Shown here piece after piece: positions 1 to 45,284 of a stretch of 45,284 nucleotides of DNA. Under the pieces are notes generated by a model. That model had not been told where the DNA came from. It searched no databases and worked only from the letters and a program-made list of their open reading frames with translations. The stretch comes from a virus. The stretch is from positions 1 to 45,284 of IMG/VR virus record IMGVR_UViG_3300034108_002152. One strand, given 5' to 3'. The position numbers were made by a program, and so were the translations under genes. The first letter of the stretch is position 1; every line of letters begins with the position of its first letter.

Positions 1-103
1 AATAAGATTTGGAACCACCGGAACAACTTCAGATGAATTAATTGCTACTTATACCGGAAACAATCGAGGTTTAAATATGCAAAGAGTAAATATTTCATTT
101 TTA
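1..103. repeat. Left copy of 103-bp terminal direct repeat (circular closure)
   Basis: Bases 1-103 are identical to 45182-45284. It is a single coding segment present twice because the contig closes on itself. The likely cause is an assembler k-mer overlap on a circular or circularly permuted genome, not a biological terminal repeat. Confidence 0.9.
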
Positions 104-301
104 AGCGGGAATTTAGTTCGTGTTATCACTCCAACAACACCATTAATATCTGATGTTTTAGGAACTAGTGCTGTGTTTTCAAATGTTTCATTGACTTATT
201 CATCTGCATTTAAAATAACTATAACAGCTCAATTAGGTAATGCAACAGAAACTGCTTCTATTAGAACTTTAAGAGCTTCAAAAATTAAATCCATAACATA
301 A
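1..301 (+). CDS. Tail fibre / receptor-binding protein, C-terminal part (continues from 43800..45284)
   Basis: This is the end of a 560-residue protein that starts at 43800 and runs through the circular join. Codons here begin at base 2, which is the same phase as 45183 in the 103-bp overlap, and no stop interrupts the frame. The segment is rich in Thr, Ser, Val and Ile, as in beta-structured fibre tips, and ends at a TAA at 299-301. An internal ATG at 77 is not a real start because the frame is open upstream of it. The next gene follows after 2 nt, so the fibre is co-transcribed with accessory proteins. The role as distal adhesin is inferred from position, composition and the fibre-like motifs of the N-terminal part. 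Confidence 0.75.
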   Translation, partial: IRFGTTGTTSDELIATYTGNNRGLNMQRVNISFLSGNLVRVITPTTPLISDVLGTSAVFSNVSLTYSSAFKITITAQLGNATETASIRTLRASKIKSIT

Positions 302-303
302 TT

Positions 304-1038
304 ATGTATTACAAAACAGACGAAAACGGAAATTATTTAGGAGTAAAATCAGAAACGAATCAGGGTTGGGAGTTTTTCTCTACAACACCGTTGCCAGTTG
401 ATATTGCTAGAGTAAGAAATAACAATGGAGTTTGGGTAAATGCGGATACTGAAGAAGAAATAATTGCATTTCAAAAATCAACAATCGCTCTTTTTCATCT
501 TTATCCGGAGCTGGAAGGAATGAATCCAAAACTTTTGTCTTTAGACAATTTGGAAGGAATAAAACGCGATTCAACTTTAGCAGATAAAGGATTGAAAGGC
601 GAAAAAAAATACCGGAAAAAAAACCAATTGATTTGGAGTTCTGAAAAACGCTATTGGTTTCAAGAAGATGGCTACGATGACGGATTTCGTCGAATCACTA
701 AACTTTTCTATCTCGATGGTTCCATTGCCGATCAATGGGAAAACTTTTACCAATTATCGGAAGATGATAAAGAATTTTTCAAAAAACAACAGCGTGAATT
801 GATCTTTGAATATTTCAAAAGTCAACAACCTGATTTATTCAATTTATTGTACACTTTTTTCAAAGATGATATTGACCGCTATGTAATGAAAGGTGGATCG
901 GATTTAGCCGCTGTTTTGAAAGATGCTGCTACTAATCATACCGTTGAAATAGTCAGACAAACTTTATCAATGAAAGTGTCGACACAATCCGGCGGAACTG
1001 TCACTGTTTTGGATGGAATTTTATTTGAATTAGTATAA
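304..1038 (+). CDS. Hypothetical protein downstream of tail fibre (244 aa)
   Basis: Soluble protein of 244 residues, starting 2 nt after the fibre stop and overlapping the next gene at its last base, so it is part of the fibre operon. The N-terminus (MYYKTDENGNYLG) and early Trp/Asn-rich stretch look like a small beta-structured virion domain. The middle is charged and helical, and residues about 200-244 (TLSMKVSTQSGGTVTVLDG) again look beta. I do not recognise the family. Position just behind the fibre suggests a fibre chaperone, fibre cap or minor virion component, but this is inference from context only. Confidence 0.7.
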   Translation: MYYKTDENGNYLGVKSETNQGWEFFSTTPLPVDIARVRNNNGVWVNADTEEEIIAFQKSTIALFHLYPELEGMNPKLLSLDNLEGIKRDSTLADKGLKGEKKYRKKNQLIWSSEKRYWFQEDGYDDGFRRITKLFYLDGSIADQWENFYQLSEDDKEFFKKQQRELIFEYFKSQQPDLFNLLYTFFKDDIDRYVMKGGSDLAAVLKDAATNHTVEIVRQTLSMKVSTQSGGTVTVLDGILFELV

Positions 1039-1460
1039 TGAGAAAAGACCGTCTATATACCGATTTTACCGAGTTGGAAGCATCTGTGGCTGATGCGTGT
1101 TTGAAATCAGAACTTTGGGGTTTAGACTTCAAACACCCGCTAAGATTACTACATCACGAATTGTGGGAATCTTTTAAACGTGGTGAATTTAGGTATGATG
1201 GTCCTACTTTTTCAAAAAGCAAACATTCATCGACCATTTTTGAATTAGCCTCACTCAACCATGATAGAAGAAACTCCGAAGGATATGTAGGAAAAGCAGT
1301 TGACCGAGAAATGTTTGACATTATGATCACTTGCAATTATCCACTAGAGCTCATCATTGAACGATGGTTCCTAACACGATTCACCTTTTTGAACGTGTGG
1401 CGACATAAATTGAAAGGAACATTTAAAGCAAGTAAACCAATTAACATCTATAAACTATGA
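1038..1460 (+). CDS. Hypothetical protein (140 aa)
   Basis: Starts in the taATG overlap with the previous gene and overlaps the next by 4 nt, so translation is probably coupled. The product is soluble, mixed-charge and rich in aromatic residues, with a basic C-terminus. No motif or family is recognised. A short antisense reading frame in the same place has no support. Confidence 0.65.
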   Translation: MRKDRLYTDFTELEASVADACLKSELWGLDFKHPLRLLHHELWESFKRGEFRYDGPTFSKSKHSSTIFELASLNHDRRNSEGYVGKAVDREMFDIMITCNYPLELIIERWFLTRFTFLNVWRHKLKGTFKASKPINIYKL

Positions 1461-2104
1461 AAGATTTTGTTATTAAGTACAAATGGGTGATTAGTACCAT
1501 TCTAATCATTTTAATGCAAGTTCAAGAACTTGTTGAAATTTCTCAGGGATTAAAACTGACCGTTCAAATTTTATTAATTGCCTTAACTGTTTTAACACAG
1601 CGAGCGGAATTATTAGAAATTCAATCTAACAATGATGCAGCCACCATGGAACGAAGCGTCGAGAGAACCGGCAACAAACCAAGAGCTTTCATTTCCATCA
1701 CCATTCATAAAATGATATGGAAATTGATAAAAGAAATTCCAACCGATTTTCAACGAAAAAACATTACCTGGAAAGAAAACATCCCAAGCCATTTATTGTT
1801 AGGGGGCGGAATGTTATTCCTAATGATGCCTTTCTCATTAACAGGATTGCCGCAATGGTTTATTCTAACCTTTGCCTCCTTTTCTGCCATTTGTTTAGGA
1901 ATGTGCATTGAGGCTATTCAGTCATGGTTTTTTGATGGAATTCCATCCGATAGAGATATTCGTTGGGGATGGTATGGCTACTTTCTTTTCATTCCGGTTT
2001 ATTTCATTTTTCAAAACATTGGTCCAGGAGTTGTGGCGGATATTTTGATGGCTCTCACTTTATTTTTAATTGCGTTCGTGTTGCACTATTTAAACAGAAA
2101 ATAA
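1457..2104 (+). CDS. Multi-pass membrane protein (215 aa)
   Basis: Hydrophobic stretches are visible around residues 10-24, 33-48, 111-130, 133-152, 174-193 and 197-211, so five or six membrane segments are likely, with a soluble loop of about 60 residues between the second and third. It lies between fibre-associated genes and the lysis module. It is longer and has more segments than a typical holin, so a holin call is only one possibility; a superinfection-exclusion or envelope protein would fit as well. Start is the ATG overlapping the preceding stop by 4 nt. Confidence 0.65.
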   Translation: MKDFVIKYKWVISTILIILMQVQELVEISQGLKLTVQILLIALTVLTQRAELLEIQSNNDAATMERSVERTGNKPRAFISITIHKMIWKLIKEIPTDFQRKNITWKENIPSHLLLGGGMLFLMMPFSLTGLPQWFILTFASFSAICLGMCIEAIQSWFFDGIPSDRDIRWGWYGYFLFIPVYFIFQNIGPGVVADILMALTLFLIAFVLHYLNRK

Positions 2105-2107
2105 TAA

Positions 2108-2644
2108 ATGATTATACCGTGTCAAATTCGTTCTCATTTAGTGCCGTTTCTCTTTGAACAATTCGAAGGAAAACAGGCATCTTATCAAGGCACTACAGTT
2201 TCTTCAATTCGGTTTCTTCCTTCAAGTTCAATTGCAAAATTTCTTTATGAACTGATGGATTATAAAAAGAAACGAGGCAAACAAGACCATTTTGTGATGT
2301 ACTTGACCATTGAACGAAAAAAAAACCTGAACTATTCAGGAATGATCTACACGGATAATCATGGAGTAAAAGAAAAATTATTGCTTCCAGAAGAAAAAGT
2401 AAAAGCGTTCAACAGTTTGCTGGAGGACATCTTTCGCATTGCGTTGGTTTTTCATGTGAAAGGTTGCGTTAAATCGGGAATGAGTGTGATGAATTCATTA
2501 GAAGCATTTGCTTCAGAATATGACTTGGAAGAAAACGGAATCGAAGTTGAAAACCTCCGACAGCTCTACTACCGTGAAAAAAAAACTAATCTTTTCTCCA
2601 GGTTGCAATTTCAAAGCTCCAATAGAGTAGTGAATTACTGTTAA
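2108..2644 (+). CDS. Hypothetical protein (178 aa), last gene of the fibre operon
   Basis: Soluble, basic protein of mixed alpha/beta character, starting 3 nt after the previous stop. Lys-rich segments occur near residues 53-76 and 151-160. I see no catalytic or nucleic-acid-binding motif that names it. The next gene has its own late-type promoter right after this stop, so this gene probably closes its transcription unit. No terminator hairpin is evident between them. Confidence 0.6.
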   Translation: MIIPCQIRSHLVPFLFEQFEGKQASYQGTTVSSIRFLPSSSIAKFLYELMDYKKKRGKQDHFVMYLTIERKKNLNYSGMIYTDNHGVKEKLLLPEEKVKAFNSLLEDIFRIALVFHVKGCVKSGMSVMNSLEAFASEYDLEENGIEVENLRQLYYREKKTNLFSRLQFQSSNRVVNYC

Positions 2645-2646
2645 AC

Positions 2647-2684
2647 CATGTTACAAAAAAGCCCTTAATTGAAAAGTATTTTTG
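2647..2684 (+). promoter_or_regulatory. Late promoter A (CATGTTACA class) for the lysis module
   Basis: CATGTTACA at 2647-2655, then 21 bp, then TATTTTTG at 2677-2684, which fits the Bacteroidota -7 consensus TAnnTTTG. The start codon of the first lysis gene is 12 nt further on. The same two elements at the same spacing occur at 4684, 8708, 15232 and 22327. Confidence 0.7.
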
Positions 2685-2695
2685 AATAAAAAAAA

Positions 2696-2893
2696 ATGGA
2701 CTTTCAAGATTTTAAACTGTTTTTTTTAAATGTAACTACGTTTCTGGCTATTGAGTTTTCATCAGCAGATGCTTTTCTTAAATTTATTTTAGTTGCTATT
2801 TCTATCGGATATACAACGCATAAGTGGTATCTACTGCATACAACTAATAAAAAAGCAAAAAAGGATAACAAAAAATCAGATGAAGATATTTGA
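2696..2893 (+). CDS. Small membrane protein, holin candidate (65 aa)
   Basis: A 65-residue protein with a hydrophobic segment at about residues 25-42 and a weaker one at 8-20, ending in a very Lys/Asp-rich tail (KKAKKDNKKSDEDI). Small size, hydrophobic core and charged C-terminus, plus position as first gene of an operon that also encodes the endolysin, fit a holin. It overlaps the next gene, another small membrane protein, by 14 nt, so the pair may act as holin and antiholin. This assignment rests on topology and context, not on a recognised family. Confidence 0.6.
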   Translation: MDFQDFKLFFLNVTTFLAIEFSSADAFLKFILVAISIGYTTHKWYLLHTTNKKAKKDNKKSDEDI

Positions 2894-3140
2894 TGATACA
2901 CTCAAGGTAAAAGGAAAATGGTCAAGAACATCACTAACGATGTTCGTTTCTTTTTGTTTGGCTATTTTCATAGGAATAGGCATTGTTATTGCCAGTTATT
3001 TTTTTAAAATAACTGATAATCGTGATGCCATTGCGGTGTTTGATTCCTTTATGCTTTTAGTTTTTGGTCTGTCTGGGATTACTGTTTTTAATAAATTAAC
3101 GCCTTCTAAAGAGGAAAATACTAACGAAACACTAGGATAA
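2880..3140 (+). CDS. Small membrane protein, holin/antiholin candidate (86 aa)
   Basis: Starts at the ATG at 2880 (MKIFDDTLKVKGKWSRTSL). An in-frame ATG further upstream at 2793 would give a tail that merely shadows the preceding gene. Two membrane segments are visible, around residues 18-42 and 53-72, with an acidic C-terminus. It ends 2 nt before the endolysin start. Position and topology make it a second holin-type candidate. Confidence 0.65.
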   Translation: MKIFDDTLKVKGKWSRTSLTMFVSFCLAIFIGIGIVIASYFFKITDNRDAIAVFDSFMLLVFGLSGITVFNKLTPSKEENTNETLG

Positions 3141-3142
3141 TT

Positions 3143-3607
3143 ATGGTAACATCTGCACAATGTCTAAAAAAATACGGAGATCCAAACTTATTAGAAACTC
3201 AAACAAAAAATTTTCAAATTTGGTTGGTTGATGAAGATATTCAAAAAGCATTTAGCCATGTTAGGTTTTCTGCTGTTGGAACCATTGGCTTTCCAAAGAA
3301 AATATTTGTAAACAAAGATTTTCAGCCTGTTTTAGAAAAAGCTCTGCGAAATGTAATCGATAGAGGTTTAGCCAAGGAAATGAAAACTTGGGATGGTTGT
3401 TTTATTATCCGACAAAAAAGAGGATTAAGTTCTATGTCTATACATAGTTGGGCAAATGCTATTGATGTAAATGCGGCAGAGAATGGTTTAGGCAAAGAGC
3501 CTAAATTGTCTGATGCTTTTGTAAAATGCTTTACAGATGCCGGATGTGATTGGGGCGGAACCTGGACACGGAAAGACGGAATGCATTTTCAAATTAAATC
3601 AATATGA
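3143..3607 (+). CDS. Endolysin, M15-family D,D-/L,D-peptidase (154 aa)
   Basis: Peptidoglycan peptidase of the zinc-dependent M15 (VanY/D-Ala-D-Ala carboxypeptidase-like) group. The signature is the SIHSWANAIDVN segment at residues 99-110, giving zinc ligands His101 and Asp108, and GMHFQ near the C-terminus with His148 as third ligand; Asp136 in CDWGG may be the catalytic acid side. The length is normal for single-domain phage M15 lysins. There is no signal peptide, so release would depend on the membrane proteins encoded just upstream. It starts 2 nt after the second holin candidate. Confidence 0.85.
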   Translation: MVTSAQCLKKYGDPNLLETQTKNFQIWLVDEDIQKAFSHVRFSAVGTIGFPKKIFVNKDFQPVLEKALRNVIDRGLAKEMKTWDGCFIIRQKRGLSSMSIHSWANAIDVNAAENGLGKEPKLSDAFVKCFTDAGCDWGGTWTRKDGMHFQIKSI

Positions 3608-3645
3608 AACTCCTCTTTCTACTTTAAATTCAAGAATAAAAAATA

Positions 3646-3975
3646 ATGGGAAGAATTGTCTATATCGTCGGAACCGGCGTTGGAATGACTGTTGAAAGAT
3701 TTTGTCAAGTTCATGCTAACGATATTTTTCTTGTTGAATTAGTAAAACAAGTTCCTGAACAAGTGCTTGAAGGCAAAACGCTGACCTTACATAATTGTTC
3801 AGTCGCTCCGTATGATATTTTAACCGTACCCGAAAACTTTAATCATCATTATCATGAAAAAATCAATTCCTTACCTTATCATCGCCGCACTCGTCGTAGT
3901 GATATTTCTTCAAAACAGTTGCGAGCCAAACCCCTCCAAACCACAAAGTATCGTTATTCCCGAAAAGGAAGGTAA
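3646..3975 (+). CDS. Hypothetical protein (109 aa) overlapping the spanin-like gene
   Basis: The first ~70 residues (MGRIVYIVGTGVGMTVERF onward) read as a normal protein. The remaining ~40 are basic and low in hydrophobic content, and are encoded by the same DNA as the signal anchor of the next gene in another frame (122-nt overlap). The tail may therefore be a by-product of the overlap, or part of a nested lysis-gene arrangement. No family is recognised. The gene lies 38 nt behind the endolysin, in the place where spanin genes are usual. Confidence 0.5.
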   Translation: MGRIVYIVGTGVGMTVERFCQVHANDIFLVELVKQVPEQVLEGKTLTLHNCSVAPYDILTVPENFNHHYHEKINSLPYHRRTRRSDISSKQLRAKPLQTTKYRYSRKGR

Positions 3976-4495
3976 ATCGCCAATCACTAAACCTGAACAG
4001 GTGGTGATTACTCCAAAAAAACCGGTTGTTATTCCAAAAGGGAATAAGAGCCAGGAAGAAATTAATTTTCTTCAAAATCAAATTGATTCCTTGCTCAAGC
4101 AAAATGCAGCCATGGAAGAAGCTTTTGCCAACGAAACAGATTCTTTAAAACAGGAATTATACAATAAAGCCATTGCTCTACGGCTTTATGAAAACAAATT
4201 CAGCGACGATGATGTTGAGATTAATACTACCGGTGTAGTTCGTGGCGAAATCCAATCGATGATTTTTGAGTATAAAATCAAAGCCAAAACAATCGAAGCT
4301 CCGGCAGAAAAAGAAGTCACCTTTCGTCTGATGGGTGGAGTGGAGTTTGGAAACACATTAGAATTTGATTCGTTCCTGGTGAAAGGAAACTTAGGTTTTC
4401 AAAACAAAAAAGGAAACATCTTCACGGCTTCCTTCGACACAGAACAACGAATTTGGGTTGGTTACAACGCGTCAATCTTTAGAATCAAAAACTAA
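3854..4495 (+). CDS. Membrane-anchored coiled-coil protein, spanin-like (213 aa)
   Basis: N-terminal signal anchor at about residues 4-20 followed by NSC (Cys23), a Pro/Lys-rich linker at 25-60, a heptad-like coiled coil at about 66-115, and a C-terminal beta-rich domain. Cys23 could be a lipobox cysteine, but the residues before it are a poor match, so an inner-membrane i-spanin is as likely as a lipoprotein. It lies in the lysis operon after the endolysin, and its anchor is encoded within the 3' end of the previous gene. The role in disrupting the outer membrane is inferred from architecture and place. Confidence 0.6.
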   Translation: MKKSIPYLIIAALVVVIFLQNSCEPNPSKPQSIVIPEKEGKSPITKPEQVVITPKKPVVIPKGNKSQEEINFLQNQIDSLLKQNAAMEEAFANETDSLKQELYNKAIALRLYENKFSDDDVEINTTGVVRGEIQSMIFEYKIKAKTIEAPAEKEVTFRLMGGVEFGNTLEFDSFLVKGNLGFQNKKGNIFTASFDTEQRIWVGYNASIFRIKN

Positions 4496-4668
4496 TGGAA
4501 AAAAAACTTTCCTCTTTAAAATTAAAAAAAGTGCAATTGGTAGACCAAATGACAATGTTGTCTTCTATTAGTGATCACTTTTATATTCAGCTCGGAAAAC
4601 TTGAAGTAGAAATTATTCTCCTCGAAAAAGCAATAGTCAGAACGGCTAAAAACCCTTTAGAAGATTGA
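4495..4668 (+). CDS. Small helical protein (57 aa), last gene of the lysis operon
   Basis: Short frame starting in the taATG overlap with the previous stop and ending in TGA at 4666-4668. The product (MEKKLSSLKLKKVQLVDQ..., ending KNPLEDs last residues LED) is strongly helical with heptad-spaced Leu, Val and Ile and may form a coiled coil. Tight overlap and sensible amino-acid use support a real gene. No function is recognised; pairing with the upstream coiled-coil protein is possible. Confidence 0.6.
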   Translation: MEKKLSSLKLKKVQLVDQMTMLSSISDHFYIQLGKLEVEIILLEKAIVRTAKNPLED

Positions 4669-4683
4669 AAAACCTCAAAAAAC

Positions 4684-4721
4684 CATGTTACAACAGTTTT
4701 TTTACAAAAGGTCGACTTTCG
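4684..4721 (+). promoter_or_regulatory. Late promoter B (CATGTTACA class) for the capsid operon
   Basis: CATGTTACA at 4684-4692 and a degenerate -7 box, GACTTTCG, at 4714-4721, again 21 bp apart. It is the weakest -7 of the five but keeps the invariant A, T and G positions. The protease start codon follows 15 nt later. Confidence 0.6.
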
Positions 4722-4735
4722 TAAAAAAATAGATC

Positions 4736-5626
4736 ATGAGATTAAATCCGTTATTATCTGAAATATCTCGAGGGTTATGGTGTATGCACATTCCTTCTTT
4801 GGAAATTTATGGTGTTTTAGCTCATAAATTAATCACCGGTGAAAAAATAGAAATGCCTACTGCTAACCAAGATCCTAAAGCCCTGGTTAACTACTTCACA
4901 GAGTCCGGTTCACAAATCAAAATGAATTCTGACGGTCAATACAATTTGCCTAGAAATAGTATCGCAGTAGTAGACATGATTGGAGCCATTATCAAATATG
5001 GCGATTGGTGTACATACGGAGCGGACGAAATTGTTTCTGCTTTGTTTGAAGCCGACAGAAATCCGAACGTAGCAGCTATTGTTTTAAATGTAGATGGTCC
5101 TGGCGGTTCTGTGTCGGCTATTGCTCCGTTCAAAGATTTCGGAATGCGTAAAACAAAACCGGTTGTTGGTTTGTATGATCAATGTTGTTCTGCTCATTTA
5201 TACAGTATGCTTGTTTGTGCTGACCATGTGATGGCATCCAATGACATTTCCGCTCAAATTGGTTCAGTTGGTGTGGTTTTATCCTGGAGAGAAAACAAAG
5301 CTTATTTAGAAAGCCTTGGCTATAAATTCCACGAAGTTTATCCGGATGAATCAGAAAACAAAAATGAAGCATTCCGTTTGGCGATGGATGGAAAGTATGA
5401 TATGATTAAACAAGAAATGCTTTCGCCAATGGCTGTTAATTTTCAAAATGCTGTGAAAGCAGCTCGTCCAAAATTAGATTTAAGAGAACCCGGAGTATTG
5501 ACCGGAAAAACCTTTTTCACCGATAAAGCTATCGGATTGAATTTGGTTGACGGAATGGGGAATCTAAAAGATGCCATGAACATGGCCCTTATGTTGAGTG
5601 AAATGAATCACTATAAAAATTATTAA
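4736..5626 (+). CDS. Prohead protease, S49 (SppA/protease IV-like) family (296 aa)
   Basis: S49-type serine peptidase expected to mature the procapsid. Visible family features: the crotonase-like core with IVLNVDGPGGSVSA at about 115-128, the nucleophile region CCSAHLYSMLVCADHVMAS at 150-168 with Ser152 as candidate catalytic serine, and IGSVGV at 175-180. Fold, spacing and length fit phage prohead proteases of this family. It is the first gene behind late promoter B and lies directly upstream of the capsid gene, the usual order for protease and capsid. In the SppA family Ser and Lys form the dyad; the Lys is not assigned here. Confidence 0.85.
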   Translation: MRLNPLLSEISRGLWCMHIPSLEIYGVLAHKLITGEKIEMPTANQDPKALVNYFTESGSQIKMNSDGQYNLPRNSIAVVDMIGAIIKYGDWCTYGADEIVSALFEADRNPNVAAIVLNVDGPGGSVSAIAPFKDFGMRKTKPVVGLYDQCCSAHLYSMLVCADHVMASNDISAQIGSVGVVLSWRENKAYLESLGYKFHEVYPDESENKNEAFRLAMDGKYDMIKQEMLSPMAVNFQNAVKAARPKLDLREPGVLTGKTFFTDKAIGLNLVDGMGNLKDAMNMALMLSEMNHYKNY

Positions 5627-5644
5627 CTTAATCTATTTACTACT

Positions 5645-7804
5645 ATGAAATGGAAATTTATGGCCAAAACGGTCGCTTTTCTACTTTCTTTTTTAGACGT
5701 CAATGAGATGCCCGTAAATGCGGAAAAGAAAGAAATTGATTTTAGTGCGGCTCAGGAAGAAAAACTGAAAACCGCCTTTAACGAAGAACAATTGGCTGAC
5801 ATGAAAAAAGCTTTGAACAAAGAGCTTCAGGCCATGGAAGACAACTCCTTGACGCTAAAAGCGATTCAAGATGAAATCGATGCCCTTGTGAAAGAATCAG
5901 GGTTAACAGCAGAAGAAATTAAAACAGCCGCCGGCACTCGTGATGGTGATCCTGATTTAGCTGCAAAAGTGAAAGCATTAGGTCAAAAAATGGCCGACTA
6001 TGATGCTAAGTTTTTGAAGTTAATGGATGAGTCATTGGGAGATAGTCCTGAAGCTATAATTAAAAATGCCTCTCCAAAAGTGAAACACAACGCAACCCAT
6101 TTATTTGCATCAGGCAAAGGTTATGATGCATTGGATAGACCTTGGAACAGAAAAGCGGCAGCATTAGCATCGGGTAATATGACCGTTAGTGCAACAGACT
6201 TTACGGACCAACCAACGATTCAGAAGTTAAATGATGATATGAAATTATATTATCGTGAAAACCCAACTGAATTAAAGTCGTTAACTCGTGATAAATTTGG
6301 TTTACCTGATTTTTGGCCTACCAGAACTAAAGTAGATGATTTAGTGGCTGATGCTTCTATCGCTACTGCAGAAGTTTCTCAAAGTAGAAAACTTCCTTGG
6401 TTACCAAAAAACAAACAAACCATTCAAGCAGAAGAAGGAAAAATATTCCCTATCCAAATTGATGCTGAATTCATTGGATTCAGACTTCAAAAAATGGAAG
6501 CTAGCTGGTTGAACATGATGAACAAAGAAGGTTCTCAACCTTATAAAGAATCATTCGTTCGTTTCTTAGTTTCAGAAATCGACAAAAAAGCAAGAATCGA
6601 AGACCGTGTGGCTACCATCAAAGGTATTTATGTGGAAACTCCGGAAAATGCTACTGAAGCAGGTAGAGCTTTAAATCGTCAAAACGGTTTATTGTACTTA
6701 GCTCAACAAGCTCGTGATGTAACTAAAAAATACCGTCCGTTTGATTTAGGGTTACCTACCACTACAAACATTGTAGATTATGTAGATAATTTCATTAAGC
6801 AATTGCCACAAGACGTAAGAGAGCAACAAGGTTTGGTGCTTTATTTATCTGACGAGTGGTTAAGAGCATACAAACGTAGATCAGAAACTTTGTTTGGAAC
6901 AAACATGGATTATTCAGGTTATCCTGAAACGCCAAAAGATTATCCGAACGTGAAGTTCCAACGATTAATCGACATGGGAGGTTCTGACTTTATGTTCTTG
7001 ACTTTTGATGATAACATCGAAATCCTTGAAAACGTTCCGGCTGAAAAATCAATGTACAAATTTGAGTACTTACTTAGAAAAATGTACATCTGGGCTGACT
7101 ACAAAATGGGTATTCGTTTCATTCACATTGGTAACACAGTGGAAGCTGGTGATCCAGATGAGTTTAAAGTACAAACAGTTTGGTCAAACACTGCTCCTAT
7201 TTTTACAAGAGATACTTTTGTGCCATTCCACGAAACATCTGCAGGAACTGCATTGAAACTACCATTTAACAATGTTTATGTTGCTAAAAACAGAACTTCA
7301 AACGTGGTAAGTATTTCTAACTATGCAGATTATGCTGGTCAAGTAATCAAAATTAAAGGTGATGCGGCTCTTGCAACCAACGTATTGGTGAAAGATGACA
7401 ATGCAAAAATCAATTTAACTGCTGATTTTGCATTGAATACTGGTGGAACTTTGACATTGTATGTGCCATTAACTGGTGTTCCTGTAGAAGTTTCTAGAAC
7501 TACTACTCCAGAAACAGTTGCTACAGCTGATGTAAGCTTCAATACAAATGCTATTGATGCTAACTTAGGAGTTGTTTATAAAGCCGCTCATACAGTTACA
7601 ACTGCTATTACTACCGTTCTGAATGGTGTTCCAGGAAAAACAATTGCTATTTATGGAACTGACGCAGTAGGTGTAAATGTAACACTTTCAACTACTGGTA
7701 ATATCAAGTTAGCATCTGCTGCTACTTTGGATACTGCAGCTCACTATATCGAGTTGACCTTGATAGATGGTTTATGGCAAGAAACTAAACGTGTAATTGC
7801 TTAA
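5645..7804 (+). CDS. Major capsid protein with N-terminal scaffold region and C-terminal extra domain (719 aa)
   Basis: Large virion protein after the prohead protease. Residues about 25-165 are charged, helical and coiled-coil-like, as in scaffolding delta domains removed by protease. Residues about 165-510 (from KVKHNATHLFASGKGYDALDR) form a mixed domain with the long Asp/Tyr-rich stretches of HK97-like capsid proteins. From about 540 onward the chain is Thr/Val/Ala-rich with beta repeats, ending IELTLIDGLWQETKRVIA, a decoration-like domain. The three-part layout explains the large size. Met6 is an alternative start. The capsid role is inferred from gene order, size and layout; the fold was not tested. 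Confidence 0.75.
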   Translation: MKWKFMAKTVAFLLSFLDVNEMPVNAEKKEIDFSAAQEEKLKTAFNEEQLADMKKALNKELQAMEDNSLTLKAIQDEIDALVKESGLTAEEIKTAAGTRDGDPDLAAKVKALGQKMADYDAKFLKLMDESLGDSPEAIIKNASPKVKHNATHLFASGKGYDALDRPWNRKAAALASGNMTVSATDFTDQPTIQKLNDDMKLYYRENPTELKSLTRDKFGLPDFWPTRTKVDDLVADASIATAEVSQSRKLPWLPKNKQTIQAEEGKIFPIQIDAEFIGFRLQKMEASWLNMMNKEGSQPYKESFVRFLVSEIDKKARIEDRVATIKGIYVETPENATEAGRALNRQNGLLYLAQQARDVTKKYRPFDLGLPTTTNIVDYVDNFIKQLPQDVREQQGLVLYLSDEWLRAYKRRSETLFGTNMDYSGYPETPKDYPNVKFQRLIDMGGSDFMFLTFDDNIEILENVPAEKSMYKFEYLLRKMYIWADYKMGIRFIHIGNTVEAGDPDEFKVQTVWSNTAPIFTRDTFVPFHETSAGTALKLPFNNVYVAKNRTSNVVSISNYADYAGQVIKIKGDAALATNVLVKDDNAKINLTADFALNTGGTLTLYVPLTGVPVEVSRTTTPETVATADVSFNTNAIDANLGVVYKAAHTVTTAITTVLNGVPGKTIAIYGTDAVGVNVTLSTTGNIKLASAATLDTAAHYIELTLIDGLWQETKRVIA

Positions 7805-7830
7805 TTAGTAAGCTTTAATAATATAAGATA

Positions 7831-8649
7831 ATGTACACAAAAGTAAATTTAACAAAAGCCGCCGGGATTAGTCCCGGGTCGGCTGCTCCAAAGAACACAA
7901 TTGTTCTTGTGGAAGCTCAGGACTTAAACTTTCCTGAAAGCGACTCTAAAGGAGTCAAACTGATAGGGGTTCCTACGGTTAAAGAAGGTGGAAAATTCAT
8001 CACGATTTACTCTACTAAGAGTAAAACCGAAGCATCAATGGAAACAGATGGTGACGAGGATATGATGAACTTTGCTTCTAAGTTTGTGGCTCAACATCCG
8101 GGTAACGGATTACCATTGAAAGAATTTGTACAAAACTGGACCGGAAAAGACATTGTTATTTTCCATAAAGCATGTGGAGATAATTTCTGGGAAGTAATGG
8201 GAACACCTTGTTCACCTTTACAGTTGAAAGCTACCAAACAAGACAATAACGATGGTCGTTTTTACAACTTGTCGTTTGAGCCTTTTGCAAAATCAGGTTT
8301 TGTGCCTAAGCATTATGAAGGAGATGTTCCTTTTGAATTGCCAACAGCTATTGATGATATTGAAGCGGTACACTTAACAGAGGAAAATGGAATCCAATAC
8401 AAAGTTCCTGCGTTAGCTGTAACAGCTGCAATGGAAGTATCTACTATCGATTTAGAACACGGTGAGCACATTGTGTTTGAAGGTGGTGGCGGAGTTGCTC
8501 CTGCAACAATTGCTAACGGAGTTGCCGGTGCAGTTACTGTTCTTTTGAAAAATGGAACAACCTGGACAGCTTTGTCTGGAGCTACTATTCATTTCCAAGT
8601 GTTTCTTGCTGGTGCTACTAAATATTTAGTAGAACTTTCCAGAGCTTAA
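7831..8649 (+). CDS. Probable major tail (tube) protein (272 aa)
   Basis: Beta-rich protein 26 nt behind the capsid gene and the last gene before a strong terminator. Residues 1-205 are mixed beta with a compact domain (KDIVIFHKACGDNFWEVMG and nearby), and about 205-272 is a Gly/Ala/Thr-rich beta segment (GGGGVAPATIANGVAGAVTV) like Ig- or decoration-type add-ons. High expression is suggested by its place next to the capsid gene. Tail tube is the best guess; a capsid decoration or head-completion protein cannot be excluded. Confidence 0.55.
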   Translation: MYTKVNLTKAAGISPGSAAPKNTIVLVEAQDLNFPESDSKGVKLIGVPTVKEGGKFITIYSTKSKTEASMETDGDEDMMNFASKFVAQHPGNGLPLKEFVQNWTGKDIVIFHKACGDNFWEVMGTPCSPLQLKATKQDNNDGRFYNLSFEPFAKSGFVPKHYEGDVPFELPTAIDDIEAVHLTEENGIQYKVPALAVTAAMEVSTIDLEHGEHIVFEGGGGVAPATIANGVAGAVTVLLKNGTTWTALSGATIHFQVFLAGATKYLVELSRA

Positions 8650-8667
8650 TTGTTCTATCATAAAGAT

Positions 8668-8691
8668 AAAACCCCGATTTGTCGGGGTTTT
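8668..8691 (+). terminator. Rho-independent terminator of the capsid operon
   Basis: Stem CCCCGA (8672-8677) / TCGGGG (8682-8687), extended by AAAA/TTTT pairing, with loop TTTG and a following T run. It lies 23 nt after the stop of the tail protein gene. Confidence 0.85.
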
Positions 8692-8707
8692 TTATTTGTG
8701 TATGGCT

Positions 8708-8745
8708 CATGTTACAACTTTTGAAAAATGTAATTACAATATTTG
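8708..8745 (+). promoter_or_regulatory. Late promoter C (CATGTTACA class) for the terminase operon
   Basis: CATGTTACA at 8708-8716 and AATATTTG at 8738-8745, 21 bp apart. A TGTAATTACA palindrome (8729-8738) lies between them. The first gene starts 27 nt after the -7 box, the longest leader of the five. Confidence 0.7.
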
Positions 8746-8771
8746 AACTTTAAAAAATTAAAACAAAACCT

Positions 8772-9668
8772 ATGAGTAATCAATTTAAATTAATCGTCTT
8801 AGCATTTTTAGCCGCTGATTATGCGGATAAATATGAGCAATTCAATAAAGCATTTGAATTGTATAAACAAACGCCTGGTAAAAACATTGGATTAGAAACG
8901 AAGTTAAACCGAGTTGGGTTTACAGATGAGTTTCTTCAATCATTACTTTATGATTTACAGCAATTGAATGGTATAACTGATTTGGAAATAGCTGAAAATA
9001 AAGTTTCTGGAATGAAAGGGAAATCGTCTCCAGAGTTGATTGATGTAGAGTTTGATAGAGTTGAAGCTAGTACAGAAGCTAGTACAGAAGCTAGTACAGA
9101 AGCTCCTGAACAAAGTACAGAACCTTCTAAATTAAAAAATGAAGAATTGCTTGTTTTTGAACACGAAAAGACGTTTGAAGAAAAAACTTTGCGTGAAGAG
9201 TTTCCATTTTTAAACGATGCTAATTGTCCGGAAGTAATGTATGTGGTAGTAGGAAAAAGAATTACTGCTTTTAAACGTTACCAGGAACTGCATGAAAAGC
9301 TTCAGCAAGTAGACTCGGCAGAACCACAAGCAACGGAAGAGGAAAAAACACAATTGGTTCAGGAAACCGAAAAAGCCTATTCTGAAAATCAAGCTTTGTG
9401 GAATGAATTGAATCACTACGGAAGCACCGGAGAGATTTTAGGCAAACATGAATTATTCAAACAACACGTTTTGAAACGGGAAGTAGAGGAAATGAATAAG
9501 GAAGAGTTAGTGAAATTCATTTCCTCTTCAGCCACTTTTTTCTCAAGAAAAAAAGCAGAATTAGGCAAAGCAAAAGAGGCTGATAAAATTGCCAAAATTC
9601 AAACGGCTATTGATGAGCGTGAATACAAGTTAAAACTGGTAAATGAAAAATTAGGTGTCGGTCAATAA
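8772..9668 (+). CDS. Hypothetical acidic protein with EAST repeats (298 aa)
   Basis: Acidic, largely helical protein. Residues about 98-117 form a low-complexity linker made of tandem EAST units that separates a helical N-terminal part from a longer C-terminal part with coiled-coil character (about 165-290). First gene of the operon that leads to the terminase. No family is recognised; a head-associated or packaging-accessory role is suggested only by context. The next gene begins at a GTG inside its 3' end. Confidence 0.65.
   Translation: MSNQFKLIVLAFLAADYADKYEQFNKAFELYKQTPGKNIGLETKLNRVGFTDEFLQSLLYDLQQLNGITDLEIAENKVSGMKGKSSPELIDVEFDRVEASTEASTEASTEAPEQSTEPSKLKNEELLVFEHEKTFEEKTLREEFPFLNDANCPEVMYVVVGKRITAFKRYQELHEKLQQVDSAEPQATEEEKTQLVQETEKAYSENQALWNELNHYGSTGEILGKHELFKQHVLKREVEEMNKEELVKFISSSATFFSRKKAELGKAKEADKIAKIQTAIDEREYKLKLVNEKLGVGQ
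9063..9104 (+). repeat. Three tandem 12-bp repeats, in frame
   Basis: GAAGCTAGTACA occurs three times exactly in a row (9063-9098) followed by a half unit GAAGCT. Each unit encodes four residues (E-A-S-T). Unit length is a multiple of three, so gain or loss of copies would change linker length without a frameshift. Confidence 0.9.
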
Positions 9669-10251
9669 ATTTTTCAATCCAAAAAATATTGTTCAGGAAC
9701 TGAAGGAAGAGCCTATCTCGTCGCAATGGAAGTCAAACTACGTTGCCAAGCATTTTCAAAAAGTGACCAACCTCGAAAATGATTTGATGAGAGTGCCTAC
9801 TCTTGATGAGTTTCTCTTCCTTCAGTCGGACAATGCCTTTAATGCTTTTACGTTCATTCCGTTTGTTGCCAAGCATTATCCTATCAAGGAATTGTATGCG
9901 TCAACCTATTCCATCAGCAATAAAGTGATTCAGGCTTTAGTGGAGCTTCATGATAAAGGAATGGTGGAAAAAATCACACTATTGATTTCGGATAGTATGA
10001 TCAAACGCAATCCGCTCACGATTGAAAATTTAAAAGGAATGTGCAGTACTCGTCCGAACATTCAAGTTTTTTATGCTTGGACACACGCAAAGGTTTGTTT
10101 GTTGCAAACACACGATTTTCATTTCGTGATTGAAGGTTCCGGGAACTGGAGTGAGAATGCTCATTTTGAGCAATATTTATTTGCTAACTGCAAAGGTTTA
10201 TTTGATTTCAGATTGCAATTGTTTGAGAATAATCACTTAAAAAGGTATTGA
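9655..10251 (+). CDS. PLD-like (phospholipase D superfamily) domain protein (198 aa)
   Basis: Single PLD-type phosphodiesterase motif near the C-terminus: WTHAKVCLL with His144 and Lys146, followed by IEGSGNWSENAHFEQY (Gly161, Ser162, Asn164). Only one HxK motif is present, so activity would need a dimer. The Asp of the classic HxKx4D motif is not obvious. The start is a GTG at 9655, 14 nt inside the previous gene; the first internal ATG would remove about 44 residues. It sits in the packaging operon, so a nucleic-acid role is plausible, but substrate is unknown. Confidence 0.65.
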   Translation: MSVNKFFNPKNIVQELKEEPISSQWKSNYVAKHFQKVTNLENDLMRVPTLDEFLFLQSDNAFNAFTFIPFVAKHYPIKELYASTYSISNKVIQALVELHDKGMVEKITLLISDSMIKRNPLTIENLKGMCSTRPNIQVFYAWTHAKVCLLQTHDFHFVIEGSGNWSENAHFEQYLFANCKGLFDFRLQLFENNHLKRY

Positions 10252-10442
10252 TGAAAAAATCCACTTTTTTTTTACTGCTAGGGGTTTTGAATTTTGCTCA
10301 GTTTATTTTCATGGGGATTCAAACGGATTTTGTTAAGATTGAATCCATTGAAATGTATGTTGGTTGGGCTTTTCTATGTCTATTGTTAGGAATAATTTGT
10401 TTAATCATTTGGAAGTATGAATCTAATCGAACTAAAATTTAG
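10251..10442 (+). CDS. Small two-segment membrane protein (63 aa)
   Basis: Two hydrophobic segments, about residues 4-24 and 37-55, with a basic end (KYESNRTKI). It starts at the ATG in the tgATG overlap with the preceding stop (a TTG one codon earlier is less likely), and overlaps the next gene by 26 nt. Location inside the terminase operon is unusual for a membrane protein. Function is not recognised. Confidence 0.55.
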   Translation: MKKSTFFLLLGVLNFAQFIFMGIQTDFVKIESIEMYVGWAFLCLLLGIICLIIWKYESNRTKI

Positions 10443-10746
10443 CGACGAAGAAATCACGCAAGTGATGGATTTAGCCGCATGCAACTATTCTCCGGAAAAA
10501 GTGGCGTTGCAGTTAGATATGGATAAAAAAGCATTCTTGGCAATTTGGAACAACACATCATCAGATGTAAGGTTAGCCTATGAAGCCGGAAAACTAAAAG
10601 CCACTTTTAACATCATGAACAAGCAACGTGAGTTGGCAGAATCAGGAAATATTACGGCGGCTCAAATTTTTCTAAAGGAAAGCGATAAAATAGAAAAAGC
10701 TTCTATTCGCGATAGAATTTTATACCAAGGAATTGATGCTGATTGA
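10417..10746 (+). CDS. HTH-like small protein, possible terminase-associated DNA-binding protein (109 aa)
   Basis: Helical protein. Residues about 8-45 (FSDEEITQVMDLAACNYSPEKVALQLDMD onward) have the spacing of a helix-turn-helix, as in phage terminase small subunits and related packaging proteins. It lies two genes upstream of the large terminase. Either this or the following gene could be the DNA-recognition subunit. Confidence 0.55.
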   Translation: MNLIELKFSDEEITQVMDLAACNYSPEKVALQLDMDKKAFLAIWNNTSSDVRLAYEAGKLKATFNIMNKQRELAESGNITAAQIFLKESDKIEKASIRDRILYQGIDAD

Positions 10747-11365
10747 TAACATAAACATAAATGACATTTACCGCTTTATTGAAAGTGGAAATCCGAATAA
10801 TGCACCTCCTGAAATTGTGGCTTATTTAGAATTGCTCACTCGTGTGCATGGCATGAAGCTCCGCATTGATAAATTTGGAAATGATGAAGCCATCATCAAA
10901 CATTTGGTTGCAGTTGATGGGCTTAGTCGTTATAAAGCGAAACTAATCATATCCGAAGTTATCGAATATTTTTACCTGGATAAATCTATTACGATTGAAG
11001 CGTGGGGAAACTTTTACGCTAACATTGTAGATCAGGAAATGAATTACGTTCGACAAATAAAGGAAACAGCAAACGATTCAAAAATAGTAGCTGACTTAGC
11101 TATGAAAGCTTTTGAATTGCGAGGCGGCAAAAAAGAAAAAGTAGAGGAACTTCCGGCGGAACTCTTCCAGAAACAAGTTGTTGTTTATACCACAGACATT
11201 TCTGATATCGGTATGCCAAAAGTTGACCGTAATCGAATTAAAGAGCTTATCGACAATAAATTCGGTACGCTTAGTGAAAAAGAACGTCAACGACTTTACG
11301 AAGAAGCCGATATCATTCCATTTAAAGCATTTCCAAATGAACAGGAGAACCCGCGTAAATCTTGA
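10736..11365 (+). CDS. Probable small terminase subunit (209 aa)
   Basis: Helical, charged protein encoded directly before, and overlapping by 29 nt, the large terminase gene, the normal place for the small subunit. Residues about 60-85 (HLVAVDGLSRYKAKLIISEV) could form the DNA-binding helical pair, and about 110-145 an oligomerisation helix. Start chosen at the ATG at 10736; a TTG one codon earlier is in frame. The role is inferred from context and helical character, because small subunits are poorly conserved. Confidence 0.6.
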   Translation: MLIDNININDIYRFIESGNPNNAPPEIVAYLELLTRVHGMKLRIDKFGNDEAIIKHLVAVDGLSRYKAKLIISEVIEYFYLDKSITIEAWGNFYANIVDQEMNYVRQIKETANDSKIVADLAMKAFELRGGKKEKVEELPAELFQKQVVVYTTDISDIGMPKVDRNRIKELIDNKFGTLSEKERQRLYEEADIIPFKAFPNEQENPRKS

Positions 11366-13043
11366 TGATTCAAATTTGGAAGTGCGATTTGCGAGCAAAG
11401 TAAAAATGCTTGTAGATTTGATTGCTCCCAAAGATTTGTATTTAGTTGCCGGCCGTGCCACTGCAAAAACTTCTGATATTGTGGCGGAACGTTCCAAGGC
11501 AATTATTTATGATATGCCCCGGAGTTATCAGTTGTTTGTTTCTGATACCTATCAAAATGCTTTGACTAACGTTCTTCCGGCACTCATAGAAGGCTGGGAG
11601 CGTAAAGGATGGCGGGACGGAATCCACTTTGTGACAGATGAACGACCAAAGTATGGAAAAAACTTTTTAATGCCTTACAAGCCTCCTTTGAAGTTCAAGC
11701 ATACTGTTTCAATTTTTAATGGAACGTTTTTCAATTTAGGGAGTTTAGACCAGGCTTCCGGATTAGCCGGTTCATCGTACCAACATCGGTATGGTGATGA
11801 AGCTCGATTGCTGAAGAAGAAAAAACTGGACCGTTCCTCTCCGGCTTTGCGTGGTGAATTTGCTTCTTTTGGACATTCTCCTTACTACATGGGAAATACG
11901 TTTACGACTGACATGCCTAATTTGCTGTTGGGTGATGATGATTGGATTTTGAACATGGAAAAGGAAATGGACCAGGAGCAAATTGAATTGATTTTGTATG
12001 CAGCCTATGTTTTGAATGATATCAAGCGGGAAATGATAGCCAATGAACAAATAGGGGTTATTTCTGAACGTGCCCGATTAGAAAAAGCGTATCGCATTTG
12101 GAATGAAGTTTGGATTCGTGCCCGAAAAGATTCAACTTTCTTTTATGCGGTTTCTTCGCTTGTGAATGTGGATATTTTAACGGATGGCTATTTTAAAGCA
12201 GTTTTAAAGTCTTTGGGGAACGAAGAATTTAAGTCTGCGATTTTGTCTTTTAAAGTACAGGTTTCTCAAGGAGAGAAATTTTACTTTGCTTTAGGCGACC
12301 ATCATTTTTATGACGACGGAGTAAACAATGAATGGTATGATCGATTTAAAATAAAGGATGAAATTTACGGAAGCAGCGAAGCTCTGCGATATGTTGACAC
12401 AAATTTAAAGCTTGAGGGCGGAGCGGATTTTGGAGATATGTGTTCGTTAATTTTAGGGCAGTCAAGGGGGAATTATATGTATATTCAAAAAGAATTTTAC
12501 TCGTTGGCTCCTGATAATGAAGTGCAATTAGGAAAGCAATTTGTAGATTTTTTCAGAAACCATAAATACAAAGTGTTGGATTTGTATTATGATCGTTCGG
12601 GAAATCAGAATAAGCAAACCAAACGAGATTGGGCGAGTGCCATTAAAAAAGCGATTGAATATGTGGATGGTTCTAGCACCGGTTGGGTTGTGAATTTGAT
12701 GTCGGAATCTCAGGGTACAATTTATCAGGAGCAAGAATATCAATTTGCCGGAAAATTATTGTCGGGAAGTCATCCGGAACTTCCAAAAGTTTTAATAGAT
12801 CGATTTCAATGCAAATGTTTAAAATCGTCTTTAGAACTTACTAAGACAATCATCAAAACTGATAAATTTGGTTCGAGAACAATTCATAAAAACAAATCGT
12901 CGGAAAGTTTACCCTTAAAATCAAGACCAATGTTTTCTACTAACTTTAGTGATGCGTTTAAATATTTTATTTATCGAAGATATCTTGTAGAAAAAGTGAA
13001 TGCCAATGGCAGCTATATTGGCATGGAACCTGGTGTGGTGTAA
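11337..13043 (+). CDS. terL: Terminase large subunit, ATPase-nuclease (568 aa)
   Basis: DNA-packaging motor. N-terminal ATPase: variant Walker A GRATAKTS at 39-46 after LYLVA, and YGDEARLL at 152-159 with Asp154-Glu155 as Walker B acid and catalytic glutamate. C-terminal RNase H-like nuclease: acidic residues in GGADFGDM (Asp364, Asp367) and YYDRSGNQ (Asp419). The length is typical. The start at 11337 gives the expected N-terminus; the frame is open further upstream but that part shadows the small subunit. It is the last gene before a terminator and a leftward cassette. Confidence 0.85.
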   Translation: MNRRTRVNLDDSNLEVRFASKVKMLVDLIAPKDLYLVAGRATAKTSDIVAERSKAIIYDMPRSYQLFVSDTYQNALTNVLPALIEGWERKGWRDGIHFVTDERPKYGKNFLMPYKPPLKFKHTVSIFNGTFFNLGSLDQASGLAGSSYQHRYGDEARLLKKKKLDRSSPALRGEFASFGHSPYYMGNTFTTDMPNLLLGDDDWILNMEKEMDQEQIELILYAAYVLNDIKREMIANEQIGVISERARLEKAYRIWNEVWIRARKDSTFFYAVSSLVNVDILTDGYFKAVLKSLGNEEFKSAILSFKVQVSQGEKFYFALGDHHFYDDGVNNEWYDRFKIKDEIYGSSEALRYVDTNLKLEGGADFGDMCSLILGQSRGNYMYIQKEFYSLAPDNEVQLGKQFVDFFRNHKYKVLDLYYDRSGNQNKQTKRDWASAIKKAIEYVDGSSTGWVVNLMSESQGTIYQEQEYQFAGKLLSGSHPELPKVLIDRFQCKCLKSSLELTKTIIKTDKFGSRTIHKNKSSESLPLKSRPMFSTNFSDAFKYFIYRRYLVEKVNANGSYIGMEPGVV

Positions 13044-13089
13044 GCCCACAACAAACACGCCCGCTAGGGCGAAAAAAAAATGAAAAAAG

Positions 13090-13114
13090 AAACCCCTCCA
13101 AAAGAGGGGTTTTT
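13090..13114. terminator. Bidirectional terminator between terL and the DUF932 gene
   Basis: Stem AAACCCCTC (13090-13098) / GAGGGGTTT (13104-13112), loop CAAAA, T run on the plus strand and A run at the other side. It serves the rightward packaging operon and the convergent leftward cassette. A second small stem, CGCCC/GGGCG at 13058-13071, lies upstream without a T run. Confidence 0.85.
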
Positions 13115-13115
13115 G

Positions 13116-13976
13116 TTAGTTTGCATATTCTAAAACCGAATTAAATAAAACCTTGTCGAGTTTTTCTTGTTGGTCAAATGTTTTCTTTAATTTGGTGTGC
13201 AAAAGTTCGTTAAAGGCATTGTATACGTGCCATAAATTTGCATCCTCTTTAAAAGTTCGTTGTTCCTTTTCAATAATTTCAATTACGGTTCTTGCGTTCA
13301 AACTTGGTAAGGGATTCTTTTCTGAACACTCGTATTTAAAAAGCTTTGTTTCTTCGGCTAATCGTTGAACGATTTCTTTCGGGTCAATTATTTTAAAGTC
13401 GGCTAAAACTTCAAACTTTTTCCGAATTTCAAAAAATTCATTTTCCATAAATTGGCAAATCGTGTTATAAATAGCAGGTAAAACCATCTCTTTTATATTT
13501 CCTTTGTGGCGTAATGAAAAACCAATATCGGTTTTGGCGGTGTGTAATCCGTTACTGCAAACCTCACGAAAGAAACCAAATTTACCTGATGTCTTGCAAC
13601 TTCCATCATATGAATTTGTAAAGCGTAACATCGGGCGAATTTTGTCGGCTCCGTTCTTCACGTTTACACAGTATCTATCATCGCTTAAAATGTAGTCAAC
13701 TGCAAAGCTTCTGTTTTCTCTGTTAATACTACGTGTAATATACTGAATGTCGGATAAAGTTAACATTTCTTCTACCTTATAAAAAAAGTCTTCGTTCGGT
13801 AGGTGTCCGTATGAATTTGAAACAAAATTTACTATTCTGTTTTCTGATAATATTACCTTATCCAAACCTTTACGGCTTGGATAATCTGTAATATTACTTA
13901 TAGGTAAAATGGCGTTTTTTACAAAAATGTTGTCATTTTGTAAAGGTTTGTTTAAAAAAAGACTGTTTGTGTTCAT
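13116..13976 (-). CDS. DUF932 family protein (286 aa)
   Basis: Phage/plasmid-type DUF932 protein. The family hallmark is the central NSYDGSCKTSGKFGFFREVC segment followed by SNGLH (about 121-145), matching the usual N-S-x-D-G-S and V-C-x-N-G pattern. Length is close to normal. The biochemical role of the family is not established; members are frequent on plasmids, integrative elements and phages. It is the last gene of a leftward cassette, 3 nt after the SymE-like gene, and ends at the shared terminator. Confidence 0.75.
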   Translation of the reverse strand: MNTNSLFLNKPLQNDNIFVKNAILPISNITDYPSRKGLDKVILSENRIVNFVSNSYGHLPNEDFFYKVEEMLTLSDIQYITRSINRENRSFAVDYILSDDRYCVNVKNGADKIRPMLRFTNSYDGSCKTSGKFGFFREVCSNGLHTAKTDIGFSLRHKGNIKEMVLPAIYNTICQFMENEFFEIRKKFEVLADFKIIDPKEIVQRLAEETKLFKYECSEKNPLPSLNARTVIEIIEKEQRTFKEDANLWHVYNAFNELLHTKLKKTFDQQEKLDKVLFNSVLEYAN

Positions 13977-13979
13977 GGC

Positions 13980-14168
13980 TTATAATTTTTGAATGATTAA
14001 TAAATTGTTTGATACTGATACCGTTACGGCATCCCCTATATTAAAACCTGCTTCTTTCACCCAATCCCCTGAAATGGTTAATTTTGGTCTAAAAATTGGT
14101 TTTTCAAATTGTGGCTTAAAATAGCTAGACGAAACCGTTAATTTTCGTATTTTAGAATGTGTACTCAT
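13980..14168 (-). CDS. SymE-like type I toxin family protein (62 aa)
   Basis: Matches the SymE pattern: RKLTVS near the N-terminus, then PKLTISGDWVKEAGFNIGDA at about 29-48 and VTVSVSNNLLIIQKL at the end, an AbrB-like swapped-hairpin fold that in SymE became a toxin controlled by antisense RNA. Start at 14168 (MSTHSKIRK) gives the family N-terminus. It overlaps the upstream gene by 17 nt and is followed closely by the DUF932 gene. Whether it is toxic here, or a DNA-binding regulator, cannot be told from sequence; no clear antisense promoter was found. Confidence 0.7.
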   Translation of the reverse strand: MSTHSKIRKLTVSSSYFKPQFEKPIFRPKLTISGDWVKEAGFNIGDAVTVSVSNNLLIIQKL

Positions 14169-14373
14169 GAAAATCGGAATCTGCGTTAGTGTCTTGAATG
14201 AATAGTTCTGCAATCGCTACGGCTTTATTAAAAGCGTCTTTTGCTTGGCTTCTAAAGTGTGCGTAATCATCCCAATTAAAAAGAAATGAATATCCCCTTG
14301 CCATTAGTTCCTGGCGTACTTGGTAGGATAATAAATTAGTGTTACTTTTACGGCTGTTACTCGTTGTGTTCAT
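14152..14373 (-). CDS. Hypothetical protein (73 aa) upstream of the SymE-like gene
   Basis: Small helical protein starting at 14373 (MNTTSNSRKSNTN). It has a Tyr/Phe/Trp-rich middle (GYSFLFNWDDYAHFRSQAK) and an acidic end. It overlaps the SymE-like gene by 17 nt, so the two are translated from one message. No family is recognised. An adaptor or antitoxin role is conceivable but unsupported. Confidence 0.55.
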   Translation of the reverse strand: MNTTSNSRKSNTNLLSYQVRQELMARGYSFLFNWDDYAHFRSQAKDAFNKAVAIAELFIQDTNADSDFHEYTF

Positions 14374-14398
14374 GGCGTGTAATAAATTTAAGTGAATA

Positions 14399-14430
14399 AA
14401 AACCCCCAATTTTCGACCGTTGGGGGTTTT
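14399..14430 (-). terminator. Terminator or attenuator inside the leftward cassette
   Basis: Stem AAAACCCCCAA (14399-14409) / TTGGGGGTTTT (14420-14430) with a 10-nt loop, active in the leftward direction. It follows the stop of the 136-aa gene by 6 nt and sits only about 25 nt before the next leftward start, so the downstream genes depend on read-through or on a promoter within this short gap. Confidence 0.75.
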
Positions 14431-14436
14431 CTTTGT

Positions 14437-14847
14437 TTAGATAATAAAGGTTAAAATTTCGTTCTCGGCTTCATTCAATAAAATTGAAAGTTCATCTTTA
14501 GCCGTTTGGGTCAATCGGTCAATAACATTTGAGTTTTGAACCTCAAATTTAAATCCCTGTGCATTTTGAAAGGTTATTTTTGCACTCGTTTTGTCGTTAC
14601 CCGCATGAAAGGTTTTCAATTCTTCGTCTTTTCCTTTTAGGGTTTTGTAACGGTTTGAAAGTGCTTCAAACTGTTTCATGTTGCTGATTCTGTCCTCTGC
14701 CGTTTTGGGTGGCTCGGGTTTGAATTTTTCGACTAACTTGTTAAGGTTGTCTTTTCTTTCTTCTTGCGTGGCGTTTACTTGATTTGCACCTGATAACATC
14801 CCGTTATCTTTCGCCTCTTTTTTAGGTGCGGTTTTCACTGTTTCCAT
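14437..14847 (-). CDS. Hypothetical soluble protein (136 aa), first gene of the leftward cassette
   Basis: Start chosen at 14847 (METVKTAPKKEAKDNG), because the region 5' of it in frame is AT-rich and contains the promoter and dyad. The N-terminal ~55 residues are polar and probably disordered; the rest is helical with a small beta part (AKITFQNAQGFKFEVQNSN). Its promoter carries a perfect TTTCCGTA/TACGGAAA dyad. No family is recognised. Confidence 0.6.
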   Translation of the reverse strand: METVKTAPKKEAKDNGMLSGANQVNATQEERKDNLNKLVEKFKPEPPKTAEDRISNMKQFEALSNRYKTLKGKDEELKTFHAGNDKTSAKITFQNAQGFKFEVQNSNVIDRLTQTAKDELSILLNEAENEILTFII

Positions 14848-14874
14848 AATGTCAAAAAACTTAATTATTATATG

Positions 14875-14907
14875 TAAATATAGTGATTTCCGTATATATA
14901 CGGAAAT
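14875..14907 (-). promoter_or_regulatory. Leftward promoter with perfect TTTCCGTA dyad operator
   Basis: On the minus strand a -7-like TATATTTA (14875-14882) lies 3 bp downstream of a perfect 22-bp palindrome at 14886-14907 whose core is TTTCCGTATATATACGGAAA. The start codon at 14847 follows about 28 nt after the -7 box. A close copy of the dyad lies at 19685-19704. Confidence 0.65.
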
Positions 14908-15231
14908 AAAAACAACAAAAAAGTGTGTAAAATAAGGCTTTAAGCAGTAATTTATATTTATTATAAATAGTATAAAAACATTACAAAAATCTTTAAAAAT
15001 CAGTCTTTTAAAAAAATAAAAAAATAAAAAAGCATTGAAAATCAACATTTAAACCCTACTTAAAAAGGGGTTAAATTGATTTTAATGGCTTGAAATACCG
15101 CCCCGCTCACTTTCCTTTATGTCATTACAAAGAGCGCCTAAAAAGCAGATATATGACGCACCGCACACCAATAGCGGGCTGGTACAGCCCACCGATTTAA
15201 AGCATAAACCCACCATTATTACTGTATGTCT
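14908..15231. other. Non-coding gap between the leftward cassette and the portal operon
   Basis: About 320 bp. The left part is very AT-rich. From about 15100 base composition becomes more balanced, and there is a stem GGGCTG-gta-CAGCCC at 15176-15190 without a T run. A 43-codon frame (15119-15250) crosses this stem and enters late promoter D; it has no other support and is not called. The change in composition suggests the edge of inserted DNA. Confidence 0.5.
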
Positions 15232-15269
15232 CATGTTACAAACAATGTAATAGTATCACATTAATATTG
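15232..15269 (+). promoter_or_regulatory. Late promoter D (CATGTTACA class) for the portal operon
   Basis: CATGTTACA at 15232-15240 and TAATATTG at 15262-15269, 21 bp apart, with the start codon 18 nt downstream. TGTTACAA of the upstream element is repeated inverted as TTGTAACA at 15267-15274, over the -7 box. Confidence 0.7.
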
Positions 15270-15286
15270 TAACAAATTGTAATTAC

Positions 15287-15571
15287 ATGGACAGTTTAAC
15301 ACCTACTGAGGCGGTCAAGAGAATGAAAGAACTAACTGAACAGGGTGTGTATTTTGAGTTTACATTCTATTCATACAGTACAATAACAAAGCGTACTGAT
15401 GGTATTAAGACAGTTTCAAAGGCTATGCTTCGTAAGAGTTTAAGAAATGACCAAAGCGAGCTGTCGCATCAGTTGATTAGTTATGTTGATTTAACGTCGC
15501 ATGTTGATGCTAATAGGTTCTTTCATTTACCATTAATGTTGTCTTTTAATAACTATAAAATAAAACCTTAA
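15287..15571 (+). CDS. Hypothetical protein (94 aa), first gene of the portal operon
   Basis: Small soluble protein (MDSLTPTEAVKRMKELTEQG) with a helical N-terminus, a beta middle and a basic segment around residues 45-55. It is followed by the portal gene after 2 nt. No family is recognised. Confidence 0.6.
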   Translation: MDSLTPTEAVKRMKELTEQGVYFEFTFYSYSTITKRTDGIKTVSKAMLRKSLRNDQSELSHQLISYVDLTSHVDANRFFHLPLMLSFNNYKIKP

Positions 15572-15573
15572 CC

Positions 15574-16956
15574 ATGCACATAGATTTCATAGGAAAGGAT
15601 GCGATTGTACAAACTCCTGATGTTGCCTTTACTTATCAGGTAACAGAAAACCCAAGAGACTTTGATTCTCTTCGAGGTAATACTAATACGTTAGATTGGG
15701 ACGACGACAATAACTTCGTTGAAGATTATTTGATATTGCCTTATGGTAGTAACAACGACTTACCGGAGATTATTAAAAAGGCAGTTAAGAATAATGCTGT
15801 TGCTCCTGGTTGGTTGAGTAGAAAGACGGAGTTATTGTGGGGTCTAGGTCCTAGACTCTATAAAGAAGAGCTAAAAGATAATCGTATTGTAAAGACATGG
15901 GTAGAGGATAAGGATGTACAGAAATGGCTCGACTCATTTGACGCTGAACAATACTTACTCGATTCTTCAGAAGACTATCAACACATACAGGGCACATTTA
16001 CCCGTTTTGTTCTTAATCGAGGTTCTCGTCTAGGTAAGCCCTACATAAAAGAGTTATTACATATCCATCCGGATAAAGCTAGGTTAGCTAAAAGAAAAAA
16101 AGAAGAGCGTTCAAAAAAACCTACTCATTGTGTTTATGGTGACTGGAATAACATGTCGCATCCATCATTTTTATCAGAATATAAAGTCTACCCATTATTT
16201 GATTTTAAAGAGCCATTTGCTAAACCAAATGCAATTATGTATTCAAATAAGTATTCATTCTGTACAGATTACTATACCATCCCGGACATATACGGTTCAC
16301 TAGAATGGCTTAATAGAAGTACTGCCGTTCCTTTAATCTTCAAAGCATTGAGTAAAAACGCTATCAATTTGAAGTACCACATACTTTCGCCTTCTAAGTT
16401 TTGGGAAAAGAAGCGACAAGAAATGGAAGATAAGGCACGTAAAAAAGAAGTTCAATTCGAAGAAAGCATGTTCTTAGCCTATCAAACTGAATTTCTTAAA
16501 AAAATTGGAGAAGTATTAAGCGGAGAACAAAACACCGGAAAATACCTTCACACCGTTAAGGAGCTGGTAGTAGAAGGAGTAAATCTTTTAGAGCATTCTT
16601 GGGAAGTAAAAGTACTTGACCAAAACATTAAAGATTTTGTCGAAGCTCAAATACAAATTTCCCAACGAGCAGACAGAGCTGTGGCATCCGGTATTTCTTT
16701 ACACTCGGCTCTTGGAAACATGAGCGAAAACGGAAAAGTAGATTCAGGTTCTGAACAGCATTACGCTCTGATCAGTTACCTAAACACCGGTATTGATATT
16801 CAGGAAATGATTATCACCAAACCGATAAACTATGCGTTAAAAGCTAATTTCCCTGATAAAAACCTGAAAATTGGTTTCTATCACAACGTTCCTGAAAAAC
16901 AACAGGACGTATCACCAAAAGACCGTTCTATTAATACTTCACCTATAAAAGAATAA
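15574..16956 (+). CDS. Portal protein (460 aa)
   Basis: Size, position after the terminase and before the connector genes, and layout fit a portal: N-terminal wing region with DYLILPYGSNNDLPEIIKKAVKNN at about 50-72, a long middle with aromatic-rich stretches, and a helical C-terminal part (about 330-420, QNIKDFVEAQIQISQRADRA and following) that would form the crown and channel helices. It would be the dodecameric ring through which the terminase pumps DNA. Called from architecture and gene order of Bacteroidota phages, not from a catalytic motif. Confidence 0.7.
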   Translation: MHIDFIGKDAIVQTPDVAFTYQVTENPRDFDSLRGNTNTLDWDDDNNFVEDYLILPYGSNNDLPEIIKKAVKNNAVAPGWLSRKTELLWGLGPRLYKEELKDNRIVKTWVEDKDVQKWLDSFDAEQYLLDSSEDYQHIQGTFTRFVLNRGSRLGKPYIKELLHIHPDKARLAKRKKEERSKKPTHCVYGDWNNMSHPSFLSEYKVYPLFDFKEPFAKPNAIMYSNKYSFCTDYYTIPDIYGSLEWLNRSTAVPLIFKALSKNAINLKYHILSPSKFWEKKRQEMEDKARKKEVQFEESMFLAYQTEFLKKIGEVLSGEQNTGKYLHTVKELVVEGVNLLEHSWEVKVLDQNIKDFVEAQIQISQRADRAVASGISLHSALGNMSENGKVDSGSEQHYALISYLNTGIDIQEMIITKPINYALKANFPDKNLKIGFYHNVPEKQQDVSPKDRSINTSPIKE

Positions 16957-16958
16957 CG

Positions 16959-17933
16959 ATGAAAGTACTTTTTAAAGATGAAACATTTGCCGATGAGTTC
17001 AAAGAATTCTTAGGCTTTGTAGATGCCGATTTTACATTGAATAATTTAAAATCAGACATTCTTTCCGCTTCACGCGAACTCGTATCGTTTATTGGTAAAG
17101 AGCTTTATGAAAAAGCAGAAGAATTATTCGATGCTAATACAATTGATGAAGAAGATCCTGAATTCGAATTTCTTCAATTAGTAAAATATTGCACTGCTGT
17201 AAATGGATATCGCCTTTATGCTCCTGACAACGATTTGTCGCACACCAACGATGGTCGTAAAATGCGTAACGAAGAGCATGAGAAAAACGCCTTCGAATGG
17301 ATGATTGATGCTTCCGATAGTTCATTGGAAAAAAGATATTACAGAGTACTGGAACACCTTATCAATTACCTTGATGAGTTAGAAGATTCAGAAGAAGCAA
17401 AATTACTAGCCATTCATGCTATTTGGATTGAAACTGATGCATTCAAAAAACTTAAAAAACATTTCATCCAAAAAGTAGCTGATTTTGATGAGTTCTTCCC
17501 AATCAACTCCAAATTACTTTTAATCAAGTTAGAACCCGGACTATCACTAGCCGAAAAGAATCTGATTTTACCAAGAGTTGGAAAAACAAAGTATGAACAA
17601 CTCTTGGCAGAACCAACCGAAGATGATGCTTCCATCATTCACGCAATTAAGGAAGTTTGTGCTTATTATTCGCTTTCGTGGGCTATTCCTCGAATGAGCG
17701 TCAATATTCTTCCAACCGGAATACTGCAAAAATACTCATCCGATAGAGCGAGTTCTAAAGCTTCGATGGTTCCTGCACTAAACGAATCACAATGGACGGC
17801 CGAATCATTCTTGAATGATGCTCACAGAGCAGCTATTGATTTGGAAAACTTACTCAAACCGGCTCCGGATCCAACCGACAAAAACATTAACCCAACGATA
17901 ACTTATAACGACCAATCTTTCAACTGTATTTAA
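16959..17933 (+). CDS. DUF6712-like head-tail connector protein (324 aa)
   Basis: Helical protein directly after the portal, with the layout of the DUF6712 family found at this place in Bacteroidota phages: acidic N-terminal helices, central KLLAIHAIWIETDAFKKLKK at about 147-167, and a C-terminal part with CAYYSLSWAIPRMSV at about 230-244. A role as connector or adaptor between portal and tail is inferred from position and family. Confidence 0.6.
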   Translation: MKVLFKDETFADEFKEFLGFVDADFTLNNLKSDILSASRELVSFIGKELYEKAEELFDANTIDEEDPEFEFLQLVKYCTAVNGYRLYAPDNDLSHTNDGRKMRNEEHEKNAFEWMIDASDSSLEKRYYRVLEHLINYLDELEDSEEAKLLAIHAIWIETDAFKKLKKHFIQKVADFDEFFPINSKLLLIKLEPGLSLAEKNLILPRVGKTKYEQLLAEPTEDDASIIHAIKEVCAYYSLSWAIPRMSVNILPTGILQKYSSDRASSKASMVPALNESQWTAESFLNDAHRAAIDLENLLKPAPDPTDKNINPTITYNDQSFNCI

Positions 17934-17934
17934 T

Positions 17935-18318
17935 ATGAAAACAATTCAATTATCATTAGCTTTTTTTTACTTTTTATTTATTCAAAGCATTAAGGATGGT
18001 TTCAAAAAAACACGTTTGTTTATTTCATACAAACTAAAATCAGCATTTTACTCAGTAATTAACTTCCGCAAATCACTCAAATTCAAAAAGTATGAACGTG
18101 TGTTGGAAGAAGCTTTATACAAAGAAGAACTTTCTCAAGCCGATTTGATGATAACTATCAAAAATCGAATTAAAAACTTCTACCCAAAAGGGGTTTCAGA
18201 TTACATTCCTTTATCTTGGAAGCAAAAAAGAGAGATTAAAGCAGCTATCGAATTCGAGTATGGAGACCAGATGGCAAAGTATAAAGTAAAACTCAACAAA
18301 AACCTAAAATTCGTTTAA
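17935..18318 (+). CDS. Basic hypothetical protein with N-terminal hydrophobic segment (127 aa)
   Basis: Starts 1 nt after the previous stop and its stop overlaps the next start by one base. Residues 4-18 are hydrophobic and aromatic; the rest is rich in Lys and Arg. The short hydrophobic start could be a membrane anchor or buried helix. Function unknown; likely a virion morphogenesis gene because of its place. Confidence 0.6.
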   Translation: MKTIQLSLAFFYFLFIQSIKDGFKKTRLFISYKLKSAFYSVINFRKSLKFKKYERVLEEALYKEELSQADLMITIKNRIKNFYPKGVSDYIPLSWKQKREIKAAIEFEYGDQMAKYKVKLNKNLKFV

Positions 18319-19253
18319 TGCACACCGTCAGTATTCCAGAGCTCAACATTGAAAATTTTATTCCGGCTGATTTATCGGAATGCGACAGTCAGCAATATAT
18401 GGATATGTCGGGTTTAATTTTTCTCCACCAAACCGCTCAATTATCTTATGAAGAGTTCAGAATTCATGCCATTTACAAATTAATGAACATGAAAGCTGCG
18501 GAATCAAAACGCAACCTTAATTCCAACAAAAAGCTAACTGAAGAAGAAGAAAACAAATATGCAAATGCCTATCGGATATCGGAATTAATCGACACCTTTT
18601 TTGATGAGAACGAAGAACATCAAAAAATCATCAAACAGAATTTTATTCATAACCCAATTCCAAGTTTTAAGCCGCTTTTAACTACTTATTACGGACCACA
18701 AGATTTATTGAGTAATATGAAGTTTGGCGAATACACCGATGCTTTGCGTCTGTTCAATCAAATCAATGCAACCGGTCAAATGGAATTGCTATTTCCATTT
18801 GTGGCAATCCTTTACAGAAAAAAGAAATCATTCATATTCTTCCGAAAATGGTTAAATAAATACAACGGGGATTCACGTTTATCATACAACCAGGCTTCTG
18901 TTGACGCAAGAGCTAAAGTATTCGAAAACGTGCCTATTGGGTTCATCTATGGCGTGTATCTCCTTTTCGGAAGTTTTCAAAAATTCCTCGCTACTGCAGA
19001 AATACAATGGGGCAGTAGTTCCTTAAATTTTGCTATCATTTTCAATGCGGAGGGAAGCGACGATCCTGAAACCATACCCGGCTTAGGAATGGATTCTGTC
19101 ATGTTTGCCATTTCTGAATCAAACGTGTTCGGGAATAAAAAACAACTCAACGACACACCGCTTATCGAGGTGTTGATTCGTATGTACGACATCAGAAAAA
19201 GAGATTTAGAACTTAAAAAACAACAAGAAGATGCTAACCGTAAATCAACTTAA
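18318..19253 (+). CDS. Hypothetical virion morphogenesis protein (311 aa)
   Basis: Mostly helical protein with a charged N-terminal half. A basic segment RKKKSFIFFRKWLNKYNGD is at about 167-185, and GFIYGVYLLFGSFQKFLA at about 206-223 is hydrophobic. It lies among connector and tail genes and overlaps the next gene by 23 nt in another frame. I looked for a slippery site that would fuse the two, as in tail assembly chaperones, and found none. Function not recognised. Confidence 0.6.
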   Translation: MHTVSIPELNIENFIPADLSECDSQQYMDMSGLIFLHQTAQLSYEEFRIHAIYKLMNMKAAESKRNLNSNKKLTEEEENKYANAYRISELIDTFFDENEEHQKIIKQNFIHNPIPSFKPLLTTYYGPQDLLSNMKFGEYTDALRLFNQINATGQMELLFPFVAILYRKKKSFIFFRKWLNKYNGDSRLSYNQASVDARAKVFENVPIGFIYGVYLLFGSFQKFLATAEIQWGSSSLNFAIIFNAEGSDDPETIPGLGMDSVMFAISESNVFGNKKQLNDTPLIEVLIRMYDIRKRDLELKKQQEDANRKST

Positions 19254-19680
19254 AAGTTTACTTCAGGAATCACAAACGGAAATCCCCGGACTTAACAAAA
19301 ACATGCTTTTGTTAGACGATTCCGAACTAACCAATTTTCTAAAGGATTTAAAAACTACCGAAAACTGTGTTTTAATAGGTATCATGCCTCAGTTTCTTCC
19401 AAAAGGAACGGAAGACAGTATTCGATTTATCTCACAGCTCCAGTTCATGATTCTTAAAAAGTCAGCAGACAAAGATTTCAAAAATCATGATGAGTATTTA
19501 GCAATGTTTCAAGAAACTCAGGATTTAATGATGCTTTTTGTTCAAAAACTATTTGGCGAAAAAATGGAAGATTTATGTGGCGGAACAGCCGAATATATCG
19601 AAGAATCTCTTTCCATTTATCCGGTGTGGCGTAAAGCTCAATGCAACGGTTGGGCTTTAGAAATAGATTTGTTAAGTTAA
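19231..19680 (+). CDS. Conserved-type phage protein, possible tail completion (149 aa)
   Basis: Starts inside the 3' end of the previous gene. Mixed alpha/beta protein with a Met/Leu-rich central part and YPVWRKAQCNGWALEIDLLS at the end. Size and place between connector and tape measure genes suit a tail completion or neck protein. No family is recognised with confidence. Confidence 0.55.
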   Translation: MLTVNQLKSLLQESQTEIPGLNKNMLLLDDSELTNFLKDLKTTENCVLIGIMPQFLPKGTEDSIRFISQLQFMILKKSADKDFKNHDEYLAMFQETQDLMMLFVQKLFGEKMEDLCGGTAEYIEESLSIYPVWRKAQCNGWALEIDLLS

Positions 19681-19684
19681 ATTA

Positions 19685-19704
19685 TTTCCGTATATTTACG
19701 GAAA
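19685..19704 (+). promoter_or_regulatory. Rightward promoter overlapped by TTTCCGTA dyad
   Basis: TTTCCGTATATTTACGGAAA: 8-bp arms around TATT, with TATATTTA (19691-19698) as the likely -7 box inside the dyad. The start codon of the next gene is at 19714, so the leader would be only about 8 nt. Confidence 0.6.
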
Positions 19705-19713
19705 CTTTATAAC

Positions 19714-19956
19714 ATGAACCAACTAGAAATCGATTTGCTTTTCAACGAAGTCATTAAGCAAAGAGGCGTTTATCACAAATTAGAAGGAATCACTGAAAAC
19801 ATGATTTACAACTGGCGAAAAGGCCGTGGCAAAAAACCAGATATCGGAACCATGCTCGGTGTTTTGTTTCAATTAAATCTTATCGGAGTACTTGATAAAA
19901 GCAACAAAGGAATTACCTATATAAAAATGAATTACAAAGGTGAAATAGTTCAATAA
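19714..19956 (+). CDS. Small HTH-like protein, putative regulator (80 aa)
   Basis: Residues about 10-50 (VYHKLEGITENMIYNWRKGR and around) resemble a helix-turn-helix with a basic recognition helix, as in small Cro/XRE-like proteins. It has its own promoter covered by a dyad, which suggests self-repression. It sits within the portal operon 33 nt after the previous stop, and the next gene follows after 1 nt. The same dyad controls the leftward cassette at 14.85 kb, so this protein is a candidate regulator of both. Confidence 0.55.
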   Translation: MNQLEIDLLFNEVIKQRGVYHKLEGITENMIYNWRKGRGKKPDIGTMLGVLFQLNLIGVLDKSNKGITYIKMNYKGEIVQ

Positions 19957-19957
19957 A

Positions 19958-20332
19958 ATGGCAAACTTACTCAAACAACGAACCAATAACGACGACGACA
20001 TCCTTCAAGGTCGTTTCGTTCGTAAAATGCTACAGGAAACAGCAAATGAAATCCAACAGGCTTCTTCAAAAAAAATGGGTTCGTTTAAATCTTCCTTTTG
20101 GGCAAATCGTTCGTTTTCAGTCACCGATAACGAAATGCATTATGATCACCTCAAAGTGCATCGCTTCATCGATATGCGAACCAGAACCGCAAGTGATGGA
20201 ACCAAGCAAAAGAAAAAGTTTTACCCAATTCACAACCGTATTGTAATGGGACAATATAGTCAGTTAGTGCGTGAATTATCGTTTGGGTTTACGGAAGAAA
20301 TTAAAAACCAACTAAGGTCTATCGGAGACTAA
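19958..20332 (+). CDS. Hypothetical phage protein (124 aa)
   Basis: Basic, polar protein with FKSSFWANRSFSVTD at about 43-57 and HRFIDMRTRT at about 68-77, a pattern like small tail-terminator or head-tail joining proteins with a beta core and helices. It lies in the connector/tail region. Function is inferred from position only. Confidence 0.55.
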   Translation: MANLLKQRTNNDDDILQGRFVRKMLQETANEIQQASSKKMGSFKSSFWANRSFSVTDNEMHYDHLKVHRFIDMRTRTASDGTKQKKKFYPIHNRIVMGQYSQLVRELSFGFTEEIKNQLRSIGD

Positions 20333-20406
20333 AAATTTTTTATTTTTCTTACAATAATTGGAATGCTTTTTGAGTTTGTTTAAATTAACTAATAAATAAA
20401 CTTATT

Positions 20407-20571
20407 ATGGCAAAAAAGAAAAACCAACTCAAAGCAGCTCACAAAGTTTTCAGGCATTATTTTATGGTTTTGTGCGAAAGTGAACACATGGATGATCTTT
20501 CACTTCGAAAAGAATTCATTTTTGCCCTAGATACTATCAAACAAACCTACAAAGCACAAAAGGGAAATTAA
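20407..20571 (+). CDS. Small basic helical protein (54 aa)
   Basis: Short frame (MAKKKNQLKAAHKVFRHYF...) ending in a TAA that forms the loop of the terminator. Basic N-terminus, then a helical acidic-to-basic body. Regular amino-acid use and a good A-rich upstream region support it. Function unknown. Confidence 0.6.
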   Translation: MAKKKNQLKAAHKVFRHYFMVLCESEHMDDLSLRKEFIFALDTIKQTYKAQKGN

Positions 20572-20582
20572 TTCCCTTTTTT
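20558..20582 (+). terminator. Terminator of the portal operon, overlapping a stop codon
   Basis: Stem AAAAGGGAA (20558-20566) / TTCCCTTTT (20572-20580), 5-nt loop containing the stop codon of the 54-aa gene, followed by TT. It separates the portal operon from the lipoprotein gene. Confidence 0.75.
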
Positions 20583-20584
20583 CG

Positions 20585-20592
20585 TATATTTG
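20585..20592 (+). promoter_or_regulatory. Host-type -7 box for the lipoprotein gene
   Basis: TATATTTG fits the Bacteroidota TAnnTTTG box exactly, 25 nt upstream of the lipoprotein start. There is no CATGTTACA element, so this gene probably uses the unmodified host RNA polymerase and can be on in the lysogen. Confidence 0.6.
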
Positions 20593-20617
20593 AGTTTTAA
20601 ACATAATAATTTACAAT

Positions 20618-21148
20618 ATGAAAAAAATTCTAATTTTTGTATTTTTTATCTTTTTATCCTGTAAACAGGAAGTTGTTGAACAAGAAAGAATTTATACTGC
20701 TGAGGAGAATTATGTTCTTTATATGCAAATTGGAGAGACTAAGGATAAGGCCTTAATGCAATATACTATTGAAAGTCTTGAAAAACTAATTACAGATTCA
20801 ATATCAATTGATTTGAAAAGTAAAATATTAAAATCGGTAGATAGTTTAAAAATCATTTATGAAAAAATGCCAAAGCCAAAGCCAATAGATTTGGTTACAG
20901 ATGAAGATATTGATAAACAATTTTCAAATTATAACGGTTCTCACATTAAACTTGAAGAATATATAATTACCAACATGAACAATCCGGATAGTTATGAGCA
21001 TGTTTCTTCTAGTTATAAAAAGTTTGATGATTACTTACTTGTTTTATTGAAATTTAGAGGAACTAATGCTTATGGTGGTGTTGTGACACAAGAAGTATCT
21101 GCAAAATGTTCTTTATTTAATGGGGATGTAATAGAAATAATCAAATAA
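20618..21148 (+). CDS. Lipoprotein, probable lysogenic-conversion gene (176 aa)
   Basis: Classic lipoprotein signal: MKK, hydrophobic residues 4-13, then LSC with Cys15 as lipidation site, followed by a charged soluble domain. It has its own host-type promoter and its own terminator, inside a late region, which is the usual layout of a moron expressed from the prophage. Phage lipoproteins of this kind often change the cell surface or exclude other phages, but nothing in the sequence identifies the activity. Confidence 0.75.
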   Translation: MKKILIFVFFIFLSCKQEVVEQERIYTAEENYVLYMQIGETKDKALMQYTIESLEKLITDSISIDLKSKILKSVDSLKIIYEKMPKPKPIDLVTDEDIDKQFSNYNGSHIKLEEYIITNMNNPDSYEHVSSSYKKFDDYLLVLLKFRGTNAYGGVVTQEVSAKCSLFNGDVIEIIK

Positions 21149-21149
21149 C

Positions 21150-21171
21150 AAAGCCCCTTTCGGGGCTTTTA
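21150..21171. terminator. Bidirectional terminator after the lipoprotein gene
   Basis: Stem AAAGCCCC (21150-21157) / GGGGCTTT (21162-21169), loop TTTC, T run on the plus strand. It lies between the convergent lipoprotein gene and the leftward operon ending at 21174. Confidence 0.85.
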
Positions 21172-21173
21172 TT

Positions 21174-21566
21174 TTAGCTTTCAACAAACAGGCGTTCGTC
21201 ATAATCACAATAAATACTTCGGTCTTTATCTACTAAAAAAACACAGTTCCCTTTTTTAGTCCACAACCAGCCTTCTTCCAGTTCGTCATGTTCATCCATC
21301 TTTAGGCGGGTAGTGTTTCTATAAAGCCCTTCACATTCTGTCGATTCCACCAACTCTAGTTGATCAATATTGTTTTCTACAAAGTTTCGCACCTGTTCTT
21401 CATCATAATAAATTTTCTTTCCGGTGCTAAACGTAAGTAATAAAGGATTTCTTTCGTTCTTTTGTGCATCATCATACACTTTTCTAATGCACTCATTAAA
21501 ACTTATGCCGGTTATGCTCATCGTGGCTCCATCTAAATAACGAACCACACAGTTAACCTTACTCAT
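21174..21566 (-). CDS. Hypothetical acidic protein (130 aa)
   Basis: Last gene of a leftward operon inside the late region. Acidic soluble protein of alpha/beta character, with DEHDELEEGW at about 91-100 and YCDYDERLFVES at the end. It overlaps the upstream gene by 8 nt. No family is recognised. Orientation and repressor-type operators upstream suggest expression outside the late programme. Confidence 0.65.
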   Translation of the reverse strand: MSKVNCVVRYLDGATMSITGISFNECIRKVYDDAQKNERNPLLLTFSTGKKIYYDEEQVRNFVENNIDQLELVESTECEGLYRNTTRLKMDEHDELEEGWLWTKKGNCVFLVDKDRSIYCDYDERLFVES

Positions 21567-21888
21567 GATGCACCTCCATTTCTACAACCAAAGCAACGCG
21601 ATGATTTTCTAAAAACTTAATGGTTTCCACCACATCGGCATCATGGTTAATGGTGTTGTGCTTTTCAATCGGAACACATAAGTCGTTAACAGTGTTAATG
21701 GCGTTTTGCCATTCAGCTCTAACCTCGGGGTCGTTCATAAACTCTTCGTCTAAATGAACCACCACTTGATTAATAAGGAATTCTTTTAAGCTGATAAGTT
21801 CTTCTACACCAATCGATTTAATCGTGGTTAAGAATTCAATCGGAAATAATAACCAATTGGGATGCGGATTGTTGTTTTTGTTCTGCAT
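21559..21888 (-). CDS. Hypothetical acidic helical protein (109 aa)
   Basis: Second gene of the leftward operon. Acidic protein starting MQNKNNNPHPNWLL, with helical segments about 18-45 and 55-75, and a His-rich end (EVHHE). It overlaps the downstream gene by 8 nt, and its 5' end overlaps the small membrane-protein frame upstream by 53 nt. Function not recognised. Confidence 0.65.
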   Translation of the reverse strand: MQNKNNNPHPNWLLFPIEFLTTIKSIGVEELISLKEFLINQVVVHLDEEFMNDPEVRAEWQNAINTVNDLCVPIEKHNTINHDADVVETIKFLENHRVALVVEMEVHHE

Positions 21889-22015
21889 GAGATATATAAA
21901 TTAAAAAACCTACCCATAGGCTGCAGAACAAAAACAACCAAAGTTGAAGTGATGCCCCGTTTCTCTCGGAGCTTCCTATGGGATAGGCTGGATTTTTTAC
22001 TAATGAAATGTACAT
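21836..22015 (-). CDS. Small single-pass membrane protein (59 aa), tentative
   Basis: Starting at 22015 (MYISLVKNPAYPIGSSERNG) the frame encodes one clear membrane segment, about residues 26-43 (LQLWLFLFCSLWVGFLIYIS region), then a polar tail. A different frame over the same DNA is also open, and the 3' end overlaps the next gene by 53 nt, so the call is tentative. The hydrophobic block with polar flanks favours this frame. Confidence 0.4.
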   Translation of the reverse strand: MYISLVKNPAYPIGSSERNGASLQLWLFLFCSLWVGFLIYISHAEQKQQSASQLVIISD

Positions 22016-22094
22016 GGTTATTTTTATTCTGCACAACAAACGTACCGTAAACCTTTCAAACCACCAAAAAAAACTTGTGTATTTACATAAAGTT

Positions 22095-22128
22095 CTACTT
22101 ATATGTAAAATAATTTACTTAGGTGTAA
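22095..22128. promoter_or_regulatory. Pair of 14-bp operator dyads (22-kb control region)
   Basis: CTACTTATATGTAA at 22095-22108 and TTACTTAGGTGTAA at 22115-22128, starts 20 bp apart. They match the operators beside the repressor gene (32634, 32664) and upstream of the fibre operon (43238, 43258). They lie upstream of the leftward operon. Confidence 0.65.
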
Positions 22129-22148
22129 TGTAATTGGGTAAGAATATT

Positions 22149-22235
22149 TATATTTGAATCGGTTTTTAAGGGTTTATAAATTGCATTGTTCTATCATGTC
22201 AAAACCGCTATGTCGCCATACATAGCGGTTTTTAT
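22149..22235 (+). ncRNA. Candidate short transcript between a TATATTTG box and an orphan terminator
   Basis: TATATTTG at 22149-22156 is a perfect -7 box; a strong terminator begins 45 nt later. A transcript starting near 22163 would be about 70 nt long and contain no convincing protein. No good -33 element is visible. This may be a small regulatory RNA, for example acting with the immunity operators just upstream, but it is a prediction from signals only. Confidence 0.35.
22201..22235 (+). terminator. Strong orphan terminator upstream of the tape-measure promoter
   Basis: Perfect 13-bp stem AAAACCGCTATGT (22201-22213) / ACATAGCGGTTTT (22220-22232), 6-nt loop, followed by T-rich DNA. No rightward gene precedes it since the lipoprotein gene, which has its own terminator. 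It also insulates the next promoter. Confidence 0.85.
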
Positions 22236-22241
22236 TTTTTT

Positions 22242-22306
22242 ACACTCCAACTCTGGAGAGTAAACTATCCAAGGTTAGAGAGTAAACGCTCCAATTTTGT
22301 TAGTAA
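22242..22306 (+). repeat. Three tandem 21-22 bp direct repeats upstream of late promoter E
   Basis: Units at 22242-22263, 22264-22285 (22 bp each) and 22286-22306 (21 bp) share the pattern AC-nn-TCCAA-nnnTnn-(a)nAGTAA. They end 20 bp before CATGTTACA of promoter E. Two helical turns per unit suits side-by-side binding of a regulator; 22 bp is also a usual iteron length. Confidence 0.65.
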
Positions 22307-22326
22307 ACAAAAAAAAGCGTAAATCT

Positions 22327-22364
22327 CATGTTACATCTTTTTACATTTTTTCAAAGCAATTTTG
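22327..22364 (+). promoter_or_regulatory. Late promoter E (CATGTTACA class) for the tail operon
   Basis: CATGTTACA at 22327-22335 and CAATTTTG at 22357-22364, 21 bp apart, with the tape-measure start codon 17 nt downstream. It differs from the other four sites in having T, not A, after CATGTTACA. Confidence 0.7.
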
Positions 22365-22380
22365 AACAAAATGTAATCAC

Positions 22381-25300
22381 ATGGCTAAAGTTATCACCGA
22401 CGAGAAAATAAAACTATCCATCGAAATCAACGGAAACGCTGCTCAAAAGGATTTAATTGACTTAGAAAAATCAACCCGAAAGTTGTCGGAATCTAATAAA
22501 CAATTACTGCTCGAAAAAAAGCGTTTAGAAAGCCAAGGCAAAAAAGATACTGCGGAATATAAAAGCCTCACAGCATCCATCAAAGCAAACAACCTCGCTA
22601 TTGATGCCAACAAAGAAAAAATGAAAGCCCTCCAAAATCAAATTGGAATTACAGGGCTTACTTTAACACAACTCCGTCAAAAAGCTACTGTTCTTCGTGC
22701 TACACTTTCCAACATGATACCAGGTACCGAAGACTTCCGCCGTTATCAAGCTGAACTAACACAAGTAAATGCCCGAATTGGCGAGTTAACTGGTCGTGCA
22801 GCACAGGCTCGTTTCTCTCTATCATCATTAGCAGATGGATTCAACAGATACCAAGCGTTGGCATTGTCGTTTGTTGCAGCTCTTACAGGAGTCATTCTTT
22901 CTGTTCAAAAAATAATAGACATCAATGGTAAACTTTCCGATGCTCAATCCGATGTTATGAAAACCACCGGCATGACTAAGGATGAAGTGAACGAACTTAC
23001 CAAATCATTCGGAGCACTAAAAACCAGAACCGCACGAATCGAATTATTAGGCCTTGCTACCGAAGCCGGACGATTAGGAATCGAAGGTGTGGCAAACGTG
23101 CAAGCGTTCGTGGAGCAAGCCAATAAAATGAAAGTAGCTTTAGGCGATGATCTTTCCGATGAAGCTATTCGAGAAGTAGGTAAAATGGTAAATGTTTACA
23201 GAGTAGGCGAACAAACGGGCAGAGACTTTGCCGGTTCTATGGATGCTCTTGGTTCTTCCATCAACGAAGTTTCTGCTTCTGGAGCCAACCAAGCCGGATA
23301 TTTGGTTGATTACCTAAAACGTCAAGCAGGTATTGCCGCTCAAGCAAAACTTTCGGCTGCAGACAATATTGGTTATGCTGCAACTTTTGACGAAATTGGT
23401 CAAAGTGTCGAAGTTTCTGCCACAGCCATGAATAAGGTTTGGATGGATATGTTCACCAATCCGGGGCAGTATGCAAAAATTGCTGGAATGTCTATCAAAG
23501 ATTTTAACCAACTCTTGACAACTGATTCCAACGAAGCAATGATTCGGTTCCTAGAAGGATTGAAAGGCAACGATGCCGGATTACAAGCCATGATGGAATC
23601 GTTAAAAGATTTAGAAGTGGGAGGAGCTCGTGGAGTTTCTGCTCTTTCGGCTTTGGCAAACAATACTGAATTGTTACGTAAGCGACAAATAACTTCTAAT
23701 CAAGCATTGATTGAATCTACATCGTTAACCAACGAATACGACATCAAAAATAACAACCTTGCCGCTACACTTGAAAAGCTACAAAAAACAATTGTTGGAA
23801 TGTTCTCTTCCGAAGGATTTGTCAATTGGCTTTCCGGGGCTGTCGATTGGATTGCCAAATTTGTAGGAGCTACCGAAGATGCCGAAGGCTCTGCAACCAA
23901 TTGGAGAAACGGCATCGTAATAACAGCAAAAGTTTTAGCGGTTCTAGCTGCTGCTTTAATCACCAATATAGCTTGGCAAAAATTGGTATTCCTTTGGACC
24001 ACTCGAAACACACAAGCCACTTGGTTGTATAATTTAGGAGTAAAAGCCAGAGCCGTAGCAGAAGGTATTTCAATTGTAGTAACTCAGGCTTATGCAGCAA
24101 TGACCATGTTATTACGTGGTAATATTCTTGGAGCTACACAAGCTCTTCGAGTAATGACGGCTACCATGTTGACAACTCCTTGGGGTTTACTTCTTGCCGG
24201 AATAGCTGCTGTTACTGCGGCCTATTTTCTATTTAGAGATTCTACCGAAAAAGCTACTTTATCTCAAAAAACGTTTGCCAAAATTCAAAGTGAAGTTAAC
24301 TCAGGGGTTAAGGAACAAAGAGAAAATCTTGATTTACTCCTAAAAATTGCTCGTGACCAAAATGAAAGTGATGAAGTTCGATTAAATGCTATCAAAAAAA
24401 TAAAAGCGGAATATCCGGGCTTATTGGATTTCTTGACCTTGGAAAATGTAAACACCGACAAAGTAACTGCCGCTTTAAATCGATACATCACTGCTTTAAA
24501 CAATAAATTAGAATTAGAAGCGGTAGATTCAGAACTAAAAGCATCCAAACAAAGAGCATTGCAAAAAGAAGCAACTGACTTGGATGAATATGGGAAATGG
24601 TATGATGGTTTCGTTAATAAAATTCTAGGAAATCAAGCCGGTGCTACATCTGATAAAGTTACTGAAGCTATCAAACGTCAAAGTACTGACATTGCCAATG
24701 AAACCACTTTACAAGGGGATTTATTGAAAAAACGAGAAGACTTAATGCGTAAAATGTTAGGTTCTGAAGCAGCTACTGTTACGCCAGGTGGAGAAACTCC
24801 GTTACCAACAGGAGAAACGGAAGAACAAAAGAAAGCAAGAGAAAAAGCATCTAAAGAAGCGGAAGATGCTAGAAAAAAACGACTCGAAGAACTTAAAAAA
24901 TCCGCTGAAGAACGTTTAAAAATTGAACGTGAACTAGAGGATGAAATACTCCGCAACATGGACGAGGGCTATAAAAAAGAATGGCAACTCGAACAAACCA
25001 ATTGGACGCGTCGTATAGAAGATTTACAAAACCGTATGGTTCAAGAATCGGAAATCGAAGCAGCTCTCAAAAAATCTAAAAACAGCAAACTTTCTGCGGA
25101 AGAAAGAAACTTCTGGTCAAAACAAGCCGATGCATGGATTACTAATAACGCTCACGTTCAAGGTTTAATTGAAACCGCTGAAAAAACGCATCAAACACGT
25201 TTATCAACCATTCAAGAAAACGCTGCCAGAAAAGAAATTGATACTGACAGACAAAGTTTTGAAGCGAAGAAAGTTTTAATTCAAACCGAGCTTCAGGAAA

Positions 25301-26574
25301 GACTTAATCAAATTGGAATTTCTGAACATGAAAAAGAACGGCTTAAAAAAGAGTATCAACAAAAAGAACTCGACGAAGAAGAAAAATTCCTCAATCAGTT
25401 AATTCAAAAGTTCAACATAATCGTTGGAAAAGGCAAGTTTAATAACTTCGATTTGTCATTACTCACACCTGAACAGGTGGAGCAATTTACTGCGGAAGCT
25501 CAAAAAGTTGGTTTAACGCTTCAGGAATTTATCAATAAAAAGAATGAATTAGCCGGAAAAGGCACACAAGATAGTAGTTTAGAATCTTTAGGCTTGGGCG
25601 GTCAAACTGATATTTTTGGATTTACACCTGAAAATTGGGAAGCATTTTTCAGTCATCTTCAACAAGGTAAACTGGGCATTGAAGATATGGTGTTTGCCGT
25701 TGGTGCTCTTACTAATATGTGGTCGCAGTATTCACAGTTCCTTCAAGCTAACGAAGCTCAGCAAGTTCGTAATTATGAAAAAACAGCAGACCGTAAAAAG
25801 ACTACGCTTAAACGCCAACTTGATACAGGTTTAATTTCTCAAACACAATACAATCGTGCCGTTGAAACACTCGATACCCAGCTAGATAAACGTAAAGCAG
25901 AGATTGAATACAATCAAGCTAAGCGACAAAAAGCGATTTCTATTGCTAATATTATTCGTTCTACTGCGGAAGCTATCATAGGGTTGTGGGCTAATCCTGG
26001 TTATCCAATGGCTATTCCGTTAACGGCTTTAGTTGGAGCAATGGGAGCGTTGCAATTAGCAACGGTCGCAAAAACACCACTACCCGCAAAAGGTTACGAA
26101 GATGGCCTTTATCCAATGGTGAAACGCGAACAAGATGGAAAAATGTTTAAAGCTTCCGGAGGCGTTTCTTCCATGCGTTCGGGCTTATATCGCAAATCAA
26201 CTATTTTAGTTGGCGAAGGTCCAGGCAATCAACCTGAAATGGTGATTGATAAAAAGACCTATGCTCGTATTTCTCCACAAGTACAAGATGCTTTGTTGCG
26301 TGAAATTCGTGGCGTTCGTGGTTTTGAAAGTGGCTACTACGATAAATCAGGCACAATGCAGGTTCCTGTCACGCCATCAACCTCTCCATCAAATAATGAT
26401 AACGGCGGAATGTTAGCCATTGCAGCCGCTATCAATAGAAATTCTGAAATACTTGAAAAAATTGACCGTGAAGGAATCTTGGCAAAAGTATTAGCAAACG
26501 ATTATAAAAGCCTTGAAAACCTTAAAGAAGGAATGGATAAATACAACGAACTTAAATCTAAATCACGAAAATAA
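22381..26574 (+). CDS. Tail tape measure protein, TP901-type (1397 aa)
   Basis: Largest gene. N-terminal coiled coil (about 15-150), the TP901-like core with DAQSDVMKTTGMTKDEVNEL at about 193-212 and following, hydrophobic segments at about 515-535, 560-625 (tail-tip insertion and membrane-active part), a long coiled coil at about 790-1010, a further hydrophobic pair about 1180-1225, and a Gly-rich end (LVGEGPGNQPEMVID). Length sets tail length; at roughly 0.15 nm per residue it would give a tail of about 200 nm. First gene of the tail operon, behind late promoter E. Confidence 0.9.
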   Translation: MAKVITDEKIKLSIEINGNAAQKDLIDLEKSTRKLSESNKQLLLEKKRLESQGKKDTAEYKSLTASIKANNLAIDANKEKMKALQNQIGITGLTLTQLRQKATVLRATLSNMIPGTEDFRRYQAELTQVNARIGELTGRAAQARFSLSSLADGFNRYQALALSFVAALTGVILSVQKIIDINGKLSDAQSDVMKTTGMTKDEVNELTKSFGALKTRTARIELLGLATEAGRLGIEGVANVQAFVEQANKMKVALGDDLSDEAIREVGKMVNVYRVGEQTGRDFAGSMDALGSSINEVSASGANQAGYLVDYLKRQAGIAAQAKLSAADNIGYAATFDEIGQSVEVSATAMNKVWMDMFTNPGQYAKIAGMSIKDFNQLLTTDSNEAMIRFLEGLKGNDAGLQAMMESLKDLEVGGARGVSALSALANNTELLRKRQITSNQALIESTSLTNEYDIKNNNLAATLEKLQKTIVGMFSSEGFVNWLSGAVDWIAKFVGATEDAEGSATNWRNGIVITAKVLAVLAAALITNIAWQKLVFLWTTRNTQATWLYNLGVKARAVAEGISIVVTQAYAAMTMLLRGNILGATQALRVMTATMLTTPWGLLLAGIAAVTAAYFLFRDSTEKATLSQKTFAKIQSEVNSGVKEQRENLDLLLKIARDQNESDEVRLNAIKKIKAEYPGLLDFLTLENVNTDKVTAALNRYITALNNKLELEAVDSELKASKQRALQKEATDLDEYGKWYDGFVNKILGNQAGATSDKVTEAIKRQSTDIANETTLQGDLLKKREDLMRKMLGSEAATVTPGGETPLPTGETEEQKKAREKASKEAEDARKKRLEELKKSAEERLKIERELEDEILRNMDEGYKKEWQLEQTNWTRRIEDLQNRMVQESEIEAALKKSKNSKLSAEERNFWSKQADAWITNNAHVQGLIETAEKTHQTRLSTIQENAARKEIDTDRQSFEAKKVLIQTELQERLNQIGISEHEKERLKKEYQQKELDEEEKFLNQLIQKFNIIVGKGKFNNFDLSLLTPEQVEQFTAEAQKVGLTLQEFINKKNELAGKGTQDSSLESLGLGGQTDIFGFTPENWEAFFSHLQQGKLGIEDMVFAVGALTNMWSQYSQFLQANEAQQVRNYEKTADRKKTTLKRQLDTGLISQTQYNRAVETLDTQLDKRKAEIEYNQAKRQKAISIANIIRSTAEAIIGLWANPGYPMAIPLTALVGAMGALQLATVAKTPLPAKGYEDGLYPMVKREQDGKMFKASGGVSSMRSGLYRKSTILVGEGPGNQPEMVIDKKTYARISPQVQDALLREIRGVRGFESGYYDKSGTMQVPVTPSTSPSNNDNGGMLAIAAAINRNSEILEKIDREGILAKVLANDYKSLENLKEGMDKYNELKSKSRK

Positions 26575-26972
26575 TGAGTTATACTACTGACCAAATATTC
26601 GAAAGTCCTGCCGCTAATTCTTTTGCCGATATTCTATTGTATGAATTAGCGAAGTATTTAGAGTTAACCGAAATCTTTCTAACTACCAACGAAGTAATGG
26701 TATTGTCAGGCAAAGCAGCTGCTATTCTTCAAGGAGAAACAGATTCGCCTCTGAAAAATATTATTTTCGTCATTACGGAACAGGAATTGCTTGACTTTTT
26801 CAAAAAAGCAACTTCTATTCCTGCCCGACGAGCTTCTTATAAAAATAAAGTATTGTTTTATACCACCGATGCTTACTTCGAAATACACTTATTCACCGAA
26901 ACGTTAAATAGGGTGACCTATGAAACTATCGTACTTCAATTAGACACTGACATCCCAACTAATCTTTTATAA
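26574..26972 (+). CDS. Hypothetical tail-operon protein (132 aa)
   Basis: Starts at the last base of the tape-measure stop codon. Alpha/beta protein; the stretch VMVLSGKAAAILQGETDSPL at about 42-61 followed by IIFVITEQELLDFF faintly recalls nucleotidyltransferase-like folds, but the acidic catalytic pair is not evident. Position between the tape measure and tail-tip genes suggests tail assembly. Confidence 0.6.
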   Translation: MSYTTDQIFESPAANSFADILLYELAKYLELTEIFLTTNEVMVLSGKAAAILQGETDSPLKNIIFVITEQELLDFFKKATSIPARRASYKNKVLFYTTDAYFEIHLFTETLNRVTYETIVLQLDTDIPTNLL

Positions 26973-26974
26973 TT

Positions 26975-29149
26975 ATGCAATTAGATATCAACCAAGCAAA
27001 CACCGAAACTTCTAACGAAGTTGAGTTTCAATCCTGGTCGCCTATTCCGGCTATTACTTATTATTACTATAACACGAATGTTCCTGCAGGTGTGCCAACA
27101 CCTTTTTCAATTATTCACAATATCAAGGATGTCATCGGAACACCTCTTGCTGTTGGATATAATTCTTTTAAAATGGAAGTGAACCGTTACGGATATCAAA
27201 ATAGTACACCAACTTGGTTTAGAACAGATGTGCTTGTTTCAAACGTATCAGTTGACACAGTGATTCCATTAGAAAACGGGATGCAATACACCAGTAATCA
27301 TCAACTTTTGAATTTTACGTTTCTTTCTCCGGGTACTTATTCCGCATTCATGCAGTTCAAGATTTATGGACGTAAACCTCTTTTCAATACATGGCACTTA
27401 ATCGAAACTCATATTCATGAAATCAGATTAATTGTAAGCAACGAACTTTTCACTGTAAGTCCGAGCAATTTAAATTTTGTTCACTATGCTCCAACGCTTC
27501 CAATGGCTTCTAAAGAATTGACAGTTTCCGGTCCAACAACTTGGAATTTATATGTTCCTTCAAAATTCACACTTTCAACTGCTGAAAGTGGTGTTACTAT
27601 TTCAACTCTTCCGGGAACATTTAGCGGAACTGTGGCTACTTCCTCCGGAACAAAGGTATTAGTCATCGCTTTATCAGAAGATTTCAATGATGATCCACCA
27701 CCATCAACACTTCCTGGTGTATTTCTTTTGACAAAAGACACAACGGTTTTAAAAACAGTTCCTTTTTTCATAAATTTATTATCAATTGACGAATATTTTT
27801 CCATTGATCCTTCAGAACTGTTCTTTTCTGCCGTTAAAGGTTTCTCTGAGCCGGAAGTTTTATTTGTTGAAGCAAATTCTATTTCAAACGATATCACATT
27901 TACGTGTTCTCCTTGGCTTATTGTTACCGCTGGACAAAAAGAAATAGAAGGCGTGCTTAAAGATGGTTTCTATGTAACGCCAATTTCAACTGTGAATATG
28001 ATTGCCGGAAATTACAATGGTTTCATTGATTTCATGTCAACCATCGAAGCAGAAGATTATACAATTAGTGTAGCGGTTTTTTACGAGTTAATCGGTTTTA
28101 TTACTTCACCGTACAACCAGGATAAAGCGTTTACGTTAGATAATAAAATGTATAAATTAACTACCGAATCTAGCAACAGTTATTTTGAGGTGGTTCAAAC
28201 AATCAAAACCTTTGATTTTTTCACCGATGTGGAAAAAGAAACCATCATTCCTGAAAAGCATCCTTTGTTTAATCGAAATACGGAGTTCAACGCATCATTA
28301 CGGATTCATCGTTTGATGTCAAGATTTGAAAAACCAAACGATAATTATTACCAATACATTCCGGCTGAATTAGTAATGTCCGTAAAAGAACGGGCAATAC
28401 TTGACGACGAAGTAATTCAGGAAACTGTCTTACCGATTCAAAAATTTGTAGCAGGATTAAGCGATAATGTCACGGTTCCGTTTTCATTTTTAGATATGAA
28501 TCCAAACATTCGAAGAGTAACAAAATCGTCTTATTTATATTTGAATTTGCTTCTGCCTAATGAGCCTGTTTCATTGGAAATCTATAAAAACAACATCCTT
28601 ACATCAACGGTGGTTCTTCCGGTGTCGCTTGGTAAAATCGTTTCTTATAAAGTAGATTTCTCTGCGTTTAACCAGGGCGATGTGATTAAGTATAAATTAG
28701 GAAGCCTGTTTCCTTCTTTTGGACAAGATGTGTCTAAAAGTTTTGCCGTATTTCCCGAAGGAAGATACAGCAATCATGTGATTTGGGAAGATGAATTTTT
28801 ATTGCAATCGGTTCTTGAGTGTACCGGTAGTTTTAATTTGAAAACAGATTTGCAATTCACTTCGCAAAAAACATTCAAAAACTTAGTAGAAGTCTTGAAT
28901 CATTTGGAAGTCATCAAAGAATCAAAGTTTACAATTTCCACCGGATGGATAATGAAAAATGACCAAATAACAATTGAAAGTTTGATGTCAACCAAACGAG
29001 CTTGGATGGCTCTTCCAAACAACCAATTTATTGAATTACGTCCTCTCAGTAAGTCAATCATAAATATTGACAGTGAACGTGAACTGATTGATTATACTAT
29101 TGAATTTCAAATAAACCGAACTAACAATGCGAAAACTTATTCATTCTAA
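26975..29149 (+). CDS. Tail-tip / distal tail structural protein (724 aa)
   Basis: Large beta-rich protein without enzymatic motifs. Residues about 150-380 hold repeated Ig/BACON-like beta segments (pattern F-x-V-S-P-S-N-L-N-F and SIDPSELFFSA, each followed by ~80 residues), and the C-terminal half is mixed. BACON-like domains in phage tails are usually linked to mucin or glycan binding. It follows the tape measure gene by one gene and overlaps the next by 23 nt, the usual place of distal tail proteins. Confidence 0.65.
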   Translation: MQLDINQANTETSNEVEFQSWSPIPAITYYYYNTNVPAGVPTPFSIIHNIKDVIGTPLAVGYNSFKMEVNRYGYQNSTPTWFRTDVLVSNVSVDTVIPLENGMQYTSNHQLLNFTFLSPGTYSAFMQFKIYGRKPLFNTWHLIETHIHEIRLIVSNELFTVSPSNLNFVHYAPTLPMASKELTVSGPTTWNLYVPSKFTLSTAESGVTISTLPGTFSGTVATSSGTKVLVIALSEDFNDDPPPSTLPGVFLLTKDTTVLKTVPFFINLLSIDEYFSIDPSELFFSAVKGFSEPEVLFVEANSISNDITFTCSPWLIVTAGQKEIEGVLKDGFYVTPISTVNMIAGNYNGFIDFMSTIEAEDYTISVAVFYELIGFITSPYNQDKAFTLDNKMYKLTTESSNSYFEVVQTIKTFDFFTDVEKETIIPEKHPLFNRNTEFNASLRIHRLMSRFEKPNDNYYQYIPAELVMSVKERAILDDEVIQETVLPIQKFVAGLSDNVTVPFSFLDMNPNIRRVTKSSYLYLNLLLPNEPVSLEIYKNNILTSTVVLPVSLGKIVSYKVDFSAFNQGDVIKYKLGSLFPSFGQDVSKSFAVFPEGRYSNHVIWEDEFLLQSVLECTGSFNLKTDLQFTSQKTFKNLVEVLNHLEVIKESKFTISTGWIMKNDQITIESLMSTKRAWMALPNNQFIELRPLSKSIINIDSERELIDYTIEFQINRTNNAKTYSF

Positions 29150-30956
29150 TTTTGAGTTAGATATCAGTGGTTATAAAATAACAGACACCGAAGAGAATCC
29201 GTGGTTCTTGGATGAAATTCCGTTGAAGTTTACATTTCCGTTTGAAATCGATTTGAACGACGAAAACGACCGCAATTTTGGTTTCATTTCCTCCTATTTA
29301 AATCAACCGGAAACAATTTACCCGTTGATTTTTTCCAATGGCGACCAAATGGAAGAAGCAGAATTGGAACTGGAGGAACTTACCGGAACAAGATTAAATG
29401 CAACCCTAACCTACGGATTAGAACAGTTGCCATCGTGGGACAAAAAGTTATCGGAATTGCCATTGGATAACTTTGATTTAGTGGGCGAAACCATTTACGA
29501 ACATGCCAAAGATATTATTTCGCAAACATGGCCGGATGTAAACTATAATTTTCCGCAAATTCATATCGACACAATTGATTCTGAAGAAGAGAATTGGCTC
29601 GATTTTGAGGGAAGAATCAACAACTATAACGGAACAAGCTTTCCGGCGAACTATGTTGATCCTATTGAATATACTCCAGTCAACAAAACCATTCTTCAAC
29701 CATTGCCATATTGGTTGCACATTTTAATCAAAGGATTTGAATTAGCGGGTTTAACTTTGGTTGGCGATATTTTAACGGATGCTCGTTTGCTTAAAAAATG
29801 TGTCTACACCCCAAAAGAATATTTTGTTAAACGGGAAAACCCTGAATTGGGAACGCTACTTTATGGTCAAGATTACGAAAGTATTATTCACTCGGGCGGA
29901 TATGGTGAGTTTGGCGAATACGAAGTAATCATTGATGTAAATATTTGGGGAAAATTCAATTTATTAGGAGTCATCAATACCTTATCCGGTGGCTTTGGTT
30001 CTGGTGCTCCTGCTCCTGAAGCACAGATTTATTTCAACGGAACAAATATTTGGTCGTCTCCCGGAACGTTAGGAGGTGAAAACAATATGGATGTAGATGT
30101 GATTTTTACTTCTAATGAAACCGACCCTAATGAATTGCGAATTTGGTGTCGTTCAAAAGTAGTGACGGATTATACTATTTTTGATCTTCAACTATTGCCG
30201 TTGGAATTGTACGATAGCGAAGGAGATTCCATTCCAACCATCATCAACGAAAATAAAGTTGATTTAACCAAGGCCGTGCCTGACGTTACTTTTGGAGAAT
30301 TTGTAAAAGCAACTTTGAATTGGTACAATTATGATTATGTTATTGATGGCGAAAAAGTAACTATGAATTTGGTAGAATCAGAAATCAATTATGATAATGC
30401 ATTTGACTTATCAGCTTTTGAAGTCAAAGAACCATCACGCCGATTCAGAAAAAACTATTCTTATTATTTGAAATTTGCAGAAGCAACGAATGATTTCGGC
30501 TATATATTTGAACAAGTATTTCAATCAAACGATGGTGTTTTCTATAGTGGTTTTAAAACGGACGAGAAAACTTCCACAATTGAAATCAATGCCTTGCCAT
30601 TACCTTTGTTAGAACGAAAAGGAATTACAACAGCTCATGGCTTTGAAACGTCAGACACTAAAATATATGCCGTTATTTATGACGGATTGACAAACAATTT
30701 AAATTTAGCCAAATCTTCTGAAGAAATTCTGTTGCCGGCGGTTCATGCCACCAATTGGCAGAAATGGTTTGATTTCAGAATCAATGCACAAGAATTCAAA
30801 TGGCCGTTCAAAGCTTTTTTTGAACAACTGATAGGACTAAAGGCAAAGGGGAAAGTCTTTGCCTATGGCCGCTATCACATTGTGAAGAGAATTCAAAAAA
30901 CCGAAATCAAGCCGGAGCTGTATGAGATTGAAATTGAAACAGAGACTATGCCTTAA
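29127..30956 (+). CDS. Tail-tip / baseplate hub-like protein (609 aa)
   Basis: Large structural protein starting FELDISGYKITDTEENPWFLD. N-terminal ~110 residues form a beta domain typical of tail hub proteins that bind the previous protein; residues about 270-380 hold a jelly-roll-like domain (PAPEAQIYFNGTNIW and following); the C-terminus is a second hub-like beta domain. It is the last gene of the tail operon and converges with the integrase gene, overlapping it by 11 nt, with no visible terminator between. Confidence 0.65.
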   Translation: MRKLIHSNFELDISGYKITDTEENPWFLDEIPLKFTFPFEIDLNDENDRNFGFISSYLNQPETIYPLIFSNGDQMEEAELELEELTGTRLNATLTYGLEQLPSWDKKLSELPLDNFDLVGETIYEHAKDIISQTWPDVNYNFPQIHIDTIDSEEENWLDFEGRINNYNGTSFPANYVDPIEYTPVNKTILQPLPYWLHILIKGFELAGLTLVGDILTDARLLKKCVYTPKEYFVKRENPELGTLLYGQDYESIIHSGGYGEFGEYEVIIDVNIWGKFNLLGVINTLSGGFGSGAPAPEAQIYFNGTNIWSSPGTLGGENNMDVDVIFTSNETDPNELRIWCRSKVVTDYTIFDLQLLPLELYDSEGDSIPTIINENKVDLTKAVPDVTFGEFVKATLNWYNYDYVIDGEKVTMNLVESEINYDNAFDLSAFEVKEPSRRFRKNYSYYLKFAEATNDFGYIFEQVFQSNDGVFYSGFKTDEKTSTIEINALPLPLLERKGITTAHGFETSDTKIYAVIYDGLTNNLNLAKSSEEILLPAVHATNWQKWFDFRINAQEFKWPFKAFFEQLIGLKAKGKVFAYGRYHIVKRIQKTEIKPELYEIEIETETMP

Positions 30957-32076
30957 ACATGTTATCCAATAAAAAAAGTTCTTTATTGGCATCTTCTTGA
31001 ATAATATGTGTGTAAATCATAGTGTGTTTAACGTTGGTGTGCCCTAATAACTGTTGTAATAATTCTAACTTGCTTCCTGATCGGAGCATCATAGTAGCAA
31101 AAGTATGACGGGCACAATGGAAAGAAATTCGTTTCGGAATCCCCAACGTTAGCATTATCCGTTTAATTTGACGATTCAATTCCTCGTTAGTATATTTTTT
31201 TTCGAACAGTTCCGGGCAATGTTCAAGGATTCTTTTAGCCGTTTCATTTAAGGATAGAATTTTATCCTTATTTCCTTTAACCATAATCAGCGAGAATTCA
31301 TTATTTTGAAAATCCTTTCTTTTTAATCGTTGGATATTTGAAATTCGCAATCCGGTCATGCAGCCAAAAAGAAAGTAACCCAAAACAATTTTATTGGTTT
31401 CATTAATAAAGTCAGAGAAATAAAATTTCATGGCTTTCTTGAGTTCTGCTTCATTTAGGTATTCACGATTACCCGTTGTTTTTCCTGGTTTAAGTTCGTC
31501 CAAATCAAACCGTAATCGAATGCCCGATTTTTGAGCAATCCGAAGAAACTTTTTGATTGCTCTAAGATTGGTTGAAATAGTAACTTCATTATTTTTCTTG
31601 ACGTTTTTTAACCACAACCGATAATTTTTAAACCAGGTTAAATCCATTTCATGAAATGGAATATAATCTTTGTATTCCCGTATTTTATTTAAAATACTTT
31701 TCAAAATCCGAACACGTCCGGCTCCTAAACTACTTTCTAATTTCAAGGATTCCTCATAAAACGAAATAAAATTGATTCTGGAGAGGTTGTTTAGAAACTC
31801 TTTCTTAATCAATTCCGGTGTCGCATAAATATCGGTTAATCGAAAAGCAATCTTTATATCATGGAGTTTAGATTCAATTTTGTCCAATACAAGATTCTGA
31901 TCACTAAGTTCTTTTGTGATTGGTTTGATTCGCTGTTTATCCGTTAACCAATTTTTAGGATGAACATGAATACCGGTGTTTATAAATTCTCTGGTTCCAT
32001 TTCCGGTGATGTGAATATAGATAGGATGCATTCCATCTTTATTCAAATCTTTTCTAAGTTTAAAGGAGGTGTTCAT
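30946..32076 (-). CDS. int: Tyrosine-recombinase integrase (376 aa)
   Basis: Bacteroidota-type phage integrase. Start at 32076 gives the typical N-terminus MNTSFKLRKDLNKDG with an arm-binding domain, then a SAM-like core-binding domain at about 100-190 and the catalytic domain at about 205-376. Catalytic residues: Arg244 in TGLRISNIQRL, Lys267 or Lys270, His320 and Arg323 in SFHCARHTFAT, His346 in LLGHTNVKHT, nucleophile Tyr355 in MIYTHI. A further 38 codons upstream are open but contain the CGTATCAA repeats and look non-coding. It would integrate and excise the phage at attP/attB. Confidence 0.9.
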   Translation of the reverse strand: MNTSFKLRKDLNKDGMHPIYIHITGNGTREFINTGIHVHPKNWLTDKQRIKPITKELSDQNLVLDKIESKLHDIKIAFRLTDIYATPELIKKEFLNNLSRINFISFYEESLKLESSLGAGRVRILKSILNKIREYKDYIPFHEMDLTWFKNYRLWLKNVKKNNEVTISTNLRAIKKFLRIAQKSGIRLRFDLDELKPGKTTGNREYLNEAELKKAMKFYFSDFINETNKIVLGYFLFGCMTGLRISNIQRLKRKDFQNNEFSLIMVKGNKDKILSLNETAKRILEHCPELFEKKYTNEELNRQIKRIMLTLGIPKRISFHCARHTFATMMLRSGSKLELLQQLLGHTNVKHTMIYTHIIQEDANKELFLLDNMFKA

Positions 32077-32078
32077 TT

Positions 32079-32117
32079 TTGATACGTAATTTTTGTGCGT
32101 ATCAAGGAGCGTATCAA
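32079..32117. repeat. Three CGTATCAA octamers upstream of the integrase
   Basis: TTGATACG (32079-32086, inverted), CGTATCAA (32098-32105) and CGTATCAA (32110-32117) lie directly in front of the integrase start. The outer copies form an 11-bp inverted repeat with flanking A/T. They may be arm-type sites for integrase or excisionase, or operators for self-control of int. Confidence 0.6.
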
Positions 32118-32221
32118 AAATAAGCTCGGTCTTAATTAAATTCATCTGTATTAGGTATTTAAAGTTTATAGTATTCCCTGTGTTTATCACACGTAATACA
32201 CTAATACAGATGATTCTCTCT

Positions 32222-32275
32222 TAATTTCGTGACCTCGACTGGATTCAACTACTCCTTCAATACCGCGGGTTTACA
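32222..32275. other. Candidate attP region with tRNA-3'-end-like sequence
   Basis: A GC-richer island in AT-rich DNA between int and the repressor gene. On the minus strand it reads GAATCCAGTCGAGGTCACGA, which resembles the 3' half of a T-arm plus acceptor stem of a tRNA; the 5' T-stem is not conserved, as expected if only the shared core is kept. Inference only; no host sequence is available to compare. Confidence 0.35.
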
Positions 32276-32295
32276 ATGTTTTCGTCTCAATTTCG

Positions 32296-32604
32296 TTACA
32301 AAATTGCTTTGAGGGCTTCTAGTTTTGACTGTATTTCTTCAATCATTTTAAGAGCATTCCCATAATTTTCTTGTGGTTTTCTCATCAAGTTTTGTTCTGG
32401 TTTGTCTTCTTCTACCAAATGTTTAATATCTGCTTCAGGAAAGTATTTGATAATTTTCTGAATAAATGTATGAGAAATCGAGTCGGTGTTTAAATACCTT
32501 GAAATCATACTTACACTGTATCCATCCATTTTTGCAGATATCTCTTTGTTGTTCAAACCTTTTTCAATGTAGAAAAACTGTTTAGCTTTTTTTGAAAATC
32601 CCAT
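32296..32604 (-). CDS. HTH repressor of lysogeny, candidate (102 aa)
   Basis: Small protein with a helix-turn-helix at about residues 15-50 (GLNNKEISAKMDGYSVSMIS) and a C-terminal coiled helix (ALKMIEEIQSKLEALKAIL) for dimerisation. It is transcribed leftward, divergent from the Cro-like gene at 32726, across a control region with repeated TTACTTA-type operators. This is the normal layout of an immunity switch. There is no LexA-like peptidase domain, so induction would not be by RecA-driven self-cleavage. Confidence 0.65.
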   Translation of the reverse strand: MGFSKKAKQFFYIEKGLNNKEISAKMDGYSVSMISRYLNTDSISHTFIQKIIKYFPEADIKHLVEEDKPEQNLMRKPQENYGNALKMIEEIQSKLEALKAIL

Positions 32605-32633
32605 AGTTCTTAATTTAGAATTAGTATAAATTG

Positions 32634-32697
32634 TTACTTAAATGTAAATTATTTTACTAAAATTTACTTATAAGTAATTTTATTTACTTAGTTTTGT
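32634..32697. promoter_or_regulatory. Immunity operators O1-O3 and early promoter
   Basis: TTACTTAAATGTAA at 32634, perfect palindrome TTACTTATAAGTAA at 32664-32677, and a half-degenerate copy at 32684, spaced 30 and 20 bp. The rightward -7 box TAGTTTTG (32689-32696) lies over the third site, and its -33 region falls in the second, so a bound repressor would block early transcription. GTAA half-sites continue to 32721. Confidence 0.7.
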
Positions 32698-32725
32698 GTA
32701 ATAAAATGTAAATAAGTGTAAATAT

Positions 32726-32998
32726 ATGGCAAAAAATGTAAAACAAACAAAAAAAAGCAATATGCAATCGCATATCGATGCTGCTTATGAAACGATTAAT
32801 AATTATTTGCCTTCTAAATACTTAGAACGAGTTCGGGAAAAATTATCACAAGATATCGTTGTTTCTGATGGTACTATTCGCAACATCAGAAACAAGTTTA
32901 ATAAACCAGATGGAAAAATAGAAGTACTTAATGCCTTGGTCGAAGTGGCATTAGACAATAAAAAAGCTATTCAGAAACTGGAAAATCAGCATAACTAA
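32726..32998 (+). CDS. Cro-like small DNA-binding protein, candidate (90 aa)
   Basis: First early gene, divergent from the repressor. Basic protein; residues about 28-75 (YLPSKYLERVREKLSQDIVV then SDGTIRNIRNKFNKPDGK) fit a helix-turn-helix of small Bacteroidota phage regulators. The promoter is covered by the immunity operators. Cro-like role is inferred from position and size. Confidence 0.6.
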   Translation: MAKNVKQTKKSNMQSHIDAAYETINNYLPSKYLERVREKLSQDIVVSDGTIRNIRNKFNKPDGKIEVLNALVEVALDNKKAIQKLENQHN

Positions 32999-33016
32999 TC
33001 ACTTAAAAATTTAAAC

Positions 33017-33568
33017 ATGAGCAATTTACTACCAGGGTTAACCGATGATTCGGTTGAGTTTTTCACCCACCAAAATCAGTTAAAAGTCATCAAAAGCGGT
33101 CAGGTCTTTTCATTTATAGATTTACCGTTTGCTACAATCCAAGTTTTAAAAGAAGAAATCAACAAAAGCATTGAAACAAAAGTGGCTTTACATGATTTCC
33201 ATCCTACTTCTGAAATGAAACGCATTGAGCAATTTGCCATTTGCAGATTTGGTGGCATTGATATGAAAGGCGACATCGTTAATGGAGAACTTCAAGATGG
33301 TGAGTTTTGGGCTTGTCCTAATCATGGCAATTGTCCACATGAAGGTGTGCTTTGTAAACTTCCTTTTATCAATGGTTCCCGTATTTCCAAACAAGATGTG
33401 CAATTGATGAAGCTTTCAGCCACGGAAAAAACCAACGAAGTTATTGCGGAAGAACTTTCTCTTCCATTGGGTTCTTTTCACCTGGCAAAAAAATTCCTAT
33501 ATAAAAAACTAGGCATTCAAACCAAACAGGAGTTAGCTGTTTTGGCGATGAATCACAATATTATTTAA
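33017..33568 (+). CDS. Cys-cluster and LuxR-type HTH regulator (183 aa)
   Basis: Two-part protein. The central Cys/His cluster (Cys76, Cys100, Cys106, Cys113 with His103 and His108) is likely a metal-binding site, probably zinc or an iron-sulphur cluster. Residues about 134-177 (SATEKTNEVIAEELSLPLGS then FHLAKKFLYKKLGIQTKQEL) match the GerE/LuxR helix-turn-helix. It lies second in the early operon, just before a terminator, so it may be a delayed-early or late-gene activator. It is a candidate for the factor that reads the CATGTTACA promoters. Confidence 0.6.
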   Translation: MSNLLPGLTDDSVEFFTHQNQLKVIKSGQVFSFIDLPFATIQVLKEEINKSIETKVALHDFHPTSEMKRIEQFAICRFGGIDMKGDIVNGELQDGEFWACPNHGNCPHEGVLCKLPFINGSRISKQDVQLMKLSATEKTNEVIAEELSLPLGSFHLAKKFLYKKLGIQTKQELAVLAMNHNII

Positions 33569-33596
33569 CACGTTCTTACACTAATGCAATTCTCTC

Positions 33597-33622
33597 AACC
33601 GCCTCGCCGGAGGCGGTTATTT
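33597..33622 (+). terminator. Terminator/attenuator in the early operon
   Basis: Stem AACCGCCTC (33597-33605) / GAGGCGGTT (33610-33618), loop GCCG, followed by ATTTT. It separates the two regulator genes from the replication genes. No promoter with a clear -7 box follows, so read-through or antitermination is probable. Confidence 0.75.
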
Positions 33623-33637
33623 TAAAAAAGCAAACTT

Positions 33638-33841
33638 ATGAATGTAGTAGACTTAACCAACCAAATTACTCGATGTAAAGCCCTTATCGAACAGTACAAA
33701 AATTCAGAGCTCTATGCGGATCATGAAAAAGAAATACGCATCCAAGCATTAAAAATCGAAATAGGTAAATATCAAAACAGACTCCAAGCAATGCAGTCAA
33801 AAAATAATTCTACTGACATAAACTTTAAAACTACCTACTAA
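33638..33841 (+). CDS. Small coiled-coil protein (67 aa)
   Basis: Helical protein with heptad-like hydrophobic spacing at about 5-55 and a polar end. It starts 20 nt after the attenuator stem and ends 1 nt before the primase-helicase gene. No family is recognised. Confidence 0.6.
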   Translation: MNVVDLTNQITRCKALIEQYKNSELYADHEKEIRIQALKIEIGKYQNRLQAMQSKNNSTDINFKTTY

Positions 33842-33842
33842 T

Positions 33843-36719
33843 ATGTACGTTGAAGACCATAAAATACTAGAGGCAACAAATGGAGGTTTGGATATCATAG
33901 TTTACTATTATCCAAATGCGAACAAGGTGGTTCACAAAGCGGCCAAATCTTTTAAAATACGTGAGTCTGAAAAAACAGCTTCAGCATCACTCAAGCAATT
34001 GGGTGGAGGTGTGTGGGTTGTTACTGATTTTGGTGGTGATCAAAAAAGCAGAAATGGTATTCAGGTTTGTATGTTAGAAGAATCTGTTTCCTATGCTGAA
34101 GCTTGTATGCTATTAGGTTCACGATACAGCATAGAAGGAGCTAAGATGGAGGTACACATGCCTATCATTGAAAAGAGACCATTAAAACCAGATGAAAGCA
34201 AAGGAGACTACTACTTTAATTATAATGAAACAATTTCCGATGCCGAATTAAAACTATTGGGGCCTAGAGTGAACGAAGCTCATTGCAAAATTGTGAAATT
34301 AAAAAGTTGCAAAAGCTTTACCTACTGTAAAGACAATGAGGCTATCGTTACTACAGCAACCGATAAATACCCAATTTTGGTTTTTGACTTTGGTGAGTGG
34401 CAAAAAATATACCAACCAAGCAGTTTTGAAAAGCAGTTTCGTTTTCGATATGCCGGAAAAAAACCAAGTCGTCACATGTGGGGATTGGAAGCCATTAAAA
34501 AAGCTTTTGAAAAAAAGAAAAAAGAACAGTTGGATAATGGCTATGATGATGAAGAGGACGACGATAACGCGGGTAAAAAGAAAAAAAAGTATGATCCACG
34601 ATTGGATAGAGTTTTTATGGTGTCCGGTGGTTCTGATGGTATCAACTTACTTTCCTTTGACGAATATCCAATTTGGTTCAATTCTGAATCAGAACATTTA
34701 GATTTCAACGAATACAAACAATTGAAAATTTATGCCAAGGAAATTGTTTACATAGCTGATTTAGATGCTACCGGAAAACGCCAGGCAATTTCACAAGGTT
34801 TGAAGTTTTTAGATATCAAAATTCTTTGGCTTCCTGAAAAACTTAAAAACTATCGAGATAAAAGAGGAAATCCTAGAAAAGATTTTAAGGATTATGTAGA
34901 AGTATTTTATCACGAAGAAAGTTCTAGCACGTTTAAAGCAGGTTTCAATAAGCTAGTAAGTAATGCTTTGCCTTTACAGTTTTGGACTGAATCAACTAAA
35001 GCAGTTGGTTCAGAATTAAAAACTACTTATAACATTTCAAATACTCGTTTATATCATTTCTTGGCACACATTGGTTTTGGCCGTTATGAAAGCTCGAATT
35101 TAAAAGATGGGTTTTTATACGTAAAAAAAGAAGGTTCTATCGTGAAAGTTGTTGAGCCCTATCAAATTGAAAACTTTGTGCATCAGTTTTTAGAAGAGCG
35201 TGGAATGGCTACAGACCTTCGGGACTATGTGTATCGTTCTCCTCAACTATCAGAACGTTCATTGCAAAAATTACCAAAAACAACCATTGATTTCACGGTG
35301 GCCGACACCAAAACACAATTTTGGTTTTTTCCAAAAAGAGTGTGGAAAATTACTGCTAATGAAATTCTTGATTTCAAACAGGGTGAAGTTGAAAAGTATG
35401 TTTGGGAAGATAAGGTTATCGACTTTGAAGCAAAGCTTGAGCATTCGCACTTTAAAATTTTTAAAGACGAATCAGGAAATTATGATATCGAAATTTTAGA
35501 ACATGACAATTGGTTTCTGAATTATTTAATCAATACTTCTCGAGTTCATTGGAGAAAAGAATTGGAAGATCATTTTGATGACAAAACCGAAGCAGAAGCG
35601 GAAGCCTACTTTCAAAAGTATAAGTTTTGTATTGATGGTCCCAATTTATCTGAAGATGAAATCTATGAACAGAAACGTCATTTAATCAATAAGATTTTCT
35701 CTATCGGATACCTGGTTCACCAATATAAAAATTACAATAAACCGTGGGCGGTTTTTGCAATGGACAATAAAATATCTGATTTAGGAGAGAGTCATGGTGG
35801 AACCGGAAAATCATTGTGCTATTCGTTCTTAAACAAAATTTTGAAACGCCGGGTATATTTAAAAGGAAGAGATCCAAATTTAACGAAGAATGATTTTATC
35901 TACCATGAGGTTTCTGAAGATACCGACTACATTCTTATTGATGATGCAACCCAGTATTTAAACTTTGATTTCTTCTTTTCTGAAATCACAGGTTCCTTGA
36001 AAGTAAACCCAAAAAACGGGTCGCCTTTTGAAATACCGTTCGAAAAGTCGCCAAAGTTTTGTTTCACATCCAACTTTGCGATGAGAAACATGGATCCATC
36101 AACATCAAGACGTTTGCTTTTAAGTGTGTTTTCAGATTACTATCATTCGAATGATGATGATGAATACAAGCAAGTGCGTAAGGTGTCGGACGATTTTGGA
36201 GGAAAGAACTTGTTTACTGATTTTGATTTTAAACAGCACAATCATTATTTCAATTTTATTGGTCAATGTGTGATGTATTTCTTAGGAGAAGAAGAAAAAC
36301 TGAATCCTCCTATGGACAACGTGACTAAACGAAACTTGAAAGCCGAAATGGGTGACATGTTTGAAGGTTGGGCAGAAGCTTTCTTTTCCACTACGCTTAC
36401 TCCAGATGAAGGAGGCGGTTTTAAATACCTCAATCAATTTGTTTCTAAAGAAATGGCCTTTGAGGAATATTGCAAAGCAACAAGTCAAAAGAAATGGTCT
36501 CAGGCAAAATTCAAAAAAGCATTGAAAGCATTTTGCCAGTATAACAATTATGTGTTCAACCCAAAAGAGTTTCACAATTCAGGCGGTAGAATTATTAAGA
36601 GTATTGACGGGAAAAGCCAGGAAGTATTTTATATAGATACAACACCGGCTGATAAATTAAGCAAAGTGATTACTGATTTTGAAGTAATCTCAGATGACGA
36701 GAAAACAATTTTTGATTGA
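33843..36719 (+). CDS. Primase-helicase, TOPRIM plus SF3-like ATPase (958 aa)
   Basis: Replication protein. A TOPRIM-like segment is at about 255-330: VFMVSGGSDGINLLSF with the acidic position changed, then EIVYIADLDATGK with the DxD. A low-complexity acidic/basic linker precedes it at about 215-250. The C-terminal ATPase has Walker A GESHGGTGKS at about 647-656, Walker B YILIDDAT at about 695-702, a sensor in PKFCFTSNF at about 735-745, and the arginine finger region STSRRLLL near 752-759. The combination fits phage primase-helicases with an SF3-type motor. It is the central gene of the replication module. Confidence 0.75.
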   Translation: MYVEDHKILEATNGGLDIIVYYYPNANKVVHKAAKSFKIRESEKTASASLKQLGGGVWVVTDFGGDQKSRNGIQVCMLEESVSYAEACMLLGSRYSIEGAKMEVHMPIIEKRPLKPDESKGDYYFNYNETISDAELKLLGPRVNEAHCKIVKLKSCKSFTYCKDNEAIVTTATDKYPILVFDFGEWQKIYQPSSFEKQFRFRYAGKKPSRHMWGLEAIKKAFEKKKKEQLDNGYDDEEDDDNAGKKKKKYDPRLDRVFMVSGGSDGINLLSFDEYPIWFNSESEHLDFNEYKQLKIYAKEIVYIADLDATGKRQAISQGLKFLDIKILWLPEKLKNYRDKRGNPRKDFKDYVEVFYHEESSSTFKAGFNKLVSNALPLQFWTESTKAVGSELKTTYNISNTRLYHFLAHIGFGRYESSNLKDGFLYVKKEGSIVKVVEPYQIENFVHQFLEERGMATDLRDYVYRSPQLSERSLQKLPKTTIDFTVADTKTQFWFFPKRVWKITANEILDFKQGEVEKYVWEDKVIDFEAKLEHSHFKIFKDESGNYDIEILEHDNWFLNYLINTSRVHWRKELEDHFDDKTEAEAEAYFQKYKFCIDGPNLSEDEIYEQKRHLINKIFSIGYLVHQYKNYNKPWAVFAMDNKISDLGESHGGTGKSLCYSFLNKILKRRVYLKGRDPNLTKNDFIYHEVSEDTDYILIDDATQYLNFDFFFSEITGSLKVNPKNGSPFEIPFEKSPKFCFTSNFAMRNMDPSTSRRLLLSVFSDYYHSNDDDEYKQVRKVSDDFGGKNLFTDFDFKQHNHYFNFIGQCVMYFLGEEEKLNPPMDNVTKRNLKAEMGDMFEGWAEAFFSTTLTPDEGGGFKYLNQFVSKEMAFEEYCKATSQKKWSQAKFKKALKAFCQYNNYVFNPKEFHNSGGRIIKSIDGKSQEVFYIDTTPADKLSKVITDFEVISDDEKTIFD

Positions 36720-36726
36720 GATTAAG

Positions 36727-36924
36727 ATGTATAGCGATATAGAAATAGAATTCATTTGGAAAAATTGTACCACCGGAGAAGAGTGGGACTATTGTGTTAG
36801 CCTATTTACATGGCTAATGGATGATCCTGATTTTGTTAAAAACATTAACAAAGAAAAAGTAGACCATTTTCAAGAAACGGCTTTAAAGCAACTTCAAAAC
36901 ATTATCAGAAATGGAAAAGCATGA
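36727..36924 (+). CDS. Hypothetical early protein (65 aa)
   Basis: Start at 36727 (MYSDIEIEFIWKNC) avoids the 26-nt overlap with the helicase that an upstream in-frame ATG at 36694 would give; either is possible. Acidic helical protein. The next gene starts inside its 3' end. Function not recognised. Confidence 0.55.
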   Translation: MYSDIEIEFIWKNCTTGEEWDYCVSLFTWLMDDPDFVKNINKEKVDHFQETALKQLQNIIRNGKA

Positions 36925-37393
36925 AGTAATTAAAAAGAAAGTATCAATCGTGAGAGCTTCACGGGAAGATATGTTTGACTACAGCGGAAAACCTCTTGAG
37001 AATAAACATTTTATTCTTAAAAATCCATGGACTAGAGAAATCGAAGGACTGTATCGCATTGGAGGAACAGACCGCTACGATATCATCGAAATAGAAAAAG
37101 GTTTGGCTCTCAATCAATTCTATAAAATAGCTGAAACCAAAAGCGATGTAGATGTGCAGTTTTGGATGTATTTACGGGTTGCCGACAATTTTGATATGCT
37201 TTATTCACCAAAATGGCCTAAAGTAAATCAACTGTATTATAGAATAGTTTCCGGAAACGAAATTGTTGGACCGCTTTATTTGAGCGAAATGGAAGGAGTA
37301 GACTCCATCAAAAAAGGATTGGAAGAGCAGACATATTTTGTTTTGCATAAAAAGCAGCTCTTCCAACCGGTCGAATTAAAAAAATCAGCATAA
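36911..37393 (+). CDS. Hypothetical early protein (160 aa)
   Basis: Mixed alpha/beta protein with an aromatic-rich middle (FWMYLRVADNFDMLYSPKW at about 76-94) and a beta C-terminus. It lies between the helicase and a P-loop ATPase. No known motif was found. Confidence 0.6.
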   Translation: MEKHEVIKKKVSIVRASREDMFDYSGKPLENKHFILKNPWTREIEGLYRIGGTDRYDIIEIEKGLALNQFYKIAETKSDVDVQFWMYLRVADNFDMLYSPKWPKVNQLYYRIVSGNEIVGPLYLSEMEGVDSIKKGLEEQTYFVLHKKQLFQPVELKKSA

Positions 37394-37411
37394 TCACTTA
37401 AATTTTATAAC

Positions 37412-37798
37412 ATGAACAAAGTAAAAATTATTATCGGTCCCAACGGTTCCGGAAAAACCCTAAAGGCAAAGGAACTAAGCGAAGGCTTAAAAACGCAATG
37501 GATTAGCGGTCGTTCCTTCAACTTTAAAAATGCAACAAATTTTGAGTTTTCATTTTTAGAAACAGACGTTGAGTGTGTGATCATCGACGACATTGATAAA
37601 AAAGATTTTGTATTTGAAAGAATATTTCAATATGCAGAAGGAATCTATCTCGAAAAACAAGGTAAAGAAGGCTTTAGTATTCAACCGAAATTCATTCTAG
37701 TGTTTGACAACTTGTCTAAAATAGAAATAGCAGAACGAGGGTTGTCATTCACAAAAAGAATTGAACTTATTAATTTACGTAAACTTAAAACACTATAA
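37412..37798 (+). CDS. Minimal P-loop ATPase (128 aa)
   Basis: Walker A GPNGSGKT at 9-16, Walker B CVIIDDID at 55-62, and a sensor-1-like KFILVFDN at about 93-100. The protein is unusually short for a P-loop ATPase: no lid or oligomerisation domain is left. It follows the primase-helicase genes, so a helicase loader or recombination mediator would fit, but the partner is unknown. Confidence 0.65.
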   Translation: MNKVKIIIGPNGSGKTLKAKELSEGLKTQWISGRSFNFKNATNFEFSFLETDVECVIIDDIDKKDFVFERIFQYAEGIYLEKQGKEGFSIQPKFILVFDNLSKIEIAERGLSFTKRIELINLRKLKTL

Positions 37799-37800
37799 TC

Positions 37801-38130
37801 ATGAACATTACACATTACTTTCTTCATCGTTCCCATGCGAACAATTCGAAGAACAAACTTCAAAAAGAAATCCATGACTACTTGGATTCGTTAAACGGAA
37901 AAATGATTGATGCGGTCGACATCAAAGACTGTGCTAAACTGATTGAACAAGAGATTGATAAAATCAACAAGATGCACAAAAAATGCAAACCTGTTAACGT
38001 TCGTGTGGTCTATAGCAATTATAACAAGGGCTACATGATTAGCGGACTCGATTCAATGACATTCATCATCTATCCGGCGACCATTGCACACATGAGCACT
38101 ATTAGTTGGAACTCTCTTTCAAATAACTAA
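37801..38130 (+). CDS. Hypothetical early protein (109 aa)
   Basis: Starts 2 nt after the previous stop. Basic helical N-terminal half and a beta C-terminal half (VNVRVVYSNYNKGYMISGLD at about 65-84). No family is recognised. Confidence 0.6.
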   Translation: MNITHYFLHRSHANNSKNKLQKEIHDYLDSLNGKMIDAVDIKDCAKLIEQEIDKINKMHKKCKPVNVRVVYSNYNKGYMISGLDSMTFIIYPATIAHMSTISWNSLSNN

Positions 38131-38132
38131 CC

Positions 38133-38372
38133 ATGAAAAAACTAAAATCATTATTCTGTGAAACGTTTACAGATTTTAAAGGCGTAAAAATTCATCACAT
38201 AGATGAAATTACAGCGGCTCAATTCAAAGGGCGTGAACTATTTAACTTTTGCGAAGTCTACGCCAGTAGAGCAGAGTATGAGTGCGGAAAAAAACACCGA
38301 AGAGCTGCGTTCTTCAAAGGGTTGTTTGTGGGATTGGTTGTTGCTGTAATCATTTACTTTTTTAAACCATGA
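38133..38372 (+). CDS. Small tail-anchored membrane protein (79 aa)
   Basis: Soluble, charged N-terminal ~60 residues and a single C-terminal membrane segment ([15 protein letters not shown], about 63-77), so it is probably tail-anchored in the inner membrane. It lies in the early operon; its stop overlaps the next start by 4 nt. Early membrane proteins of this type can act in superinfection exclusion or host takeover, but nothing specific is visible. Confidence 0.6.
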
Positions 38373-38491
38373 AATTTATACCAATATTATTCAGCACCGA
38401 AATGGTTCAAGCCATTTTAGCTGGCAGAAAAACACAGACCCGGAGAGTTATTAAACCACAACCACCGATTGAGAAACCTTCTGAGTTTTAG
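38369..38491 (+). pseudogene. Truncated ASCH-domain gene (40 aa remnant)
   Basis: The frame encodes [20 protein letters not shown] and RRVIKPQPP, the typical N-terminus of phage ASCH-domain proteins, then stops after 40 residues. Full-length relatives are usually over 130 residues. The next gene starts 2 nt after the stop and has no ASCH features, so the C-terminal part appears lost. It may still be translated, given the tight spacing. Confidence 0.55.
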
Positions 38492-38493
38492 CA

Positions 38494-38823
38494 ATGAAAA
38501 AGTATTTCAAAGCAGAAAATGGACAGGAATTTCATAAGGCAATTTGTGATCATTGTTCTAAACAGGTTTATCCGAGTCATAAAAATCCACATCTTTTCTT
38601 TGGTTTTCTATGCATGGACACTAAGATGTTTGTCAGTAACGATTGTAAAAACGATTATTACCTAAAAAAAAATAAAGGGGAGTATGGAAATGAGCATAGG
38701 CATAAGTATAGTGAAATGCCTATTCAAGTTCCTTGGAAAAACGAACCGAAATTTCTACCACTTTATGAAGAATTATATTTTGACAATAAAATTCCATCAC
38801 AGTTATTACTTTTTAACCTATAA
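38494..38823 (+). CDS. Cys/His-containing hypothetical protein (109 aa)
   Basis: An N-terminal CDHC (Cys18, Cys21) and a later Cys pair (Cys40, Cys51) with several His residues suggest a small zinc-ribbon-like fold. The rest is basic and aromatic. It follows the ASCH remnant by 2 nt. Function unknown. Confidence 0.55.
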   Translation: MKKYFKAENGQEFHKAICDHCSKQVYPSHKNPHLFFGFLCMDTKMFVSNDCKNDYYLKKNKGEYGNEHRHKYSEMPIQVPWKNEPKFLPLYEELYFDNKIPSQLLLFNL

Positions 38824-38830
38824 ATAAAAT

Positions 38831-39562
38831 ATGAAAACACAAATCCAAGAAACAAAAGATTACCACAAGTTCGCTTCCATCCTTGGCAACCGGAACTTAA
38901 ACATGAATAAAATTGATAAAATTTGTACTGATGTTGCCGGTGGGTTTAACATGCTGCCATATTATCCAGTGATCGTTTATCAGGAAAAAGAATTGTATAA
39001 AATAATCGACGGTCAACATCGCTTTGAGGTTTCTAAGCGAACAGAAAACCCGGTTTATTTTATCGTTTGCCAAAACATTTCCCTGAAGCAAATTGCCATT
39101 CTAAATTCAAGAGGTGAAAAATGGAAAGCTTCTGACTTTCTAAACTGCTATATCAAGCTAGGAATTGAAGATTACAAAGATGTAAAATCACTTATGAATC
39201 AATACCAGGTTAATATCAAATTAGCGGTTGATTTACTTTACGCTTTTAAACATCATGGAGGAGCTCCAACATCTGAATTATTCCAGGATGGAAATTTTAG
39301 AACCAATCATCTTAAAGAGACAGTAGAATTGTTGGAATTGGTTAAATCAATTTTCTCAAGATATAAATTTTGTTTTGACCGCTATTTAGTTGGTGCAGTT
39401 TTAAAGCTTCAGCAAGTGGGCAAATGTGACTTTGAAGAATTGAAGCAAAAAATTAACCAATCGCCTATGATGATGGACAAGCAAGGAGATTTGAAAGGCT
39501 ATTTAAACAATATCGAACGGGTTTATAATTTTAAAAATTCTATTCGTAAAACTATTTTCTAA
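38831..39562 (+). CDS. ParB/Srx-like domain protein (243 aa)
   Basis: N-terminal ParB/sulfiredoxin-like domain: YYPVIVYQEKELYKIIDGQH followed by RF at about 44-65, where DGQHR is the nucleotide-binding motif of the superfamily. The C-terminal ~150 residues are helical. In phages such proteins act as DNA-binding or nuclease accessory proteins; no HTH typical of plasmid ParB is clear. It lies in the early operon. The same fold appears in the DUF262 nuclease at 40603-41685, but the two are otherwise unlike. Confidence 0.65.
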   Translation: MKTQIQETKDYHKFASILGNRNLNMNKIDKICTDVAGGFNMLPYYPVIVYQEKELYKIIDGQHRFEVSKRTENPVYFIVCQNISLKQIAILNSRGEKWKASDFLNCYIKLGIEDYKDVKSLMNQYQVNIKLAVDLLYAFKHHGGAPTSELFQDGNFRTNHLKETVELLELVKSIFSRYKFCFDRYLVGAVLKLQQVGKCDFEELKQKINQSPMMMDKQGDLKGYLNNIERVYNFKNSIRKTIF

Positions 39563-39771
39563 TGAAATTCACAGCAACATACACAGGAACGGATGAGCCA
39601 CTTTGGAAAAACGGCAAACCATACAAGCTCTTCTTGAACCGTAACTCAATGATGGTTTACCAAGCCGAAACAACCATCGTAAAAACATACCGAAGTCTGC
39701 ATGACTTTTTAACCGACTTTAATTTAATAGTCAATCACGAGTCCAACAATAAAAAGGTAAGTAATGGATAA
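39562..39771 (+). CDS. Hypothetical early protein (69 aa)
   Basis: Starts at the last base of the previous stop and overlaps the next gene by 8 nt. Small basic beta-rich protein (MKFTATYTGTDEPLWKNG). No family is recognised. Confidence 0.6.
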   Translation: MKFTATYTGTDEPLWKNGKPYKLFLNRNSMMVYQAETTIVKTYRSLHDFLTDFNLIVNHESNNKKVSNG

Positions 39772-40003
39772 AATAGAAGCACTACTAAACGAGGCAGCAA
39801 AACTATACCAAGAAACACATGGAGCCTATTTTGTTTTAACAGCTTCAAATGACGGAAAATTTTGGAAACTATCTATTCCTTCTATTCAAGGAACTTTCAA
39901 AGGCTCCGTACAAGATGTTTTGATTGATTATATCTATTACGTTGCAAACAACAGAGAATTAGCCGGGAAGAATTTAAAAAGCAAAAAATACAAATTATTT
40001 TAA
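39764..40003 (+). CDS. Hypothetical early protein (79 aa)
   Basis: Helical start, a small beta part (GAYFVLTASNDGKFWKLSIP at about 20-39), then a helix and a basic end. It is translationally linked to the previous gene by overlap. Function unknown. Confidence 0.6.
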   Translation: MDKIEALLNEAAKLYQETHGAYFVLTASNDGKFWKLSIPSIQGTFKGSVQDVLIDYIYYVANNRELAGKNLKSKKYKLF

Positions 40004-40015
40004 TAAAAAATAACC

Positions 40016-40201
40016 ATGCCAAGACTCAATAAACAATACACATTAGAAGTCACAGTAGAGCAGTTCCTAGAGGCCTGCTCCTTGACAGAGCTGCAAGAGA
40101 TAGATTTATTGCTAAATAAATTTATCGATAAGAAAAGGTATTTTTCTAAGGAAGAAACAATAGAGATCAAAACAAAGCTAAACTTAACAGAGAAAAAATG
40201 A
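40016..40201 (+). CDS. Small hypothetical early protein (61 aa)
   Basis: Helical protein with a basic C-terminal half (MPRLNKQYTLEVTVEQFLEA at the start). The stop overlaps the next start by 4 nt. No function recognised. Confidence 0.55.
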   Translation: MPRLNKQYTLEVTVEQFLEACSLTELQEIDLLLNKFIDKKRYFSKEETIEIKTKLNLTEKK

Positions 40202-40458
40202 AAGACCATCAAGAAACAAAAAAACCTCAAGACGACTGGAGGCTTGAAAAAATCGAACTAGAATTTAAATCTTATGGAGAAAACAAAGGGAAGTATGAAG
40301 GGAGAATCAGATTTCAAAATGGCGAATTTGAAAGCTTTAGCTTCAAGATAAGGCCTGAAATGGCACAACCTTACATTAGCATTATGAGCGAAGACATCGT
40401 TAAGTGTGCTGAATCTTTAGCTTCTCGCTTAATAGATTCTTTAGGACTACAAAAGTAA
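40198..40458 (+). CDS. Hypothetical early protein (86 aa), last of the early operon
   Basis: Polar N-terminus, beta middle (KYEGRIRFQNGEFESFSFKI at about 32-51), C-terminal helix. It is the last rightward gene before the inverted-repeat element and the leftward restriction-type cassette. Confidence 0.6.
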   Translation: MKDHQETKKPQDDWRLEKIELEFKSYGENKGKYEGRIRFQNGEFESFSFKIRPEMAQPYISIMSEDIVKCAESLASRLIDSLGLQK

Positions 40459-40465
40459 CGTTTTG

Positions 40466-40569
40466 ATTGGCGATGGGCGGGCTTTTCAGCACAAAAGTTG
40501 GTTCGTAGAAATGAACTTTCGGCTATCACAAAACTGTCAAGCGGAGACGAAACCCCGCCTATTGCCAAT
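40466..40569. repeat. Imperfect 16-bp inverted repeat with structured loop (attC- or REP-like)
   Basis: Arms ATTGGCGATGGGCGGG (40466-40481) and CCCGCCTATTGCCAAT (40554-40569) pair at 14 of 16 positions with the other two as G-T wobble. The 72-nt loop holds a smaller stem GTTC/GAAC. It is much more GC-rich than nearby phage DNA and lies at the 3' border of the leftward cassette. Confidence 0.65.
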
Positions 40570-40602
40570 TTGCTCGATTATATGCCGTTTTTCTATCTGT
40601 CG

Positions 40603-41685
40603 TCATATTCCGCTTTTAATTCTGTTGTCGTGTTTGCATAACATTTGGCAATTGTCTGCTGTTGTTTTACCGCCACTGTGCCAAGGTGTAATGTGATCGG
40701 CTTCCATTTCGTTTAGTTCAAATTCAACACCGCACTTTACACAAATTCCTTTTTGTCTTTCAAACGATTCACGTTTTTGTTTATCTGTAAATGCTCTGAT
40801 ACTTAAATATTTCTCGTTTCGGGTCAAAACGTATTCGTAAATACCTGATTTTTTTGTTACGTCTTCGTCTTGCATTAAGGTTGTTATTTCTTCCTCTATT
40901 TTTTTGGCATCAAATTCTTTGTCTTTGAAGTTGTTGTATAAGATACCATAATTTACGCCTTTCATTTCACGGCGATATTTTGGAAAAACAACTTTTATCC
41001 AAGTCATTAAACTTGTAAAGTATAACCACAATTCGCTTGCATTTGGCTTGTGTTGGTTTTCTGCCATATACTGCTCAATATTGTCGTTACTTAACCAACT
41101 AATTGCTGTTTCTAAATAGTCTTGTCTGATTGCCGAACCGTTCATATAGTCGTTGCCAATATTATAAGCAGCACAACCTGTTTTACTGAAATACTTTTTA
41201 GCTTCAGTTAGCCAAGTTCCTGTATAAATTGCGTTCCGTAATTCCTGCTGAGTTAGTTTTTCGCCTGCAATGTTTATGGTTTTGAACCAGTCCAATTTTT
41301 CTTTGTCATTGCCCTCACAAAAATAAACCATCAATTTATAATCTAAAATTTGTTCTTTCTCAACATTTGTAAGATTATGAAAGTACATTGAGTTTAATGA
41401 AAAACTGCCTGTTACATATTCGCAAATACTTATTGTTCTTTGTTGTCCGTCTAAAACTTCGTAAGTATCATCTGCGTTTTTAACCCAGTACATTACGTTT
41501 AAAGGAAAGTTCTTTATAACGGTTTCAATTACGGCATCTCTTTGTTTGTCTTTGTAAACAAATTCACGTTGATATTTTGGGCGAATATTCAATTTACCAC
41601 TAAAGCCAACAACTCCTTCTTCGTTGTCGTTAAAATAACCTTTTGATACTTCTCGTATTGAAATTTCTTTTAATTCTATTTTCAT
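40603..41685 (-). CDS. DUF262-HNH nuclease, GmrSD-related (360 aa)
   Basis: Two-domain enzyme. N-terminal DUF262 (ParB/Srx-like NTP-binding) domain: RPKYQREFVY at 35-44 and VLDGQQRTISICEY at 77-90, with DGQQR as signature. C-terminal HNH domain from about 313: CVKC (Cys315, Cys318), MEADHITPWHSGGKTTADNC with Asp330-His331 and His336, then CKHDN with Asn354. Related GmrSD- and SspE-type proteins cut foreign or modified DNA using NTP. It starts directly after the methyltransferase stop, so both form one operon. Probably the restriction part of a modification-restriction pair. Confidence 0.8.
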   Translation of the reverse strand: MKIELKEISIREVSKGYFNDNEEGVVGFSGKLNIRPKYQREFVYKDKQRDAVIETVIKNFPLNVMYWVKNADDTYEVLDGQQRTISICEYVTGSFSLNSMYFHNLTNVEKEQILDYKLMVYFCEGNDKEKLDWFKTINIAGEKLTQQELRNAIYTGTWLTEAKKYFSKTGCAAYNIGNDYMNGSAIRQDYLETAISWLSNDNIEQYMAENQHKPNASELWLYFTSLMTWIKVVFPKYRREMKGVNYGILYNNFKDKEFDAKKIEEEITTLMQDEDVTKKSGIYEYVLTRNEKYLSIRAFTDKQKRESFERQKGICVKCGVEFELNEMEADHITPWHSGGKTTADNCQMLCKHDNRIKSGI

Positions 41686-42783
41686 CTATTGGATTTTCTT
41701 GTTTTTTATCAAAATTCTTGCGTAGGGTGCAATTAAGAAATTGCTATTTTCACTTATGTAATATGTACCAATTGGTTTTGTTTGCGTTTCTATTGCTAAA
41801 ACACAATTTATTGCATTACCATTTTTCAATACGCCATCTTTCATTACTTTTTGCGGATTTTTATAATCTTTATTTGGTGAAAAATTATCACGGCTATTTC
41901 CTAAACCAATTATTTCAAATTGGTCGGGATTGTATTTGTCAATAAAAGTAATTGGCACTCCAATTACACCTTTATAATCCATTGGAATTTCTTTTGTCTT
42001 ATCAACATTTATTGCATCATAGTTGTCATACTTTGGATATTCAGTTTCATTTCCATAATATGTTTTATACAAAATTATATCTTCGTGTCTTTTTTTCGTG
42101 TCAATATTCGTGTACCAAACAATTCCTGAAACTCTTATCATTCCTTCTTTATGGTCAGTATCAGAGGCATAGTCTTCATAATGTTTGTTTATAAAATGTG
42201 CCATATTTCTATTAAATCCATAGCCTAACCATACTTTATTGGCTTTTATTAGCTTGAAGATTTCTTTATACGTTATTGAATTTTGGTGTCCAATAATTAT
42301 AAATTTTTTGTCGTATTCGATTAATTGGGCAACATATTCTCTAAAAAGTGAAAATGGTGGATTTGTTACAACTATGTCGGCTTCTTTTAATAGTTCAATA
42401 CATTCTTTGCTTCTAAAATCGCCATCGCCTTTTAATGTTTTAATTCCAATTTCTTCTGGATTTGGAATATTATCTCCGTTCTTGTCGCCTGTATATTCTA
42501 AATAAATTGCTTGTTCAGATTTGTTTTCGCTGAACAAGTCCATATCTTGATTTTTATAACAAGTAGCAACAAGTTTTTTAAGTCCTAACTGCTCAAAATT
42601 GTATGAAAAATAATGGAAGAAATTACTAATTCTTGGGTCATCGCAATTACATAAAACAACTTTGTTTTTAAAATGTGCTTTATAGTGTCTTAATTCCTTT
42701 TCAATGTCGGACAGTTGAGTATAAAATTCATCGTTTTTTTCAGTACTTGCTTTCTTTAATTTGTCGTTTGAATTTTTAGCCAT
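41686..42783 (-). CDS. Adenine-specific DNA methyltransferase, EcoRI-like (365 aa)
   Basis: N6-adenine methyltransferase of the EcoRI methylase group. Features: NDEFYTQLSDIEKELRHY at about 17-34, the SAM-site region NKVVLCNCDDPRISNFFHYF at about 40-59, and catalytic NPPF at 141-144 in DIVVTNPPFSLFREY. Length fits. First gene of the leftward operon. It would protect host or phage DNA against the nuclease encoded downstream, or modify phage DNA against host enzymes. A leftward TAACTTTA about 20 nt upstream may be its -7 box. Confidence 0.85.
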   Translation of the reverse strand: MAKNSNDKLKKASTEKNDEFYTQLSDIEKELRHYKAHFKNKVVLCNCDDPRISNFFHYFSYNFEQLGLKKLVATCYKNQDMDLFSENKSEQAIYLEYTGDKNGDNIPNPEEIGIKTLKGDGDFRSKECIELLKEADIVVTNPPFSLFREYVAQLIEYDKKFIIIGHQNSITYKEIFKLIKANKVWLGYGFNRNMAHFINKHYEDYASDTDHKEGMIRVSGIVWYTNIDTKKRHEDIILYKTYYGNETEYPKYDNYDAINVDKTKEIPMDYKGVIGVPITFIDKYNPDQFEIIGLGNSRDNFSPNKDYKNPQKVMKDGVLKNGNAINCVLAIETQTKPIGTYYISENSNFLIAPYARILIKNKKIQ

Positions 42784-42984
42784 TTTTTCAGTTTGTTAAG
42801 GTCTTAAAGTTACGTTTTTAATTTCTGTTTCTTGTTGGTTTCGGGTCGTCCTATGCACACGAGGCTCTATTAAGCATCCGTCCTTAACTAACAAAATTCC
42901 TCTTTATCCGCTACGATCAAAAGCTGTGGTTTTTCTGACGTGTTTTTTCCCCTACCCCCCATCATCGAAAAAAACTAAAAAAAA

Positions 42985-43209
42985 TTGTAATTTTGTAATA
43001 TTTGATGCAATATAGCAAAAACCCTAGAAAAAAAGCGTACATTCTATTTGTAATTTTGTAATTGATATTACAAAAAAATTGTAATCTAAAATCTTCTAAC
43101 AAAAATACAAAAAGGCAAATCGCCTAAATTACAAAAATCACTTTCATAAAAAACCCTTATTTTATTGGGTCTAACGAGTGAAAAATAACAGAATTACAGA
43201 ATTACAAAA
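42985..43209. repeat. Array of TTGTAAT / ATTACAA heptamers
   Basis: TTGTAATTTTGTAAT occurs at 42985 and 43048; an inverted pair ATTACAA-n5-TTGTAAT at 43067-43085; single ATTACAA at 43128; ATTACAG and ATTACAA at 43193 and 43201. At least eight heptamers in 225 bp of AT-rich DNA. Possible initiator-binding iterons or regulator sites. Confidence 0.5.
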
Positions 43210-43237
43210 AAATAATGCCTTTTTAAGGTATTTAAAA

Positions 43238-43289
43238 CTACTTTTAAGTAACAAAATATACTTATAAGTAAATTTTTTTACTATCTTCG
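43238..43289 (+). promoter_or_regulatory. Operator pair and promoter of the fibre operon
   Basis: CTACTTTTAAGTAA (43238-43251) and ATACTTATAAGTAA (43258-43271) start 20 bp apart and match the immunity operators. A -7 box TATCTTCG (43282-43289) follows 10 bp later, 16 nt before the start codon. This operon lacks CATGTTACA, so it seems to be under direct repressor-type control. Confidence 0.6.
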
Positions 43290-43305
43290 TGCAAACGTTT
43301 CTGTA

Positions 43306-43797
43306 ATGCAACTACTTGACAAAGTACGAACTAACATCAATGCCTGCGCTATTGAACTATCGTTTGATGGCGTTTCAAAAGCATCTGTAATTGAAGGATG
43401 GCAACCTTTTTATAATTCCATCATGGAAAATGCCGAATTTCACAAAGCCGGTGTTTCCATTTCATCCATCAATTATGCACAGGAAAGTGTGACCAGTGCC
43501 GCCGGAACCTCTTATAAACAGAAAGTAGTTTTTCGTTTCCCGAATGGCGATGCCTATCGTGCAGATCGGATAGCACTCATGCAAAAAATAAAGTTTGTCA
43601 ACATCAAACTTTCCGATGGTCGATTGCTCACCATTGGCCGGAACGACTTCAATCAGAATACAAAACCTATTATAAAAACGACCGAGAATTCAAAAGCCTG
43701 TGAAGTAGAAATAGAATCACAATCTATTTTCCCTTCCGGATATACTCCAAGTTATGATCGTTTCGGTCTTCCGGTCTTCATCCCTTTATCTTTTTAG
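43306..43797 (+). CDS. Virion-associated protein upstream of the fibre gene (163 aa)
   Basis: Beta-rich soluble protein (residues about 60-110: SAAGTSYKQKVVFRFPNGDA and following) ending in a Pro/aromatic tail. It is the first gene of the fibre operon and ends 2 nt before the fibre start. It may be a fibre base, tail-tip or connector component; no family is recognised. Confidence 0.6.
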   Translation: MQLLDKVRTNINACAIELSFDGVSKASVIEGWQPFYNSIMENAEFHKAGVSISSINYAQESVTSAAGTSYKQKVVFRFPNGDAYRADRIALMQKIKFVNIKLSDGRLLTIGRNDFNQNTKPIIKTTENSKACEVEIESQSIFPSGYTPSYDRFGLPVFIPLSF

Positions 43798-43799
43798 CT

Positions 43800-45284
43800 A
43801 TGCCAACAACAAATCCATATCCGTTAAACATTCCTGCAAAGGTAAATTCGCCGGAGCTTCTTGCATGGTTCCAGCAGTTCGGAATTGATAAATACCTATC
43901 TGCTGAAGAAATCAATAAAATGAGTGCAGCTCTGCAATTTTTATATGAAAATTTAGGAGGTGGAGCATTGAGTCAATCAGGCATCACCACCCTAGGCACA
44001 ATAACCATAGTAGATGACGAAGTAAACTTTGAAGACTTTGCCTGGAAGATTGACGGCGTTGACTATGAACTAGATGCTCCAATTACCCGCGTGTTACCTT
44101 TAGCTGCTGAAGGAATGTACCGAACTCACACAGCTTACTTGACCACAGACAATGACATTCTTATTGCAGAAGGACCGGAAGATAGTGAAGTCACCACAGA
44201 ACCATCTATACCAACCGGAACATTACGTCTTCGAGCTTTCAATGTATTTGGTGAAGTGATTACTGCTGGACCTGGAGAGAGTTTGCCGTATGATATCAAT
44301 TTATTGGATGAATTATTATCGCTTCCGGAAGATCCTGATTATTTTTTAATAAACAAAGAAGGTGTTGATTATAGAATAAAAAGATATTTTTTGACATTCT
44401 TTGATAAATTGAGAATGAAAACAAATTCATCTTATGTGCCATCTTTAGTTTCTGGCTACACTGATTTCTATATGCTAAACAATAGGTTGTGTGCATACTT
44501 CACATCATCACATATTCAGATTGAAGGTAATACTGAAGCTGGAAGTAGTAGTGTTTTGAAAATGCCATTTGCTGCCGGTACAGCTGAAATAAATAGACCA
44601 GTATCTAATATAACAACTAGTCTTACCCTAGCTGCAACTCATAATTCAAGAACAGTTAGAGTTTCACCTATTGCAGCAAGCCCTGTTGATATTACTATTC
44701 CAAACCCATTAAGTGGTGACTATCTTTTTAATATAGTAAACGAGAGTGATGTAGTTGTTAAATTAATTCCTTCAGGTTATTTGATAAATGGTGTTGCTGA
44801 ACCTTTTATTGTATTAGAAAAAAATGTCAATTATTGGGTTAAACGTGTAGCGACCAATAACTGGATTTTGAGTCCTAAGTCTGGTGCAACAACAGTTCCT
44901 TCAGCAACAGATTCACTAGCCGGAATAATGAAATTGTATAACTCATTCGGCATAAACACCGATGGTTCAATCCGTCAAGATTTCTTTACATCAACAATTA
45001 ATAAAATTGAAAACTTCTTCATCTCAAAACAAAACGGAACATTTGGAAGTCATACTGGTGACTTGCTGGAAACTGTTTTAAGCTCTGACGATGTTGTTGG
45101 TGGTTTTTTTGTAGCTGGTGACACGATGCTTATTTTAATTTCAGGAGAAAAATCAGCAGCTGTGGCGAATGTTACTTATAGAATAAGATTTGGAACCACC
45201 GGAACAACTTCAGATGAATTAATTGCTACTTATACCGGAAACAATCGAGGTTTAAATATGCAAAGAGTAAATATTTCATTTTTA
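43800..45284 (+). CDS. Tail fibre / receptor-binding protein, N-terminal part (continues at 1..301)
   Basis: First 495 codons of a 560-residue protein that crosses the circular join. N-terminal attachment part about 1-60, a beta domain about 65-165, a mid region with VRVSPIAASPVDITIPNPLS near 285-305, and a fibre-type repeat SATDSLAGIMKLYNSFGINT followed by DGSIRQD near 369-395, the pattern of phage tail fibre and collar repeats. The rest is Thr/Ser/Val-rich beta. The frame has no stop from 43800 to the end and continues in phase. It would bind the host surface; receptor unknown. Confidence 0.8.
   Translation, partial: MPTTNPYPLNIPAKVNSPELLAWFQQFGIDKYLSAEEINKMSAALQFLYENLGGGALSQSGITTLGTITIVDDEVNFEDFAWKIDGVDYELDAPITRVLPLAAEGMYRTHTAYLTTDNDILIAEGPEDSEVTTEPSIPTGTLRLRAFNVFGEVITAGPGESLPYDINLLDELLSLPEDPDYFLINKEGVDYRIKRYFLTFFDKLRMKTNSSYVPSLVSGYTDFYMLNNRLCAYFTSSHIQIEGNTEAGSSSVLKMPFAAGTAEINRPVSNITTSLTLAATHNSRTVRVSPIAASPVDITIPNPLSGDYLFNIVNESDVVVKLIPSGYLINGVAEPFIVLEKNVNYWVKRVATNNWILSPKSGATTVPSATDSLAGIMKLYNSFGINTDGSIRQDFFTSTINKIENFFISKQNGTFGSHTGDLLETVLSSDDVVGGFFVAGDTMLILISGEKSAAVANVTYRIRFGTTGTTSDELIATYTGNNRGLNMQRVNISFL
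45182..45284. repeat. Right copy of the 103-bp terminal direct repeat
   Basis: Identical to bases 1-103; see the left copy. The non-redundant genome is bases 1-45181. Confidence 0.9.

Follow-up and report, generated by a model that had tools for sequence, protein, structure and literature searches.

Evidence for an activator-dependent late promoter class in Bacteroidota phages, probably read by a LuxR-type protein

The DNA analyzed here (hereinafter, the window) comprises all 45,284 nucleotides of the IMG/VR virus record IMGVR_UViG_3300034108_002152 (positions 1 to 45,284). Judging from its sequence, it is a phage contig related to the Duneviridae (Flavobacterium phages laban6-1, 6H, and 23T and Cellulophaga phage Ingeline), and it looks temperate, based on the integrase encoded at 30946-32190. 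Its relevant features are as follows.

2647..2655, plus strand: late-promoter element CATGTTACA of the lysis operon; conserved in relatives at the orthologous place
2677..2684, plus strand: -7 box TATTTTTG, offset +30
2696..4668, plus strand: lysis operon, including a Peptidase_M15_4 endolysin (M15 peptidase) at 3143-3607
4684..4692, plus strand: late-promoter element CATGTTACA of the head protease/capsid operon
4714..4721, plus strand: -7 box GACTTTCG, offset +30
4736..8649, plus strand: capsid operon, with the head maturation protease at 4736-5626 (phrog_53) and a 719-aa capsid-region protein at 5645-7804
8708..8716, plus strand: late-promoter element CATGTTACA of the packaging operon
8738..8745, plus strand: -7 box AATATTTG, offset +30
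8772..13043, plus strand: packaging-side operon, with a PLD-like protein at 9655; a terminase role for 11178-13043 is inferred from position only
15232..15240, plus strand: late-promoter element CATGTTACA of the portal operon
15262..15269, plus strand: -7 box TAATATTG, offset +30
15287..21148, plus strand: portal operon, with a match to the Ingeline portal (37%) at 15574-16956
22327..22335, plus strand: late-promoter element CATGTTACA of the tail operon
22357..22364, plus strand: -7 box CAATTTTG, offset +30
22381..30956, plus strand: tail operon, whose first gene encodes the tape measure protein (PhageMin_Tail)
32296..32604, minus strand: probable repressor, with a weak HTH_3 match (phrog_3/phrog_21356)
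32634..32677, no strand: candidate repressor operators between the repressor and the early operon, with a perfect palindrome TTACTTATAAGTAA at 32664-32677
33017..33568, plus strand: proposed late activator, with an N-terminal domain containing invariant C76, C100, C106, and C113 and a C-terminal LuxR/NarL-type HTH
33482..33484, plus strand: codon for Leu156 of that protein, a residue of the recognition helix whose identity changes with element base 6
43238..43271, no strand: two further near copies of the TTACTTATAAGTAA operator, before the 43306 operon

Between the packaging and portal operons, the minus strand encodes an unknown protein (14437-15048), in the orientation opposite to that of the late genes and conserved in 22 genomes or contigs of the first relative set. 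Also on the minus strand, at 40603-42783, an HNH-endonuclease-like protein adjoins a DNA-methyltransferase-like protein. This pair is probably mobile cargo; laban6-1 has a similar annotated pair (gp007/gp008) elsewhere in its genome.

The 9-mer CATGTTACA occurs in five copies, all on the plus strand and none on the minus strand of the whole window, versus 0.53 expected on both strands together, and every copy lies ahead of the gene that opens a lysis or virion operon. At all five sites, a -7-like box starts exactly 30 bp after the first C of the element, and the start codon follows 12 to 27 nt from the box; these sites and distances had been listed in a preliminary description of the window, and all were recovered. 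The composite pattern CATGTTACA-N22-ANNNTNG has 5 matches (0.02 expected), and CATGTTACA is the sole 9-mer with five copies in the element-box geometry, a number that never exceeded three in 100 Markov shuffles. The invariant part of the box (.A...T.G) is found at 5 of 5 sites at offset +30 and at no more than 1 of 5 at each of the other offsets between 10 and 59. The boxes are -7-like, but GACTTTCG and TAATATTG deviate from the TAnnTTTG consensus, and the core common to all five is nAnn[T/A]T[T/C]G.

A palindrome, GTAATTAC, is located at 8730-8737, shortly before the packaging promoter's -7 box, and again at 15279-15286, immediately before the start codon of the portal operon, and its variant GTAATCAC lies at 22373-22380, immediately before the start codon of the tail operon. 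In relatives, GGTAATTACC or GGCAATTGCC is found at the place of these palindromes, which are possibly the site of a second regulator.

Relatives were gathered by similarity to the portal and to the 33017-33568 regulator, and whole contigs were then read. Conservation was tested with class-specific patterns at the five orthologous operon starts in a set of 51 genomes or contigs of phages from Flavobacteriaceae and other Bacteroidota. The elements have the following spellings.

Class A: TGT[T/C/A]ACA
Class B: GCGTCACA, in G019, G020, G022, G067, and Chryseobacterium prophages
Class C: TGTCTTAA, in 6H, 23T, G016, G051, and G040
Class D: TGTCCTTT, in Ingeline and others
Class E: TGTAACR
Class F: TTTGGCAC
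Class G: CCTTGCT

The element of the phage's own clade was present about 21 bp before an nAnnTT box at 179 of 217 orthologous late operon starts, compared to 2% of random places and 0 to 5% for wrong-class patterns in class A genomes. The other 38 of the 217 starts failed the automated test, some of them through -7 variants or contig edges; in a class F phage, G058, all five failed, yet the element is visible by eye. No clear element was found in G028, G069, x137, or the second Chryseobacterium prophage (G036b). When 7-mers in upstream gaps were counted without supervision, the clade's element ranked first or close to it in many genomes, several of them with a different spelling. When TGTnACA lies in an upstream gap, a box of the form nAnn[T/A]T[T/C][G/A] is found at exactly +30 in 53 of 89 cases, versus no more than 12 of 89 at any other offset and 10 of 325 at +30 from TGTnACA in coding sequence. 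In classes D, E, F, and G, the box is offset by 28 from the start of the 7-mer at nearly all listed sites. Position and spacing of the element are conserved family-wide, and its spelling is clade specific. Counting the element in the window and its relatives supports the earlier proposal of one phage-specific late promoter class: there are five copies in the window, and the same geometry recurs before orthologous operons in dozens of relatives, with the correction that CATGTTACA itself is not conserved. One hallmark of activator-dependent late promoters, a shared element placed identically ahead of several late operons within a single phage, is thus present.

In Flavobacterium johnsoniae, the -7 element spans T-12 to G-5 and transcription starts 4 to 5 nt further (PMC6847099). 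With the first base of the box taken as -12 on this scale, the fixed position of the element despite its changes in spelling puts the 7-mer at about -40 to -34, overlapping the place of the host -33 TTTG, in relatives as well as in the window; the suggestion that the element replaces this host box is thereby supported. Late leaders would be approximately 7 to 22 nt long (PMC6847099 scale), the start sites themselves being inferred. The -7 box criterion of the Bacteroidota sigma-A promoter (TAnnTTTG) is met in the looser form given above for the 53 of 89 gap sites. The -33 TTTG criterion is not: TTG 17 to 23 bp upstream of the -7 box is found at 0 of 86 nonredundant sites, an absence that is mostly automatic because the element fills that place.

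The late element is absent from the early region and from the 43306 operon, both of which carry TTACTTATAAGTAA or near copies of it (19 near matches in the window versus 3.7 expected), in line with a late class that serves the lysis and virion operons. The palindromes at 32634-32677 and 43238-43271 are probable repressor operators; lying at the early promoter and at that of the 43306 operon, they are consistent with control by the repressor candidate 32296-32604. The resulting cascade, from repressor to the early operon with 33017 and on to the late operons, is inferred.

The second gene of the early operon (33017-33568) encodes a 183-aa protein whose HTH matches NarL/GerE-type domains by both sequence and fold and meets the LuxR-type HTH criterion of NarL/FixJ response regulators; GerE is the sole Pfam family matched by most members. 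The AlphaFold model is confident (pLDDT, 94.9). Its fold matches in the PDB are LuxR/NarL-type proteins aligned via the HTH, most of them over only ~55 to 68 C-terminal residues; a few LuxR alignments run the length of the chain, with a root mean square deviation of 13 to 16 Å. The N-terminal domain has no PDB sequence match and, in fold searches, no convincing relative. Its four invariant cysteines (codons within 33242-33355; spacing C-x23-C-x5-C-x6-C) suggest a metal or Fe-S site. Pfam and fold comparisons revealed no receiver domain with a phosphorylatable Asp, and Pfam, PDB sequence, and fold searches revealed no autoinducer-binding domain. The same gene family has been annotated as LuxR in Duneviridae flavobacterial phages and read as quorum sensing (PMC8776804), a role that is not supported here because neither a receiver nor an autoinducer domain was matched. 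Relatives of the regulator are found in 16 of 28 records (including fragments) and in 13 of 15 genomes that bear a prophage. Conversely, of 34 contigs with the regulator, 29 have the portal of the late module as well.

This protein had been put forward as a candidate reader of the element, and both its co-occurrence with the late module and the covariation of its recognition helix with element spelling speak for it. The helix reads FHL or FHF in phages with TGTTACA and FHK or FHQ in most TGTCACA phages. Residue 156 is K or Q in 21 of 24 rows with C at element base 6 and L or F in 8 of 9 rows with TGT[T/A]ACA, i.e., with T or A at that base (Fisher P of about 1e-4, uncorrected for descent). When the helix is aligned to NarL, the changed positions 155, 156, and 159 presumably correspond to base-contacting residues of that protein. 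On a tree of the N-terminal domain only, T-type elements need four changes, and every T-type placement (the window, G011, G052, and the G041/G050/G044 clade) has L or F at 156. For four contigs, the helix was read while the element was still unknown; G042, G052, and G040 fitted, and G043 (K with TGTAACA) did not. The other exceptions are G045, G046, and G048, which have L with TGTCACA. Phages with GCGTCACA have a different helix, GT[F/L]xVxKT, and classes F and G share the same helix residues (FNVFRT) with different elements. In a blind scan covering 20 phage proteins (4,837 alignment columns), residue 156 ranked only 15th for covariation, and columns in proteins unable to read DNA covaried with spelling as well as it did; shared descent accounts for part of the signal. 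A tree-based sign test, with only two well-supported pairs, was not significant. The covariation points to the regulator as the reader, but we rate it as suggestive, not decisive, because the blind scan did not single out this protein.

The same scan leaves room for real activator-dependent promoters read by some other phage protein, such as the 90-aa (32726-32998), 163-aa (43306-43797), or 178-aa (2108-2644) product, with the LuxR-HTH protein controlling something else. In breadth of conservation, these genes are close to the regulator, and several proteins have columns whose covariation with element spelling equals that of residue 156; however, none of the three matches a DNA-binding domain of known specificity, whereas the regulator has a clear LuxR/NarL HTH with a recognition helix that varies with the element, and we consider another reader improbable. 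A more remote case is that an alternative or phage-encoded sigma factor recognizes the element as a -33-like box. The LuxR-type HTH family resembles sigma region 4 in structure, and one distant relative, in Bacteroides phage Versailles, is annotated as a sigma factor, but the -7 box remains of the host sigma-A type and the regulator shows no match to sigma region 2, its profile being GerE/NarL rather than that of sigma models. A protein that stands in for region 4 alongside sigma-A remains possible, and this variant grades into the preferred explanation. Equally hard to sustain is the idea that the promoters are of the ordinary host type and the element is an operator through which a phage or host repressor silences the late operons in the lysogen: the phage looks temperate and a repressor could act at the -33 position, but with the element in place of TTTG a derepressed promoter would have no -33 box, and the probable operator of the repressor is another palindrome, TTACTTATAAGTAA.

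We therefore favor, at a probability of roughly 0.78 and with no RNA or binding data, the view that the five sites form one activator-dependent late promoter class used by the host sigma-A polymerase, most likely read by the 33017-33568 protein. The promoter class as such is well supported, with its mechanism and timing inferred; that the LuxR-HTH protein is the reader is probable, on the joint strength of its domain, genomic position, co-occurrence, and covariation. Host sigma-A polymerase would recognize the TAnnTTTG-like -7 box, and the lineage-specific short element at about -40 to -34 would take the place of the missing -33 TTTG. The early-made regulator would bind the element through its C-terminal HTH and recruit or stabilize polymerase, so that all five operons (lysis, capsid, packaging, portal, and tail) would come on at the same time, later than the early operon. 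The N-terminal four-cysteine domain may hold a metal or Fe-S site and perhaps contact polymerase. Direct binding, activation, and the role of this domain are, like the timing, inferences. A bolder and tentative extension is that one activator family with a previously undescribed four-cysteine domain replaces the sigma-A -33 contact across Bacteroidota phages, with at least 7 element specificities at a fixed position, possibly as orthogonal pairs; in this reading, the cysteines would be ligands of a metal or Fe-S cluster and might make late expression dependent on redox or metal state.

In the open-access papers searched, we found no described late promoters for these Bacteroidota phages, whose hosts rely on an unusual sigma factor. 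The late-promoter model is precise, applies to dozens of phages and prophages, and can be put directly to the test, since it names one candidate regulator and element spellings have been exchanged in nature. The model also suggests another function for genes currently regarded as quorum-sensing regulators and a way of recognizing late operons in sequence data, and the promoters and their activators could become inducible, possibly orthogonal, pairs for use in Bacteroidota genetics.

The phage sites resemble the Bacteroidota sigma-A promoter (-33 TTTG/-7 TAnnTTTG) in the type of -7 box and in short leaders but hold a clade-specific element of 7 to 9 bp at the -33 TTTG position. In P2-type late promoters with Ogr/Delta, a small cysteine-containing phage activator likewise acts with a conserved element before each late operon. 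Ogr, however, has the zinc motif CX2CX22CX4C, which the invariant cysteines of the present protein (C-x23-C-x5-C-x6-C, combined with a NarL-type HTH) do not meet, and its site lies further upstream than the present element. Phage Mu, with its late activator C (PMC4461284), is similar in being a temperate phage in which one phage activator serves several late operons with host polymerase; the element and the host promoter system differ. The LuxR-family regulators of flavobacterial phages (PMC8776804) are the very gene family studied here and were assigned to quorum sensing, whereas the present data fit a late activator.
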